A stretch of 64,000 nucleotides of DNA from Capsicum annuum. Taxonomy: Eukaryota; Streptophyta; Magnoliopsida; Solanales; Solanaceae. This document shows positions 1-64,000 of this stretch, in pieces. The stretch lies in contig NC_061118.1 of the NCBI RefSeq assembly GCF_002878395.1, positions 125,262,829 to 125,326,828 of the forward strand, read 5' to 3'. The first letter of the stretch is position 1, and each line of letters starts with the position of its first letter. Made by a program: the position numbers and the translations under genes. A model generated the notes under the pieces. The model searched no databases. It saw nothing but the letters and a program-made list of their open reading frames with translations, and had not been told where the DNA came from.

Positions 1-276
1 GAAGGGGAAAAAGGAAGGAGAAGGGGATCTGGATGTTTAATACTAAGTGAGAAGGGGGAGTAGGGTTATTTAATTGGGTTTTATAGTTTAGGATGGAAAT
101 TTTGATTCTTTGCAATTTTTTTATATTTAGGGGAGGTTTTAGAATTTGAAAATAAATTGGGAAGGGAGGTGTGTGGCGGCTGGGAAATTACTTTGGCCAT
201 TTGGCCTTTATTTTCCTTACCCTAATATAATATGTTTAAGTTCTTTTTTTTTTTAACAAATTCTAGTATTAGTAAT
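1..276. other. Left flank of element 1, no gene seen
   Basis: This is the sequence outside the left end of element 1. It is purine-rich at first and AT-rich later. I find no convincing ORF, splice pattern or known repeat here. Homology with the reverse complement of the right end of the window stops at 286, which supports a real element boundary there. Confidence 0.5.
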
Positions 277-285
277 ATGTAACTA
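277..285. repeat. Left 9-bp target-site duplication of element 1
   Basis: ATGTAACTA directly precedes the conserved element end GAGAAAATTGAAG. The same nine bases occur at 29388-29396 directly after the other conserved end. Nine-base duplications are the usual length for Mutator-like elements. Confidence 0.85.
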
Positions 286-690
286 GAGAAAATTGAAGAA
301 AATGTGTCTTTGAAATCTTGAATGAAGGATTGGTGACATTGACAAACTTAAAGGGTCAAACATAATTAGGAAAATTGATTAATTTAATTGTGGACTTGAT
401 TAATATTTTTAAAACTTTCTAATCTTTTCAAAAATACAATCAACTCACACCCCTCTCCTCTAAATCAACCGTCTCTCTCATCTCTCTCTCTCTCGACAGT
501 CTCTCTCAACTATCTCCTAACCAACATTTCTGCAGAATTTCTCCCTTCAAACTCCGACGACAAATAGTTGGGCGAGTTCCATTTTGATTTTCAATCGTCA
601 ATCGACATGAAGAAATAGAGAAACTTGAGCCAACTTCTCCAGCAACAATAACTTTGAATTATTTGTCTTCCCATTTCTTCTTTCACAGGA
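286..690 (+). promoter_or_regulatory. A terminus with CT-rich leader of gene A
   Basis: The terminal 170 bp is AT-rich. It is followed from about 445 by a CT-rich leader with CTCTCT runs, matching the reverse complement of 63148-63763. In the right copy the leader ends at a clean donor (CACAG then GTAAAA near 63147). Here the matching site reads CACAG then GAAAAA near 690, so the donor is mutated. This is probably the promoter and 5' untranslated exon of gene A. No obvious TATA box was found. Confidence 0.55.
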
Positions 691-2088
691 AAAAAAGTAT
701 GACTTGAGCCAACTTCTCTTCTAGTATTGGTTAAAAATTTCAATGTTTCTTGCTTAAATTTGAAATGTGGACCGAATAAAACCCTAATTTTTAGAATTTT
801 TTCTCTACTCTTTCCAGTGTAAAATATAATGTTTTGTTGTTATTGTAGTTCTTATTGTCAAACTGTTGATTTGATTTGTTGGTGATTTTTGGTCACCATT
901 GATGTTCTTAGAGTGCGTGTGTTGTGTTTGTATTGCTGGGTTGATTTGTTATTTTTTTTGGTAAAAATGGTATTGCAATAGATGAACCATGTGACGCAAT
1001 AGATTAACCATCTAATGTAATGGATTAACCATCTGACACAACAAATTAACCATCTGATGTAACAGATTAACTATCTAATGCAACAGATTAACTATATGAT
1101 CCAACAGATTAACCATCTGATCCAATAGTTAAACCATCTGTTTCAACAGATAAAATATCAAATGCAACAGATTAAATATCTAATACAACAGATGAACAGA
1201 ACAAATCATTCATCTATTATGACAAATGACTCTTCTGTTTGGAAGAGATCTAAACAGTATTGATCCAATAGATAACTCATTTAGCAACATATGAGTGATC
1301 TGTTTCAACAGATATGTGGCCTGTTTTTATTGTTTCCAATGGATTACTCATCCGCTGCAACAAGTTGCTTATATGCTACAACAGATATCCTACCTAGTAC
1401 AATAGATGAGTGATATATTTTTATTGTTTTCAATGGATTACTCATCCGTTGCAATAGATTGGTTATATGCTGCAACAGATACCCTACCTGGTGCAACAGA
1501 TGAGTAATCTATTTTTATTATTTCCAATGTATTACTTATCCACTGCAACAGGTTGGTTATATGCTGCAATAAATATCCTACCTGGTACAACAGATGAGTG
1601 ATCTGTTATAATTGTTTCCAATAGATTACTTATCAGCTGCAATAGGTTGGTTATATATTACAATAGATAACCTTTCTGGTGCAATAGATGAGTGATCTAT
1701 TTTTATTGTTTCCAATGAATTACTTATCTGTTGCAACATGTTGGTTATCTATTGCAATAAATAACCTTTCTGGTGCAATAGATGAGTGATCTATTTTTAT
1801 TATTTCCAACGGATTACTCATCCGTTGCAACAGGTTGGTTATATGTTGTAACAAATAACCTTCCTGGTGAAATAGATAAGTGATCTGTTTTTATTATTTC
1901 CAATTATTTACTCATTCATTATAATAGGTTCGTTATATATAGCAACAGATAACCTACATGGTGCAATAGATGTGTGGTCTATTGGAACTGTTATTTTACT
2001 GTTGTACATGTTAGGTTTATTGTTATTCTTTTTAACGATGTATGAATCAATTATAATCTATTTTATGTTCCTGTTAATTTAAGATACT
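691..2088 (+). repeat. CAACAGAT repeat array in the gene A leader intron
   Basis: From about 970 to 2000 the sequence is built from variants of CAACAGAT, ATCTGTTG and GATTAACCATCTG. A higher-order unit of roughly 120 bp containing TTATTGTTTCCAATGGATTACTCATC recurs between about 1310 and 1930 (six or more times). An acceptor (TTTAAG then ATACT) just before the gene A ATG suggests this is a 5' UTR intron. Confidence 0.75.
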
Positions 2089-5000
2089 ATGCCTCCCAAA
2101 AGAAAAGAAACTAAATCAAGTCCAAGCAAAGGAACAAGTGAAGTAGCTAGGCTACATCCACCACTCTATGAACTTACTTTACAAGCATTATCTTAATCAG
2201 GAGCAGAAGATAATGAATATAGGAAGGAGGAATGTTTCAAAAGAGATGATCCAAATGTTAATAGCTCTTCCACTGAAGGGTTGGTCAAAACCTTCTACAT
2301 TAATTGTTATCTTGTGAGAATGTAGTGCGATGGTGCCACAGATTTAACGGGTGATTTCATGGTTAAGTCATCCATGAGAAAATCTTTCAACGCCTTCAGA
2401 AAAATACTTTGAGAACAAAAATTGGATTCTTATTTCAAGGAAAGCTGCTTTGGGCAATATCTTGATTTGCCGAAGGACAACAATGCTCGTTTCCAAATGA
2501 AAATGGTATATGATCTTCTCAAGCGGTAGATTTATGTATGAAAATAAAGATAAGATGAATGAGGCATGGATAAATTACTATGGCATGTCTATTTATTTTG
2601 GCTGGAAGGAGTTTGCCATAATTCTACCAGGAAGAAGTTTTCTGTCCAAGAATCCTGAGATGGTTGTCGGCCAAAACTAATAAAAATGTAAAATTTTTTG
2701 ATCTTTTCAATCCCCCGAAGGAAGCAGTAAGTCTAATTCTAATTAAGTTTTTGTTTTAATTAATGATTATTTTAAATAATTTCATCATTATTCTAATATA
2801 TCTACTGATTTATTTTAGATTGTCCTTACGTAGCTTGTTCTGACCAATCAAGAGTTGAAGGTGCCATTTTTTCTTACTTTACGGTCTGTGCAAACTTTAT
2901 CGGACCCTAAGGTCATTGATAGAATAAAAATGGAATTTTTTGGAGCAACAACTATCACAAAAAAAATAATTTTGAAGGGTGGACTTATTGTTGTTGATGA
3001 TGGTAGTGGTAATGATAGTGTTGTTATTGTTGGGGTTAATGATGCTCCTCTTACAGTTCTTGAAACAACAAACCATTATGATTATGATCATACTGGTTAT
3101 ATAGATTTTTTCACTTCTAGCAAATGTTTTGCATGCAAATGTTAAGACTACAAGGCAAAACATAATGGAGTGATTAATGTTATTAATGCACTAACTGCTT
3201 CTGTAAAGGAAATGATATCTAAGAGGGGTGTCATTCCAGTAAAGAGGATTTCATATCTATACACATCACTAGAGATCAAGGTGGCTAAGAGGAGAAGGAA
3301 AGATATTTTCAGGACATCATCAAACATCAAAAAAAAGCAAAATTACAACTCCTCTGTCTTTGTCTTGTACCGCTATTCAATGTACAAGGGCCATAGGAGA
3401 GCAGCATGAGCTAAAGAAGGTGAATGTATGTCATCTCTTCCAATAAAAAAATAGGCACATATCTATTTCAACAGATGATACATCTGCTGGAAATTATCAA
3501 ATACATATATACATTTGTTGTAACTGTTGTCTAACCTATTGCATCAGATGTATTATCTGTTGCAACATATGTCCGTCTGTTTCAACAAATCAAATAGTTT
3601 TTTATACTATTTTAATTTGTACCAATAGATGAGTCTTATGTTGTAATAGATGGGTCATCTATTCGAAATTATTGTACCGCTCAATTTTACCTGTTTGAAT
3701 TTATACCAACAAATAATTCATCTATTATAATATAAGACTCATCTGTTGCAACAGATAGATAATCTGTTGTATATCTGTAATTAGCATTGACAATTCTGGC
3801 TTTTCAGGTGGATGTCACAATAGAAGCTACTGCTGAAGAGTATAATATCGCAGTTGATAATCTATCAACTGCTTCCAAAGAAGAAGAAAAAGTGAAGCCT
3901 GTCAGTTCAGGAAAATGGAAGAAATACTCATTTGAAGGGTTCAACATCTCAAACGAGGCTCTAAAAAATAACAAAGTTAATCAACGACTATTCAGAATAG
4001 ATTGCCGATGGGCTGTTAAAGCATCATGTCGGCAGGTACATTAATCAATTTTAAAGATGTTAATTTATACAATTCTTGTTGTAAAAACATGACATTAACA
4101 CATATAAATCATCATGTAGAAAATAAAATGATGAACACTACAAAGTAAATGAATCGAGTCTTGGTTTTGATATGTTTGACTTTGTTGTTGCTCATCCCGA
4201 AATAAAGAATTGGTTCTATTTGATGTCACAGCCCCAAACTTGCTGGAATAATAAGGTTTAAATGTCATACATATTACTATTATTTAATACTTTATTTAAT
4301 TACATCTGTGTATTGATTTTGTCATCACGTAATCCAAAATATTTGATAATATGTGCAGCACATCGATGTTATTTTTTACTACCTCTGAAAGAAGGCCAAG
4401 TTGCAAATACAAGAACAATACAGATACACGACAGGCAATTGTTTGTACAAAGTTTACATCAATAATGCCTACGATAAGTATTGTCAACAATAGCCGAAGA
4501 TTTTCCTAATTGAGGAATTATTAATTAACATCATCAAAGGTTTTAGCATTCCAGTTGGATTACCTTGGCATTGGTCGATGAAGTGTACATCCCAATCAAT
4601 TCTGATGATGAATTCCATTGGGTGTTGGTTGTCGTCGTCCTAAAAGAGAGGCGTATCTGAGTTTATGACTCGATGTCGCAAAGAAGACGTTCTGGGCTGT
4701 TATTTGAGATACAAAAGCTGGCCAAAATATTGCCTACTTATCTTCATATGAGTGGTTTTATGGATCAAAAGATTTGTACTGATTGGTTGATGATTAAAGT
4801 ATATCGGGATCAAATGTGTAATCCATTTTATGTACAATATGTTGAAGGAATTGCTCAACAAACCATTGGTAGCCTGTAAGTATAAGTATTATGATTTAAT
4901 TTCATTTCATAAATTTCACAACGCTTACATGAACTACAAGATATGGATTATATATTTTTTTAAAACGTAGGATTGCGGTCTTTTTGTTACTGCTTATGCT

Positions 5001-5213
5001 GAGTATTTGAGCGATGAATTACAAGTATCAAATGATGGACTTGATATTGGATTACTCTCCAAAAGATATGTTGTTCTTGTATGGAAATACAAAGAAGCGA
5101 AAGCTCAGAAACCATATGCAAGCGACATTAAAGATCCACGACGATCAAAGATGAATTTCGTAGCACCGGATGAAGAACAAGTTGTCCATATTGAGCAGAT
5201 CTTTATAGCTTGA
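2089..5213 (+). pseudogene. Gene A copy 1: Ulp1-family (C48) protease gene, DUF1985 part deleted
   Basis: The ATG at 2089 opens [20 protein letters not shown], matching the start of the copy at 61830. Exons can be followed to 2726 (donor GCA/GTAAGT), 2820-3419, 3808-4035, and a C-terminal set from about 4180 to 5213, with the last exon starting near 4971. The C-terminal part has the Ulp1 cysteine-protease triad: HWVL (His, near 4605), VYDS (Asp, near 4663) and DCGLFV (Cys, near 4974). The family cleaves SUMO or SUMO-like conjugates; in plant MULEs it is an accessory gene. Defects: stops near 2195, 2333, 2412 and 4651, a frameshift near 4575, and loss of the DUF1985-like segment, since the frame jumps near 2612 from GWKEFA to EEVFCPRILRW. 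The copy at 59351-61830 keeps DUF1985 but lacks the protease core. Confidence 0.8.
3420..3790 (+). repeat. CAACAGAT array inside a gene A intron
   Basis: This is the intron between a donor at 3420 (AAGAAG/GTGAAT) and an acceptor at 3806-3807 (TTTTCAG). It holds about a dozen CAACAGAT-type motifs from 3460 to 3770. The matching intron of the right copy (about 59590-59960) is also filled with them. Confidence 0.7.
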
Positions 5214-5827
5214 GTATATCAATATAATAACCTATCCTCCTTGGTTAACTTGTTGATTTATTTGTAGAATAGATCATTTGTACCCATAATAATTTTCTTA
5301 CATTTCACTTATTTGTTGAGTTATTTCATGTAATTTTTGAAGGCTTCAATTTATTTTCTGTTGTCTATGAATATAATTTAATCCTTAGTTTTGAACCTAT
5401 TAATTAAAATGGAATACTAGATTTAAATATCACAACAGATAATACATCTACTGCAACAGATGACATATCTTATCAAACAGATTTAGATATATGTTGCAAC
5501 ATGTCGGTCATCTGCTGGAAATTATATAACTGGCCTTCCTACTTTTTTGATTTGTTCTAATAGATTACCTATCAGTTGCAACAAATAGATTATATGTTAT
5601 AACCGATTGTATATCTATTGCGACAGACAGACAGAAACATCTGCATAATGCAACAGATGACCAACCTATTGCAACAGATAATCAATTTGTCACAATAGGA
5701 ATGATATCTATTACAACAGATAGACAATCTGTTGCATTATAAAAATTTAACTTTTGTCAGACATAAAAAATTACCACTACAACGTAAAGTAAACAAAGTG
5801 GTTTGAAATAAAAAATTTTTATCGTGT
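5214..5827. repeat. Spacer between converging genes A and B, with CAACAGAT array
   Basis: 5214-5430 is the 3' flank of gene A and matches the reverse complement of 59160-59345. From about 5430 to 5745 CAACAGAT motifs dominate. In element 2 the same interval holds a GRF zinc-finger gene (58267-58508); no trace of it is visible here. Confidence 0.65.
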
Positions 5828-8800
5828 TCATCCCTGTCTTTGTACATATTTTTCTTTATACACGGGCTCCAACCATTTAGTTAGTACCCCATAAGACCAG
5901 AACTCTTGCATCTTTTCCACAATGGCATCGTACATACCGTCCATTTTTATGTCGGTCAGCAAATACTCGATGTATACAAGCGAATACGACCTGCACACAG
6001 CACTGGTTTTATTTTTTTAAAGGTGGATGTTCTTATTTCGAACTTCAAAATCCCATGATTTCTTCTTCAAGACTTTTTTCGACAAATGATCCATCAGTTT
6101 ACTCTACGTCGATAACTTGGGAAACAACTTCAAGAGTGGCTGAACGTGGGTTACAAACTTGCCCTCCTTGAAGATAGGTAAGTTGCAGTCATAAACCTTA
6201 ATTATTCCCTCATTTAGTTGTATCTCAATAGCGAGAAAATGTTTGACTTCCACGTTTATGACTGCAAGGATTCTTTTTTCCTTGGTCCAGCTCTTGTCGT
6301 GTGGATATGGCCTCTTCCCTCAAACATAGTTAATCATTTCTTCATCCCATTTGAACGTAGAAACTAATGAATCAAATCCCCGGCCACTGGGAGGAGCTTG
6401 CCTATGTAAAGTATCATACCTACTCTGGAAATTATTATAGAAGTTGGCGTCCATCATCCTATCGATAGCATCATAAGCATTCGGGTATGCTAATTGCCTG
6501 CCCCTTATGAGGCAGAAAAATTCATCAACATACTGTGGTATAAGAAGACAATTTTTAAATAGGTTAGTAATTGTAAAGAAGAAAAACATAGTGGAAAGAT
6601 TCTATTGCAGAGGGTTGTCTGAATCAGTTCACAGATTACCCAGCTAACGCAACTTGTGCAAGAGATGTGTATTATTTAGCAACAGAACACCTAGCTATTG
6701 TAACATATTACACATATGTTGTATAGCTTTTTCTTTATGGAGTAGATTAGAAGGATAGGTTAGCAAAATCAAACTTACATTGTCCACGTATAACTCAATC
6801 ATATTTGTCATACTCATGAAGTCTTGGGCGGCAAATAAATGCATGGTGTGTTCTTGTGGAGGTTTCATCTCTTCAGTCATGATTTTTTCCATTTCCTTTT
6901 TCTCTTCATTACCAAGTGTCGCGTATATGTCCACCTTCTTCAGCGGCCCCTGAACTTTAACAACTTGCAATTTTTTCTGTTTTCAGAATGAAGAGTATTT
7001 GGCTAATGTTTCTTCTCTTCTTCCTAACCACCACTGTAGGAGTGTATGGCTCCCTCACCTTCTTGGATGGTATGACACCGCTCTTGGATATCAACTCCCT
7101 GGCAGCTTTAGTAATAATCTTTAGTTTTTCAAGGAGTTTATCTTCTCTGTCCTTGCATACTTTGCATTTATAGTTTGAGCATGAGGGTGAAGAGAGGTGA
7201 GAGGGACCTGTGCAAGGGGTGTTTTCAAACGTATTTAATTTTCAAGAGCACCAACATGCTCATAATCATGACTGGAAGTAGCAGCAGCAGCAGTAGCAGG
7301 ATGGCTGCCACCATCATCAATAACTCCACCAGCAACACCCCCAGAAGAAGCACCCGGATCTGTTGTAGTAGGTTGGTCATGAAAATCTTCAACATTAGGA
7401 TGACCTTACCTAACTACTCTTCTTATGGCTGTTGCTCCATCCAATTCCTTCTTTATTAACTCCACCATCGGGTATACTGTTATATCAAAAAGACCTAGAG
7501 TAATAAAAGAAGCCATCCCCAACTCCTGCTCAGTAGGCACGATCCAAGGATGCACAACCTATAAAAAAGACAGAAGATATTTAAATAATATAATAATAAT
7601 TTGCAGTCAGTTGGGTTACATGTTAACACAGCCAACATATGAAACAAATGATCTATCTTTCATAATAGTTGATTTGTCTGTTGCAACAGATTGATAATAT
7701 GTTGCATTAGATTACCCATCTGCTACATAATTTGTAGTAGATAGGTAATCTGTTGAGTCAGGTTTAGGGAACCAGAGCAACAGATGGTTAATCTATTGTA
7801 AAATATGGATCGTCTGTTGTAACAGATTACCCATCTATTGCACCAGTTATAGTTGATGGGTAATCTATTGCAACAGACGATCCATTTGTCGTAACAGATG
7901 GAACATCTATTTTAATATCTTTCTTTCTGTAAGGAAAATTATTTTAGTTGAAAGAAGACGTACTGCATCATTCGAAGGGTTAAAGATATCAGCCTTCTTA
8001 ATTTTTTGTTGCTTTTTGTAGCCAACCACCTAAGGATCCTTGGATGAGAAACCTTACTCGGGTAATCCTTGAATTGCTTTCGGAGGTGAGAAATGACTTT
8101 AAGTGCCCAAGTCTAAGAAATGTAAACAGAAAGCAAGCAAAAAAAGTCATAATAACTATATTCAACATAAATTAATGGATGAGTAAAGATAGTGATTAAT
8201 TTTACCATGAAAGCCCAAGGAAAGCCGTATAATGTGATCATCCCTATGGATAGCTTTGTCAGTAAATATTTGACAGTCAAGTAGTAGCTGTCATATCCCC
8301 ATGGATAATCGTTCAATTTCTCAAAATCATCAGCAAGCGCCAATAAATCATTTTCTATGACTTTCCTGACGTCTCTTGCCAATATAACGGAATGGACAAA
8401 CCAAACTAAGCACAATTTATCCCTGTACTACTTTGGTATGGTTTTATCCTCGAGTGTGCTATTAAATCCCCCACTTTATTTCCTTGCATTTTTTGGACCT
8501 TTTGTGGGGTGTTTCCTTTATAAGAGGTTCTTTTGGACGATCGCATCTCAAGCCCGCCACTATGATAAACTCTTTCAATCCAAAACAAATCGGCATACCA
8601 CAGTAGTTGATCCAGATTTCATCCATCTTTTTTTTCCCTCCTTTGAATCTTTATCATCCCCCGCATACTTGATCCTACACTTGAGAAGACCTTACACCAT
8701 GCTCATTTGGAAACAGAGAGTGTGGTCCTCAGGCAGCTTAAAAAAATACGCAAAATAGCTCCTCTTAAAAAGTTCGTCTATGTTTTCATTCTTCATAATA

Positions 8801-9108
8801 CTCCTAAATTCATCAAAACCTTTCCTCAACTGATATTTAAGTACAAGATCTCCAGTTACTTTTGCAGAGTAGTCTATTGGCATCGCAACACAAAACCTGT
8901 CAATACTAATAGTTTTGACAAGATCATTATGGGATTTCGATATTAATTCATGCCCCATTACTAAGAAGGATTTCTCACTTTCGTCAGCTTCATTTTTCCC
9001 TGACTGAGATTATTCAGGAAGTTTCTCCGAATCTATCTGTACTTTAGCCATTTTTGTTAGGTGGAAAGAAGTTGATCCACTTTCAATTTCGTTTCTTTTG
9101 GGAGACAT
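5828..9108 (-). pseudogene. Gene B copy 1: DUF1985 plus Ulp1-like protease gene
   Basis: On the minus strand the ATG at 9108 opens MSPKRNEIESGSTS. A conserved N-terminal block (GHELISKSH, then SIDRF, near 8945) is followed by a DUF1985-like region around 8410-8190 (CLVWFVHSVILARDV, DDFEKLNDYPWG, LYGFPWAFMV). After an array-filled intron comes a linker with QGPLKKVDIYATLGNEEK near 6955. The C-terminal domain near 6590-5828 looks like a C48 protease: KHFLAIEI (His), KVYDCN (Asp) and VCRSYSL (Cys near 5985), with the usual Gly after Cys changed to Arg. It ends EPVYKEKYVQRQG then stop. Stops and a frameshift break it (for example near 9010, 8690, and between 8590 and 8420). It converges on gene A and is a divergent paralogue of it, with its own counterpart at 54237-57722. 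Probably a dead accessory gene. Confidence 0.78.
7600..7930 (-). repeat. CAACAGAT array inside a gene B intron
   Basis: About 15 CAACAGAT / ATCTGTTG motifs lie between the DUF1985-side exon and the linker exon of gene B. The matching intron of the right copy (about 55530-55890) also consists of these repeats. A smaller group lies near 6640-6720 in the next intron. Confidence 0.7.
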
Positions 9109-9712
9109 CTTTTAACTACAAACAACAAAAAAATAAAAAATACATTACATTTGATGTCTACATAATTTTTTTAAAAAAATTAAGACAAATTTCAATAAAT
9201 TATTATATGCCACATTACAAAAAAATACTCCAACAGATAACCCATCAGTTGGAACAGATGGGGAATCTGTTTGTAGACCTATTTAATATCTCCTAATAGA
9301 TCTTCTACCTGTTGTAACAGATGGACCACCAAGACCACCACCAATTCCAACAAGAACACCACCAATACCAATAATAATACCAAGACAACCAGCACTACCA
9401 CCAATGTCACCAATACCAACACCATGACCACCGACGCCACCACCAAAACCATAAATATCGACACCACCAACAACAGCCACCAAGAACCCCACAAACACCA
9501 TCCAATAATACCACAATAGTCAACAAAACACTGTGATAAAAATTAGGGTTTTCTCCGGTGCTTCCTAGGTTTTTCGCATCAAAACTCAAAATTATTAACC
9601 CATTCTTGAAGATAATACAACTAAAATTCTTCCTTTTCATCATTAACTGAAAAGCCCTGATTTTTAGAATAAAGAACAAATGTAGAACTCTTCTTAAACT
9701 CTGTTACCTGTG
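9109..9712 (-). other. Leader intron of gene B with a GGT/ACC-rich tract
   Basis: On the minus strand a leader exon ends at CACAG/GTAACA near 9711, and the intron runs to just before the ATG at 9108. Between about 9320 and 9500 it holds an ACC/ACA-rich low-complexity tract. The copy of gene B at 53707-54229 has a matching GGT-rich tract. Gly- or Val-rich translations of this tract are composition artefacts. CAACAGAT motifs occur at 9230-9330. Confidence 0.55.
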
Positions 9713-9840
9713 AAAAGAGAGAAAACGTTGAATACAAGCGAGAAAGAAGTCGAAAATAACAACTATGTGGTCGAAAATAGAAAGAAAATTGATCTGTTTT
9801 AAAGGGTTGAGCAATATATTGAGTAGTTGTTGCCTGTATT

Positions 9841-9901
<61 letters not shown>

Positions 9902-10045
9902 AACTTATGATTTGAAATGAAGAAAAGTTTTTCCTATAAATGGATGATTTGTATGGATTGATTTGTAATTTTGAAAAAGAATGACAAGTTTTAAAATTGT
10001 TAATTTAGTTCGAATTGATCTTGATTAATTTTTAAAATTTAAAAA
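9713..10045 (-). promoter_or_regulatory. Gene B leader and promoter region with (GA)n
   Basis: On the minus strand this is a CT-rich leader preceded by sequence matching 53475-53706. It includes a pure GA/CT dinucleotide run at about 9843-9892, a microsatellite in the presumed 5' UTR. Its architecture resembles the A terminus, so genes A and B probably began as duplicates of one promoter-plus-gene unit. Confidence 0.55.
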
Positions 10046-10049
10046 ATAT

Positions 10050-13000
10050 AGTATTCGAAATATTAATTTAATGAGAATCTTTTCAACTCAGAGTGATCGA
10101 TCGATGACTCGGGTCGAGATGAACTCAATACCAACATCATGCAATTGCAAAGACTCAATTAAAGTTGTAGTTGACCCTATGAACTCATCCCTAGTTCTAC
10201 CTAAGTCAATTTAGGTACTAGCTTAATATTAAGTTGATGAGAAACTTTTCAACTCAAAGTGATCGATCAACGACTCGGGTCGAAATGAACGCAATACCAA
10301 CACAATGCTATTATAAAGACTCAATTGAAGTTGTAGTTGACCCTATAAACTCATCCATAGTTCTATATAAATCGATTTAGGTACTAGATTAACATTAAGT
10401 TAATGATAATCTTTTAAACTCAGATTGATCGATCGATGACTCGGGTCGGGATGAACGCAATACCAACACCGTGCAATTGCAAAGACTCAACTAAAGTTGT
10501 AGTTGACCCTATGAACTCATCCCTAGTTCTACCTAAATCAATTTACATACTAGCTTAATATTAACTTAATGATAATCTTTTCAACTAAGAGTGATCGATC
10601 GATGACTCAGGTCGGGATGAACGCATTTCTAACACAATGTAATTGCAAAGACTCAATTGAAGTTGTAGTTGGCCCTATGAACTCATCCCTAGTTCTACGA
10701 AAATAAATTTAGGTACTAGCGTAAAATTTAGTTAATGAGAATCTTTTCACCTCAGAGTGATCGATCGACGACTTGGGTCAGGATGAACGTAATACCATCA
10801 CCATGCAATTGCAAAGACTCAATTAAAGTTGTAGTTGACCCTATAAAGTCATCCCTAGTTCTACCAAAATCAATTTAGGTAGTAAATTAATATTAACTTA
10901 ATGAGAATATTTTCAACTGTGAGTGATAGATCGATGATTCGGGTTGGGATGATCTCAATACTAACACCATGCAATTGTAAAGACTCAATTGAAGTTGGAG
11001 TTGACCCAATCCTGAGTTCTACCTAAATCAATTTAGGTACTCTCTTAACATTAAGTTAATGAGAATCTTTTCAACTCGGAGTGATCGATCGATGACTCGG
11101 GTCGGGATGAACGCAATACCAACACCATGTAATTGCAAAGACTTAATTGAAGTTATAGGTGGCCCAATGAATTCATCCCTAGTTATACCTAAATCAATTT
11201 AGGTACCAGATTAACATTAAGTTAATGAGAATCTTTTCAACTCAGAGTGATCGATCGATGACTCGGGTAGGGATGAACAATTAACAATACTATGCAATTG
11301 CAAAGACTCCGTTGAAGTTGTAGTTGACCCTATGAACTCATCCCTAGTTCTACCTAAATCAATGTAGGTACTAGCATAACATTAAGATAACGAGAATCTT
11401 TTAAACTCAGAGTGATCAATCGATGACTTGGGTCAGAATGAATGCAAAACCATTACCATGCAATTGCAAAAACTCAATTGAAATTGTAGTTAGCCCTATG
11501 AACTCATCCCTAGTTATACCTAAATAAATTTAGGTAATGTCTTAACATTATGTTAATGAGAATCTTTTAAACTCAGAGTGATCAATCGATGACTCGGGTC
11601 GAGATGAACGCAATACCAACACCATGCAATTGCAAAAATACAACTAAAGTTGTAGTAGACCCAATGAACTCATCCCTAGTTCTACCTAAATAAATTTTGG
11701 TACCAGCTTAATATTAAGTTAATGAGAATATTTTTAACTCAGAGTGATCGATTGATAACTGGGGTCGGGATGAACGCAATACCAACACCATACAATTGCA
11801 AAGTCTCAATTAAAGTTGTCGTTGGCATTATGAACTCATCCCTAGTTCTACCAAAATTAATTTAGGTAGAAGCTTAACATTAAGTTAATGATAATATTTT
11901 CAACTCAGAGTGATCGATCGATGACTCAGGTAAGGATGAATGCAATACCAATACCATGCAATCAGAACGACTCTATTGAAGTTGCAGTTGGCCCTATGAA
12001 CTCATCCCTAGTTCTACCTAAATCAATCTAGGCACTAGATTAATATTAAGTGAATAAGAATTTTTTCAACTCAGAGTGATCGATCAATGACTCAGGTTGG
12101 GATGTTCTCAATTCCAACACACTGTAATTGCAAAGACTCAATTGAAGTTGTAGTTGACCCTATGAACTCATCCCGAGTTCTACCAAATCAATTTAGGTAC
12201 TCACTTAACATTTAGTTAATGAGAATCTTTTTAACTCAGAGTGATTGATCAATGACTCGAGTCGAATTGAATGCAATACCAACACCATGCAATTGCAAAG
12301 ACTTAATTAAAGTTGTAGGTGTCCCTATGAACTCATCCCTTATTCTACCTAAATCAATTTAGGTACTAGTTTAAAATTAAGTTAATGAGAATCTTCTCAA
12401 CTCAGAGTGATCGATCGACGACTCGGGTTGGGATAAACGCAATACCAATATCATGCAATTGCAAAGACTCAATTAAAGTAGTAGTTGACCCTATGAACTC
12501 ATCCCTAGTTGTACCTAAATCAATATAGGTACAAGCTTAACATTTACTTAATAAGAATCATTTCAAGTTAGAGTGATCGATCAATAATTCAGGTCGAGAT
12601 GAACACAATACCAACACCATGCAATTGTGAAGACTCAATTGAATTGTAGTTAGCCCTATGAAATCATCCCTAGTTATACCTAAATAAATTTAGGTACTTG
12701 CTTAATATTAAGATAATGATAATATTTTTAACTCAGAGTGATTGATCGACAATTCGGGTCGGGATGAACACAATACCAACATGTAATTGTAAAGACTCAA
12801 TTGAAGTTATAGTTAGCCCTATGAACTAATCTCTATTTATACCTAAATCAATGTAGGTACTAGCTTAACATTAAGTTAATGATAATCTTTTTAACTCAGA
12901 GTGATCGATCGATGACTCGGGTTGGGATGAACACAATACCAATACAATGCAATTGCAAAGACTCAATTAAAGTTATAGTTGACCCTATAAAATCATCCCT

Positions 13001-15540
13001 AGTTCTACCTAAATCAATTTAGGTCCTATCTTAACATTAAGTTAATAAGAATATTTTTTACTCAAACTGATCGATCGATGACTCAGATTGGAATAAACGC
13101 AATACCAATACCATGGAATGGCAAAGACTCAATTGATGTTATAGTTGACCCTATGAACTCATCCCAGTTATACTAAATCAATTTAGGTACTAGATTAACA
13201 TTAAGCTAATAAGAATCTTTTCAACTTAGAGTAATCGATCGATGATTCAGGTCGAGATGAACGCAATACCGACACCATGCAATTGTAAAGACTCAATTGA
13301 AGTTGTAGCTAGTCCTATGAACTCATCCCTATTTATACCTAAATCAATTTAGGTAATATCTTAACATTAATAATGATAATCTTTTTAGCTCAGAGTGATG
13401 GATCAATGACTCGGGTCGAGATAAAGGCAATACCAATATCATGCAATTGTAAAGACTCAATTAAAGTTGTAGTTAGCCCTATGAACTCATATCTAGTTAT
13501 ACCTAAATAAATTTAGGTACTATCTTAACCTTAAGTTAATGAGAATATTTTTAACTCAGGGTGATCGATTGACGACTCGGGTAGGGATGAACCCAATAAC
13601 AACACCATGTTATTGCAAAGACTCAGTTGAAGTTGTAGTTGACCCTATGAACTCATCCCTAGTTCTACCAAAATCAATTTAGCTACTAGCTTAACATTAA
13701 GATAACTAGAATCTTCTCAACTCAAAGTGATCGATCGATGACTTGGGTCAGAATGAACGCAATACTAACGCCATCCAATGACAAAAAACTCAATTGAAGC
13801 TGTAGTTGTCCCTATGAACTCATCCCTAGTTATACCTAAATAAATTTAGGTACTATCTTAACATTAAGTTAATAAGAATCTTTTTAACTCAGAGTGATCA
13901 ATCGATGACTTGGGTAGAGATAAACGCAATACCAATACCATGCAATTGTAAAGACTCAATTGAAGTTGTAGTTGACCCAATGAACTTATCCCCAGTTATA
14001 CCTAAATATATTTAGGTACTAGATTAATATTAAGTTAATGAGAATCTTTTCAAATCAGATTGATCGATCGATGACTCAGGTCTGTATGAACGCAATACCA
14101 ATACCATGCAATTGCAAAGAGTCAATTGAAGTTGTAGTTGACCCTATGAAATCATCCCTAGTTCTACCTAAATCAATTTAGGTACTATCTTAACATTAAG
14201 TTAATGAGAATCTTTTCAACTGAGAGTGATCTATCGATAACTCAAGTCGGGATGAACGCAATACCAACACCATGCAATTGCAAAGACTCAATTAAAGTAG
14301 TAGTTGGCCCTATGAACTCATCCCTAGTTATACCTAAATCAATTTAGGTACTAGATCAATATTAAATTAATGAGAATCTTTTCAACTCCAAGTGATCGAT
14401 CGATGACTCGGGTCAGGATGATCTCAATACCTATACCATGCAATTGTTAAAACTCAATGGAAGTTGTAGTTGACCCTGTGAACTCATCTCGAGTTATACC
14501 TAAATCAATTTTGGTACTCACTTAACATTAAGTTAATTAGAATCTTTTCATATCATAGTGATCGATCGATGACTCGAATCGGGATGAACGCAATACCAGC
14601 ACCATGCAATTATAAAGTCTTAATTAAAGTTGTAAGTGGCCCTATGAACTCATCCCTAGTTCTACCTAAATCAATTTATGTACTAGCTTAAAATTAAGTT
14701 AATGAGAATCTTTTTAACTCAAAGTGATCGATCGATGACTCGGGTTGGGATAGTCACAATGCCAATACCATGCAATTGCAAAGACTCAATTGATGTTGTT
14801 GTTGACCCTATAAACACATCCATAGTTCTACCTAAATAAATTTAGGTACTATATTAACATTAAGTTAATGAGACTCTTTTCAACTTAGAGTGATTGATCG
14901 ACAATTCAAGTTGGGTTGAATGTAATACCAACACCATGCAATTGTAAAGACTCAATTGTAGTTTGTAGTTAAGCCCTATGTAAAGACTCAATTGTAGTTG
15001 TAGTTAGCCCTATGAACTCATCTCTAGTTATACCTAATCAATTAGGTACTAGATTAATATTAAGATTATGATAATCTTTTTAACTTAGAGTGATCGATTG
15101 ATGACTCGAGTCGGGATGAACGCAATACCAATACCATGCAATTATAAAGACTCAATTAAAGTTGTAGTTGGACTTATGAACTCATCTCTAGCTCTACCTA
15201 AATCAATTTAGGTACTAGCTTAACATTAAGTTAATGATAATCTGTTCAACTCAGAGCGATCGATCTATGACTCAGTTCGGGATGAACGCAATACCAATAC
15301 CATGCAATTGCAAAGACTCAATTGAAGTTGTAGTTGACCCTATGAAATCATCCCTAGTTCTACCTAAATCAATTTAGGTACTATCTTAATATTAAGTTAA
15401 TGAGAATCTTTTCAACTGAGAGTTATTTATCGATAACTCAAGTCGGGATGAACGCAATACCAACACCATACAATTGCAAAGACTCAATTAAAGTAGTAGT
15501 TGACCCTATGAACTCATCTCTAGTTATACCTAAATCAATT
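10050..15540 (+). repeat. Tandem satellite, about 167-bp monomer, roughly 33 copies
   Basis: Monomers are recognisable by GTGATCGATCGATGACTCGG, then CAATACCAACACCATGCAAT, then AAAGTTGTAGTTGACCC and TCATCCCTAGTTCTACC. Successive GTGATCGATC starts at 10092, 10259, about 10426, 10590 and 10757 give a spacing of 164-168 bp. Neighbouring monomers differ by point changes and small indels, so the array is not freshly amplified throughout. It lies inside element 1, between gene B and module C. Element 2 has a short, diverged and inverted version at 51330-53450. Confidence 0.9.
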
Positions 15541-15840
15541 GCAATGAAATCTGTTGCAACGAACGACTGAGCTGTTAAAACTTTTCAAATAGATGTTCAT
15601 ATCTGTTGCAACAGATTACATATCTGATTTAATTATTAAATAGACATTTACATCTGTTGTGACAAACGACTAAGCTGTTGGAAATTTTTAAATAGATATT
15701 GATATTTGTTGTAATAAATAACATATCTAATTTAATTATCAAATAGACATTTGCATCTGTTGTTACAAATGACTGAGTTGTTGTGTTTTTCAAAACAGAT
15801 ATTGATATCTGTTGCAATGATGACATATCTACTTGATATT
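15541..15840 (+). repeat. CAACAGAT array between satellite and module C
   Basis: A tandem-like series of about 85-bp units, each with TGTTGCAACA, an ATCTGTTG-type half and a TTTAATTATTAAATAGACATT spacer. It begins abruptly where the last satellite monomer is cut off at about 15540. Confidence 0.7.
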
Positions 15841-16212
15841 TTTTCTTTTAAATTTAAAGCAAGCTTCTATCCAAAATAAGAAAGATATATATAATAGTAC
15901 TACTAAAGGCGGTAAAAAATATTTTTTGTTAACTCAAAAATCTCATTGAGTAGTCTTATCTTGTCTTTTCAATGTCACCCATCTTTCTCGTTCCCCTTAA
16001 GTTATTAATGAATATTAATTAATGAATATTTAAATCCATGTCTCTTCAGCCCTAAATTTATTTTATTCATCTCTCATTTTTTTATTTCCCTCCTCTTTAG
16101 TGTTATCACAACCTTTTTTCTCCTCTTTCTCATAAAAATCCTTTTGGATCTAAATCTATCCATATCTTTCCTCAACTAAAATTATTATTTTGATCCCTTT
16201 TTGACATTGCAG
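15841..16212 (+). promoter_or_regulatory. Module C leader: promoter and 5' untranslated exon
   Basis: An AT-rich stretch followed by a CT-rich leader (about 16020-16200) ending at the donor TTGACATTGCAG/GTAAGG, with GT at 16213-16214. The same sequence in reverse occurs at 50730-51110, ending TGACATTGCAG/GTATGG. The conserved donor and composition point to a transcribed leader. It reads toward the hairpin at 16876. Confidence 0.55.
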
Positions 16213-16815
16213 GTAAGGTATGGTTCACTATTGCTCTTTCATTCTCGTATTCTTCTTTATAGGTTATTTATACCTATTTTTAATTTATTTACCCATATCA
16301 TATTTATTTAAAAATTTTAAGGAACTTTTAAGTGTTGAATAAATGAACTGAGAATTTTTATTACAATTTGTGAAAAAAGTCATCTGTTGGGAGAAGTTTA
16401 AAATCCTTATTGTAAGTATCATATTTTTTGTATGTATTTTATTTGTTTCTTTGTTGTTGACGCTGTTATTGATGTTGTTGGTAGGGTTGGTATTGTTGAA
16501 ACTTATTGTGTGGTGTTATTGATGGTGTTGGAACAAAGGATATTGCTTCTTTGTTGTTATTGATGTTGATGGTGTTGTAACAAATGATGTTATTTCTTTA
16601 TAGTTTACATTATTATTGATGTTGCAATAGACGGAGCAACTGTTGGAACAAATCAAACCACTAGTAAGGCTGGTTTGATGTATTCCAACAGACTCCACAT
16701 CTATTACAACAGACTCCACATCTGTTACAACAGACTATACATCTGTTGCAACATATGGAAAATGTTATTTCTGTTCTTCTCTTGTTTGACATCAATTTTT
16801 TTTCTCTTTTTATAG
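16213..16815 (+). repeat. Module C leader intron with CAACAGAT motifs
   Basis: This runs from the donor at 16213 to an acceptor TTTTTATAG at 16815. It contains a GTTGTTGATG-rich tract (16450-16620) and a CAACAGAC/CAACAGAT cluster (16620-16760). The reverse-strand counterpart is about 50056-50729, with acceptor GTTTACAG. Confidence 0.55.
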
Positions 16816-16875
16816 ATATAAGGAACTGAAAGTTGATCAAATTTTGTCCGACTAACACAAGAGGATACAGTAAAA

Positions 16876-19800
16876 ATAGGTTCGAAGGAATAAATTGCTT
16901 GCAGATGGAACCACTTCATATGTGGAAGGTATGTATTACTGATAATGTTATCGTGAAAACACACATAGAGAATACTAATTTTGTGAATGTTGTTTTTACC
17001 ATTTAGTAATTAATCATTTAAATAAGATATCTACAATTTTACAATTAAGTTTGATAGGTCCGAACTGATAAGGCTGAGGGACCATGAATATGGTTTTGAT
17101 ACCCTGTTAAGATTTAATGTCAATTATTGCTCATGTTTATGTGTCAAGAATTATGAATAGATCTATTTTTGGTGTCATTATAAAGAGATTCAATAGCAAT
17201 GGCACTAACTTTTAGGGTGTATTGGACTCTGAGAAGGCCTTCGAAGCCTCCCAATGCTTCAACCAAGAACGAAAATCAATATGGTTACTGTCCTAGCACA
17301 AATTTATATAGTTGGGTTGCTCAGGGTGATGATTATATGCCATAAGGTATGGTAGGAGAATACCTGCAAGGGTAAATAAGGGTTTGATGAAAGATTATAT
17401 GATCTAAGAGCTAATTGAAGAAGAGAAATAAGGTAGAAAGGAACTTCTAACGAATCTAACCGATGAAACTAAATTAGAATATGAGAAATCTGAATCAAGT
17501 GCAAATATGAAAGTGTATCCAATAATGAAAAATCCGTCTGTTGTTTTCCTAAAAAAGTATAGTACAAATGGTTTATTTGCTAGGGAGCTACAATTAGGTA
17601 GCGTGGTCGGGATGATCACCTACATAGAAAATAGCAGAACACCAAAAAAGTAACCTCACGGGCATCAAGGGTTGAAATAATGTACAATAAGTCAAGAAAA
17701 CTTGCGCCAATAATAGCTGCAGTTAAAATAAAGAATCTAAGCGAAGGCGTCAATTTTTGAATTTTAAATTACATCCCATGCCTTCTTGTTTGTGGTTCTG
17801 ATTAAGTCTACTGCTATTGATTTGACCTGATCAAAACCACAAACAAGATTGAAAGACAGATTAAGTATCATTAATCCCTTAGCAATATGTATATAATTGA
17901 CTATGTTTTCTAGCCTTAGCATGCTTTCAAAATATCTTGGAGAAGATCAGAGGCTTGTTGTAGTATGTGAATCCCAATAATTTTCAAGCTTTCCTCCAAC
18001 TTGTTGATTCTGTATTCAATCTTTTTATTGTTGTCGTTAAGCTTAGTTAGAGTTCTTGGTTTTTTATGAGCTTGTCAATGAGGAACACTTTGTTCAAAGT
18101 TGTGGCATTGTAAAAGACCTTCAAAAGGCTTCCAGAATACTTTTCTCAGTAGGCTTAAATGATACATCTAGGGTTCATTATGTTGGTTTTAGGTCAAAAT
18201 GTGGTGATGCACACTCAAGCAGTAGTCCCAACAGTTGAATAGCTCACTCTTATCGAGCGTTGTTCAATACAGCTTGCTCAACAAACCTTCAAAGGATTTG
18301 ATTGGTCAATTAGCCTGGAATTACGTAACATTTGATCTAAAATGATTCTACCAATCCTATCAATTGTTACGTAACTCCAGGATCATTACCCTATCAAAAC
18401 CTTTGCCTAAGTTAGTGCACAAATGAAATGAACTCAATCTCTCAGTTTTTCTGCTAATGACTCTTCTACCATATGGAGAACAAAATATCCATCATGTAAA
18501 AGTCTACACCATTGCCAAAAATTCTTGTCACGATGAAAGTCTTGAGAAGGCATGACTAGTAATGTCTCAATACTAGTCATACTGAGAGATCACTAGTCAT
18601 GCCTTCTCAAGACTTTCGCTATGGCAAGAATTTTTAGCAACGGTGTAGACTTTTGCATGGCGGATATCTTATCCTCCATATGGAAGAAGAGTCATCAGTA
18701 AAATGGATTACAGATTGAGATCATTTGATTTGTGAACTAACTCATGCAAAGGTTTTAATAGGGTAATAATCCTAGAGTTACATAACGTTTGATAGGCTTG
18801 GTAGAATCAGTTTAGATCAAACGTTACATAATTCCAGGCTAATTGGCCTATCATATCCTTTGAAGGTTTGTTGAACAATATGCATTGAACAATGTTCGAT
18901 AAAAGTGAGTTGTTCAACTATTGGGACCACTGCTTGAGTGTGCATCAACAAATTTTAACCTAAAACAAACATAGCGAACCCTACATGTATCATTTAAGCC
19001 TACTGTAAAAAGTATTCTAGAAGCCTTCTGAAGGCCTTTTACAATGCCACAACTTTGAACAAAGTGTTCCTCATTGAAAAGCTCATACAAGACTAAGAAC
19101 TCTACACTGACCTCAATGATAACAACGACAACATTGAATACAGAGTCAGCAATTTGGAGGCAAGCTTGAAAATTATCGGGATGTACATACTACAGCAAGC
19201 CTTTGATCTTCTCCAAGATATGTTGAAAGCATGCTAAGGCTAGAAAACACAATCAATTATATACATATTGCTAAGGGATTAATGATACTCAATCTGTCTT
19301 TCAATCTTGTTTGTGGTTATGATCAGGACAAATGAATAGCACTGGGCCTAATCGAAACCACAAACAAGAAGGCATGGGATATAATGTAAAATTTAGAAAT
19401 TGATGTCTTTTCTTAAATTCCTTATTTTAACTGCAGCTGCTATTGGCGCAAGTTTTTTTGACTTATTGTACATCATTTAAACCCTCGATGCTCGCGAGGT
19501 TGCTTTCTTGGTGTTCTACTATTTTTATGTAGGTTATCATCCTGACTATGCTTCCTAATCGTACCTCCCTAGAAAAGTGTCCATCTACATTATTTTTATT
19601 TTAGAGAAACAACATATGGATTTACATTACTGGATACACTTTTATATTTGCACTTGATTCAGATTTCTCATGTTCTAATTCAGTTTGATTGTCCAGATTC
19701 ACTAGAAATTCCTTTTTATCCTATTTCTCCTCTCCAATTAACTCTTAAATGATATAATCTTTCATCAACTCCCCTTTCTCTTATAGGCATTCTCCTTTGG

Positions 19801-20283
19801 CTCCTTCAGGCATATAATCATCTTCTCAAACAATCTTTCCATATAAATTTGGGTCAGGGGAATTTCTATTGATTTTTCATTCTTTTTTGATGCAGTGCGA
19901 AGTTTCGAAGGCCTTTTCGGAGTCTAATGTACACTTAAAGTTAAGCCCAATTGCTATTGGATCTCTGGAATAACACCAAATATTGATCCCTTCTCAAAAA
20001 TTGACACACATAAACATGAGCAACAATCGTCAGTAATTCGTAATAGGGTATCGGCACCATCATCATGGGGCCCTCGGCCTTATCAATTCAAACCTATCAA
20101 ACTTAACTATATAATGCAGGATCTTGTTTAAATAATCAATGCCTAATCATTTAAAAACAACATTCATAAAAACATTGTACTTTGTGCGTGTTGTCCCGAT
20201 GACCTTATCAGTAATACTTAACTTCCACACATAAAAGTGGATCCACCCATCTGCACGCACCTTATTCATCCTAACCCATCTAT
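16876..20283. repeat. Long hairpin (foldback) of element 1
   Basis: The left arm (16876-18560) and right arm (18592-20283) are inverted copies of about 1.7 kb with a 31-bp loop at 18561-18591. The arms meet in CTTGAGAAGGCATGACTAGT and its complement. They are similar but not identical, so the inversion is not recent. The left arm reads in the sense direction of module C and keeps stretches that look coding, for example MWKVCITDNVIVKTHIEN near 16920 and LIRLRDHEYGFDTLLRFN near 17065, now broken by stops. Outer parts of the arms match the shorter hairpin at 48328-49995. A transcript from the module C leader would contain both arms and could fold into long dsRNA. Confidence 0.85.
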
Positions 20284-20608
20284 GGCTTAAATTGAATAAA
20301 TAGATGACTACCAAGTTGAAACAGATGACATATTTATTTAAATTACCAAACTATTATGGACATATGTTATGACAGATGATCAATCTGTTGCAACATATGA
20401 CATATCTGTTGGAAAAATCAAACAAATATATCCATCTGTTGCAACAGATTATCAATATATTGTAAGTTATCTAATAAATAGAATATATTTTGGAACAGAT
20501 TACCCATCTGTTAGATTTATTTTTAAATTATTTTTTTTCTTTCTGAAATACAATAAAGATAATATGTTGTATTTAGATCCATTATTTTAATTTACATAAG
20601 CTGAAAAG
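20284..20608 (+). repeat. CAACAGAT cluster
   Basis: Several GATCAATCTGTTGCAACA-type motifs lie from 20300 to 20520. They are cut off by the LTR that begins at 20609. Confidence 0.6.
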
Positions 20609-22276
20609 TGATGTTCCAACTTTTGATGGAACATTTGGCATCATCTTCTTGGGAAAATTGTATGTTTTCAAGCAATAAAAGTGGTATTTAATGAGTTTTT
20701 TTAGTATTTCAGGGAAAGGAGTGAATCACAGAAGAAACTTGGAAAAAGTAGCAATTAAAGGAATTTGACGGTCAAAATGGTGGACCGTCAGACTTGCGAT
20801 GGACCACCAGTTGGACCTTCAGGCCTTATCCAGAACATGGCCTCCCGAAGGACTTAGTGAAGGACTATATGGTGGACCGTCAGACTTGCGACGGACCACC
20901 AGATGTGCCGTCAGGCCTATCCAGAAGTCACTCTCTGAAAGGACTTAGTGACGGACAAAATAGTAGATCGTCAGTCTTATGAAGGACCACCAGGTGTGCC
21001 GTCAGGCCTTATCCAGAAGTCACTCTCCTAAAGGACTCAGTGACAGATGAAATGGTAGACCGTCAGTCTTATGACGGACCACCAGTTGGATCTTCAGACC
21101 TTATCCAAAAGCCACTCTCCGGAAGGACTCAGTGACAGACAAAATGGTGGATCATCAGTCTTATGAAGAACCACCAGTTGGATCGTCAAACCTTATCCAA
21201 AAATAACTTTTCATGAAGATTCAGTGACGGACCAGATGGTGGACCGTCAGACTTTTGACAGACCACCACTTTGGCCGTCAACTTGGATGCGGCTTTTCTG
21301 ACTTCTAAATTTTAAATTCCTTTTTATCTGAGAACATATAAATACCAAATTTTAGGGTTAGCATTGGAATCTTTTATCCTGGAAAAATTTATCATCTATT
21401 GAAACTCTCTGTAACCTAGTACCTTAGGACTGAAAGATATCTTTGGGGAAGTTAGTCATTCAATTCATTATTGAAGATTCAAGAACTGATTCTTAAGATT
21501 TTTGTAAGTGAATTCTAAATGTATTTATGAATAATACAAGAATTATTTCTTCTTCTTCTATGGAATTTTGTAGCTAGTTCCCAAAACTAGGGTTATGGAA
21601 TCCTTAATGTGAAAAGCATTTATGGGTTGTGTATCAAATTGAGTTCCATGAATAACTGATATTGTACAAAACTTTCTTCAATTTAATGGCTTTTCTTTGT
21701 TGCAAACTTGAAAGCTGAGCCCAAGAAAATCACTTGTCTGAAAGGAAAGTGTTTGTTGGGAAAAGAAAGTGTTTACATGAATTCTAAGGGCTTTAACCTT
21801 TGGATTAATGGCAAATGCCCTAACAGGATTAGCTTACATGAGAAAATGGTTGAAATAACAATGTATCCTTTGAGTTTGAGAGAATTAGAGGATAATCTAT
21901 CCACTTAGGTTGAGAGATAAAGAATAGGATTCAACCCTTCTTGCAATTGATTTTGCTAAATGGAACTCTTAAGTGATTCACAACCCTAATTGTGCTAGCA
22001 TTTTGGTAACCATTGCCCTGGTTTGTTTAATCTCATTAAATTACTAATTTTAAAGAGAATCATTCTTTGGAATACTCCTGTTACAATCAATTACTTTATA
22101 AGTTACAAATCAAAAAACTCCCTTATTTAGGAACCTCTGATCAACAGTCCAGTAACGATTACAATATTTAGTGAGCACATTATTCCCTATGGGATTCGAC
22201 ACCCAACCTAGTTGGGTTCTATATTTGACAGCGACCGCTTATACTTTCTAACGAGAGTTATAATTTGGGCGTATCA
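20609..22276 (+). repeat. 5' LTR of the Athila element
   Basis: Its last 387 bp (21890-22276) are repeated at 25497-25882. It has TG..CA-type ends (TGAT / ATCA). Inside lies a minisatellite at about 20770-21290. Confidence 0.8.
20765..21290 (+). repeat. Minisatellite within the LTR (GGTGGACCGTCAG units)
   Basis: About seven degenerate units of 70-110 bp, each with GGTGGACCGTCAG, a following GACGGACCACCAG and then CCTTATCCAGAAG. GGTGGACCGTC and GACGGACCACC are near complements, so each unit can form a small stem. Confidence 0.75.
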
Positions 22277-22278
22277 AA

Positions 22279-22300
22279 TTTTGGCGTCGTTGTCGGGGAA
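22279..22300 (+). other. Primer-binding site of the Athila element
   Basis: TTGGCGTCGTTGTCGGGGA starts three bases after the LTR end. It is one or two transitions from the TGGCGCCGTTGCCGGGGA seen in Athila/Tat elements. Confidence 0.7.
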
Positions 22301-22407
22301 TACGATTGTCAACTAAGTTTGTGATTGTTAATCGACCCTTTCATCAAAGATTCCCAAATTTTATTTTTTATTTGTTGTTTTTGTTTTGTGCAGGTTGAGT
22401 GTCTTGT

Positions 22408-25400
22408 ATGCCAAGTATGCGGAGATCAGGTCAACCATTATTACCTATTCATCCAGAACCACAGCTCATTGGTAGAATGGACGGTCACCAAGACCCAAAA
22501 AGAATAGCTGCTCAGCAGGAGCAGGCTAGGTTAGCAGCCTTGGCAGTCGTGCAAGTAAACCAGTAGAATATAGATAATGATGGTCAGGAAGTAAACCCAG
22601 ATGATGAGGACCTGGGAGATGATGAGTTATTAAACCCAAGACGTGCAGTTGATGTAGCCGTACCAGCAAACAAAAATATCAACAGAAATTGCCAGGCTAG
22701 GATGAGACCTAAACCTCGAGCTATTCAGTTTGCTATAGACGATGATGATGATGACCTGGATGGGGCTGGTGCTACAGGGGCTATTATTCCTCTACCTCTA
22801 GCACTTGGAGCTAAGTTTAATATCACGAGTACCATGATCCAGTTATTGCATATTAAGAGACTATTCGGTGGACTTATGGGTGATGAACCGAATATGCATT
22901 TGATTAACTTTATCTCTACATGCAAATCATTCGATTATCCATAAGTAGGAAAAATGCTATTCGGCTGCGATTATTTCCGTTGTCTATTTTTGGAGAAGCA
23001 ACTTTATGGTTGAATGGGCTAACCCCCGATTCTATTACAAATTAGAGAAAATTGAAAGATGCTTTCTTAGAATGGTTCTTTCCGTCATCCAAGAGGGCAC
23101 AGTTAAGAGATGAATCAGTAATTTTAGGCAGCTTCCAACTGAAGCTCTCTATGAAACTTGGAAGAGGTTCAAAAAGAAGCTCACTCAGTGCCCGAATCAT
23201 CAGATAACCTATATCCACCTAAAAGAGATATTATATAGGGCCTTGAATTCGTTGACTAAGCCAATAGTGGATAATGCTACGGGTAGGTCATTCATGGACC
23301 TCACTTTTCCTGAGGCGTCTAAGATGCTAGATCGTATAACAAAGCAGAGCAGATCTTGGCATACCAGGGATTCTGATGTAGCAAGCTCCACTGTATCTAT
23401 TGGCATGACTGCAGAAAAGATGCGAAGGGAAGAAGAACGTGACCAAGACGTAGCTTATATAAAGACACAGATGGACCTTCTTACTAAGCATTTATTATCA
23501 GGAAAGATAGAAAAGGTTAAGGTTGTGGAATCACAGGATAGAGCTGACTCTGATTCTGAGAAGGAAGCTAATTATTTGAACAATCAGGGGGGTTTCTGAG
23601 GCAATGGTCAAGGAAACCAAGGTCAGAACTACTATGATAGATCCAGATACAAGGACCGAAACCAAGGAAAATATAAAAACAAAAATGATAGGAGTGGGTT
23701 GTATGTACCTCCTAAAAATCGTGAGGCTACTGCAACTAGCTCTGTGAAGATGTCCATGGAATATATGATGGCTAAATTATTGAAAGGGGTGAAAGAAACC
23801 AATACTAGAGTAGCAGAGATGAAAAATGATTTATCCTCAATGAATCAATTGGTTGACTCGCACTCTACTTTAATAAAACAGTTGGAGCAGCAAATGAACC
23901 AACTTTCTGCTGCGTTTAATCAGAGGAAGGTTGGCACTCTACCAAGTGATATAGTTCAAAATCCAAGGAAGGATGGTTCGTGCATAGCAATTACCACTAG
24001 GAGTGGTAAAGTACTGGCAAGCCCATCTGTAGGTAAGCCTATGGTGGATACTATAGTAGAGAATGTTGATAAAGCAAATATTGATCATCCGGTAGAGTCT
24101 GAAAAATTGAATAAGATCATTCATGATGTTGCATCCAATAGTCAATAGGCTGATGAGTGGAAAAGAGTGAAAGACAAGGAAAAGAAAGTAGTGGTGAACA
24201 CTCTCCCAAAACCACATCCTCCTTTATCTCAAAGATTGAAGAAAAAGGCTAAGAATATAAAGTTTAGCAAATTCTTAGCCATGTTGAAGCAGTTGACAGT
24301 AAATGTACCTTTGGTCGAGGCACTTGAGCAAATGACAGGGTGTGACAAATTTATGAAGAACCTTTTGACAAAAAAAAGAGCGGCGATCTATGAATCGGTG
24401 GATAATCTCCATCATTACAGTACTATTGCTACAAGGTCCTTGGCGCAGAAGAAGGCATACCCAGGAACGTTCACTATTCCTTGCACGGTAGGGTCTTTGG
24501 AATTTGATAAGGCTTTATGTGATTTGGGAGCTAGCATTAACTTGATGTCTCTAGATGTTTATAAAAAGTTGGGTTTGGGAGACCTCACACCCACCAACAT
24601 ACGACTCATGATGGCGATAGGTTGGTAAAATGACCTGTTGGTATTTTTTATGATGTATTGGTGAAGGTAGCTACCTTCATATTTCCTATAGATTTTATAA
24701 TTCTGGATTGCGAGGTGGACTTCGAGGTGCCCATAATCTTGGGTCGACCTTTCCTCGTAACCAGAAGTGTGCTGATAGATTTGCGAGCTAATGAGCTTTT
24801 ATTTAGGATGAATGATGAAGTGGTGCATTTTGATGTGTGCAAATCAATGAAACAGCATAAAGAGATGAGCATGTTCTTAATTGTTGATGTATATTATGAG
24901 GACGAGTGGGAAATACCAATAGAGGAGCAGCTTATTGTTGAGCCATTAGCCTCAGTGCTTATGAATTTTAATTATGAATATATTACGGATTATGAAGAGA
25001 CCGTTTGTGCTTTGATAGGAATGGGATCATATTCTTAAACCCCTAATAAGCTCGATCTTGATCTCAAGAATCAACCAACACCACCGGTAAAGCCATCTGT
25101 CAAAGAGCCACCAGTGTTAGAATTGAAAGAATTTCTCGATCATTTGAGGTACGTGTTCTTGGGTAGTGGTAATTCACTACCTATCATTATTGTTGTTAAT
25201 CTGGGTGAGCAACAGGTGGAAGCTCTCATCTCTATTCTTAAGAGATATAAGTGAGTTATTGGTTGACATATTGCGAATATCATCGGTATTCCTCCTGGCA
25301 TATGTATGCACAAAATTTAGCTAGAGGAGGATTATGTACCTACCATTGAGCATCAACATCGCCTGAACCCACTTATGCAAGAGGTGGTAAAGAAAGAAAT

Positions 25401-25495
25401 CATCAAGTGGGTAGATGCAGGGGTGGTATTTCCCATATCAGATAGTAAGTGGGTGAGTCCTATGCAATGTGTGCCTAAGAAAGGGGGCATGACAG
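22408..25495 (+). pseudogene. Athila gag-protease and N-terminal RT, degraded
   Basis: The frame starts MPSMRRSGQPLLPIHPEP at 22408. The gag capsid region follows around 22985-23240 (LWLNGLTPDSI, LRDEIS, TWKRFKKKLTQCPNHQ). A long gag/linker frame continues at 23243-24148, with a coiled-coil-like stretch near 23820-23920. A retroviral-type aspartic protease lies near 24480-24600 (IPCTVGSLEF, then CDLGASINLMS). DLGAS replaces the commoner DTGAS, as is normal for Athila. After about 25090 the RT entry region reads EEDYVPTIEHQHRLNP, KKEIIKWVDAGV and SDSKWVSPMQCVPKKGG, and stops abruptly at the LTR junction. In-frame stops occur at 22564, 22942, 23597, 24146 and 24626, among others. The protein assembled capsids and primed reverse transcription; it is not functional here. 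Confidence 0.85.
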
Positions 25496-25496
25496 T

Positions 25497-25882
25497 GGAT
25501 AATCTATCCACTTAGGTTAAGAGATAAAGAATAGGATTCAACTCTTCTTGCAATTGATTTTGCTAAATGGAACTCTTAAGTGATTCACAACCCTAATTAT
25601 GCTAGCATTTTGGTAACCATAGCCCTGGTTTGTTTAATCTCATTAAATTACTAATTACATAGAGAATCATTCGTTGGAATACTCTTGTTACAATCAATTA
25701 CTTTATAAGTTACACATAAAAAAAAAACTTATTTAGGAACCTCTGATCAACAGTCCAGTAACGATTACAATATTTAGTAAGCACAGTATTCCCTGTGGGA
25801 TTCGACACCCAACCTAGTTGGGTTCTATATTTGACAGCGACCACTTACACTTTCTAACAAGAGTTGTAATTTGGGCGTATCA
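25497..25882 (+). repeat. Partial 3' LTR fused to RT
   Basis: It repeats 21890-22276 with a handful of substitutions. The junction with RT is at GACAGT/GGATAATC, with only two to three bases shared, so the deletion that removed the rest of pol and the LTR start probably arose by end joining. Confidence 0.8.
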
Positions 25883-25948
25883 AAAGTCAACAGTTTTATT
25901 TAAAAGAAGGTTGTGGCTTTCTTACTGACCCATTCTAATTCAATCCTT

Positions 25949-25956
25949 TATAAATA
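25949..25956 (+). promoter_or_regulatory. TATA box of small Asn-tail ORF, copy 1
   Basis: CCTTTATAAATAGGTC is repeated almost unchanged before all three copies of this ORF (also at 27664 and, on the minus strand, 47315). Confidence 0.6.
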
Positions 25957-25995
25957 GGTCTCTCCTTACTCATTCATTCTACTCCACTTCTAGAT

Positions 25996-26256
25996 ATGGT
26001 TGATCCAGATTTGTACAAGGTGATTCATATTGAGTCCTTACGGGAACTTGAAAGTTAGATTCATAAACTCCAGAGGTACTTTGGGGACTTCAGAGTAAGG
26101 CTGAGGAGGGCCCTACTGCTGTCGGATGACAATAATACTAATACTAATACTAATACTAATACTAATACTAATACTAATACTAATACTACTACTAATACTA
26201 ATACTAATACTAATAACAATAATGATAATAATAATAATATTAGTAATAATAATTAG
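25996..26256 (+). pseudogene. Small coiled-coil ORF with Asn/Thr tail, copy 1
   Basis: The ATG at 25996 opens MVDPDLYKVIHIESLRELES, then a TAG at codon 21, then IHKLQRYFGDFRVRLRRALL in the same frame, then an (AAT/ACT)n-encoded Asn/Thr tail to a TAG at 26254-26256. The heptad-like Leu/Arg spacing suggests a short coiled coil. I do not recognise the family. Copies 2 and 3 (27894-28097 and 46902-47102) share the start, the helical middle, the poly-Asn tail and the early TAG. Unlike the others this copy lacks the leader intron: the TATA leader runs directly into the acceptor-like TTCTAG before the ATG. It lies immediately downstream of the Athila insertion. Confidence 0.5.
26120..26250 (+). repeat. 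(AATACT)n / (AAT)n microsatellite
   Basis: A trinucleotide-type run that encodes the Asn/Thr tail of the small ORF. It has probably expanded relative to the short AAT runs of the other two copies. Confidence 0.85.
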
Positions 26257-27640
26257 GTTGTGTTTTTTCTTTTACCGTATGTATTTTTTTAAAAATTGGA
26301 TCTACCGAAGGATATATTTTTTTATTGTATATATTTGTATATAATGGATTCAAAAATCTATGTTTGGTCGACCTTGAATTTTTAATTCTTATTTAAGATT
26401 TAATTATCATACTGTTTATTCCTTGTTCTCAATATGTCGACGGTTGGAAATAAGAATTGGGCATTTGTGGCAACAAAGGTTAATCTGATGCGACAAATCG
26501 ATCATATGTTGCAACAGACGGTAATTAATTAAAAAAAGGTTATTGTTATTGAGAGGGTAAAAAGTAATGACTTTCCGATTATTTAATATGAAAAATGGTT
26601 TGTAAATAAATAATAAGGAAATAAATGATAAACACAATTTGTAACCGTAAAAGAACAGTTATTTAATTTTAAAAACTAATCATGACTTTTCACCATTTTT
26701 GATTTTAAATATATTTTTAAAATTATTTATTTATTATATAATTAAAAAAAGGTGAACAGTCGTGACTTTTTGACTAAACACATTCAACAATATTGCTGAT
26801 GCATCAAATTCTCCATCTGTTGCGATTGATGAATCTGTTGTTAGAAGAAATCAAAAAAACTCCTAAAATAGATGGTCAATTTGTTGCAACAGATGGTATA
26901 TATGTTGCAACATATGGGTTATCTGATGCAACAGATATATAATCTATTGTCACAACTCAATAAAAATGGTTATTATTTTATTAGAAAAACGGTTATTGAA
27001 AAAAAGTCTCTTCGATTTTTAAATTGAGAAAAAGGTTATATAAATTTAACAATTAATTAATAATAATAAGCCGAAAAGTCATGACTTATCACAATAATAA
27101 AAAACTCACCAGCTTGATTTAATTAAGTCATTTCTTTTCACAAAAAGCAATAAGGAAATAAATGATAAACACAATAAAAAAATAATGTTAGTAAAAAAAT
27201 GGTTACTTAATTTGAATAATTGACATTAATATTAAGTAGGCGTCATTTCTTTTCACAGAAAATATTTTTGTTTCTAAATCTGTTTTTCAATTTATATAAT
27301 AAAAAAGTCAGCAAATTTGGATTAATATGATGATAATTTTAAAAAAAATTATATGTTGCAATAGATAGATTATCTGATGCAACACTATCTATTGCAACAG
27401 GTTGTCTATTTATTGCAATAGAAGATATATTTGTTGTAACGGATGAGTTATCTGAAGCAACAGATATAAAATATGTTGTCATAACTCAATAAAAATGATT
27501 CTTGGAAAGAACTAATTAATAATAATAAGCTGAAAAGTCATGACTTATCACAATATTGCTTAATTTAATTAAGTCATAACTTTTTACAGTAATAAAAAAT
27601 GTAGTTAATAAATAGAGGTGAACAGTCGCGCCTTTTTGCC
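26257..27640. repeat. AT-rich spacer with CAACAGAT clusters
   Basis: CAACAGAT motifs group at 26465-26520, 26810-26960 and 27350-27490. A segment with AAAAGTCATGACTTATCACAATA occurs twice (about 27075 and 27535), so part of this spacer is a tandem duplication of roughly 460 bp. No gene is visible. Confidence 0.6.
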
Positions 27641-27663
27641 TAACTCATTCAAATTCAATCATC

Positions 27664-27671
27664 TATAAATA
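27664..27671 (+). promoter_or_regulatory. TATA box of small Asn-tail ORF, copy 2
   Basis: ATCTATAAATAGGTCCCTCC lies about 105 bp before a spliceable leader ending CTGACTCAG/GTAAGT near 27772. Confidence 0.65.
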
Positions 27672-27893
27672 GGTCCCTCCTTACTCAATCGTTCATTCAA
27701 CTACACTCTATTTATTTATTGTATCCTGGCATTCGTACTACACCTTTCACCACTTTCTCTTCCCTGACTCAGGTAAGTTTTTTTCTTGCTTTGTATCTAA
27801 ATATACTCAATTTATAGTATACGTTGTATTACATTTGAATTTCTTTATTTACTTTTGTTTTCACATTTTTTGTCAATCATTCGTGTTCTAGAT

Positions 27894-28097
27894 ATGACTG
27901 ATCCAGTATGGAACGTTGCTATTTTACAATATGCCGTGCGGGAACTTCAGACGTAGGTGCATGACCTGCAATAGGAGGTTGTTTCCATGAGGAAAAGAAT
28001 GCTCTGTGAGATCCGCGGTCTGAGGAGATCCCTGCTGCTGTCGGTTGAAGATTGGTCGGCTGACAACAACAACAACAATAATAATAATAATAATTAG
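27894..28097 (+). pseudogene. Small coiled-coil ORF with poly-Asn tail, copy 2
   Basis: It has a complete architecture: TATA box, leader exon, donor GTAAGT (about 27773), acceptor TGTTCTAG (27884-27891) and ATG at 27894. The protein would read MTDPVWNVAILQYAVRELQT, stop (codon 21), VHDLQ, stop, EVVSMRKRMLCEIRGLRRSL, then VEDWSADN and a run of Asn to the TAG at 28095-28097 (67 codons). The first TAG is at the same alignment position as in copies 1 and 3. The conserved length, promoter and intron suggest a real gene of the element. The premature stops say this copy makes at most a 20-residue peptide, unless the stops are edited or read through. Function unknown. Confidence 0.55.
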
Positions 28098-28930
28098 ATT
28101 ATTTTTTTCTTTTAGTATATGTAATTTTATTTGTTTTTATTTAATAAAAATAATTATGTTTGATCGGCATTGACGTTTTAATTCTTATGTAATTTTCATT
28201 TTTTGTATTATCTTATCAACAAAAGTATCAACGATTGGACGTAAGAAAAAATTTTGAATTTAGTAGCAATAGCAAGAGTTGAAACATATTGGTTATCTAT
28301 TAGGTTTGTGGCAGGGGCTGATTTATGTTGTTCCAAAAATAAGACTAGTATGTTGCAACAAATTACTTATATGTTATAACAGATAATCAGTCTGATGCAA
28401 CAGATAATAAGTCTGTTGCAATAGACTAATCTATTGATCGACTTTGACATTTTAATTCATATTTAATTTTTATTTTGTCTATTATCTTCTCAACAAACAT
28501 GTTGACGATTGGATGTAAGAATTTTTTTTTAATTCAGTAGCAATAGCAAGAGTTGAAACATATTGGTTATCTGTTGGGTTTGTGGTAGGGGCTGATTTGT
28601 GTTATTCCAAATAGATTACTCATTTGTTGCAAGAGATTACTCATATGTTGCAAGAGATAACCAGTTTGATATAACAGATAATACGTCTGTTGCAATAGAT
28701 AACCCTTATGTTGTAATAGATTTCCCATCTATTCGATTCATGTTACGGGCACTATAGATCCATAAACATGAATCCAACATATGAGTCTTCCGTTGCAACA
28801 AATTACTCATCTGATGCAACAGATGAGTGATCTGTTCAAATTGTGGACACTTATGTTGGATTTATGATCGGTTTCAATCCATTATTGAAAAAAACAGCAG
28901 TAGCTATGTACCCAGATGATATATTCGACT
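28098..28930 (+). repeat. 3' flank of the small ORF, duplicated, with CAACAGAT array
   Basis: A segment containing ATTGGACGTAAGAA and AGTTGAAACATATTGGTTATC occurs at about 28150-28335 and again at 28433-28615, a tandem duplication of roughly 285 bp. A diverged version follows copy 1 at 26365-26480. CAACAGAT / GATAACC motifs fill 28340-28440 and 28600-28850. Confidence 0.7.
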
Positions 28931-29387
28931 AAAAATCATAATTTTACTTACCTATGAAGTAATGCCGAAGTGGAAAGTGATGAAAGAAACAAAATTTAAC
29001 CTAAAAAATTGGTTAGATAGCAGCAATAGCGGTAACAACAAAAACAACAAAGGTCGACAAGAAGAAGATGAAGATGATAATGAAGTAGAAGATGATGATA
29101 ATGAAGCAGAAGAGGATGAATAAAGTAGCAACAACAATAATCGTGAAGAGAGAGAAAACAACAACGGATAAGAAGAGAGAGAAACATGTCTTTTTTCCCT
29201 CAGTTTCCTATTATATTAACTAACATATGGATCAAAGTGTAAATTCAAAAACTTGTGGGTTATTTCCAAACTTTCCCAACTTTCTTAATCAATAATAAAG
29301 TAATTATCACCTACACTCAATTATTAAGACTTGAGTCACCTACACCTCATTTTCAAACTTTTTTTGTCACCTACAGCTCAAAACCCC
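28931..29387 (-). promoter_or_regulatory. D terminus of element 1 with leader but no transposase
   Basis: On the minus strand this reads from the element end (GGGGTTTTGAGC) through a CTT/CTC-rich leader to a donor TTCATAG/GTAAGT near 28950. It matches 42984-43460, where the same leader precedes mudrA. Here the intron runs into CAACAGAT repeats and the small-ORF region, with no mudrA coding sequence. Serine- or leucine-rich ORFs in this tract (28952-29187) are leader sequence. Confidence 0.6.
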
Positions 29388-29396
29388 ATGTAACTA
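29388..29396. repeat. Right 9-bp target-site duplication of element 1
   Basis: ATGTAACTA directly follows the end CTCAAAACCCC and is identical to 277-285. Confidence 0.85.
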
Positions 29397-30384
29397 ACAA
29401 ATGAAATATTGTACCCAAAAGAACTAATATAACAAAAAATAATTATCTAATGAGCTTAATAATTTTACTTTAAGCTAATGAAGAAAGTTATATTTTATGA
29501 TTATTTCTTACTATTTTTTAGTTTGAATGAAAAAACATAAAAATTAGATGAATATAAAATAAGATTTTCTACCTTTTTGAAAAAACAAAAAAGTAAAGTC
29601 TACGTATAATTTACTTTTTTAAAATTCCTTTTTGTGGTCGATTTCTTCCTCAGACCCTATGCATAACGAAAGTTTTAATACACCAAACTGTCTTTTTACT
29701 TTATGACTACACATTGTCTATTATTATTGTTATTGTCTATAAATTTAAAATAATTTATATGGATTAGAATGATAAATTTTAAAATAAAATAAAATTGTCA
29801 ATATCAAAAAATCTATCTAATACATTTATATTAAATTGGAGAAGCAAAAAAATATTTTTAATGACAAGTGTCAAATACCATAATATTCAAGTTTGAAAAT
29901 TATTTTAAGATGGAAACTTCAAAAAGAAAATGCAATTCAATTTCTTTTTACATTAATAATGTGAATTCAAATTCATATTAAAGTACTTTATTATAATGGA
30001 ATCATTCATTCACAATATTCAATTAAATTTAAACAAGAACATAAATTTTGAATTACTATTTTTTAGTTTGAATTTAAAATCTAAAATTGTATGAATTTAA
30101 AATGAACAGTATGAATTAAAATATCAAGTTTAAAATAGATTTTTTTACAAAAAAAAAAACAAAAATAAAATTTTAATATCAATTTCTTTATTAGTGTATG
30201 TCTATTAACTAAATTGACTTATCTATTTATATTTTAGACTAACTAATCCTTATTTAATAAAAGGTCAAACATCAAATTAAAAACACATTTAAATATTATG
30301 TTAGGCAAAACATCAAATTAAAAACACATTTAAATATTATGTATGAAAGAATTACAAAGAGGGATAGATAATGTAAATGTGTTA
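29397..30384. other. AT-rich intergenic DNA
   Basis: No gene is visible. A 42-43-bp tandem duplication containing CATCAAATTAAAAACACATTTAAATATTATG lies at about 30266-30345. Confidence 0.5.
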
Positions 30385-30515
30385 TCTATATCTATAATAT
30401 ATTAAAAGTGTGAAGAACCTTAGAAATGTTGTTTGAACTTTTTGCTCTTTAATTAAAGTCTTTGCTTTAGAAAAAATCGTATTTTCACTATTTGTTTCCT
30501 AATATTTAAGAGTTG
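30385..30515 (+). mobile_element. 5' part of a non-autonomous Helitron-like element
   Basis: TCTATAATATATTAAAAGTG followed by TGAAGAACCTTAGAAATGTTG is repeated at 41394 and, in part, at 39130 and 41922. It is cut at 30515 by an LTR beginning TGTTGACACC. The Helitron sequence appears to resume near 38607, which compares well with the internal part of the copy at 41394-41920. Confidence 0.55.
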
Positions 30516-30884
30516 AATGTTGACACCTAATTTTTGTCCTCCACGACTAAGTTTAATTCTGAGTTATTTCGATTTTAAATAAAATTACAGCATTTATTCT
30601 ATCCGGATTAAAACCTTATTCTTCAGATATGCATGATCAGTAGATATTCATGCATCAGATATGCATGATCAGGTTATCAGTACTCCCAGTCATCCATTCA
30701 TGAATCATCTCAATCATGTAATCATGCATCAGATATGCGTGTTCAGTATGAAATTCAACATGTTAGTAATATTAGTCCTATAGTCATGCCCCATATGTTC
30801 ATGTCCAGTAAGTAGATTCAGTCTACTAGTACTCTCAGTTCAATTAGTCTCATTCGAGAACGAATGTTCTCAAGGAAGAGATAT

Positions 30885-33438
30885 TGTAAGGCCCCGTAAA
30901 ATTCCTAGCTTAATTCAGTTCTTTAAGCTTGTTAAGGGGTCCCCCCAGACTTAGAAAATTCTAGATAAGTATTCAGACTTAGTTTATTTTTAGGCCTTCA
31001 AAAGTTGGCAATCTCATTTCACGACCTTAAAATCCTTTAAATGCCTATATCTTAGTTAATTTATGATCAGGAAGGTCAATAGGTGTTCCTGGACAAGTTT
31101 TGGATTTTTTAAACCTCGTTTAAACCACGTTTGGAAACCCAAAATAGTGGACCAACGCGATCTTGGGGCGCCGCGTCGCCCATCGCATTGGTTGATATTT
31201 TCCCCAGCTCCCAGTGTGCCATTCCAGTGACCCGGTGCGATCTTGACGCGACGCGTTGGATATCACATTGATGCTATCGACGCGCCACGTCAGATATTGC
31301 GTTGGTAGCCCAGCTTTTACTCATTAAAAACACAGCTTTCTTGAGGGTATTTGGGTCTTTTTCCCTAGACCTTCAGCCCCTATAACACGAAATGTAGCCC
31401 TTTTAGAGGCATAATACAATCATTATTCATAAAATCCTCAAGAACAAAACCCTAGGGCTATCAATTCATGAATCAAATTCAAGAGATTTCACCATCAATC
31501 TTTTCAAAAATTCTTCAACAAGGTATGTAAAGTGTTCATCCAAGGGTCCCTTCCACCCTTGGAGTTTAAGAAATTTCTTTTATAAACATGAATTGTGATT
31601 TCCATGTTATGGGTTTGAATGTAATCATGTTGAGGTGGTGGAACGTGTTCCAAGTTGAAATCTTTATCTGTTTCTTGTTATTATGATAGAATGTAATTTG
31701 AATTTTGATTCTCTTATATTAAAACCCTTGAATTATGAAGTCATGATGTATTAGCATTGTTGATCATACCCATGAATAAAGCTACGCCTACCATGTGTTT
31801 GATAAAATGCTAAATTGAGACTATGGTGCTTTTGTGATCCTTTGGTGGTCTAAATGATGAACTTATGCTATACCCACATGTTCACAATGTCCTCCATAAG
31901 CTATACCTTGTATGTGTTTGATGGAATGCTCATGAGATTGGTTTATTGAAACTATGATGTGTTGGTATGAATTCCTATTCATGTGCAAGTTCATGACTTT
32001 AAAGTGATTGATGAAATGCCTTATAGATCATATTGTGAGTTGTTGACTATTGTCAAGTATTCAAGAGTTGTCAAGTCTTATTATTTTCATGCTATCAAGT
32101 CCTAGAAATATTTAATACCCAACAATTTAGATGTGTGCCTAGAGCCAGTGTCAGTTACAGAACAGTCTCAATCATGTCACAATCAGTAGTACTCTAGTTC
32201 AGTTATAAAACTCAGGAAAACTCAGTTCAGTTCAGTTAATCAGTACAATCAGTAACAGATCAGTCCAACCTAGTATGAACTAGGAAATCAGTTCAGTGTT
32301 TATTCAGTTGGGAGTAGGATTCAACACCGGGTAAACCTAAGGATAGGGACTTACTTGCCAGCAAAGGGTGTGATCCTTAGAAGCAGTCCTTGCATTCCAA
32401 AACTATGTAGCCAGCATAGGTTGAGACATCAAAACCTGCTAGTTGAGGGTTGATGAGGTGGCTTAACCTTATAGTTGAGGGTCCCACCATTCTCATTTAA
32501 GAACCTGCCAGATGAGGGTATCTCTTCAGTGTTTTTACCCGTGGCACGGTACTGACACCTTTCCAACTAGGGTTATAGGTTGGACCCCAAATCTATTCAG
32601 AAAAGGGGTATATCGGTTAGATGATTACCTCTCACAGTCTCAGTCTCAGTCTTCAGTAAAGAACTCAAATAGTTCTACAAATTTTAGGATTTTCAGATAC
32701 AGTCACTCAGCTCAGTTTGGAACTCAGCTAGTTCTATCAGAAATAAGATTGTCAGATACAGTCACTCAGTAAATAGTATATCAGTTATCAGTTATCAGTA
32801 AACTCAGTATTCAGAATCCTTATGAATCGAGTTACAGTTATGTATTCATGCATGTATTCTCATGCAATCATGTTCATGTTATTCAATCAGTTATAGTTCA
32901 TACATATGAACCCTTGCATTCAGCTTACCTCACTTTGCATACCAGTACATTCACATGTACTGACGCATACTTTTCCTCCTGCGTTATGGTGTTTTATACC
33001 ATAGATTCGGACGCTCAGGTTTTCAATCACACGTAGATAGATTCATATTCAGCCAGCAGCAATAGACTAGCAGTGAGTTCTCATTATTCGAGGATATTCT
33101 TTTATATCATTATCCCATTACATTCAGTATTTCAGTAGATGGAGTTTGTTGGGGGATTATCCCATCAACTCCACAGTTCAGACAGTTCAGTTAGAGGTTT
33201 TTCAGACTAGATTTTCAGAAAGTATTCAGTATTTTAGATTCTGATGTTTTATCAAACTTTATCATTTTCTTTGCATCAGTATTACAGTTTTGAACCTTAT
33301 GTCATTTCAGCCCATTATTCCCCATTATATAGTGTACTACTTAGTTATTGCAACAGGTACTAGTCATGGGTTAATTTGTGGTCCTTCGGGATTATGAGCA
33401 CCCTGTAGCATCTGGGGTACCAGACTCAGGGCATTACA
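30885..33438 (+). repeat. Complete gypsy LTR, about 2.55 kb
   Basis: It begins TGTAAGGCCCCG and ends GGGCATTACA, with TGTAA/TTACA as inverted terminal bases. It sits directly between a purine-rich tract and a PBS-like site. Cytosine-rich CAGTTCAGTTCAG and AGTCTCAGTCTCAG tracts occur in its second half. Confidence 0.7.
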
Positions 33439-33660
33439 AACTTAGTATCAGTGTTAAAGGTTCAATAGAGTCTTAGGAAGTTTGAAAGCCGCATCAAGTA
33501 TAGTCCTGTGCATGGGTGTGCAGCGCGCCACATTTATGTACAGGAGGCTATTAGATGTTTTAGGAACAGTTTCCCTTCTTTTAGTATTCATGTCGCGCGA
33601 GCGAGTATGAGCTCCATTTAAACTCTCTTTCTAATCCTAGTTTCTTTTTTAGTTACAAAA

Positions 33661-33839
33661 AATGCCTCCAAAGTGGACTCAGGGAAGAGGAATGGAAGAT
33701 CAGCCAACCCCTTAACTGACCAACCCAATTCCTTGGGCGAACATGTCTTCTACGCGGAGTTTAGAACAGCATTTACCACCTTAACTCATTCTGTGGCAGC
33801 CCAAAATGAATGCCCAGCTGCCGTTTTGGGCAACCTTAG
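33661..33839 (+). pseudogene. Gypsy gag N-terminal remnant
   Basis: The ATG at 33661 opens MPPKWTQGRGMEDQP. After a frame change come EFRTAFTTLTHSVAAQNE and PAAVLGN, typical of the N-terminal part of solanaceous gypsy gag. It is truncated at about 33839 where the reverse-strand copia begins. Confidence 0.6.
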
Positions 33840-33849
33840 CTTATTCCCG

Positions 33850-34560
33850 ATCTTGTGCACCATCTTCTTAAAAGTTGCAATTGAATGAGACTTGGTGAAT
33901 AAATGAACTATATTGTCTCTTGAACGAATCTTTTGAAAGTTAATATCACCACTCCTTTTTAGCTTATGTGTTTAGAAAATCTCTGATGAAGTGTGCTTCA
34001 TTCTATCTCTTTTTATGAATCCTCACTTAAGTTATGCTATGCATGCTGCATTATCCCGTCTAAAATTGTAGGTACATTATCATATTTCACACCATATTTT
34101 TCTCGAATGAGATGTATCCTGGATCTCAACCATACTCATTCTCGGCTTGTTTTATGAATAGCTATTATCTCAGCATGGTTCGATGAAGTGGCTAGATAGA
34201 CTGCTTTGTATATCTCCAAGATATGGTTGTATCCCCATATGTGAACATATAGCTTATTTGAGATCGAGTTTTATATGGGTTAGATAAGTACCCAATATCA
34301 ACATAAATAAGATCGGGACTACAATCTTTAGAATAAAATAAGCCCATATGTTTGATCACATTCTAATGTCTCCTAGTAGGAGCAGAACTATACATACCTT
34401 GCTAACAAATTGACCGAAAAAGGCTATGTCATGCCTTGTAGTATTTGCAAGATACATTAGTGCACCAATTGCATTAAGATATGGTACTTCATAACCAAGG
34501 AGTTCCTCATTCTTTTTTTGAGTTCGGAATAAATCCTTATTCAATTATGAATGTTTCTTA
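33850..34560 (-). pseudogene. Copia RT end and RNase H remnant
   Basis: On the minus strand the translation gives MNKDLFRTQKKNEELLGYEV and YLNAIGALMYLANTTRHDIA (34544-34400), then, after a frameshift, IGYLSNPYKTRSQISYMFTY (34290-34220) and LFTKSHSIATFKKMVHKIG (33900-33850). These are the order and motifs of the C-terminal copia polyprotein (RT tail then RNase H). Many stops interrupt it. Confidence 0.7.
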
Positions 34561-35871
34561 TTTAAGCAAATATTCTATTGCTTTTGAAAACCCTCCAAGA
34601 TTTTCAATAATTTTCAAGCTATAAACTTATACAATATAAGGATTATAAATAAGTTTCCCAAAAACTTTTATATGCTTCAAACATTTTGAATCCTTAAAAA
34701 GTTCTCATATAAATTTTGTCAAGTGACAATATTAAGCATTTCATTTCTGACATCTTCAAGTGTCTGAACTACAAATCAAATAAGTTTTATGCTAATCAAG
34801 GTGCATCCTTTTATATCACTTGATAAATGTTTCTATGTCAGTATGCTTAAATAAACATAGAATTCAGATCCTCGTAATCTTTCACAATATGCGCCAATAT
34901 TGTATCAAAGAGATTAATGATATTTCATTTTGTATCGATTCACAGTGTGACATAACATTTTTAGATTTCATCACTTTATTACTTTCAGGTACCTGAACCT
35001 CTCATAAGGTTTCATGAAGTGTTATGTCAGAGACACTTCAAGAGCACATTGCCTTCTTATTATGATTATTTGCTCCTTATCTTTTTCAAGGATTATTTCA
35101 TTTGAACTAATTGATCTATCACGCTTCACTCATGCATAGACTTTATTCTTTAGGGACACAAAATAGGATCACTTGCAGCTTAAATATGAGATGCTTTCGG
35201 CATTTAACCTGGATTATCTTTTGAATGAGGATCTGATGATATTTCCTAACATATTTCATAACTGGTTATAATCTCCTCCCTATATTAGGAAAACTAACAT
35301 ACATCCTCCATATTCTTTGAGGAATCCATCTTTGTGCATCATGGTATATTCATTAATCGTATACCGCACATCAGAACTATTAGATGGACAATGTGTGGTT
35401 CTTAACTCAGAATCAATTTTGAAGGGAGTTAATCATAATTTATTGGTTTGATGCATACAAGTACTTTTGTATATAATATTTCATATTTCAAACCAACATA
35501 TAAAGTTTTGTTCTCATTAGCAATGATTCAGCTATTTACTGAAGTCATTCAATGTCAAACCATCATCATCAAGATGAATTGTCTTGATTAAAGAATCTGA
35601 AAAATATGCTCTTAACTCAATTTTACTAAGCAAACAACTTTATGAATATCAAATTGCAGGTTAACAATAAATGTACATATGATTATCTTATTGGTGCATC
35701 TTTTCAACTTATCACATGATAGGTGAACGGTTCCATATTCACTTTTTATAATATGCAGATTTTAAGGAGTCCAGTCCCAATATTAGTTGGTCCAACCAAC
35801 TTATCATGAGAACAAGAGACATTAAAAGTAATGAAGAATTTTATAATTCTTCAATATATGTTAAATACTTA

Positions 35872-37136
35872 GGGTCTGTTTGGCCATGGAAATTTTTTCC
35901 TTTTTTTCGAAATTTTTTTCCGGAGTTGGAAATTGTGGTGTTTGGCTATGAAAATTCGAAAAATAATTCTGAAAAATTTTTCTGAAAAGGAAAAATAGGT
36001 TTTTGTTGTTTTCACAATTTTTCAACTCCAATTCCAACTTTTATTATTATTACATATAACCTCAATCTTTTAAATTTTTACATAAAACTTTTCTTATAAC
36101 ATTACTTTTTCAATATTACGTATATAGCAGGTTTAAAGAATAAGATAATTATAATTTCAAACTTAATGCTATCATAATTAATATATATCTCTTTTTCTCT
36201 CTCATCGTTATTTTTATCCCTTATTTAATTTTCTCTCTTATTTAAGACTATATTTTACTGCTAATTTATATTTATACCCATAAATATATAAAATATTATA
36301 TTTATACCCATAAATGTATAAAGTATTATATTTATAATAGAAATATATAAAGTATGTTATATATAAAATTTGTACCATGTATATACCATATACACACATA
36401 TATAAATATACAAAGTATTAAGAAATATACTAAGCATATTTATAATATAAATATACAGACTATGTTATATATGAAGTTTATACCATGTATATACCATATA
36501 CACACGTATATAAAAAATACAAAGTATAAAGAAACATACTAAGCATATTTATATATTTATGGTATATGATATAATATACCATAAATATGCAAAGTATGTT
36601 TTACATAAAATTAATTTATCCACGCACAGTAAAATCTTTCATGTATAAGAAAATTAAAGAAATAAATTAGCGGCACCCTAAAATTTAATAACAACTCATC
36701 ATTTCCTATTTTTTAGGAACGGAAAATGAAGGAAATAAATTAAATAAATTTCTAAAAAATAAATTTGTTTGAAAGATAATATTTGTTACCTAAAAAACAG
36801 GAAGCAGTGATCTGTTAATATAACATCCATATTTAAAATTTTCAAATATGAGAAAACGGCTATTAATGTAAATATTATATATGTCATAATTAAAATTCAT
36901 TAAATATGGCTATGTGTATGTAATTATTTTTATAATAGTGGCTAATTGTGTTTTTTTCCATTAGTAGGTAAATGTTAGTTGGGTGGTTTTGATAGTTTGT
37001 AAAAGTTAAGGCATAAAATCATATTTTAAAAAAAAATTCAAAAGTCGAAAAAAAATTCAAAAAAGACATGGCTAAACACAACTCCAACTTCGACTCCAAC
37101 TCCGAAAAATTTTAGTTTTCATGGCCAAATGGCTAC
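35872..37136. mobile_element. Tourist-like (PIF/Harbinger) MITE, 1.27 kb
   Basis: The left end is GGGTCTGTTTGGCCATGG and the right end, reversed, is GTAGCCATTTGGCCATGA. The inverted similarity continues for over 100 bp through AATTTTTTTCCGGAGTTGG and TTCGGAGTTGGAGTC. A TTA lies on both sides (35869-35871 and 37137-37139), the target preference of the superfamily. The interior is AT-rich, with internal duplications around 36240-36560 (ATACCATATACACAC). No transposase was found. It is nested in the copia element. Confidence 0.75.
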
Positions 37137-38034
37137 TTAATATGCACATCTTTGAAATATCACAATCATTCATGTCAATTTGATGAACTTTTATTCTAGG
37201 ATACTCTAAGTTTACCATGACATGTATGTTTTGCTTCAGTAAATTTTAGATTTACTATTACATTAATAAATTTCAAATTTACTACTTTAGAAGTAGATTT
37301 CAAAATAACTCTTTTTAGTTATTCAGCCTCTTTCACTAGTAAATTGTGATAACATCACAATCAAGTGCATATTTGCATTAATAAGCTCCTTATTCCCCAG
37401 GAATGAAATATAATCGTGCCTTAAGCCTATCAAATTTTGATAGCTTATAATCTCTTTCATGATATTGTTACATCGGAAGCACATCAAGGCATATATATAT
37501 CTTTCTAAGTATATCATATATTGCTACTACATTCACTTCAAGAATGGAGCAAATTGTCATCTTTCAGACTTATCATATATTGCTACCACATTCACTTCAT
37601 GGAATGGAGCATATTCAATGGACAAATATCATGACTTTTATCAAATACATATTATTTTTGCCTTAGCCATCATAATATCATTAATATGGTGCATTGAGAT
37701 TCAAACTCAACGTCTTATCCATATAAAGATGTCTTAGGCTATAACATGGGACTTTGAACCCAACATCTTATCATCATGGTGCGTTGAAACTTGTAACCCA
37801 ATGCCTTACCCTCTTAATGAGATGAAACTTAATTCATCATCATATCTTTTAACAATATTGTTCTTCATGAACAAATTAAAAGCATAAGTGGTTCCAAATC
37901 AATTGTATTTCCTCAAATCCAACAATAATTATATCATTAGTAGAAAAAGACAAATAACATTAGGAATTACTAACCTTGAAATTACCTTTAGATTTATATC
38001 TCACCTTGTTTGGCAGAATCATGTGCTGATAATG

Positions 38035-38261
38035 TGTTATAAACTAATAAAGAATAAAGAAGAAGAGTAGAGAGAGAATAAAGAGTAATTTTTATTTCTC
38101 TCGAGGGATTCTTGATAGGTTAATTACAATATAGAAAAAATCCTTTATTTATAGGAAAAAATAAACTTGGGGTTTCTAACTTTTCCATAAATAACCATTA
38201 ACTATATATACTAAAGTAGACGTTCACTATATATGGCAATATATTTATAACAGTTTTAACA
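38035..38261 (-). repeat. 5' LTR of the reverse-strand copia element
   Basis: Read on the minus strand it begins TGTTAAAACTG at 38261 and ends TTTATAACA at 38035. It includes a CTCTC-rich transcribed portion and is followed by ATTATCAGCACATG. Confidence 0.6.
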
Positions 38262-38606
38262 TTCTCTATAAAATCAAGTGTTTACAAAAATCAACCTTTT
38301 GCAAAGTTAGTCATATTTAAGTTAGTAAAAAATGTTTGGTAAAGCTTTTTCAAACGGACACTCCTAAATGCCTTAAAAACCTTCTAAAGGCGTTAATTGA
38401 ACCCTTCCCCGTTTTCTCTAGTTTTAAAAATTTATTCTTGTTTTTGAACCTTGAAACTCTTTTAAGCTTTTTTCTTATTTTTTTCTATAAAAATCAAGTG
38501 GTGACTCTGTGAATTTCTCTACATTATTTAAAAATTTTCTTTAATCTTTTGAAATAGTTTTACAGAGGTCAAAACAATTTTCTCGCTAAAAGAAATTCGA
38601 AAAGGG

Positions 38607-39030
38607 ATAAAACATTAAAAATTAACTAAATATATTTATGGTAAAACCTTTATTTATTAGAAATCATTAGAATTAATGAGAACTAATATTTTTTTTCATT
38701 AATTTAAGAATTCTAAATCAACTAAATTTGATTTTAAGAAGATTTGAAAAATTTAGAAATAAATATAAAAGGAAAATTTAATAAGTATCAATTTTTTAAA
38801 AGTTTTAAGTATGTAATAAGAATGTAATCAATGATTTTGTAAAGATTTGACTTTAAAAATTAGAAAATATTTTAAATACAGAAAAAAAGAAAAATAATTG
38901 TACCACAAATATAACTCAAATTGATATGTCTCTCTTAGCATCTGGCAGTAATGGAAAGAGGTATTGCATGACAAACGCAAAAAGATGATCCATCAACCAT
39001 TTGAAACTTCTAGTGGTAAAATATATATGC
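38607..39030 (+). mobile_element. Continuation of Helitron-like element
   Basis: 38607-38910 aligns with 41530-41810 (AATATATTTATGGTAAAACC, AATTTAAGAATTCTAAATC, TTTTAAGTATGTAATAAGAATGTAATC). This is the part expected after the 5' segment at 30385-30515. 38930-39030 is unrelated and unassigned. Confidence 0.5.
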
Positions 39031-39034
39031 GTTT

Positions 39035-39123
<89 letters not shown>
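39035..39123. repeat. (AC)n(TA)n(GATA)n compound microsatellite
   Basis: ACACACAC, then ATATATAT, then at least 15 GATA units in direct succession. Confidence 0.95.
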
Positions 39124-39127
39124 TGTT

Positions 39128-39269
39128 TACATTATTATATTAAAGTGTGAAGAATCTTTGAAAAGTGATTTAAACTTTTACACTTTATTTAAAATCTTCA
39201 CAATAGATAAAATCATTTAATTTTAAATAACCAAACGTTACACGTGCGAGGCACGTACGGTTAAACTAG
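39128..39269 (+). mobile_element. Short Helitron-like derivative
   Basis: It begins TATATTAAAGTGTGAAG and ends CACGTGCGAGGCACGTACGGTTAAACTAGT. A GC-rich hairpin a few bases before CTAG next to T is the usual Helitron 3' end. Compared with 41394-41920 it lacks the middle. Confidence 0.6.
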
Positions 39270-39279
39270 TAATTTAAAT

Positions 39280-39435
39280 AAATACTTACTTAATTATATT
39301 TATTTCAATTGACTAATTATGTCAAACTTTATAAAAACCTCAATAAGTCTCATTCAACGTTGAATGAGACATCGAGGTTTTTATAAAGTTTGACATAATT
39401 AGTCAATTGAAATAAATATAATTAAGTAAGTATTT
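39280..39435. repeat. Near-perfect 156-bp palindrome
   Basis: AAATACTTACTTAATTATAT and the next 58 bases are repeated in reverse complement after the centre (39358/39359, within CAACGTTG). Only one small indel is visible between the arms. It is a foldback MITE or hairpin with no loop, directly after the Helitron end. Confidence 0.9.
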
Positions 39436-39857
39436 GTACGAAATCATATTATAGCAAAAAAAGTCGTAGTTGTATCATTCAACTATTGCCACAATTTTTT
39501 ACAGCTTGAAGCAAAAAATATTATTTAGCTATAATATTTTATTTCAATAGTTTATTGTGGATAAAGGGTTACTATTACCATTATAACTTTTATTGTGTGG
39601 CAAAAATATATGATTAGCTATAGAATTTTATTGTAGCAAAAAATTGTAGTTGTTTAGGCAATTATTGTCTCGATCGCTTGTAATTGTAGCAAAATAAGAA
39701 ATTAGCTTTGTCAATTTGATTTTCATTGCCAAGAAATTTTACAAATTTGCAAATAGCTACAAAATTTAAAATTTTGTGGCTATTACTAAGTAATAGCTAC
39801 AATTTCTAAATTCATAGCTTAGATTGTGTAACTGTAGATACATTGTGTTGTAGTGCT
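39436..39857. mobile_element. Possible small CACTA-like MITE
   Basis: An AT-rich stretch with many internal echoes of TTATAGCTA / TAGCAAAAAA. Its right end is GTGTTGTAGTG, which reversed reads CACTACAACAC, like a CACTA terminus. I could not fix a matching left terminus, so this is tentative. Confidence 0.3.
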
Positions 39858-40285
39858 TCTTATTTTTTCTTGGTGCGATTTTTCTTCTTCAACTATTTGC
39901 AAAGTTTATGATTCTTCTTGATTGCAGAGGAAATTACAAAGCCTTTTACTTACTTATATGGACAACCATTTGTATTATTGGTGCTCGTTGCTTCTGGGGA
40001 TGTTGCGATGAATCAACTTGAAAATTGAAGCGGTGTTATCTGGAGGCTAAGTTCCCGGAGGTCGAGTTTTCTTTTTCTTTTTTTCTTGGTGCATTTTTTT
40101 TTGTTCAACTATTTGCAAAGCTTCTGATTCTTCTTGATTGTAGAGAAAATTGCAAACTTTTTTCCTTATTTATACGGACAACCATCTGTATCATTGGTGC
40201 CTAATGTTTCTAGGGATGTTGCGATGAATCAGATCTTGAGAACTGAAGTCGTGTTATCTGGAGGCCAAGTTCCCGGAGGGCATAC
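39858..40285 (+). pseudogene. Tandemly duplicated exon of PFP beta subunit
   Basis: Two direct repeats of about 210 bp. Each has an intron tail (TTCTTCTTGATTG.AG) and an exon: 39928-40060 and 40144-40280. The second exon translates as KIANFFPYLYGQPSVSLVPN and then EVVLSGGQVPGG. This matches the N-terminal part of the plant pyrophosphate-dependent phosphofructokinase beta subunit, which carries FGQPS..LVP and VVLSGGQAPGG (the start of the pyrophosphate/fructose-6-phosphate site). The first copy reads EITKPFTYLYGQPFVLLVLV with a stop soon after. Only this exon is present, so it is a captured or duplicated fragment and not a gene. Confidence 0.65.
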
Positions 40286-40646
40286 TGTTATTTCTAAAAT
40301 TTTTGGTTAGATCTTCATTGAGAAATTTACGTCAGTTTAATTATTGAAAATATATCAAATCTATAAGTGAGATACATAATAATCTTATGTATCTCTCTTA
40401 AATTCTATCAGGTATAAGTTGATTGCAAATATAAACATGTGTCAAATACATATTTCAATACATCAGATACATTATGTCATCTTGTGTCTTCGTGTACATT
40501 GCACATCTGCTTTATGTATCTTTTGCTACATAACTTCAGTGTAACATGTATAAGAGTCTTGCATATTAATACAGTAAGAGATACATATAAGATTGTTATA
40601 ATGTAGTATGTATCTCTTACAAACTTTAAAAAAATGTATCTCTTGT

Positions 40647-40654
<8 letters not shown>
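40286..40654. other. Unassigned AT-rich DNA
   Basis: GTATCTCTTA / ATACATA echoes occur at 40370-40640 but no gene or clear repeat family was recognised. Confidence 0.4.
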
Positions 40655-40714
<60 letters not shown>

Positions 40715-40725
40715 TAGATATAGAT
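40649..40725. repeat. (TA)n microsatellite with GATA tail
   Basis: About 30 TA units run directly, followed by GATAGATATAGAT. Confidence 0.95.
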
Positions 40726-40728
40726 CTA

Positions 40729-41369
40729 GGGGCGGATCTATTAGGGTCCGTGGCGGTGGCACACCACCCGTAAATTTCGACGACAACTCTATATATATCG
40801 ATTGATATAGTAAAATATTAAATCTACCACCCATAATACCAAAGTACTATCTAGTGCAAGTGGCAAAGCACCACTTTTTTGGGTCATAGGTCGTGGGTTT
40901 GATCTCGGTCAGCAGCACAACGATTTAAAAAAAAAATTGTTAAGCATTGTTCTTTAAAATAGGGAAACAGGCGTCGTAAATGTACCAGTTGACAATTTTA
41001 CTTATATAAATTATACCAGTTGACTAAAATGTATAATTAATATTATGTTTTGACTTTATTTATTTATTTAATTGTTACTAAAGGTATAATCTTATCTCTC
41101 ATCAAAATTTAAAAAAAAAATATTTTCAAATCATCAAACATCGACCTTTCTCTATGTACTTGAGGTTCGCTGCCCGCTGCTGCTTGCTGTTGCCAGCCGA
41201 TTCTTTATCGTTGCCGGCAAAAGTTTAAGTTTTGTCATTTTATTACTGTTCTTTTTTTAATTAATTGGTTGGTCAATTATCCTATAGATCGAAAAAATGA
41301 ATAATCTGATTATTTAATTGATAATTTTACTTGACACCCGGAGAGTCCGGATCTTGAATCCGCCTCTGC
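40729..41369. mobile_element. hAT-like MITE (GGGGCGGAT ends)
   Basis: The left end is AGGGGCGGATCTA and the right end, reversed, is AGAGGCGGATTCAAGATCCGG. The text between includes GGGTTTGATCTCGGTCAGCAG, familiar from solanaceous hAT-type MITEs. No coding capacity. A clear 8-bp target duplication is hidden by the flanking TA/GATA repeats. Confidence 0.55.
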
Positions 41370-41393
41370 ATATATCTATATCTATATCTATAA

Positions 41394-41920
41394 TCTATAA
41401 TATATTAAAAGTGTGAAGGGCCTTAAAAATATTGTTTGAAATTTTTGCCTTCATTAAAAGTCTTTATTTTACACAAAATCATCTTTTCACTATTTTTTCT
41501 TAAAATTTAAGAGTTGAAAAATAATTATATATATATTAAAACCTTTCCTTATTAAAAATCATCAAAATTAATAACAACCAATACTTTTTTCATTAGTTTA
41601 AGAATTCTAAATGAAATAAATTTGATGTTAAGATGATATGAAAAATCTAGAAATAAATATAAACGCGTTAGAATAAGAAAAATTTAAGAAGTATCAAATT
41701 TTTAAAAGTTTTAAGTACGTAATAAGAATGTAATCAATAATTTAATAAAGATTTACTTTTAAAATAATAAAAAAATTTAAATAGAAAAAATAAAGAATAA
41801 TAACCATTTTGAAAAGTGATTTAAACGTTTACACTTTATTAAAAATCTTAGCAATAGATAAAATCGTTTAATTTTAAATAATCAAATGTTATACGTGTGA
41901 GACACGTGCGATTAAACTAG
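41394..41920 (+). mobile_element. Non-autonomous Helitron-like element
   Basis: It starts TCTATAATATATTAAAAGTG and ends ACGTGTGAGACACGTGCGATTAAACTAG just before T. This is the most complete of the family in the window and the reference used to read the split copy at 30385 and 38607. Confidence 0.6.
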
Positions 41921-41921
41921 T

Positions 41922-42240
41922 TATATTAAAAGTGTGTAGGGCCTTAGAAATGTTGTTTGAAATTTCTGTCCTTCATTAAAAGTTTTTGCTTTAGACAAAA
42001 TCGGCTTTTCACTATTTTCCTAATATTTACGAGTTTAAAATTAATTAAATATATTTATGGTAAAATCTCTCCTTACTAGAAGTCATCGGAATTAATGACA
42101 ACTAAATACTTTTCCATTGATTTAAGAATTCTAAATCAATTAAATTTGATTTTAAGAAGATTTGAAAGATGTAGAAATAAATATAAAAGCGTTAGAATTT
42201 ATTTTTTAAGAAGTACAAAATTTTTAAAAGTATATGACTC
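41922..42240 (+). mobile_element. Second Helitron-like copy, 3'-truncated
   Basis: It starts right after the CTAG end of the previous copy (TATATTAAAAGTGTGTAGGG) and follows it to TACAAAATTTTTAAAAG near 42230. No hairpin/CTAG end follows. Tandem insertion at the 3' end of an existing copy is known for Helitrons. Confidence 0.5.
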
Positions 42241-42362
42241 TTAAAATTTTACATATGGAGGTTTTGTTAAAAAATTCACTTGAGGAGGTTATTTTAAAAT
42301 CTTCTTTTTATGACTTCTCTATAGAGGAACTATAAAAACTAATAAGTTTTTTTTTGAAAAAA

Positions 42363-42420
42363 CTAGTTCAGATATACGCGCCTCGCGCGTGTACTTCAAT
42401 TTAGTGAGTTTAATTTTATA
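42363..42420 (-). mobile_element. Helitron 3' end on the minus strand
   Basis: Read in reverse: ACACGCGCGAGGCGCGTATATCTGAACTAGT. A GC hairpin precedes CTAG/T. The body of this element would extend toward higher coordinates and could include the exon at 42626-42765. Confidence 0.5.
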
Positions 42421-42625
42421 AAATTATTTAAAATATAAAAAGCATGACAGTGTTTCAAAATGTTTATTGCATTTTTTATTTGTTAGCATCTTGACATTAG
42501 GACGACTTTTAGTTATTATCCAAAGTAAAAATTAGTCAACCGAAAAGCACATATATTAGTTTAAACACAAGAAAGTTTATAAAGAAGAGTATATTCTATT
42601 TAGTCCTTCCTTGAGCTATTCTCTT

Positions 42626-42765
42626 TCACCTTTTCTTTCTTTCTTTAATCTTCTCAATCTCTTCTTTCAACTCCTCCAATTTCATATCAACACAATTATC
42701 CTTTTGTTTTGATTATTTAGGCTTGTTAGCTTCTTCAGAAGCTCCCTCAACTAATCCGTTCAACC
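42626..42765 (-). pseudogene. Exon-like coding remnant (downstream exon of a host gene)
   Basis: On the minus strand an acceptor TGTTAG (42771-42766) precedes a frame reading LNGLVEGASEEANKPK, a TAA, then SKQKDNCVDMKLEELKEEIE and KIKERKKR to a TGA at 42628-42626. The composition (Lys/Glu-rich amphipathic helix) looks like real coiled-coil coding sequence. The frame is open on both sides of one TAA. The upstream exon candidate at 63881-63953 ends in phase 1 and this one starts in the complementary phase. I do not recognise the gene. Alternatively it is cargo of the Helitron ending at 42363. Confidence 0.4.
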
Positions 42766-42974
42766 CTAACATTTATATTCAGAATTTTATAATAATAGGT
42801 AGATAGATTAAACTCTATTTACAATGAATAATGTACTTGATCCACTTTCAAACTTAATTAGTAAGCTCAAAATTGAAAGATTCAACTATAATCCTAAATT
42901 TATATGTTCATTTTTCAAAAAAAAGTTATGCACATCAAGATTCAATACTTATTATAACCTTATATTTAGAACTC

Positions 42975-42983
42975 AACTAACAA
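42975..42983. repeat. Left 9-bp target-site duplication of element 2
   Basis: AACTAACAA precedes the D end GGGAGTTTGGGCC. The partner AACTAGCAA at 63764-63772 differs at one base. Confidence 0.75.
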
Positions 42984-43453
42984 GGGAGTTTGGGCCACAA
43001 GTGACAAAAGAGTTTTAAAATGAGGTGTAGGTGACACAAGTTTTAATTATTAGGTGGAGGTGACAATTACTTTAGTATGGATTAAGAAAGTTGAGAAAGT
43101 TTGAAAATGACCCATAAGTTTTTAAATTTACACTTTGATCCAAATGTTAGCCTATATAACGGAAAATGAAGGGAAAAAAGATGTCTTTCTCTCTCTTCTC
43201 ACCCATTGTTGTTTTCTCTCTCTTAGCGATTTTTGTTGTTCATTGTTGTTGCTGCTTAATTCATCATCTTCTGATTCATTCATCATCTTCTGCTTCATTA
43301 TCATTATCTTCTACTTCATTATCATCTTCATCTTATTCTTGTTGACCATTTATTGTTGTTGTTACCGCTACTATTGCTATTTGACTAATTTCTTTGGTCA
43401 AATTGTTTTTCGAACATTAGTTTTCACTTTGACATTACTTCATAGGAGACGTT
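42984..43453 (+). promoter_or_regulatory. D terminus and leader exon of mudrA
   Basis: Terminal AT-rich sequence is followed by a CTT/CTC/TCATC-rich leader from about 43140. It ends at GACGTTG/GTAAGTC near 43454. The left element has the same leader and donor on its minus strand (near 28950). Translations of this tract are Ser/Phe/Leu-rich and differ in frame between copies, so it is untranslated. Confidence 0.55.
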
Positions 43454-44039
43454 GGTAAGTCAAATTATGATTTTTAGTTGAATTTTTCATCTGGGTAACT
43501 GCTATTGTGTTGTTGTTTTCCAACAACGGATAGAACCCAATCATGAATCTAAAATAAGATCCATCTATTTAAACAGATAAATCATCTGTTGCGACAAATG
43601 AGACATCTGTTTCAACTGAAGACTGGTATGTTGGATTCATGTTTAAACAGATGGGCCATCTGCTGTAATATTTGACATATCTGTTGTAACAGATTAGTTA
43701 CCTGTTGCAACAGAACCTGAACTCGATTCCAATATCTGTTACAACAGATTAATAACCTATTGCAACAGGTAAGTCATCTATCCTAATAGGTTAATTATAT
43801 ATTGCAACTATCACTCATCTGTTGGAATCAGCTTCAAAGGTGATCTAGTTGTAACATCAATCCCAACAGGCGCTTCATCTGTTGCAACAAATATTCAGGA
43901 GCGTAACATAAATCTCAACAAGTAAGAATCTATTATGACTCATCACTTACCTATTGCAACAGATAACATATCTGTTGGGATTTATTCACGGCACTATAAA
44001 ATCACTATCAATTTTTTTTTAACAAATGACTTTATTTAG
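43454..44039 (+). repeat. mudrA leader intron with CAACAGAT array
   Basis: Donor GTAAGTC at 43454; acceptor TTTATTTAG at 44039. CAACAGAT / ATCTGTTG motifs occupy 43555-43985. Confidence 0.65.
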
Positions 44040-44048
44040 GTACCACTG

Positions 44049-46357
44049 ATGGATGGATCAATAACAATAGGGGTGGATTGTCATGGTCAATGGGTTGAGA
44101 AGAGAAATCGATATGTATGGCATTGGAAGGAGGATGAAATGCTAGAGACAATAGCTATGACAGTCCAAAGTGATATTTCGTATGATGATTTTGTGAACTT
44201 AATCATCAATTTTTGTGGACTGAATTGTCAATGAAATAATTCCCTATCAGCTACATACACAGCTCTTTTGAAAATCAGAGGGTATTGCCTTTTAAGATAA
44301 CCGATCAGGTTTAGTTGCGTGCTTATCTAAGTGATTCAACCAGGTCGGTGTTAAGGGTGTACATGGTTGAAAAGATGAGAGAGAATGAGAACCAGAACGT
44401 AGAAGAAGAAGAAAAAAAAAGACTTCTTTAATGATAGGTTGGATGATCTAGACATGAATATTCCAGATGATGACCAAACACCTACGCCCGTTGATGCGAC
44501 CAATACGATGTGTAGTTCTTCTCAATCGACACAGTCTGGAAATCTTCAAGATGATGGGAACAACTTTTTTATTAGAATGTTATTCAAGGACAAGAATGAA
44601 CTATCTAACACTTTGTTTATTTCTTTCTTGAAAAAAGATTTCAGAATAAAGAAGGTGATTAATTCGAGCAGTGTCTTTTGCTTCAAATATGCTAATTCGA
44701 ACTGCAAGTGGTGGTTGAGAGCGATGAAGTATGCAAGTTCTGATAGATTTGTTATTCATAAACATAAAAAGTATCACACATGTGGTTCGAAGCACATCTC
44801 TGGCCAAAATCCTCACGCTACGGCATAGGTCCTAGGTGAATATTTCAGGAGTAGTTTCCTCGATGGCAAAGGCCCTTCAATAAGGCTTATGGACAATCAA
44901 CTCCTTAAGGATTTGGGTGTCCTGGTCAGTTATTGGAAGGTATATACGGTTGCGAAGAACCTGTTTAGGGGGACACTCGAGCATGGGTATGAAGTCTTGG
45001 ATGTTTATCGTTACATGATTGAGTCCACAAATCTCAAAAGTAAGACGGCATTGCATCTGGATGAAAACGGAAGGTTCAAGTACTTTTTTGTATCCTATAT
45101 TGCTTGGATTCAAGGTTTTCGACATTTGAGAAGAGGCATAGCTGTCGACGGTACCTTCTTGAGGAGCAGGTATAATGGACTTCTGCTAGTGACGGTGGTG
45201 TAAGATACGGAGAATCATATCTTTTCTGTCGCTTTTTGTGTAGCGGAAAAGGAATGTGCTGCCTCTTATAGTTTTTTTTTAACAAATGCGATGCTGCGTC
45301 GAAGATACTGAAGAGTTGTGTTTTGTATCAGATAGACATCCAAGTATTCCAAAAATAGGTTCACTTTTCTTCACTTCAGCTTACTTTGGTTATTGCATCA
45401 GGCATCTTAGAGAGAACATTCAAAACAATTATCACAATGAAAGGGTCTTCACCCTTTTTTATAGAGCAGCTAAAACATATAGTATAGAGGAGTTTTTAGA
45501 ACATTTCAATCAAATAGCAGATGTGAATCCCAAGGTAGCAGAATTTCTCGCACGTGTCAATTTTGAGAGATGGAGCCGGGCATTCTGTCCAGCAAACAGG
45601 TACATTCTTATGAATTTAATGTCTTGTTTGATTTACAAGTTAGTATGATATCATACTAAGTGATTCTTTTCTATAGGTACAATATTATGACATCAAATGT
45701 AGCTGAATCGGTGAATTCATTATTTGGAAATAAAAGAAAATTACCCATCAAGGCTATGTTTGAAAAAATAATCGAGACGTATAGCGATTTTTTTAACAAA
45801 AGACGTGTGCAATCCAAGTGCCCAGAAAAAAGAACCTGACTTGTTCTCGAAATCAAAAAGAAAATATCAATGAACATCAGTTTGGGAAATAGGTTATTCT
45901 CTCATAAAATAGCAGATTACAAATTTCGTATCACCGGTCATGGTGATGCTTCCACGGTTGATCTTCAAACAAGATCTTATAGGTGTAGAGTTTTTGACTT
46001 GGACAAAATACCTTGTCCACATACTATGGCAGTCCTTCAAGCTCAACACGGCCATAAATATGGACCTAAAGTTTGCGAGCACTCCTCTCAATATTATTGG
46101 GTGGAAAATATGAAATGGAATATAGTGGGCATATTACTCCGGTGCCTCCCAAAGAATCTTGGGTTATTCTAGTAGAGCTTATGGGAAAATTAATACCTCC
46201 TCCATATATTGACCCAAGCACTATCAAATCGGGTAGAAATCCATATAAAAGGAGGCATGGAGTTGGAGAATTATTTTCATCAAGAAGAAACAAGTGCTCC
46301 ATATGTATGTGCGCTGGCCACAAAAGAATTACATGCTCAAATCATAATCCACCATGA
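44049..46357 (+). pseudogene. MULE transposase (mudrA-type, SWIM zinc finger), inactivated
   Basis: The ATG at 44049 opens MDGSITIGVDCHGQWVEKRN; the N-terminal domain continues to about 44430 in changing frames. A mudrA DNA-binding-type region follows at 44439-44825 (FIRMLFKDKNELSNTLFISF, then CKWWLRAMK, then HTCGSKH). The DDE core has AVDGTFL (Asp, near 45145) and FVSDRHPSI (Asp, near 45320), then CIRHLRENIQ. A 77-bp intron (45600-45676, GTACAT..TCTATAG) separates FCPANR from YNIMTSNVAESVNSLF. The SWIM finger reads CRVFDLDKIPCPH near 45990. A C-terminal zinc knuckle CSICMCAGHKRITC lies near 46300. The enzyme would cut and join element ends. Stops at 44232, 44311, 44826, 45201 and 45838 and frameshifts near 45285 and 46110 break it. 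It is absent from element 1. Confidence 0.9.
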
Positions 46358-46900
46358 TCGTTGTAATTACAAAAACTTGTGTTGTTGTTTGTTTGTTTGT
46401 TGTGGACTTTTTTATATTTAACTCATTATTGTGAACCTAATGTTATCATTTATTATATATAAAATATCTTTTTTTTAAATAACTTGTGCATCAATAAAAA
46501 AAGGCAAAACATGAACTAAATAATACAGCAGACCACAATTATTCTCAACAGTTGCACAAACAACTGGAATATTTTCCTCCAACAGATGACAAATCTGTTG
46601 AAACAGATGAATAATCTGTTGAAACCCAACAGATGACCAATCGGTTCCAACACATGGTCCATCTGTTGAAAGAACTCAAAAGCCAAAATTGCTAGTGCTA
46701 CTGGATTCAACATTGCCTCCAACCGTCGACATGTTAACATATATTAGATTAGAAGAAATAGACAGAATGAAAATTAAATAAGAATTAAAACACCAAATTC
46801 TGACTAAAAGTAAATTTTTCATTAAATGAAAAATTAAATACATTAGGTATAGATCCGATATAAAAAAATTAAAATACATACGCTAAAAGAAAAAATACAT
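46358..46900. repeat. 3' flank of mudrA and CAACAGAT cluster
   Basis: A cluster of seven to eight motifs at 46570-46675 between mudrA and the converging small ORF. The rest is AT-rich and matches the 3' flank of the small ORF in element 1 (TGTCGACGGTTGGA at about 46720, reversed). Confidence 0.6.
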
Positions 46901-46901
46901 T

Positions 46902-47102
46902 CTAATTATTATTATTAGCATCATCATCATTAATGACAGTCGGCCAATCAACTCGCAGCAGCAGGGCTCTCATCAGCCTCTGCATTTCTCTGAACATCGT
47001 CACTCTCGTAGCGACCAACTCGCTCTGCAGGTCATTAACCTATCTTTAAAGTTCCCCCACTGTGTCGTGTAGAATAGCAATGTCCGAAAAAGGATCAGCC
47101 AT
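46902..47102 (-). pseudogene. Small coiled-coil ORF with Asp/Asn tail, copy 3
   Basis: The ATG at 47102 (minus) opens MADPFSDIAILHDTVGEL, then TAA, Arg, TAG, then VNDLQSELVATRVTMFREMQ, RLMRALL and WPTVINDDDANNNN to a TAG at 46902. It has 67 codons, exactly as copy 2. It keeps the TATA box (47308-47315), the leader donor GAG/GTAAGT near 47203 and the acceptor TGTTCTAG before the ATG. It converges on mudrA. The second stop (TAG) coincides with the early TAG of copies 1 and 2. Unknown function; the heptad pattern suggests dimerisation. Confidence 0.55.
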
Positions 47103-47307
47103 ATCTAGAACACGCATGAATTGACATATGTAAAGAAAAAAGTCAAAAATATAATACAACGTATACGACCAATTGATAAATTTAAATAAGAAAAAAACTT
47201 ACCTCAACAAGAAAGGAATATGCTCTTTGAAGAGAAGTGGTTGAAGATGTCACACGAAAAAAAATGCAAGAAATAAATAGAGTTAAATAAAGATTAAGGA
47301 GGGACCT

Positions 47308-47315
47308 ATTTATAA
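47308..47315 (-). promoter_or_regulatory. TATA box of small ORF, copy 3
   Basis: On the minus strand this reads CCTTTATAAATAGGTCCCTCC, the same 20-bp context as before copies 1 and 2, about 210 bp upstream of the ATG across a leader intron. Confidence 0.65.
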
Positions 47316-47484
47316 AGGATTGAATCTGGGCGTGTCAAGCCAAAAGGCAGGATTGTTCAGCTCCATTGTATTAATTACATTCAAACTGGTGGAATTTTAT
47401 TTTCTGTGAAAAGTCGCAATTTTTTCTTTTACATTAACTACTTCTCATCTTTTCATAGCAGCTTGAGACTCGATAAAAGTCGTT

Positions 47485-47810
47485 ATTATTGAGCTGTTGC
47501 AATAGATCATCCAGCATTTTTAACAGATTTAGCATCTGTTGCAACAGATGGACTGAATGTGTAACAAACGGCTGTCAAAATAGATTTATCATCTGCTGCA
47601 ATAGATGGTTTGTATATGCAACAGATAAGACATCTGATGCAACTTATGTATTATCTGTTGTGACAGATGGACAGTATATGTTGGAGGAGATGTTTTGATA
47701 TCTTCTAATAGTTGATTCATCAGTTTTAATTTTAACAGATAGAGTATTCGGTTCATTAGTTGTTTTGAATGTGTTAGATAAAAAGTCGCAACTCTTCACC
47801 TCTTTTTAAT
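47485..47810. repeat. CAACAGAT cluster and first half of a duplication
   Basis: Motifs lie at 47495-47730. The segment around 47715-47808 (GATAAAAAGTCGCAACTCTTCACC) is repeated at 48180-48285, a direct duplication of about 240 bp once the MITE between them is removed. Confidence 0.6.
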
Positions 47811-48035
47811 AGTCCCTCCTTTCGTATTAGTTGGGCCCTATGGGCTTGGCACACCAATTAATAAAAATAAAAATTAGGTGATTATTTTACCAAATTGACC
47901 TTATTAATTATGATTTGAAAGTATAAATGTGAATAATATACTTTATGTAGTCATTTAATAATAGGGGTAATATTGGAAGAATATAATAAAATTCTTTTGA
48001 TTTTATAAATAGGAAAACTAAATTGAAATAAATAT
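47809..48035. mobile_element. Small MITE inserted in the duplicated segment
   Basis: Comparison of the two duplicate halves shows extra sequence from about CCCTCCTTTCGTATTAGTTG to TTTTAGCAAGAAG. The left end resembles the CCCTCCGT..ATTAGTTG terminus common in Stowaway-type MITEs. The right end does not match clearly. Confidence 0.45.
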
Positions 48036-48327
48036 TTTTAGCAAGAAGTAATCACATGTGTGCAGATGAATAAAAAAAAGTCTGGTCTATCACAACAGAT
48101 TTACCATCTATTTCAACATATGGATTATCTGTTGCGACAGATGGACCATATATTGGAGGAGATATTTTGATTTCTTCCAACAGCTGATTCGTCAGTTGCA
48201 ACAGATAGAGATTTTAATTCATCAGCTATTTTGAATTTGTTAAGATAAAAAGTCACGACTCTTCACACCTCCATTTTAATAGTCATCACATTCATGCAGA
48301 TGAATAAACAACCTTGTCTGACATATT
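48036..48327. repeat. CAACAGAT cluster and second half of the duplication
   Basis: Motifs lie at 48090-48215, then the repeated GATAAAAAGTCACGACTCTTC segment. It leads into the hairpin. Confidence 0.55.
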
Positions 48328-49995
48328 CTGATGGGGTAGGAAGAATAAGATGCGTGCAATGGATCATATTTTCATGCGTGCGAGTTATGTATATTATTGA
48401 TCAGGCTACCGTGAAGACACACATAAAGTGCAATGATTTTATGAATGCAGTTTTTTACCGATTAGACACAGATCCTTCAAACAAGATCCTGCATTATACA
48501 GTTTAGTTTGATAGGTGCAAACTGATAAGGCCGAAGTGCTCCAAGATGGTGGTGTCGATACCCCGTTACAACTTAATGACGATTCATGCTCATGTTTTTG
48601 TGTCATGTTTGGGGAAGGGTTCAAACTTTTGGCGGCAGTGTAAATATCCAATAGTGATTGGACTAGTTTTAATGGCATAATGAACTTCTTGAAAGGCCTC
48701 CAAAGCCTCACAATGCAGGAAAAAACGATAAAACGAATAGAAATTCCCCTAGTCCAAATTTATATGAATGGATTGGTGGAGGAGACTTTTTTATAGCAGA
48801 AGGTGCTTAGGAGAATACCTGTCCACAGAGGGGGAGGTAGAGAAGGCCATATATCATTTCAAACCTTGTTTAAGAGGAAACACAGTGTAGGAAGGAAAGT
48901 GTAGCGAAATTGACCAATGAAATTCACATGACAAAATGAAAAAACTAGATGAGCTTCAAATGTGGAAGTGTATCAAAATATAAAAATCCATCAATCGATG
49001 AAAAAAGAATAATCAACAGGACTGGAGCTGGACACTTTGCCCGAGAATGCAACTAGTGAGCTTGGCCTCAATGAAGACTCTCACAAAGTGCAGGACAAGA
49101 ACTCCAAGGAAAAAGCTTCGCGAGCACGAAAGGTGGTAAGATTGTTGGTCAAAATTGAAACCTACATGTCAATTCAAACCGACAATCTTACCACCTTCCA
49201 TGCTCGCGAAGCTGCTTCCTTAGAGTTCTAGTCCTATATTTTATGGGTCTTCGTTGAGGCCGCACTCGCTAGTTGCAGTCTCTAGCAAAGTGACTAGCTC
49301 ATTCCTCTTGACCATTCTTCTATTTCTTCAACAACTGATGGATTTTCATTTTGGGATACACTTTCACATTCGCATCTCATCCAGTTTTTTCATTTTTCAT
49401 GTCAATTTCATAAGCTAATTTCGCTACACTTTCCTTCCGAACCTGTTTGTCCTCTTAAACAAGGACTGAGATGATATATAGCCTTCTCAACCTCCCTATT
49501 CCTGCACAGGTTTTCTCCCAAACACCTTCTGCTGTATAATAGTCTCCTCCAATAACCCATCTATATAAATTTGGACCAGGGAAATTTCTATTAGATCCAT
49601 CGTTGTTTGTTGTAGTACGAGGTTTCGAAGGCCTTTCAAAAAGTCCATTGCACCATTAAAACTGGTCCAATCACTATTAGATATTTATACTACCGCCAAA
49701 AACTTGAACCCTTCCCCAAACTTGACACAAAAACATAAGCATAAACTATTATTAAATTATAACGGGATATCGACACTACCGTCTTTGTCCCTCAGCCTTA
49801 CCATTTTGAACCTAACAATCTTAACTATGAAATATCATATCTTGTTTGAAAGATTAATGCCTAATAGGTAAAGAACAAACATTTACAAAATCATTGTACT
49901 AGATGTGTGTTTTCATGATAGGTTGATCAATAATACATACCTCCTACATATGAAGTGGTTCCATCTGCAAGCATCTTATTCCTTCGAACCCATCT
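48328..49995. repeat. Long hairpin (foldback) of element 2
   Basis: The left arm 48328-49158 and right arm about 49173-49995 are inverted copies around CCTACATGTC. Inner arms read AAGGTGGTAAGATTGT and its complement. Plus-strand translation of the left arm retains VKTHIKCNDFMNAVFYRLDT and FDRCKLIRPKCSKMVVSIPR, then YNLMTIHAHVFV. This is the same protein region as in the element 1 hairpin and vaguely like the N-terminal part of MULE proteins (inference). The right arm, read on the minus strand from module C at 50730, is the sense copy. The hairpin is half the length of that in element 1 and its centre lies elsewhere in the gene. Confidence 0.85.
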
Positions 49996-50729
49996 TTACT
50001 CTAGCCTTTAATGCTGCCCGAGCAAAAGTGGATCCAATTTCACTTTCTTTTGTCTGTAAACAAGAGAAATACATTTGATGTCAAACAAGAGAAGAACAAA
50101 ACGAACATTATGAAAGGGTAACACAAAATTGAGTGAATCAACATATGACCAATATGATGCAACAGATTACCCATCTGTTTAATCGATGAGGCATCATTGC
50201 AAATGATGGATGACATGTTGCAACAGATGGGTCATCTGTTAGAATAAATCAAACCAGCCTTGCTACTAGTTTGATTTCTTTACACAGTTGCTCCGTCTAT
50301 TCCAACAACTGATTCATCAGTTGCAATAGTTGAGAAAACTGTTGCACACCACCACCACCAGCATCAATAACAAAGAAACAAATAAAACAACACCATATGT
50401 TCCAACATCATCCACAACACAAACATCATATGTTCCAACATAACCACCACCCCCAATAACAGCACCACCAAAGTACTAAACAAAAGACATAAAAAAAATT
50501 ATACTGACAACAAGGCTTTTTAAGTTCTCCCAATAGATGACTTTTTTCGCATATTTTAATAAAAGCAACGGTTCATTCATTCAAGACTTAAAAGTCACCT
50601 TTTCTTCAATTTTCTCAATAAATAAGAAACTGGTAAAGGGTAAATCATTAATAGCAACAGATGTAAATATCTAATTTAAATGACATACAAAGAAGAATAC
50701 AAGATGAAAAGAGCAACAGTAAACCATAC
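49996..50729 (-). repeat. Module C leader intron of element 2
   Basis: On the minus strand it runs from the donor GCAG/GTATGG (50729) to an acceptor GTTTACAG near 50055. It contains CAACAGAT motifs (50140-50340) and an ACCACCACCA / CAACATC tract (50345-50470), the complement of the GTTGTTGATG tract in element 1. Confidence 0.55.
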
Positions 50730-51110
50730 CTGCAATGTCAAAAAAGCAAATGGATTAGAACATCTAGTTCAGTCGAGAAAAGATATTGATTGGTTGAGAT
50801 CCTAAAGGATCCTCATTCGAAAGAAGAGAAAAAAGAGAGGAAAAAAGAAAACAACAAAGATAATTGAGAATAAAGAATAAAGAAGAGTGATGAGTTGAGT
50901 CTAGACTATGTTATGGCTAAAGGAGAGAGAGTTCTAGATATGGAGGGTTTTAAATATTTATTAATAACTTTTGAGGGGCACGGGGAGACGGTGACATTGA
51001 AAAGACCAGATAAGACTACTCACTCAAGAGATTTTTGAGTTATCTAAGTAGTACCGAGTAATATTTTTTACTGCCTTAGTATTTTAACTATTTTATCTCG
51101 AACAGGAAAT
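50730..51110 (-). promoter_or_regulatory. Module C leader and promoter region of element 2
   Basis: The reverse complement of 15850-16212: TAACTCAAAAATCTC, then GAGTAGTCTTATC, then GTCTTTTCAATGTCACC, a CT-rich leader and the donor at 50729. Transcription from here would enter the right arm of the hairpin in the sense direction. Confidence 0.5.
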
Positions 51111-53460
51111 AACTAAATTTCTTTATAAAAAAATGATCTAAAAACATTTAAGTGCAAAAATAACTTAATCTGTTTGATAGTTTACAACAGATTCATGATC
51201 TGTCGCAACAAATGACGTAATCTATTTGATATTTTATAACAGATGCGTAATATATTGCAACAAATTACCTAATTTATTTGATTTGATCCAACATAAAAGA
51301 CACCTGTTGCAACAGGTTGAACATTTGTTTATATATAATTTCAATTGAGTTCATATGTTAGACTAATGACTTAATTGAATATAGTTCTCATAGGGTCAAA
51401 TACAGCTTTAATTGAGTCTTTTGACAATTGTATGATGAGACGGTATTGCATTTCTCCCAACTAGAGTCATCGATCGATCACTCTGTGCCGAACCGATTCT
51501 TACTACCTCATATTTTAGACTAATATCTTAATTGATTAATATAGGACTAGGGTACTAATACCTTAATTGAATAATCTGGGACTAGGGGTAATTTATTATA
51601 GGGTCAACTATAACTTCAATTGAGTTTTTTGGGAATTGCATGATGAGACAGTACTGCGTTCCTCCCGACAAGAGTCGATCGATCGATCATACTGAGCCAA
51701 ACCAATTCTTACTACCTCATATATTCAACTAATGCCGTAATTGATTAATCTAGGACTAGGGGTGAGTTTTATAATGTCAACTACAATAAATGACAACGCA
51801 TATTTGATAATTTACAATAGATGGGTAATCTATTTCAATATATGACTTCATCCATTTGATAATTAATGGGTAATCTGTCGTAATAGATGACTTAATTTAT
51901 TTGATAGTTTACAATAGATTCGTGATCTGTCACAACAAATGATGTAACCTATTTGATAGTTTGCAATAGATGCGTAATAATATTGCAACAGATAACATAA
52001 TCTGTTTGATTTAATCCAACAAAAAATACATCTGTTGCAACAGGTTGAACATTTACTTATATATAATTCAATTGAGTTCATATGTTAGACTAATACCTTA
52101 ATCGAATGTGTGTTCTCATAGGGTCAACTACAACTTCAATTGAGTCTTTTGGCAATTGCATAATGAGATGGCACTGCATTCCTCCCGATCAAAGTCATCA
52201 ATCGATAACTCTGAGCCGAACCGATTCTTACTATCTCATATGTTAGACTAATACCTTAATTGATTAATCTAGGACTAGGACACTAATACCTTAATTGAAT
52301 AATTTATGACTAGGGGTGAGTTTTCAAAGGGTCAACTACAACTTCAATTAAGTCTTTTGACAATTGCATGATGAGACGGTACTACGTTCCTCCCGAAAAG
52401 AGTCATCGATCGATCACTCTAAGCCAAATCGATTCTTACTACCTTATATGTTCAGATAATACCTTAATTGATTAATTTAGGACTAGGGGTGAGTTCTCAT
52501 AATGTCAACTACAATAGATGACAGCACGTATTTGATAATTTACAACAGATGGGTAATCTATCGCAACAGATGACTTAATCTGTTTAATAGTTTACATAAG
52601 ATTCGTGATCTGTCATAACAAATGACGTAATCTGTTTGATAATTTACAACAGATGCATAATATATTGCAACAGATAACATAATCTGTTTGATTTGATCCA
52701 ACAGAAAATACATCTGTTGCAACAGGTTGAACATTTTCTTATATATAATTCAATTGATTTCATATATTAGACTAATACCTTAATCGAATGTGAGTTCTCA
52801 TAGGGTCAACTACAACTTCAATTGGTAATTGCATCATTAGACGGTACTGCATTTCTCCCGACCAGAGTCGTTGATTAATAACTCTGAGTCAAACCGATTC
52901 TTACTACCTCATATGTTAGACTAATACCTTAATTGATTAATCTAGGACTAGGGTATTAATACCTTAATCGAATAATTTGGAACTAGGGGTGAGTTCTCAT
53001 AAGGTAAACTATGAATTAATCTAGGACTAGGGGTGAGTTCTTATAGGGTCAGCCACAACAGATGGCAGCGCCTATTTGATGATTTACAACATATGGGTAA
53101 TCTATTGCGACTTATGATAATCCATTTGATAATTTATAACAGATGGGTAATCTATCATAACAGATGACTTAATCTGTTTGATAATTTACAACAGATTCGT
53201 AATCTGTTGTTACCTAATCTGATTAATAATTTATAACAGATGAGAAATCTGACGCAACATGTTGAACATTTGTATTTTACAATTTCAATTGAGTTCATAT
53301 GTTAGACTAATAGTACCTAAATTAATTAATCTAGGACCAGGGGTGAGTTATCATAGGGTCAACTAGAGTACTCGGTCAACTACAACTTCAATTATTTTTA
53401 TATAATTTCAATTGAATTACTCTTTTGGCAATTGCATGATGAGAGGGTTAAAAATTATGC
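51111..53460 (-). repeat. Diverged 167-bp repeats mixed with CAACAGAT blocks
   Basis: Recognisable reversed monomer parts: GGGTCAACTACAACTTCAATTGAGTC, GGCAATTGCATGATGAGACGG, GAGTCATCGATCGATCACTC. Cores lie near 51466, 51675, 52195, 52405 and 52865. Between them are CAACAGATGGGTAATCTAT blocks with AATCTGTTTGATAATTTAC spacers (51180-51320, 51790-52050, 52510-52730, 53060-53270). About five monomers instead of about 33. It may show the arrangement before satellite expansion in element 1. Confidence 0.75.
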
Positions 53461-53469
53461 ATATATTTT

Positions 53470-53706
53470 ATGATTTTAAAAATAATTAAGATCAATTCGG
53501 ACCAAATTAACATTTTCAAAACTACGTGTCATTCTTTTCCAAAATACAAATCAACCCATACAAAATGTTTCATTATTTTAAATCTCGAGGTCTCGCTCTT
53601 TCTCTCTCATTCTCACTCAACAATACAGTACAGACAACAACTGCTCAACAAATTTTCTCAACCCTCCACAACAGATCGCTTTTCTTTTTATTTCCAACTA
53701 CACAGG
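53470..53706 (+). promoter_or_regulatory. Gene B leader and promoter of element 2
   Basis: It matches the reverse complement of 9712-10030. A CT-rich leader ends CAACTACACAG/GTGTTA at 53706. The (CT)n is short here compared with the long GA/CT run in element 1. Confidence 0.55.
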
Positions 53707-54236
53707 TGTTATTTTTGACTTAATTCTTGCTTATATCAGTCATTTTATTTGTCTTCGTAAGCAACAGAGTTTGAGAAGAGCTCTATATTTGTTTTTTTTC
53801 TAAAAAATAAGGGCTTTTAAGTTAATGATGAAAAATAAAACTTTTAGTTCTATTATCTTCGAGAAAGGGTTTACAATTTTAAGTTTTGATGGTAAAATCG
53901 TAGGAAGAACTCGAGAAATCCCTAGTTTCCATCGCAATATTCCATTGACTGTCGTGGTATTGTTGGATGGTATTTGTGGTATTGGTGGTAGTGGTGGTGG
54001 TGGGGTTTGTGGTCATCGTGGTGGCACTAGTGGTGGCATTGGTTGATGGTGTTTATGGTGGTTGTCGATGGTGTCGGTATTCGTGGTGTTTGTTTATTTA
54101 TTGGTATTGGTTGGTAGTATTTGTGGTGATGGCTATTAGTGTATTAGTATTCGTGGTTTCTGTAATGTATTTTTTAAAATCTATGCATACATCAATTGTA
54201 ATGTAATTTTTATTTTTCTTTATTTACAGGTAAAAC
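53707..54236 (+). other. Gene B leader intron with GGT-rich tract
   Basis: From the donor at 53706/53707 to the acceptor TTTACAG at 54223-54229. A GGT/GTG-rich tract occupies 53955-54160. Gly/Val-rich frames here are not genes. Confidence 0.55.
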
Positions 54237-55529
54237 ATGTCTCCCAAAAGAAAAGAAAGTGAAAGTGGATCAACGTCTAACCACTCAAAAAATGCTACAG
54301 TACAGAGGGATTCGGAGGAACTTCCTGAACAATCTCAGTCAGGGAAAAAGTGAAGCTAAGAAGAGATGTAAAAACAACGTTAAGGGAAGTAGACAAGGGT
54401 CCGTAGATGGTGATGAAAAAATAAAAGTGAGAAAGAAGAGGAATTGGAGAGTAAGAAAGAGAAAGAGGATAATCATCAGCATGATGATAATGGATCACCG
54501 ATGGGGCATGAATTAATATCGACATCCCAGCATGATCATGTCAAAACTTTTAATATTGACAGGTTTCAAGTTACGATATCGATAAATGGCCCAGAAGGAA
54601 AACAACTAACTGGTCAAATTGTACTTAAATGTTAGATGGGGAAAAATTTTGAACATTTTATGAAAATTATGAAGCACAAAAATATAGGCGGACTTTTTAA
54701 GAAGAGCTGCCTTGGACGCTTTCTTAAGCTGCCTGAGGACCCCTCTGCCCGTATCCATTTTTCTATGACAATGGTATATAGTCTTCTCAAGCGCAGGATC
54801 AAGTACGCAGGGAAAGATAAAGATTTGGAGAAGGGGGGCAAAAAAAAGATGGATGAAATCTGGATCAACTACTGTGGCATGCCCGTATGTTTTGGCATGA
54901 CATACGGGCAAGAAAATGCAAGGAAAAAATAGATGGGTTGTTTGACATTGCTCGACGTGGCTACAAAGCATCGAATTTGTTAACAGATCTCAAGGATAAA
55001 ACTATACCAGAGCAGTACAGGGAGCAATTATGCTTAGTTTGGTTTGCCCATTTGGTTATATTGGCAAGAGACGTCAACAAGGTCAAAGAAGATAATTTAT
55101 TGGCGCGTGCTGAGGATTTTGATAATTCAACAATTATCCCTGGGGATATGACAGCTTCTACTTGACTATCCAATATTTACTAACAAAGCTATCCTCAGGG
55201 ACGACCACATTATAGGACTTTCCTTGGGCTTTCATGATAAAATTAATCACTAATTTTACTCATCCATTAATTTATATTGAATATAGTTATTATGGCCTTT
55301 TTTTGGCTTGCTTCCTGTTTATATTTTTTAGGCTTGGGAACTTGAAGCCATTCCTCCCCTCCGAAAGCAGTTAATGGATTACCCAAATGAGGTTTCTCAT
55401 CCAAGGATGTTTAGGTGGTTAGCTACAAAGAGCAACACCAATATTAAGGAGGCTGATCTCTTTAACCCTTCAGGTAATGCAGTACGTCTTTTGCAAGTAA
55501 AATAATTCTACTGAAAGATAAGAAAGATA

Positions 55530-55960
55530 TTGAACAGATGTTATATCTGGTGCAACAGATGTTATATCTGATGCACCAGATGGGACATCTATTACGACAG
55601 GGTATATCTTGCATCAGATTACCCATCTATTGCTTTGGTTCTATGAACCCGATTCCTAAAAGATTAACCATCTACTGCAAATTATGCAACAAGTGTGTAA
55701 TCTTATAACATATTATTCATCTGTTGTGATGTTCAGATTATCTGTTGCATAACAGATTACCCGTCTTGTGCAACTGTTGCAACGGATGATTGATATTTTG
55801 CATCAGATTATCCATGTTTTTCTCTGTTTCTCTGAACCAGACTCAAATGGATTTTAACCATATACTACAAACTATGCAACAGATGGGTCTTTTTTTTTAA
55901 ATGTAGACCAACTGTGAAAATTATTATATTATATGATTTAAATGCATCTGTCATTTTTTT
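55530..55960 (+). repeat. CAACAGAT array in a gene B intron (element 2)
   Basis: GCAACAGATGTTATATCTG-type motifs fill the intron between the DUF1985-side exon and the exon beginning GTTGTGCATCCATTAATCG near 55973. Confidence 0.7.
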
Positions 55961-56824
55961 TCTTTTTTATAGGTTGTGCATCCATTAATCGTGCCTACTG
56001 AGGAGGAGTCGGTGATGACTTCTTATATTACTCTAGGTCATGTTGATACTATAGCAGACCCAACAGTGAAGTTAATAAAGAAAGAATTGGCTAGAGCAAC
56101 AGAGATAAGAAGAGCAGTTAGGCGAGGTCGGCCTAATGAGAGCAGTTAGGCGAGGTCGGCCTAATGTTGAGGCTCTTCATGACCAACCTTTTACTAAGGC
56201 AGATCCGGGTGCTTCTTCTGGTGGAGTTGTTGGTGTTGGTGGAAAGCATGATGATGATGCTACCACTCGTGATGATGAGCATGTTGATTCTCAAGAAAGA
56301 ATAAATATGTTTAAAAATGCCTCTTTTTGCCCTTACACAGGTCCTCTCACCCCTCTTCACCCTCGTGTTCTCATTGCAAATGCAAAAAGTACCAGGACAG
56401 ACAGGATAAACTTTTTGAAAAAGTAGAGGCTATCTCTAAAGCTATCGAGGAATTCAAATCCAAGAGGTGTGTCATACCATCTAAGAAGGTGAGGGAGCTA
56501 TACACTCCTACAGTGTTGGTTAGGAGAAAGAAAAGATCAATTAGAGACGTACTCTCCAGTCAAAAATCCAAAGAAATTATGATTCCTCCCTCTCCAAAAG
56601 CTGTTAAAGTTCAGGGGCCAGTCAAGAAGGTGGACATATACGTGGAACTTGGCGCTGAAGAGAAGAGGGATCTGTGATAGGCCAAGAATGCCAAGCCAGG
56701 TGCACCAGATTACCCCAGGCCTCCCTTTTCCCCCTAAGACTTCCAGACTATGACTGATATACGTATACCGTACGAGGAAAAGGCAAGTTTACTTTTACAA
56801 ACCTAGACCTTCTAATCTACCTCA

Positions 56825-57020
56825 TGAAAAATAAGCTACGCAACAAATTTCGCATCTGTTGCAACATCTGGGTATACTGGTGCAACTGGTAGTGGTTCTG
56901 TTGCAACTTATTATCCATCTGTTGCATAAGTTGCATTGGATGGACCCTATGCAACAAATGGACCATCCGTTGTATCTTTACTATTACTAACCTATTTAAA
57001 AATTAACTTCTTATCTCACA
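56825..57020 (+). repeat. CAACAGAT cluster in the second gene B intron
   Basis: Motifs such as CGCATCTGTTGCAACATCTG lie between the linker exon and the exon that starts near 57022 (CAGCATGTTGATATAAT). Confidence 0.6.
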
Positions 57021-57722
57021 GCATGTTGATATAATTCTCTGTCTTATGAGGAGAAGGCATTTAACGTACCGAAAAGCTTATGATGCTGCCGATAGGATAA
57101 TGGACCTTGACTTCTACAAGAACCTCAATGATAGGTACGATCAACTCAATGGGGAGATGTTAGCCCTTAGCATGGTACTTGATTTCCTAGTTCTTACGTT
57201 GGTCTTAAATGAAGAAGAAATGATAAAATATGTTAGAGGGGATAGGCCAAATCCACACAGCAAGAGCTGGACCGAGGCAAAAAGGATTCTTACAGTCATT
57301 AGCATGAATAGAATACATTATTGGGATATTGAGATACTACTCGAAGAGGGAAATATCAATGTTTATGACTTCAACGTACCTCTCATCGACGATTTTGATC
57401 TTTTTCTCCTTATGGAGCCACTGATGGTGATGTTGCCCATCTTGTTGAGGGAGAGTAAACTAATGAATCATTTGTCAAAGGAAGTATTGATAAAGAAATC
57501 ATGAGATTTTGAAAGTCGAAACAAGGGAATGATCCTTCCAAAAGATGATGTCGCTAAAGCGAGCGGCTTGCACACATCAAATGTTTGCTGACCGGCACAA
57601 AAATAGCTGAGCCAATGACTTTTTTGTACGACAATGTTGTGGCAAACCTGCAAGAGGTCTGGGCTTATGGGGTACTAACTGGACGCTTGAAGCCTGTGTA
57701 TATAGAAGAGCCTGTGAAATAG

Positions 57723-58266
57723 AAATTTTTAATTTCAAGTCACCCTTTACTTTATTATTACATGTATATGTAGTGGCAATAATTTTTTTCTGATGAAAGT
57801 TGAGTTTTTTATAATGCAATAGATTAGATTGTCAATCTATTTTAAAATATATTTAATCCGTTCTGGCAGATAGTTTATCTGTTGCAATAGGTTGGTCATC
57901 TGTTGAATTACGCTGATGTTATTTCTATGAATAATCTAATAATCTAAGTCTAATCTATTGTAACAGTGGGAAGACCTGTTTGATAATTTCCAATAGATGA
58001 CTTAAATTTTACAACAAATGCCTAAATCTTTATGATATTTTCCAATAGTTACGCTTGAATATTCATGTGCTCGACAACACCAAACCAGTAGCAAATACAC
58101 ACACCACCATGAAAATTTCATCAATTAGGCTTGAATATTCATGTGCCCAACAACACTAAACCAGTAGCAATAACGGCAAAAATGTAGTATCTTCTTGCTC
58201 GATTTTATTTCTCTTCAGAAGCCTTGACTTTGTTCAATTTGCTTGTGAAGGGTGTCATTCTTCATA
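57723..58266. repeat. Gene B 3' flank: CAACAGAT cluster and 80-bp direct repeat
   Basis: Motifs lie at 57815-58045. GCTTGAATATTCATGTGC..AACAC.AAACCAGTAGCAA occurs at about 58053-58100 and again at 58131-58175, a tandem duplication that borders the GRF gene. Confidence 0.65.
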
Positions 58267-58508
58267 TCAATCAAAGTAATCGCATCCACCCAATTTCTAT
58301 TAAAAAGAGAACACAAATTACAAAATAATTACAAGTCAATAATTAATCAACTAATTAAATAAAAAAATATTACCTTTGAAATCTTACAAGTAAAAAACCT
58401 ATGACCTGGATTTTGTTGAGTCCAAGAAGTCTTTAACAGAGTTTCATAACCACACTTACAATATCGAAAATCTTTATCATAAAAAATAGTGGAAAATGCG
58501 CTCGACAT
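58267..58508 (-). pseudogene. GRF-type zinc-finger protein gene, C-terminal nonsense
   Basis: On the minus strand exon 1 (58508-58374) reads MSSAFSTIFYDKDFRYCKCG, YETLLKTSWTQQNPGHRFF, then TCKISK. A 77-bp intron (GTAATA..TTTAATAG, 58373-58297) is followed by exon 2, KLGGCDYFD then TGA at 58267. The C-x-C-G, the TSWT..NPGHRFFTC and the GGCDYFD blocks match the GRF zinc finger (CCCH-type ligands; binds single-stranded nucleic acid in better-known members). The conserved Trp after YFD would be TGG; here it is TGA, so the finger is one residue short of its conserved core. Downstream in frame are YEE and another stop. The TATA box and CT-rich leader look intact. It is present only in element 2, between genes A and B. 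Confidence 0.75.
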
Positions 58509-58740
58509 TGTCAAGCTCAGTTGGAAAAAATGAAAGATATAATTTGAAGAATTTGGATAGATAAAAGAAGATAACGATGAAGAAGAAGATTTGGGAATTT
58601 AGGGTTAAATTTTAGGAGGAAGATGAATATATAAGACAATGGAGGGAAAAAAATGACTGTTGGGGGCCAAGTGATGGCAAGTCAGCTAAATGTGCCAGAC
58701 TGGCATATTTAATGCCTATTTGATTTTACGTGTTTAAAAT
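58509..58740 (-). promoter_or_regulatory. GRF gene promoter with TATA box
   Basis: On the minus strand TTATATATTCATC (58624-58636) lies about 120 bp before the ATG and is followed by a TCTTCTTC-rich leader, a typical plant core promoter. Confidence 0.6.
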
Positions 58741-59345
58741 TAACACTGTCTTCTTGATGCCTATTTTATTTTAGGTGTTTGAACTGAACACCGTCGATGG
58801 GTTGTGCCTTTTTTATTTCAATTCGATTCACTTTAACCTTTTTACATGTAATGGCAATTTTTTATGTCCAATGAAAGTTGAATTCTTATAATGCAACAGA
58901 TTCTCCATCCGTTGTAAAAGTTCTTCTACCTGTTCTGACATGTAGTTTAACTGTTGCAATAGGTTGGTTATCTATTGCATTATCTTGATGTTTTTATCTA
59001 AGACCATCTATTGCAATAGTAGGAAGACCTGTTTGATAAATTCTAACAGATCACCTACCTGTTGCAACATATGTCTAAATCTGTTTGATTTTTCCAATAG
59101 ATGTGTCATCTGTTGTAACAAATACATTATCTGTTGCAATATTTGAATCTATTATTCCTTTTTAATTAATAACTTCAAATCTAAGAAATAAATAAAATTC
59201 ATAGAGAAAATAAAATAAATCGAAACCTTCATAAATTAGCTGAAATAAGTCAACAAATAAATGAAATGTAAAAAAATTGTTCTTGGTACAGATCTCAACA
59301 AATACATCAACAACAATTTAAGTATACTGCCAAGGATTGTTTTGA
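58741..59345. repeat. CAACAGAT cluster and gene A 3' flank
   Basis: 58870-59150 is CAACAGAT-rich. 59160-59345 is the 3' flank of gene A, matching 5214-5450 reversed. No gene is visible. Confidence 0.6.
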
Positions 59346-59350
59346 CAGGC

Positions 59351-61830
59351 TTAAGCTATAAATATCTACTCAGTATGGATAAGTTGTTCTTCATCCGATG
59401 CTATGGAATTTGGCTTTGCTCATCGTGGATCTTTATTGTCGCTTACGTACAGTTTCTGCACTTTCTGTTCTTCGTATTTCCATAAAAAGAGTTGTATATT
59501 GTCAATGTTGTTCAGCAGTAGCTTCTTCTACAATCACATGGAAAGCCAAAATTGGTCAATGCTAATCACGGAGATACAACAAAACGAAAAATGATAACTC
59601 ATCTCTTCTAGCAAATCAAACAGGTCTTCCTTCCATTTTAAATTATCCCAAATAGATTATATTTCTGTTGCAATAATGAATCAACTGTTGGGACAAATTT
59701 CTACATGAGGAAGATCCTATATGATAATTTTCAACGGATGAACCATCCGTTGCAACATATAAATCATCTGTTTCAGCAGATAGGTCGTCTATTGGTATAA
59801 ATAAAAGAGGTAAGAAGAGCTGTTTGATTTTCTAAAATAGACGAGACATATGTTTATCTGGTGCAATGGGTTAGTCAACTGTTGCAATAGATGTATATAT
59901 CTGTTTGATAATTTTCAGCAGCTGTGTTATCTGTTAAAATATTTATGTGTCTGTTTGTTTTATCAGTTGGAAGACATATAATATATTCACATTCTTCAGC
60001 TCATGCTGCTCTCCTCAATGAAACACATAGACAGAGGAGTTGCAATTTTACTTTTTGGATGCTTGAAAATACCATGGAAATCACTTTTCTTCTCCTCTTA
60101 GCCCTAATATCAAATGGAGCGGATGGAAATAAAATTCTCTTTGATGGAATGAGACCCCTCTTAGATGTCAATTCCTTTACAGAAGCAGTTAATGCATTAA
60201 TCCATTAATCATTACATCACGTTTCGCCCTGCAGTCTTGACATTTGGATGAAAACATTCACTGGGAGAGGCAAATATGTATAACCAGTATAATCATACTC
60301 ATAATGGTTTGCTTTAAATACTGTAAGAAGAGCATCATTAGCACCAACAGCAGCACCATTACCACCACCAACAGCTTCATCACCACTAAGACCATCAACA
60401 ACAACAAGCCCACCCTCAATTATTTTTCTTGTAATGGTTGTTGCTCCAAACAATTCCATTTTTATTCTGTCGATAACCTTAGGGTCCGATAAAGTTTGAA
60501 CAGACCGTAAAGTAAGAAAAAATGACATCTTCAACTCTCAATTGGTTAAAACTAGCGACGGATGCACAATCTAACATAAATCATTACATATATTAGAATG
60601 ATATTAGATCATTCAAATAAAATCATTAATTAAAAGAAAAATTAATTATAATTATACTTACTGCATCCTTCGGGGAGTTGAAGAGATCAAAAAAATTTTC
60701 ATTTTTATAAGTTTTGGCCGACAACCATCTCAAGATTCTTGGACAGAAAACTCCTTCCTGGTAGTTCACTTGTTGTCCCAAATAAGGAATGGCTTCAAAT
60801 GCCCAAGCCTATAAAATAACGCCAATAAATCAAAACCATTATTGAGTGAAAAAACATGAATGATATCATAATAGAAGAAATAAATATTTACCATGAAAGC
60901 CCATAGAAAGCCATATAAGTTGACTGTCTTTAGCGCTAACGGAGTCAACAAATATTTAACAGTCATTTTGAAGCTTTCATACCCCCCAAGAATAGCTGTT
61001 AAACACCTCAAGATCCTCGGAGAGCTTTATTAAATTGAGGCTTATGTTGTTGCTAACGTCTCTCGCCCAAAAAATATTATGTACAAACCAAATCAAGCAC
61101 AATGACTGCTTGTGCTTCTTTGAAAGTCTTTTACCTTTCAATGCTTCTATCAAATTTTTATTTTTGAAGCTTGGACCAACAACGAACACCAGGTCATCAT
61201 GATCACACGACTTTTCTTTGCCTTTTTTGGGTGTGCGGGGTGCTTTTTGGGGTTAGAATAGGTATAACTTGAGAAGGAGGATAACATTTTAGTCCAGTAA
61301 CTATGAAAAACTCCTTCCAACCAAATCAAACAGGCATGCCACAGTAATTTATCCACACCTCATCCATCTTACCTTTGTTTTCATACATAAACCTACGCTT
61401 GAGAAGTTCACATACTATTTTCATTTGGAAACGATCATTGTTGTCCTCCAACAAATTAAAATATTTCCCAAAGCAGCTGTCCCTAAAATAAGCATTCAAT
61501 TTTTTTTCTCGAAGTATTTTTCTGAAGGCGTAGAAAGATTTTTCCATGACTGACTTAACCATGAAATCACCCATTAAATCTGCAACACCATTACTGCATT
61601 CTCACAGAATAACGATCAATACTAAAGGATTTGACCAACTCTTCGGTAGAAGGGCTATTAGCATCTGCATCATCTCTTTTGAAACATTTTTCCTCCCCGT
61701 GTTCAGCATATTCTGCTCCCGATTGAGATAACACTTGTAAAGCAAGCTCATAGAGTAGTGGATGTAGCCTAGCTACTTTACTTGTTCCTTTACTTAGACT
61801 TAATTCGATTTCTGTTCTTTTAGGTACCAT
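59351..61830 (-). pseudogene. Gene A copy 2: DUF1985 retained, Ulp1 core deleted
   Basis: On the minus strand the ATG at 61830 opens [20 protein letters not shown] and runs open for 84 codons. It then continues past one TAG with GVADLMGDFMVKSVMEKSFY and MDEVWINYCGMPVC. The DUF1985-like region (61120-60880) reads KQSLCLIWFVHNIFWARDV, LSEDLEVFNSYSWG and LYGFLWAFMV. The linker exon (60534-60217) gives MSFFLTLRSVQTLSDPKVID. The C-terminal remnant joins VEEATAE near 59513 directly to the last 90 codons of the gene (WKYEEQKVQKLYVSDNKDP, near 59480-59420). The 1.2 kb that encodes His, Asp and Cys in copy 1 (about 3836-5070) is gone. Copy 1 shows the opposite defect. DUF1985 is usually found next to Ulp1 in plant transposon proteins; its own activity is unknown to me. 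Confidence 0.8.
59590..59960 (-). repeat. CAACAGAT array in a gene A intron (element 2)
   Basis: About a dozen ATCTGTTG / CAACGGATG-type motifs lie between the linker exon and the fused C-terminal remnant, matching 3430-3790 of element 1. Confidence 0.65.
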
Positions 61831-61839
61831 ATTATCTAA

Positions 61840-63145
61840 AATTAACAAGAAAATAAAATAATATATTATTATTGATTAATGCATCATTAAAAAGGATAAT
61901 AATAAATCAAACAAGCAAAATGGTAAAATAACAGTTAAAATAGATCACCGATCTGTTGCACCAGGTAGTATATCTATCGCAGCATATAACGTTGCAGTGG
62001 ATGAGTAATCTGTTGCAATAATACAAAATATATCACTCATCTTTTAAGACAGATGAATGGTCTGTACAACAGATCACACAACTATTGTGACATCATCTGT
62101 TGCAACATATGAGTGATATGTTGGAACAGTTAAATAATCCATAACAACGGCTGAGTAATCTGTTGCGATAATACAAAATATATCACTCATCTATTGAGAA
62201 AGATGAATGGTTTGTACAACAGATCACACATCTGTTGTAACATATAAGTGATCTGTCAGAGCAGTTAACTAACTTGCAGCAACGGCTGAGTAATCTATTG
62301 CGATAATACAAAAAATATCACTCATCTATTGAGAAAGATGAATGATCTGTGCAATATTTCACACATCTGTTGCAACGCATGAGTGATCTATTGGACCAGT
62401 TATAAATGGTAAATATTATTTAGATTTCTTCCAACATAGGATTATCTATCGTGGCAGATGAATGATCAGTTGGAAAAATTAAATCTTGGACATTTCCTGT
62501 AGGAAGAGTTGATAGGATTTTATCCAACAGGAAGTTCATCTGTTGCATCAGATCATTAATCTGATGGTTCTTCCTTTGCACCAGATGGTTAATTAGTTGC
62601 ATCAGATTTTTTATCTGATGCTTAATTTATTGCAACATATGGTAAAGTTGTTGCATCAGATAGTTAATCTGTTGTATCAGATTATTAATCTGTTGCATCA
62701 AAATTATAATCTGATAGTTCCTCTGGTGCATCAGATGGTTGATCTGTTGCATCATATGATAAATCTGTTACATCAGATAGTTAATATGTTGCACCAGATG
62801 GGTAATCTGTCGGAGGAAATAAAAAATAATAGCACGATTTTGTTCAACAAAAAAATAACAATTTCACTATTTTTACCAAGAATAAGAACAGAAAAAATCA
62901 ACCCAAATTGTCGTTTTATTTTTATAAACACAAACAATAAAAATCAAACTTCAAAAAAATGCAACAAACAACAAAATATCATAATTCACTTCGAAAAGAG
63001 AAGAGAAAAAATACCAAAAATTAGGTTTTTATTCAAACCGCATTTCAAATTAATGCAACAAATATTGAAATTATTAACCAATACTATAAGAGAAGTTGGC
63101 TCAAGTTCCTCGTTTTCTTTAAAACTAAAAAGGCCATAAATTTTT
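61840..63145 (-). repeat. Gene A leader intron with CAACAGAT/CATCAGAT arrays
   Basis: Two kinds of array are present. From 61930 to 62400 a unit of about 130 bp contains TGAGTAATCTGTTGCGATAATACAAAATATATCACTCATC, repeated three times. From 62500 to 62815 a variant TGTTGCATCAGATGGTTAATC predominates. The intron donor is at 63147-63146 (CACAG/GTAAAA). Confidence 0.75.
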
Positions 63146-63147
63146 AC

Positions 63148-63763
63148 CTGTGAAAGAAGAAAAGGAACGATGAAGAATTCGAAGTTGTTGTGGCCGGAGA
63201 GCAAGGTTGTCACGTTGATTGAAGGTTGAAGTCAAAAAGAAACTTGAATCCCAACTATTTGTAGTCGGATGTTGAAGTCGCCGGGATTGAAATGAGAAAT
63301 TTACAGAACAGTTGGTTGGGAGAGAGTTGAGAGAAGCTATCAAGAGAGGGATAAGAGACAGGTTGATTTAAATTAAAGAGGGAAACTCGAAGCTCAACTA
63401 TTTGTCGCCGAAGGTAGAAGTCGTCGGGGGTTGAAGGGAGAAAAGAGGGGAACTCAAAATCCAACTATTTATCGCCGGAAGTAGAAGTCGTCGAGGGTTG
63501 AAGGGAGAAATTTTGTAGAATTATTGGTTGGGAGAGAGTTGAGAGAAGCTATCGAGAGAGGGGAGAGAGTGATTGATTTGAATTGAAGAGGGGTGTGGGT
63601 CGGGTTGATTTGTATTTTTGAAAAAAATAAAAAGTTTTGAAAATATTAATCAAGTCCACAATTAACTTAATCATGTTTCCTAATGAGGTTTGACCCTATC
63701 TGTTGGTCAATATCACTAATCCTTCATTCAAGACTTAAAAGACACCTTTCCTTCAATTTTCTC
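63148..63763 (-). promoter_or_regulatory. A terminus and gene A leader of element 2
   Basis: On the minus strand the terminal GAGAAAATTGAAGG, an AT-rich region, then a CT-rich leader. The leader contains two to three copies of a 58-150-bp segment with TATTTGTCGCCG / GAAGTCGTCG (starting near 63251, 63404 and 63462, plus strand). Element 1 has a single copy of this segment (about 545-575). Confidence 0.6.
63250..63580. repeat. Leader tandem repeats near the A end
   Basis: CAACTATTTGTCGCCG..GTAGAAGTCGTCG..GGTTGAAGGGAGAAA recurs three times, and TTGGTTGGGAGAGAGTTGAGAGAAGCTATC twice. Confidence 0.75.
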
Positions 63764-63772
63764 AACTAGCAA
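63764..63772. repeat. Right 9-bp target-site duplication of element 2
   Basis: AACTAGCAA follows the A end directly and matches AACTAACAA at 42975-42983 at eight of nine positions. Confidence 0.75.
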
Positions 63773-63880
63773 GTTTAATTAAAGATTCAACTATAACACT
63801 AAGGAAATAATTAAATAACATAATCAAAACAAAGCTACAATTAAACAAAGAAAGGAATAAAAAAGAAGAAAGAGACAAAC
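63773..63880. other. Right flank of element 2 (presumed intron)
   Basis: AT-rich, with no gene visible. AAAGATTCAACTATAA occurs here and also at 42876-42892 on the other flank of element 2; the meaning is unclear. Confidence 0.35.
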
Positions 63881-63953
63881 CTTTGATGTTTTTGACCACT
63901 TCATTTGGTGACGACTTGCTTATTTCTTTCAATTTTTGATCAAAAATTTCCAA
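63881..63953 (-). pseudogene. Exon-like sequence of a possible host gene
   Basis: On the minus strand an acceptor TTCTTTTTTAG (63964-63954) precedes LEIFDQKLKEISKSSPNEVV then KNIK, and a donor AAAG/GTTTGT at 63881/63880. The 73-bp exon is open only in this frame and its codon content looks protein-coding. It ends in phase 1. The next candidate exon on this strand is at 42765, on the far side of element 2, and splicing would give KNIKGLNGLVEG. I do not recognise the gene. Confidence 0.4.
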
Positions 63954-64000
63954 CTAAAAAAGAAACATAAGAGATTATAAAAAAAAAAAAAAGGAGAATT

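Follow-up and report, generated by a model that had tools for sequence, protein, structure and literature searches.

Two inverted copies of one element

The window, the whole 64,000-nucleotide stretch of the Capsicum annuum genome analysed here, holds two copies of one family of Mutator-like elements (MULEs), in inverted relative orientation and with a 13.6 kb spacer between them (Table 1). Each of them contains a convergent pair of DUF1985-Ulp1 genes together with a satellite-like array and a palindrome. The two distinct protease genes which the preliminary description reported in copy 1 are indeed present, gene 1 in damaged form: ~0.53 kb of DUF1985 coding sequence, present in relatives, is absent at position 2623/2624. 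The length of 24–29 kb given there needs qualifying; the element is real, but a 5,273-bp LTR element nested in copy 1 makes up the rest of the interval and leaves an element proper of 23.8 kb. Arrays related to the copy 1 satellite-like unit, with units of 166–175 bp, occur in several relatives. Concerted evolution of the palindrome arms was not seen in most comparisons, three hairpin ORFs matched no Pfam family, and the whole window gave no Rfam match at gathering scores.

Missing from the preliminary description was the copy 2 transposase, which has decayed through one in-frame stop and several frame changes. Its MULE domain matches Pfam at 1.2e-12 (48.5 bits, cut-off 27.6), the SWIM domain (cut-off 19.6) scores 22.1 bits as a single exon and 18.9 once the protein is joined, and DBD_Tnp_Mut falls below threshold (12.8 against 25). 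The nearest relatives are in Capsicum, Solanum and Lycium, with Brassicaceae and Humulus at 29–36%. In copy 2 and in C12_640 alike, gene 1 is antisense to the transposase and gene 2 shares its direction. Across the host genome 150 transposase places were scored; no transposase match was found in copy 1, C8_105 or C1_1128, and in none of 20 loci (copy 1 included) does a transposase start within 1.5 kb of the D end; lacking such a match, copy 1 is non-autonomous.

Table 1 Features of the two copies, in window coordinates.
Feature	Position	Strand	Details
Copy 1	286–29387	+	Transposase-less non-TIR MULE, 23.8 kb without the nested LTR element; collinear with independent locus C8:105.25–105.28 Mb
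Left target-site duplication, copy 1	277–285		ATGTAACTA
Right target-site duplication, copy 1	29388–29396		ATGTAACTA
Largest motif array, copy 1	974–1983		21-bp and 94-bp units with CAACAGAT/ATCTGTTG; other motif-rich kilobases 3–4, 5–6, 7–8, 15–17, 20–21 and 26–29 kb (≤1 mismatch)
Gene 1, copy 1	2089–5210	+	DUF1985 part 2089–2623; Ulp1-type protease end 4971–5210 (DCGLFV)
Gene 2, copy 1	5831–9009	-	DUF1985 8116–9009; Peptidase_C48 5831–6601; convergent with gene 1
Satellite-like array, copy 1	10062–15540		~33 copies of 166-bp unit
Palindrome, copy 1	16876–20279		3.4 kb; arms ~1.7 kb, 82% alike
Nested LTR retrotransposon	20610–25882	+	Gag-like ORF; foreign to the MULE; duplication AAAGT at 20605–20609 and 25883–25887
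D-end region, copy 1	28763–29387	+	Alignable to copy 2 D end
Copy 2	42984–63763	-	Same family as copy 1, transposase-bearing type
Target-site duplication, copy 2	42975–42983		TTGTTAGTT in element orientation
Target-site duplication, copy 2	63764–63772		TTGCTAGTT in element orientation
Transposase, copy 2	44040–46354	+	Decayed, MuDR/MURA-like; MULE domain, SWIM, Cys-rich end
Palindrome, copy 2	48343–49993		Arms ~0.83 kb
Satellite-related block, copy 2	51388–52953		
Gene 2, copy 2	54417–57719	+	DUF1985, Ulp1-like; both Pfam matches below curated cut-offs
Gene 1, copy 2	59354–61875	-	DUF1985, Ulp1 remnant

Insertion and relatives elsewhere in the genome

Copy 1 is a real mobile DNA element of pepper, ~24 kb in size. 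It starts with GAGAAAATTGAAG at 286 and ends with CTCAAAACCCC at 29377–29387, and the perfect 9-bp target-site duplication (TSD) first proposed for it was confirmed: ATGTAACTA flanks both ends (9/9 bases), these being its only two occurrences on the plus strand of the window, with none on the other. Homology with copy 2 had been said to stop exactly at both ends; this is so at 286 (= 63763), but at the other end the alignment runs four bases beyond the claimed limit (29391 against 42980). The copy 2 pair TTGCTAGTT/TTGTTAGTT is alike at 8/9 bases, and with a duplication of its own copy 2 represents a separate insertion, not a segmental duplication of copy 1. The A end matched the reverse complement of the D end no better than shuffles did (40, 100 and 200 bp, both copies, p = 0.33–0.89); no terminal inverted repeats (TIRs) having been found, we class the element as a non-TIR MULE.

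The best-scoring places of both ends (A and D) and of the hairpin arm were located in the 3.2-Gb host genome and paired at distances up to 50 kb. With all three queries, 15 of 15 such pairs, at 11 loci, had the expected order and orientation (0.14 expected). Outside copy 1, the 39 A and 39 D best-scoring places formed four pairs, all A-to-D, where 0.047 were expected; two had TSDs at 8/9 and two had none. Tracking seven A ends over 20–30 kb reached a D end in three, with duplications of 9/9, 9/9 and 7/9. The check suggested earlier, a search for further A-to-D pairs 20–30 kb apart with 9-bp duplications, was for the most part passed. Among ten A/D pairs the TSD match was 9/9 in four, 8/9 in three, and 7/9, 5/9 and 2/9 in one each; a matching duplication (7–9 of 9 bases) is thus present in eight and lacking at C1:13.9 Mb and C7:205.0 Mb. 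A 9-bp duplication falls within the 8–11 bp typical of the MULE superfamily. Left and right 9-mers of these pairs have 74 of 90 bases in common, a value that none of 100,000 re-pairings equalled, and four perfect matches were attained in 18 of 100,000. The family prefers targets like WWGTWACTW, which raises the number of partial matches between unrelated sites: among 221 cross-pairs of flank-picked sites (13 left by 17 right, two of the 221 actually from the same element) 29 match at seven or more bases, nine at eight and none at nine.

The internal module order is common to independent loci, one relative with its own 9/9 TSD (C8:105.25–105.28 Mb) being collinear end to end barring indels, which shows that the modules were not inserted separately and that copy 1 is, as first described, one unit. 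The two copies might otherwise have been read as a single segmental inverted duplication, or as a patchwork of modules arriving singly beside coincidental 9-bp repeats, given their inverted arrangement 13.6 kb apart and the two A/D pairs without a matching duplication; with different TSDs, homology that ends at the element ends and unlinked copies in the same module order, we regard this origin as exceedingly improbable. We reject segmental duplication and module-by-module assembly in view of the TSDs, the co-location and the collinearity.

Motif arrays and DUF1985-Ulp1 proteins

The repeat-motif backbone noted earlier is a real repeated motif, which we identified as a 21-bp dyad, ATCTGTTG-CAACAGAT-N5. 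Exact copies of the motif number 48 and 58, where first-order Markov shuffles give ~1.1, and none lies in the 13.6-kb spacer. The motif avoids coding sequence, as coding-like DNA holds 14 of the 229 exact motifs where 58.5 were expected, although in C8_105 the count (9 of 55) is little below the 14.7 expected. Motif spacing has a period of 10.4 bp (R = 0.67, median of controls 0.15). Seven of 150 control 8-mers were phased at least as strongly, and a motif site is no more than 30 bp away from 36–86% of their sites, as against 24% of all bases, so these controls fall partly, not wholly, in the same arrays. Tandem growth alone could partly cause the phasing, and some 21-bp arrays contain no motif even with one mismatch allowed.

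Two other accounts of these arrays have to be weighed. The phased dyads could be unrelated to silencing, having expanded from the ends towards the interior as binding sites of the element's own transposase or of an accessory transposition protein. Dyad symmetry fits a dimeric DNA-binding protein, site density is high in the 2 kb adjoining each end of copy 1 (35 and 18 sites per kb, ≤1 mismatch), and since no TIR was found the transposase needs some other recognition sequence. However, motif-rich stretches also lie far from the ends, between and within genes, and DUF1985-bearing non-TIR elements are described, in the passages cited below, as using such arrays as VANC targets; we therefore hold this account to be unlikely. 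Less probable again is that the Ulp1 genes encode SUMO proteases acting on host proteins, with the arrays as by-products of tandem slippage to which no protein binds. The gene 1 consensus does keep the His-Asp-Cys triad (aligned to SENP2), slippage does grow tandem repeats, and several motif-array units, including those of 47, 48, 54, 75, 274 and 400 bp, are off phase; yet the same motif turns up in arrays whose unit lengths, 20 in all, when pooled tend towards multiples of the helical turn (at 10.45 bp R = 0.51, at 10.4 bp R = 0.45). No such tendency is seen in the 29 unit lengths of arrays without the motif (R = 0.07 and 0.06), and slippage sits poorly with the avoidance of coding sequence.

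DUF1985 is well matched in gene 1 of copy 2 (3.6e-20, 72.8 bits, cut-off 35.1), and below that cut-off in gene 2 (30.8 bits, at 3.4e-7, and 30.3 bits in the two copies). For Ulp1, copy 2 gene 2 likewise falls short of the cut-off (17 against 20.7). The pieces of copy 1 gene 1 gave no Pfam match to Ulp1, and we assign the domain because matches in relatives support it (Peptidase_C48 at 4.1e-11 and 1.5e-8). Searched against the PDB, the copy 1 gene 2 protease had no match. The gene 1 protease from one relative matched SENP1 (E = 0.3), which ranked below an unrelated aminopeptidase (0.036), and the gene 1 alignment found SENP2 at 0.0076. DUF287 was absent from the Pfam matches and from the precomputed domains in the rows covered, 120 of 473. 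An AlphaFold model of one DUF1985-Ulp1 protein (P0095, 41 rows) had a mean pLDDT of 44.1, too poor to back a DNA-binding fold.

A candidate anti-silencing cassette

Anti-silencing of the VANC type has been worked out in Arabidopsis (PMC5735166, PMC10398659). In the passages cited, VANC21 binds short motifs, in one orientation, in tandem arrays of non-coding regions, and VANC proteins carry DUF1985 and are drawn with DUF287 (PMC5735166); according to a review, some VANC genes carry Ulp1 (KIU), and VANDALs equipped with KIU act on the motifs belonging to their kind (PMC13317346 / PMC2528002). The pepper dyad arrays resemble the targets of these proteins, and the layout of copy 1 suggests that it may switch off plant silencing of its own family. 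Our favoured reading, at a probability of about 0.6, is that copy 1 is a non-autonomous non-TIR MULE, moved in trans, with a self-protection cassette, putatively anti-silencing, that reads the dyad array. Copy 1 would have inserted by cut-and-paste with a 9-bp staggered cut, its MuDR-type transposase presumably supplied in trans by relatives like the copy 2 type, and its own type would keep the cassette in the transposase's place. The two DUF1985-Ulp1 genes would encode VANC/KIU-like proteins, at least one of which may bind the dyad, helically phased through non-coding DNA, and remove DNA methylation from members of the family alone. The satellite-like array and the palindrome would both be inherited modules. 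Transcripts of the palindrome, if any are made, would form double-stranded RNA, from which silencing small RNAs would naturally arise for the anti-silencing system to outrun.

We infer a KI/VANDAL-like MULE family that has an anti-silencing system of its own and includes a subfamily lacking the transposase and mobilised in trans. The element had been thought possibly undescribed, which is only partly right, as non-TIR MULEs with Ulp1 genes are an already described kind (KI-MULEs, VANDALs). To judge by the passages cited, VANDALs (VANDAL21, VANDAL6; PMC5735166, PMC10398659) likewise have absent or degenerate TIRs, a DUF1985 protein and tandem arrays of short, element-specific motifs that lie for the most part in non-coding DNA, but their motifs are 8–9-mers in one orientation, whereas the pepper family has a dyad 8-mer, two convergent DUF1985-Ulp1 genes with no DUF287 match, a satellite-like array and a 1.3–3.5 kb palindrome, its anti-silencing being putative. 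KI-MULEs (Kaonashi) and other Ulp1 MULEs of Arabidopsis, melon, grape and rice (PMC2528002, PMC13317346) are also described there as non-TIR, with the Ulp1 domain antisense to the transposase as in gene 1 here; the pepper family differs in another motif, in two Ulp1 genes, one in each direction, and in a transposase-less type that retains both. PMC6446971 tabulates MULE clades of Solanaceae, two of which, MULE-Solanaceae_1 (with SWIM) and MULE-Solanaceae_2, have 9-bp TSDs and lack TIRs; compared by description, these two and MULE-Capsicum, the last listed from amino acid sequences only, appear in that table passage without an Ulp1 gene pair, arrays or a palindrome.

The element itself was absent from the literature searched, among the matches listed (titles and starts of abstracts, with most subscription journals outside the scope). 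Sasaki 2022 (EMBO J) reportedly treats antisilencing systems of Mu-like transposons in eudicots, the same mechanism to go by its title and a review's account, and is said to describe VANC motifs in terms of sequence, density and helical periodicity; it may already include solanaceous elements, which would lower the novelty of the pepper family. More tentative than our favoured reading, and somewhat short of an even chance, is the proposition that pepper has a MULE subfamily which lost its transposase yet retained two anti-silencing genes, forming a target-specific system that reads a palindromic code in helical phase.

DUF1985-Ulp1 genes of the same kind occur in pepper protein sets under host-gene names, a practical annotation problem. 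The family has many copies, a motif of its own and a pair of candidate proteins, and would permit a direct test of protein/DNA-code co-evolution outside Brassicaceae; it would also bear on the spread of 24-kb DNA transposons through a genome of 3.2 Gb. If the more tentative proposition above holds, anti-silencing with a separate DNA code would exist beyond Brassicaceae, and the transposase-less subfamily would be a parasite of its transposase-bearing relatives, repaying them by keeping the whole family unmethylated.

Boundaries and target sites

Copy 1, the Mutator-like element (MULE) under study, has ends GAGAAAATTGAAG and CTCAAAACCCC which are directly abutted by ATGTAACTA, a sequence found at these two positions only on the + strand of the window, bearing out the perfect 9-bp target-site duplication (TSD) claimed in the preliminary description. 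Self-comparison of the window revealed a second, inverted copy of the same family (copy 2), flanked by its own duplication, TTGCTAGTT/TTGTTAGTT. As each copy has its own duplication, the two look like separate insertions. Several repeated blocks of ~70–315 bp occur in the 13.6 kb spacer between them.

Coordinates of features in the window
Feature	Position	Remark
Copy 1	286-29387 (+)	
Copy 1 flanks, ATGTAACTA	277-285; 29388-29396	
Array, 166-bp unit	10062-15540	
Nested LTR retrotransposon	20610-25882	in copy 1; gag-like ORF; TSD AAAGT
LTR-pair region	21887-25884	
Copy 2	63763-42984 (-)	
Spacer with repeated blocks	30383-42231	
Example block pair	30383-30517; 41385-41518	
Example block pair	38624-38897; 41519-41803	

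Duplications at further pairs of left (A) and right (D) element ends had also been expected, and this held for eight of the ten A/D pairs compared, of which the window supplies two and other loci eight (C1:89.9 Mb counted once): left and right 9-mers matched at 9/9 positions in four, 8/9 in three and 7/9 in one (C12:64.0 Mb, with the right site taken one base upstream of its first placement), while the remaining two reached 5/9 and 2/9. None of 100,000 random re-pairings attained the observed match total. The two mismatched pairs, at C1:13.92 Mb and C7:205.0 Mb, have A end, hairpin (palindrome arm) and D end correctly ordered, yet their flanks differ, which might reflect recombination between copies or nested copies. 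At C1:89.899-89.980 Mb, AAGTTTCTA precedes both of two A ends lying 19.7 kb apart, and it recurs after the D end, at distances of 60 and 80 kb from the two; perhaps this is one insertion reshaped afterwards by internal duplication. Two of the seven A ends traced for 20–30 kb, C18936 and C10_2035, for which no D end was obtained, lie outside the ten pairs.

A set of 31 flanking 9-mers, drawn from 28 loci (two each from three of them, with copy 1's own site and AAGTTTCTA present more than once), yielded a near-palindromic consensus, WWGTWACTW (AAGTWACTT), which the family seems to prefer as target. Owing to this preference, 29 of 221 cross-pairs of 9-mers, which take in two same-element pairs, matched at ≥7 positions; none matched at all nine.

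Family members and module order

In the 3.21-Gb host assembly the window occupies C8:125262829-125326828. The candidates found in a first look at this genome numbered 2582 (A end), 3189 (D end), 6606 (hairpin arm) and 6591 (transposase exon); scoring covered 40, 40, 40 and 150 of them, respectively, so the totals represent candidates, not verified copy numbers. With places inside the window and three secondary hairpin matches set aside, 39 A, 39 D and 39 hairpin places were compared: four A-D, four A-hairpin and seven hairpin-D pairs lay within 50 kb, and an A or D place was found within 50 kb of 9 of the 39 hairpin places. The 15 pairs come from 11 loci, two of which contribute three each, and every one is ordered and oriented as expected; chance would give ~0.14 pairs, whatever their orientation. 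The A and D ends co-occur elsewhere in A-to-D order, as predicted.

From A to D the modules run: motif array, gene 1 forward (DUF1985, Ulp1), gene 2 reverse (Ulp1, DUF1985), satellite-like array and palindrome, followed on the D side by a reverse transposase in copy 2 and in the related locus C12_640. C8_105 is collinear with copy 1 end to end apart from indels, at 69–87% identity (matches >150 bp). C1_1128 lacks satellite, palindrome and the DUF1985 portion of gene 2; in C18936, where 6,000 bases are unread, gene 1 gave no match, and the 30 kb analysed at C1_899 contain duplicated and inverted gene pieces, with no satellite or palindrome match. The nested LTR element of copy 1 contains self-matching stretches 94% alike (392 bp), with a 92-bp tandem array inside the inserted DNA, left of the first stretch.

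Palindrome arms are longest in copy 1 and C8_105 (~1.7 kb each); those of C10_2035 measure 1.4 kb, those of C12_640 0.97 kb, those of copy 2 0.83 kb and those of C7_2049 0.65 kb. Left arms were closer to the left than to the right arms of other copies in most between-copy comparisons, and for this reason the palindrome seems older than the split into two types; the preference was absent for copy 2 vs. C8_105, C12_640 vs. C10_2035 and vs. copy 1, and C7_2049.

The transposase starts within 1.5 kb of the D end in copy 2 and C12_640, and in none of 20 D-end loci picked by likeness to copy 1 (itself included). No transposase match was found in copy 1, C8_105 or C1_1128, with both ends in hand for all three, which makes copy 1, on its sequence, non-autonomous. 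The joined copy 2 transposase has a MULE domain (Pfam, 1.2e-12); its SWIM exon passes the Pfam cut-off alone and falls below it in the joined protein, and the gene contains one in-frame stop and several frame changes. The closest relatives among 94 proteins are from Capsicum (best two 71–72%), then Solanum and Lycium, which points to a Capsicum host.

A phased, family-specific motif array

Copy 1 (19,625 bp counted, excluding the satellite and LTR-pair region) contains 48 exact copies of the 8-mer CAACAGAT/ATCTGTTG and copy 2 contains 58, compared with ~1.1 (maximum 4) in first-order Markov shuffles. The exact 8-mer is absent from the spacer, the satellite and the LTR-pair region; one-mismatch motifs in the spacer number 18 vs. 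12 in its shuffle. Density is 1.15–2.93 per kb in seven elements or element parts, and beyond the D end of two loci we found one motif in 7.0 kb and none in 19.5 kb. Coding-like DNA holds just 14 of the 229 exact motifs counted across five elements (58.5 expected), although in C8_105 the figure is nine of 55.

Aligned sites (272) reveal a 21-bp repeat, ATCTGTTG-CAACAGAT-N5, hereafter the dyad. Same-strand spacings peak at 21, 42, 63, 94, 73, 103, 51–52 and so on, with a best period of 10.4 bp (R = 0.67, n = 1560). Control 8-mers (n = 150) had a median R of 0.15; seven reached the motif's R, and 36–86% of their sites have a motif site within 30 bp, vs. 24% of all bases. At 10.45 and 10.4 bp, unit lengths of motif arrays (n = 20) gave R values of 0.51 and 0.45, those of non-motif arrays (n = 29) 0.07 and 0.06; taken singly, several motif arrays fall out of phase. 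The 166-bp unit, near nucleosome length and also near 16 helical turns, belongs to an array without the exact motif.

DUF1985-Ulp1 proteins and a proposed VANC-like mode of action

Pfam recovered DUF1985 in copy 2 gene 1 (3.6e-20); the gene 2 matches in the two copies (3.4e-7, 4.8e-7) fall short of the cut-off. Peptidase_C48 is barely over the cut-off in copy 1 gene 2 (1.9e-4), weak and under it in copy 2 gene 2 (0.0053), and stronger in relatives (gene 1, 4.1e-11 and 1.6e-6; gene 2, 1.5e-8). The joined gene 1 query matched 473 proteins, the best 120 of which are all from Capsicum, and many of these contain both domains. In the majority consensus built from 41 of the proteins His-Asp-Cys is kept, and their alignment matched SENP2 at E 0.0076. 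Some pepper protein records related to this type of element are labelled as host genes (acyltransferase-like, EIN4-like) or fused to NB-ARC domains in gene models (P0097, P0100, P0021, P0046, P0076).

The suggestion that the element is undescribed stands in part. Described kinds include KI-MULEs, non-TIR MULEs with antisense Ulp1 genes (PMC2528002), and Solanaceae clades of MULEs that lack TIRs and have 9-bp TSDs (PMC6446971); in the literature listings and passages searched, we met no element that unites a palindrome and a satellite-like array with a dyad code, a double DUF1985-Ulp1 cassette and a transposase-less type. We stop short of calling the element a VANDAL, as DUF287 was not found in its proteins.

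According to PMC5735166 and PMC10398659, Arabidopsis VANC21 binds a short motif densely arrayed in the non-coding parts of its own family, leading to sequence-specific methylation loss, and VANC proteins contain DUF1985 and DUF287; some VANC genes, which act on motifs of their own kind, include Ulp1 (review, PMC13317346). The pepper element resembles these systems in its DUF1985-Ulp1 genes and its family-specific, phased, mostly non-coding motif array. The main rival is that the dyads are bound instead by the transposase. From the matching parts we infer a VANC-like mode of action by analogy, in which the predicted pepper DUF1985-Ulp1 proteins would bind the motif and bring about sequence-specific methylation loss, as VANC21 does.
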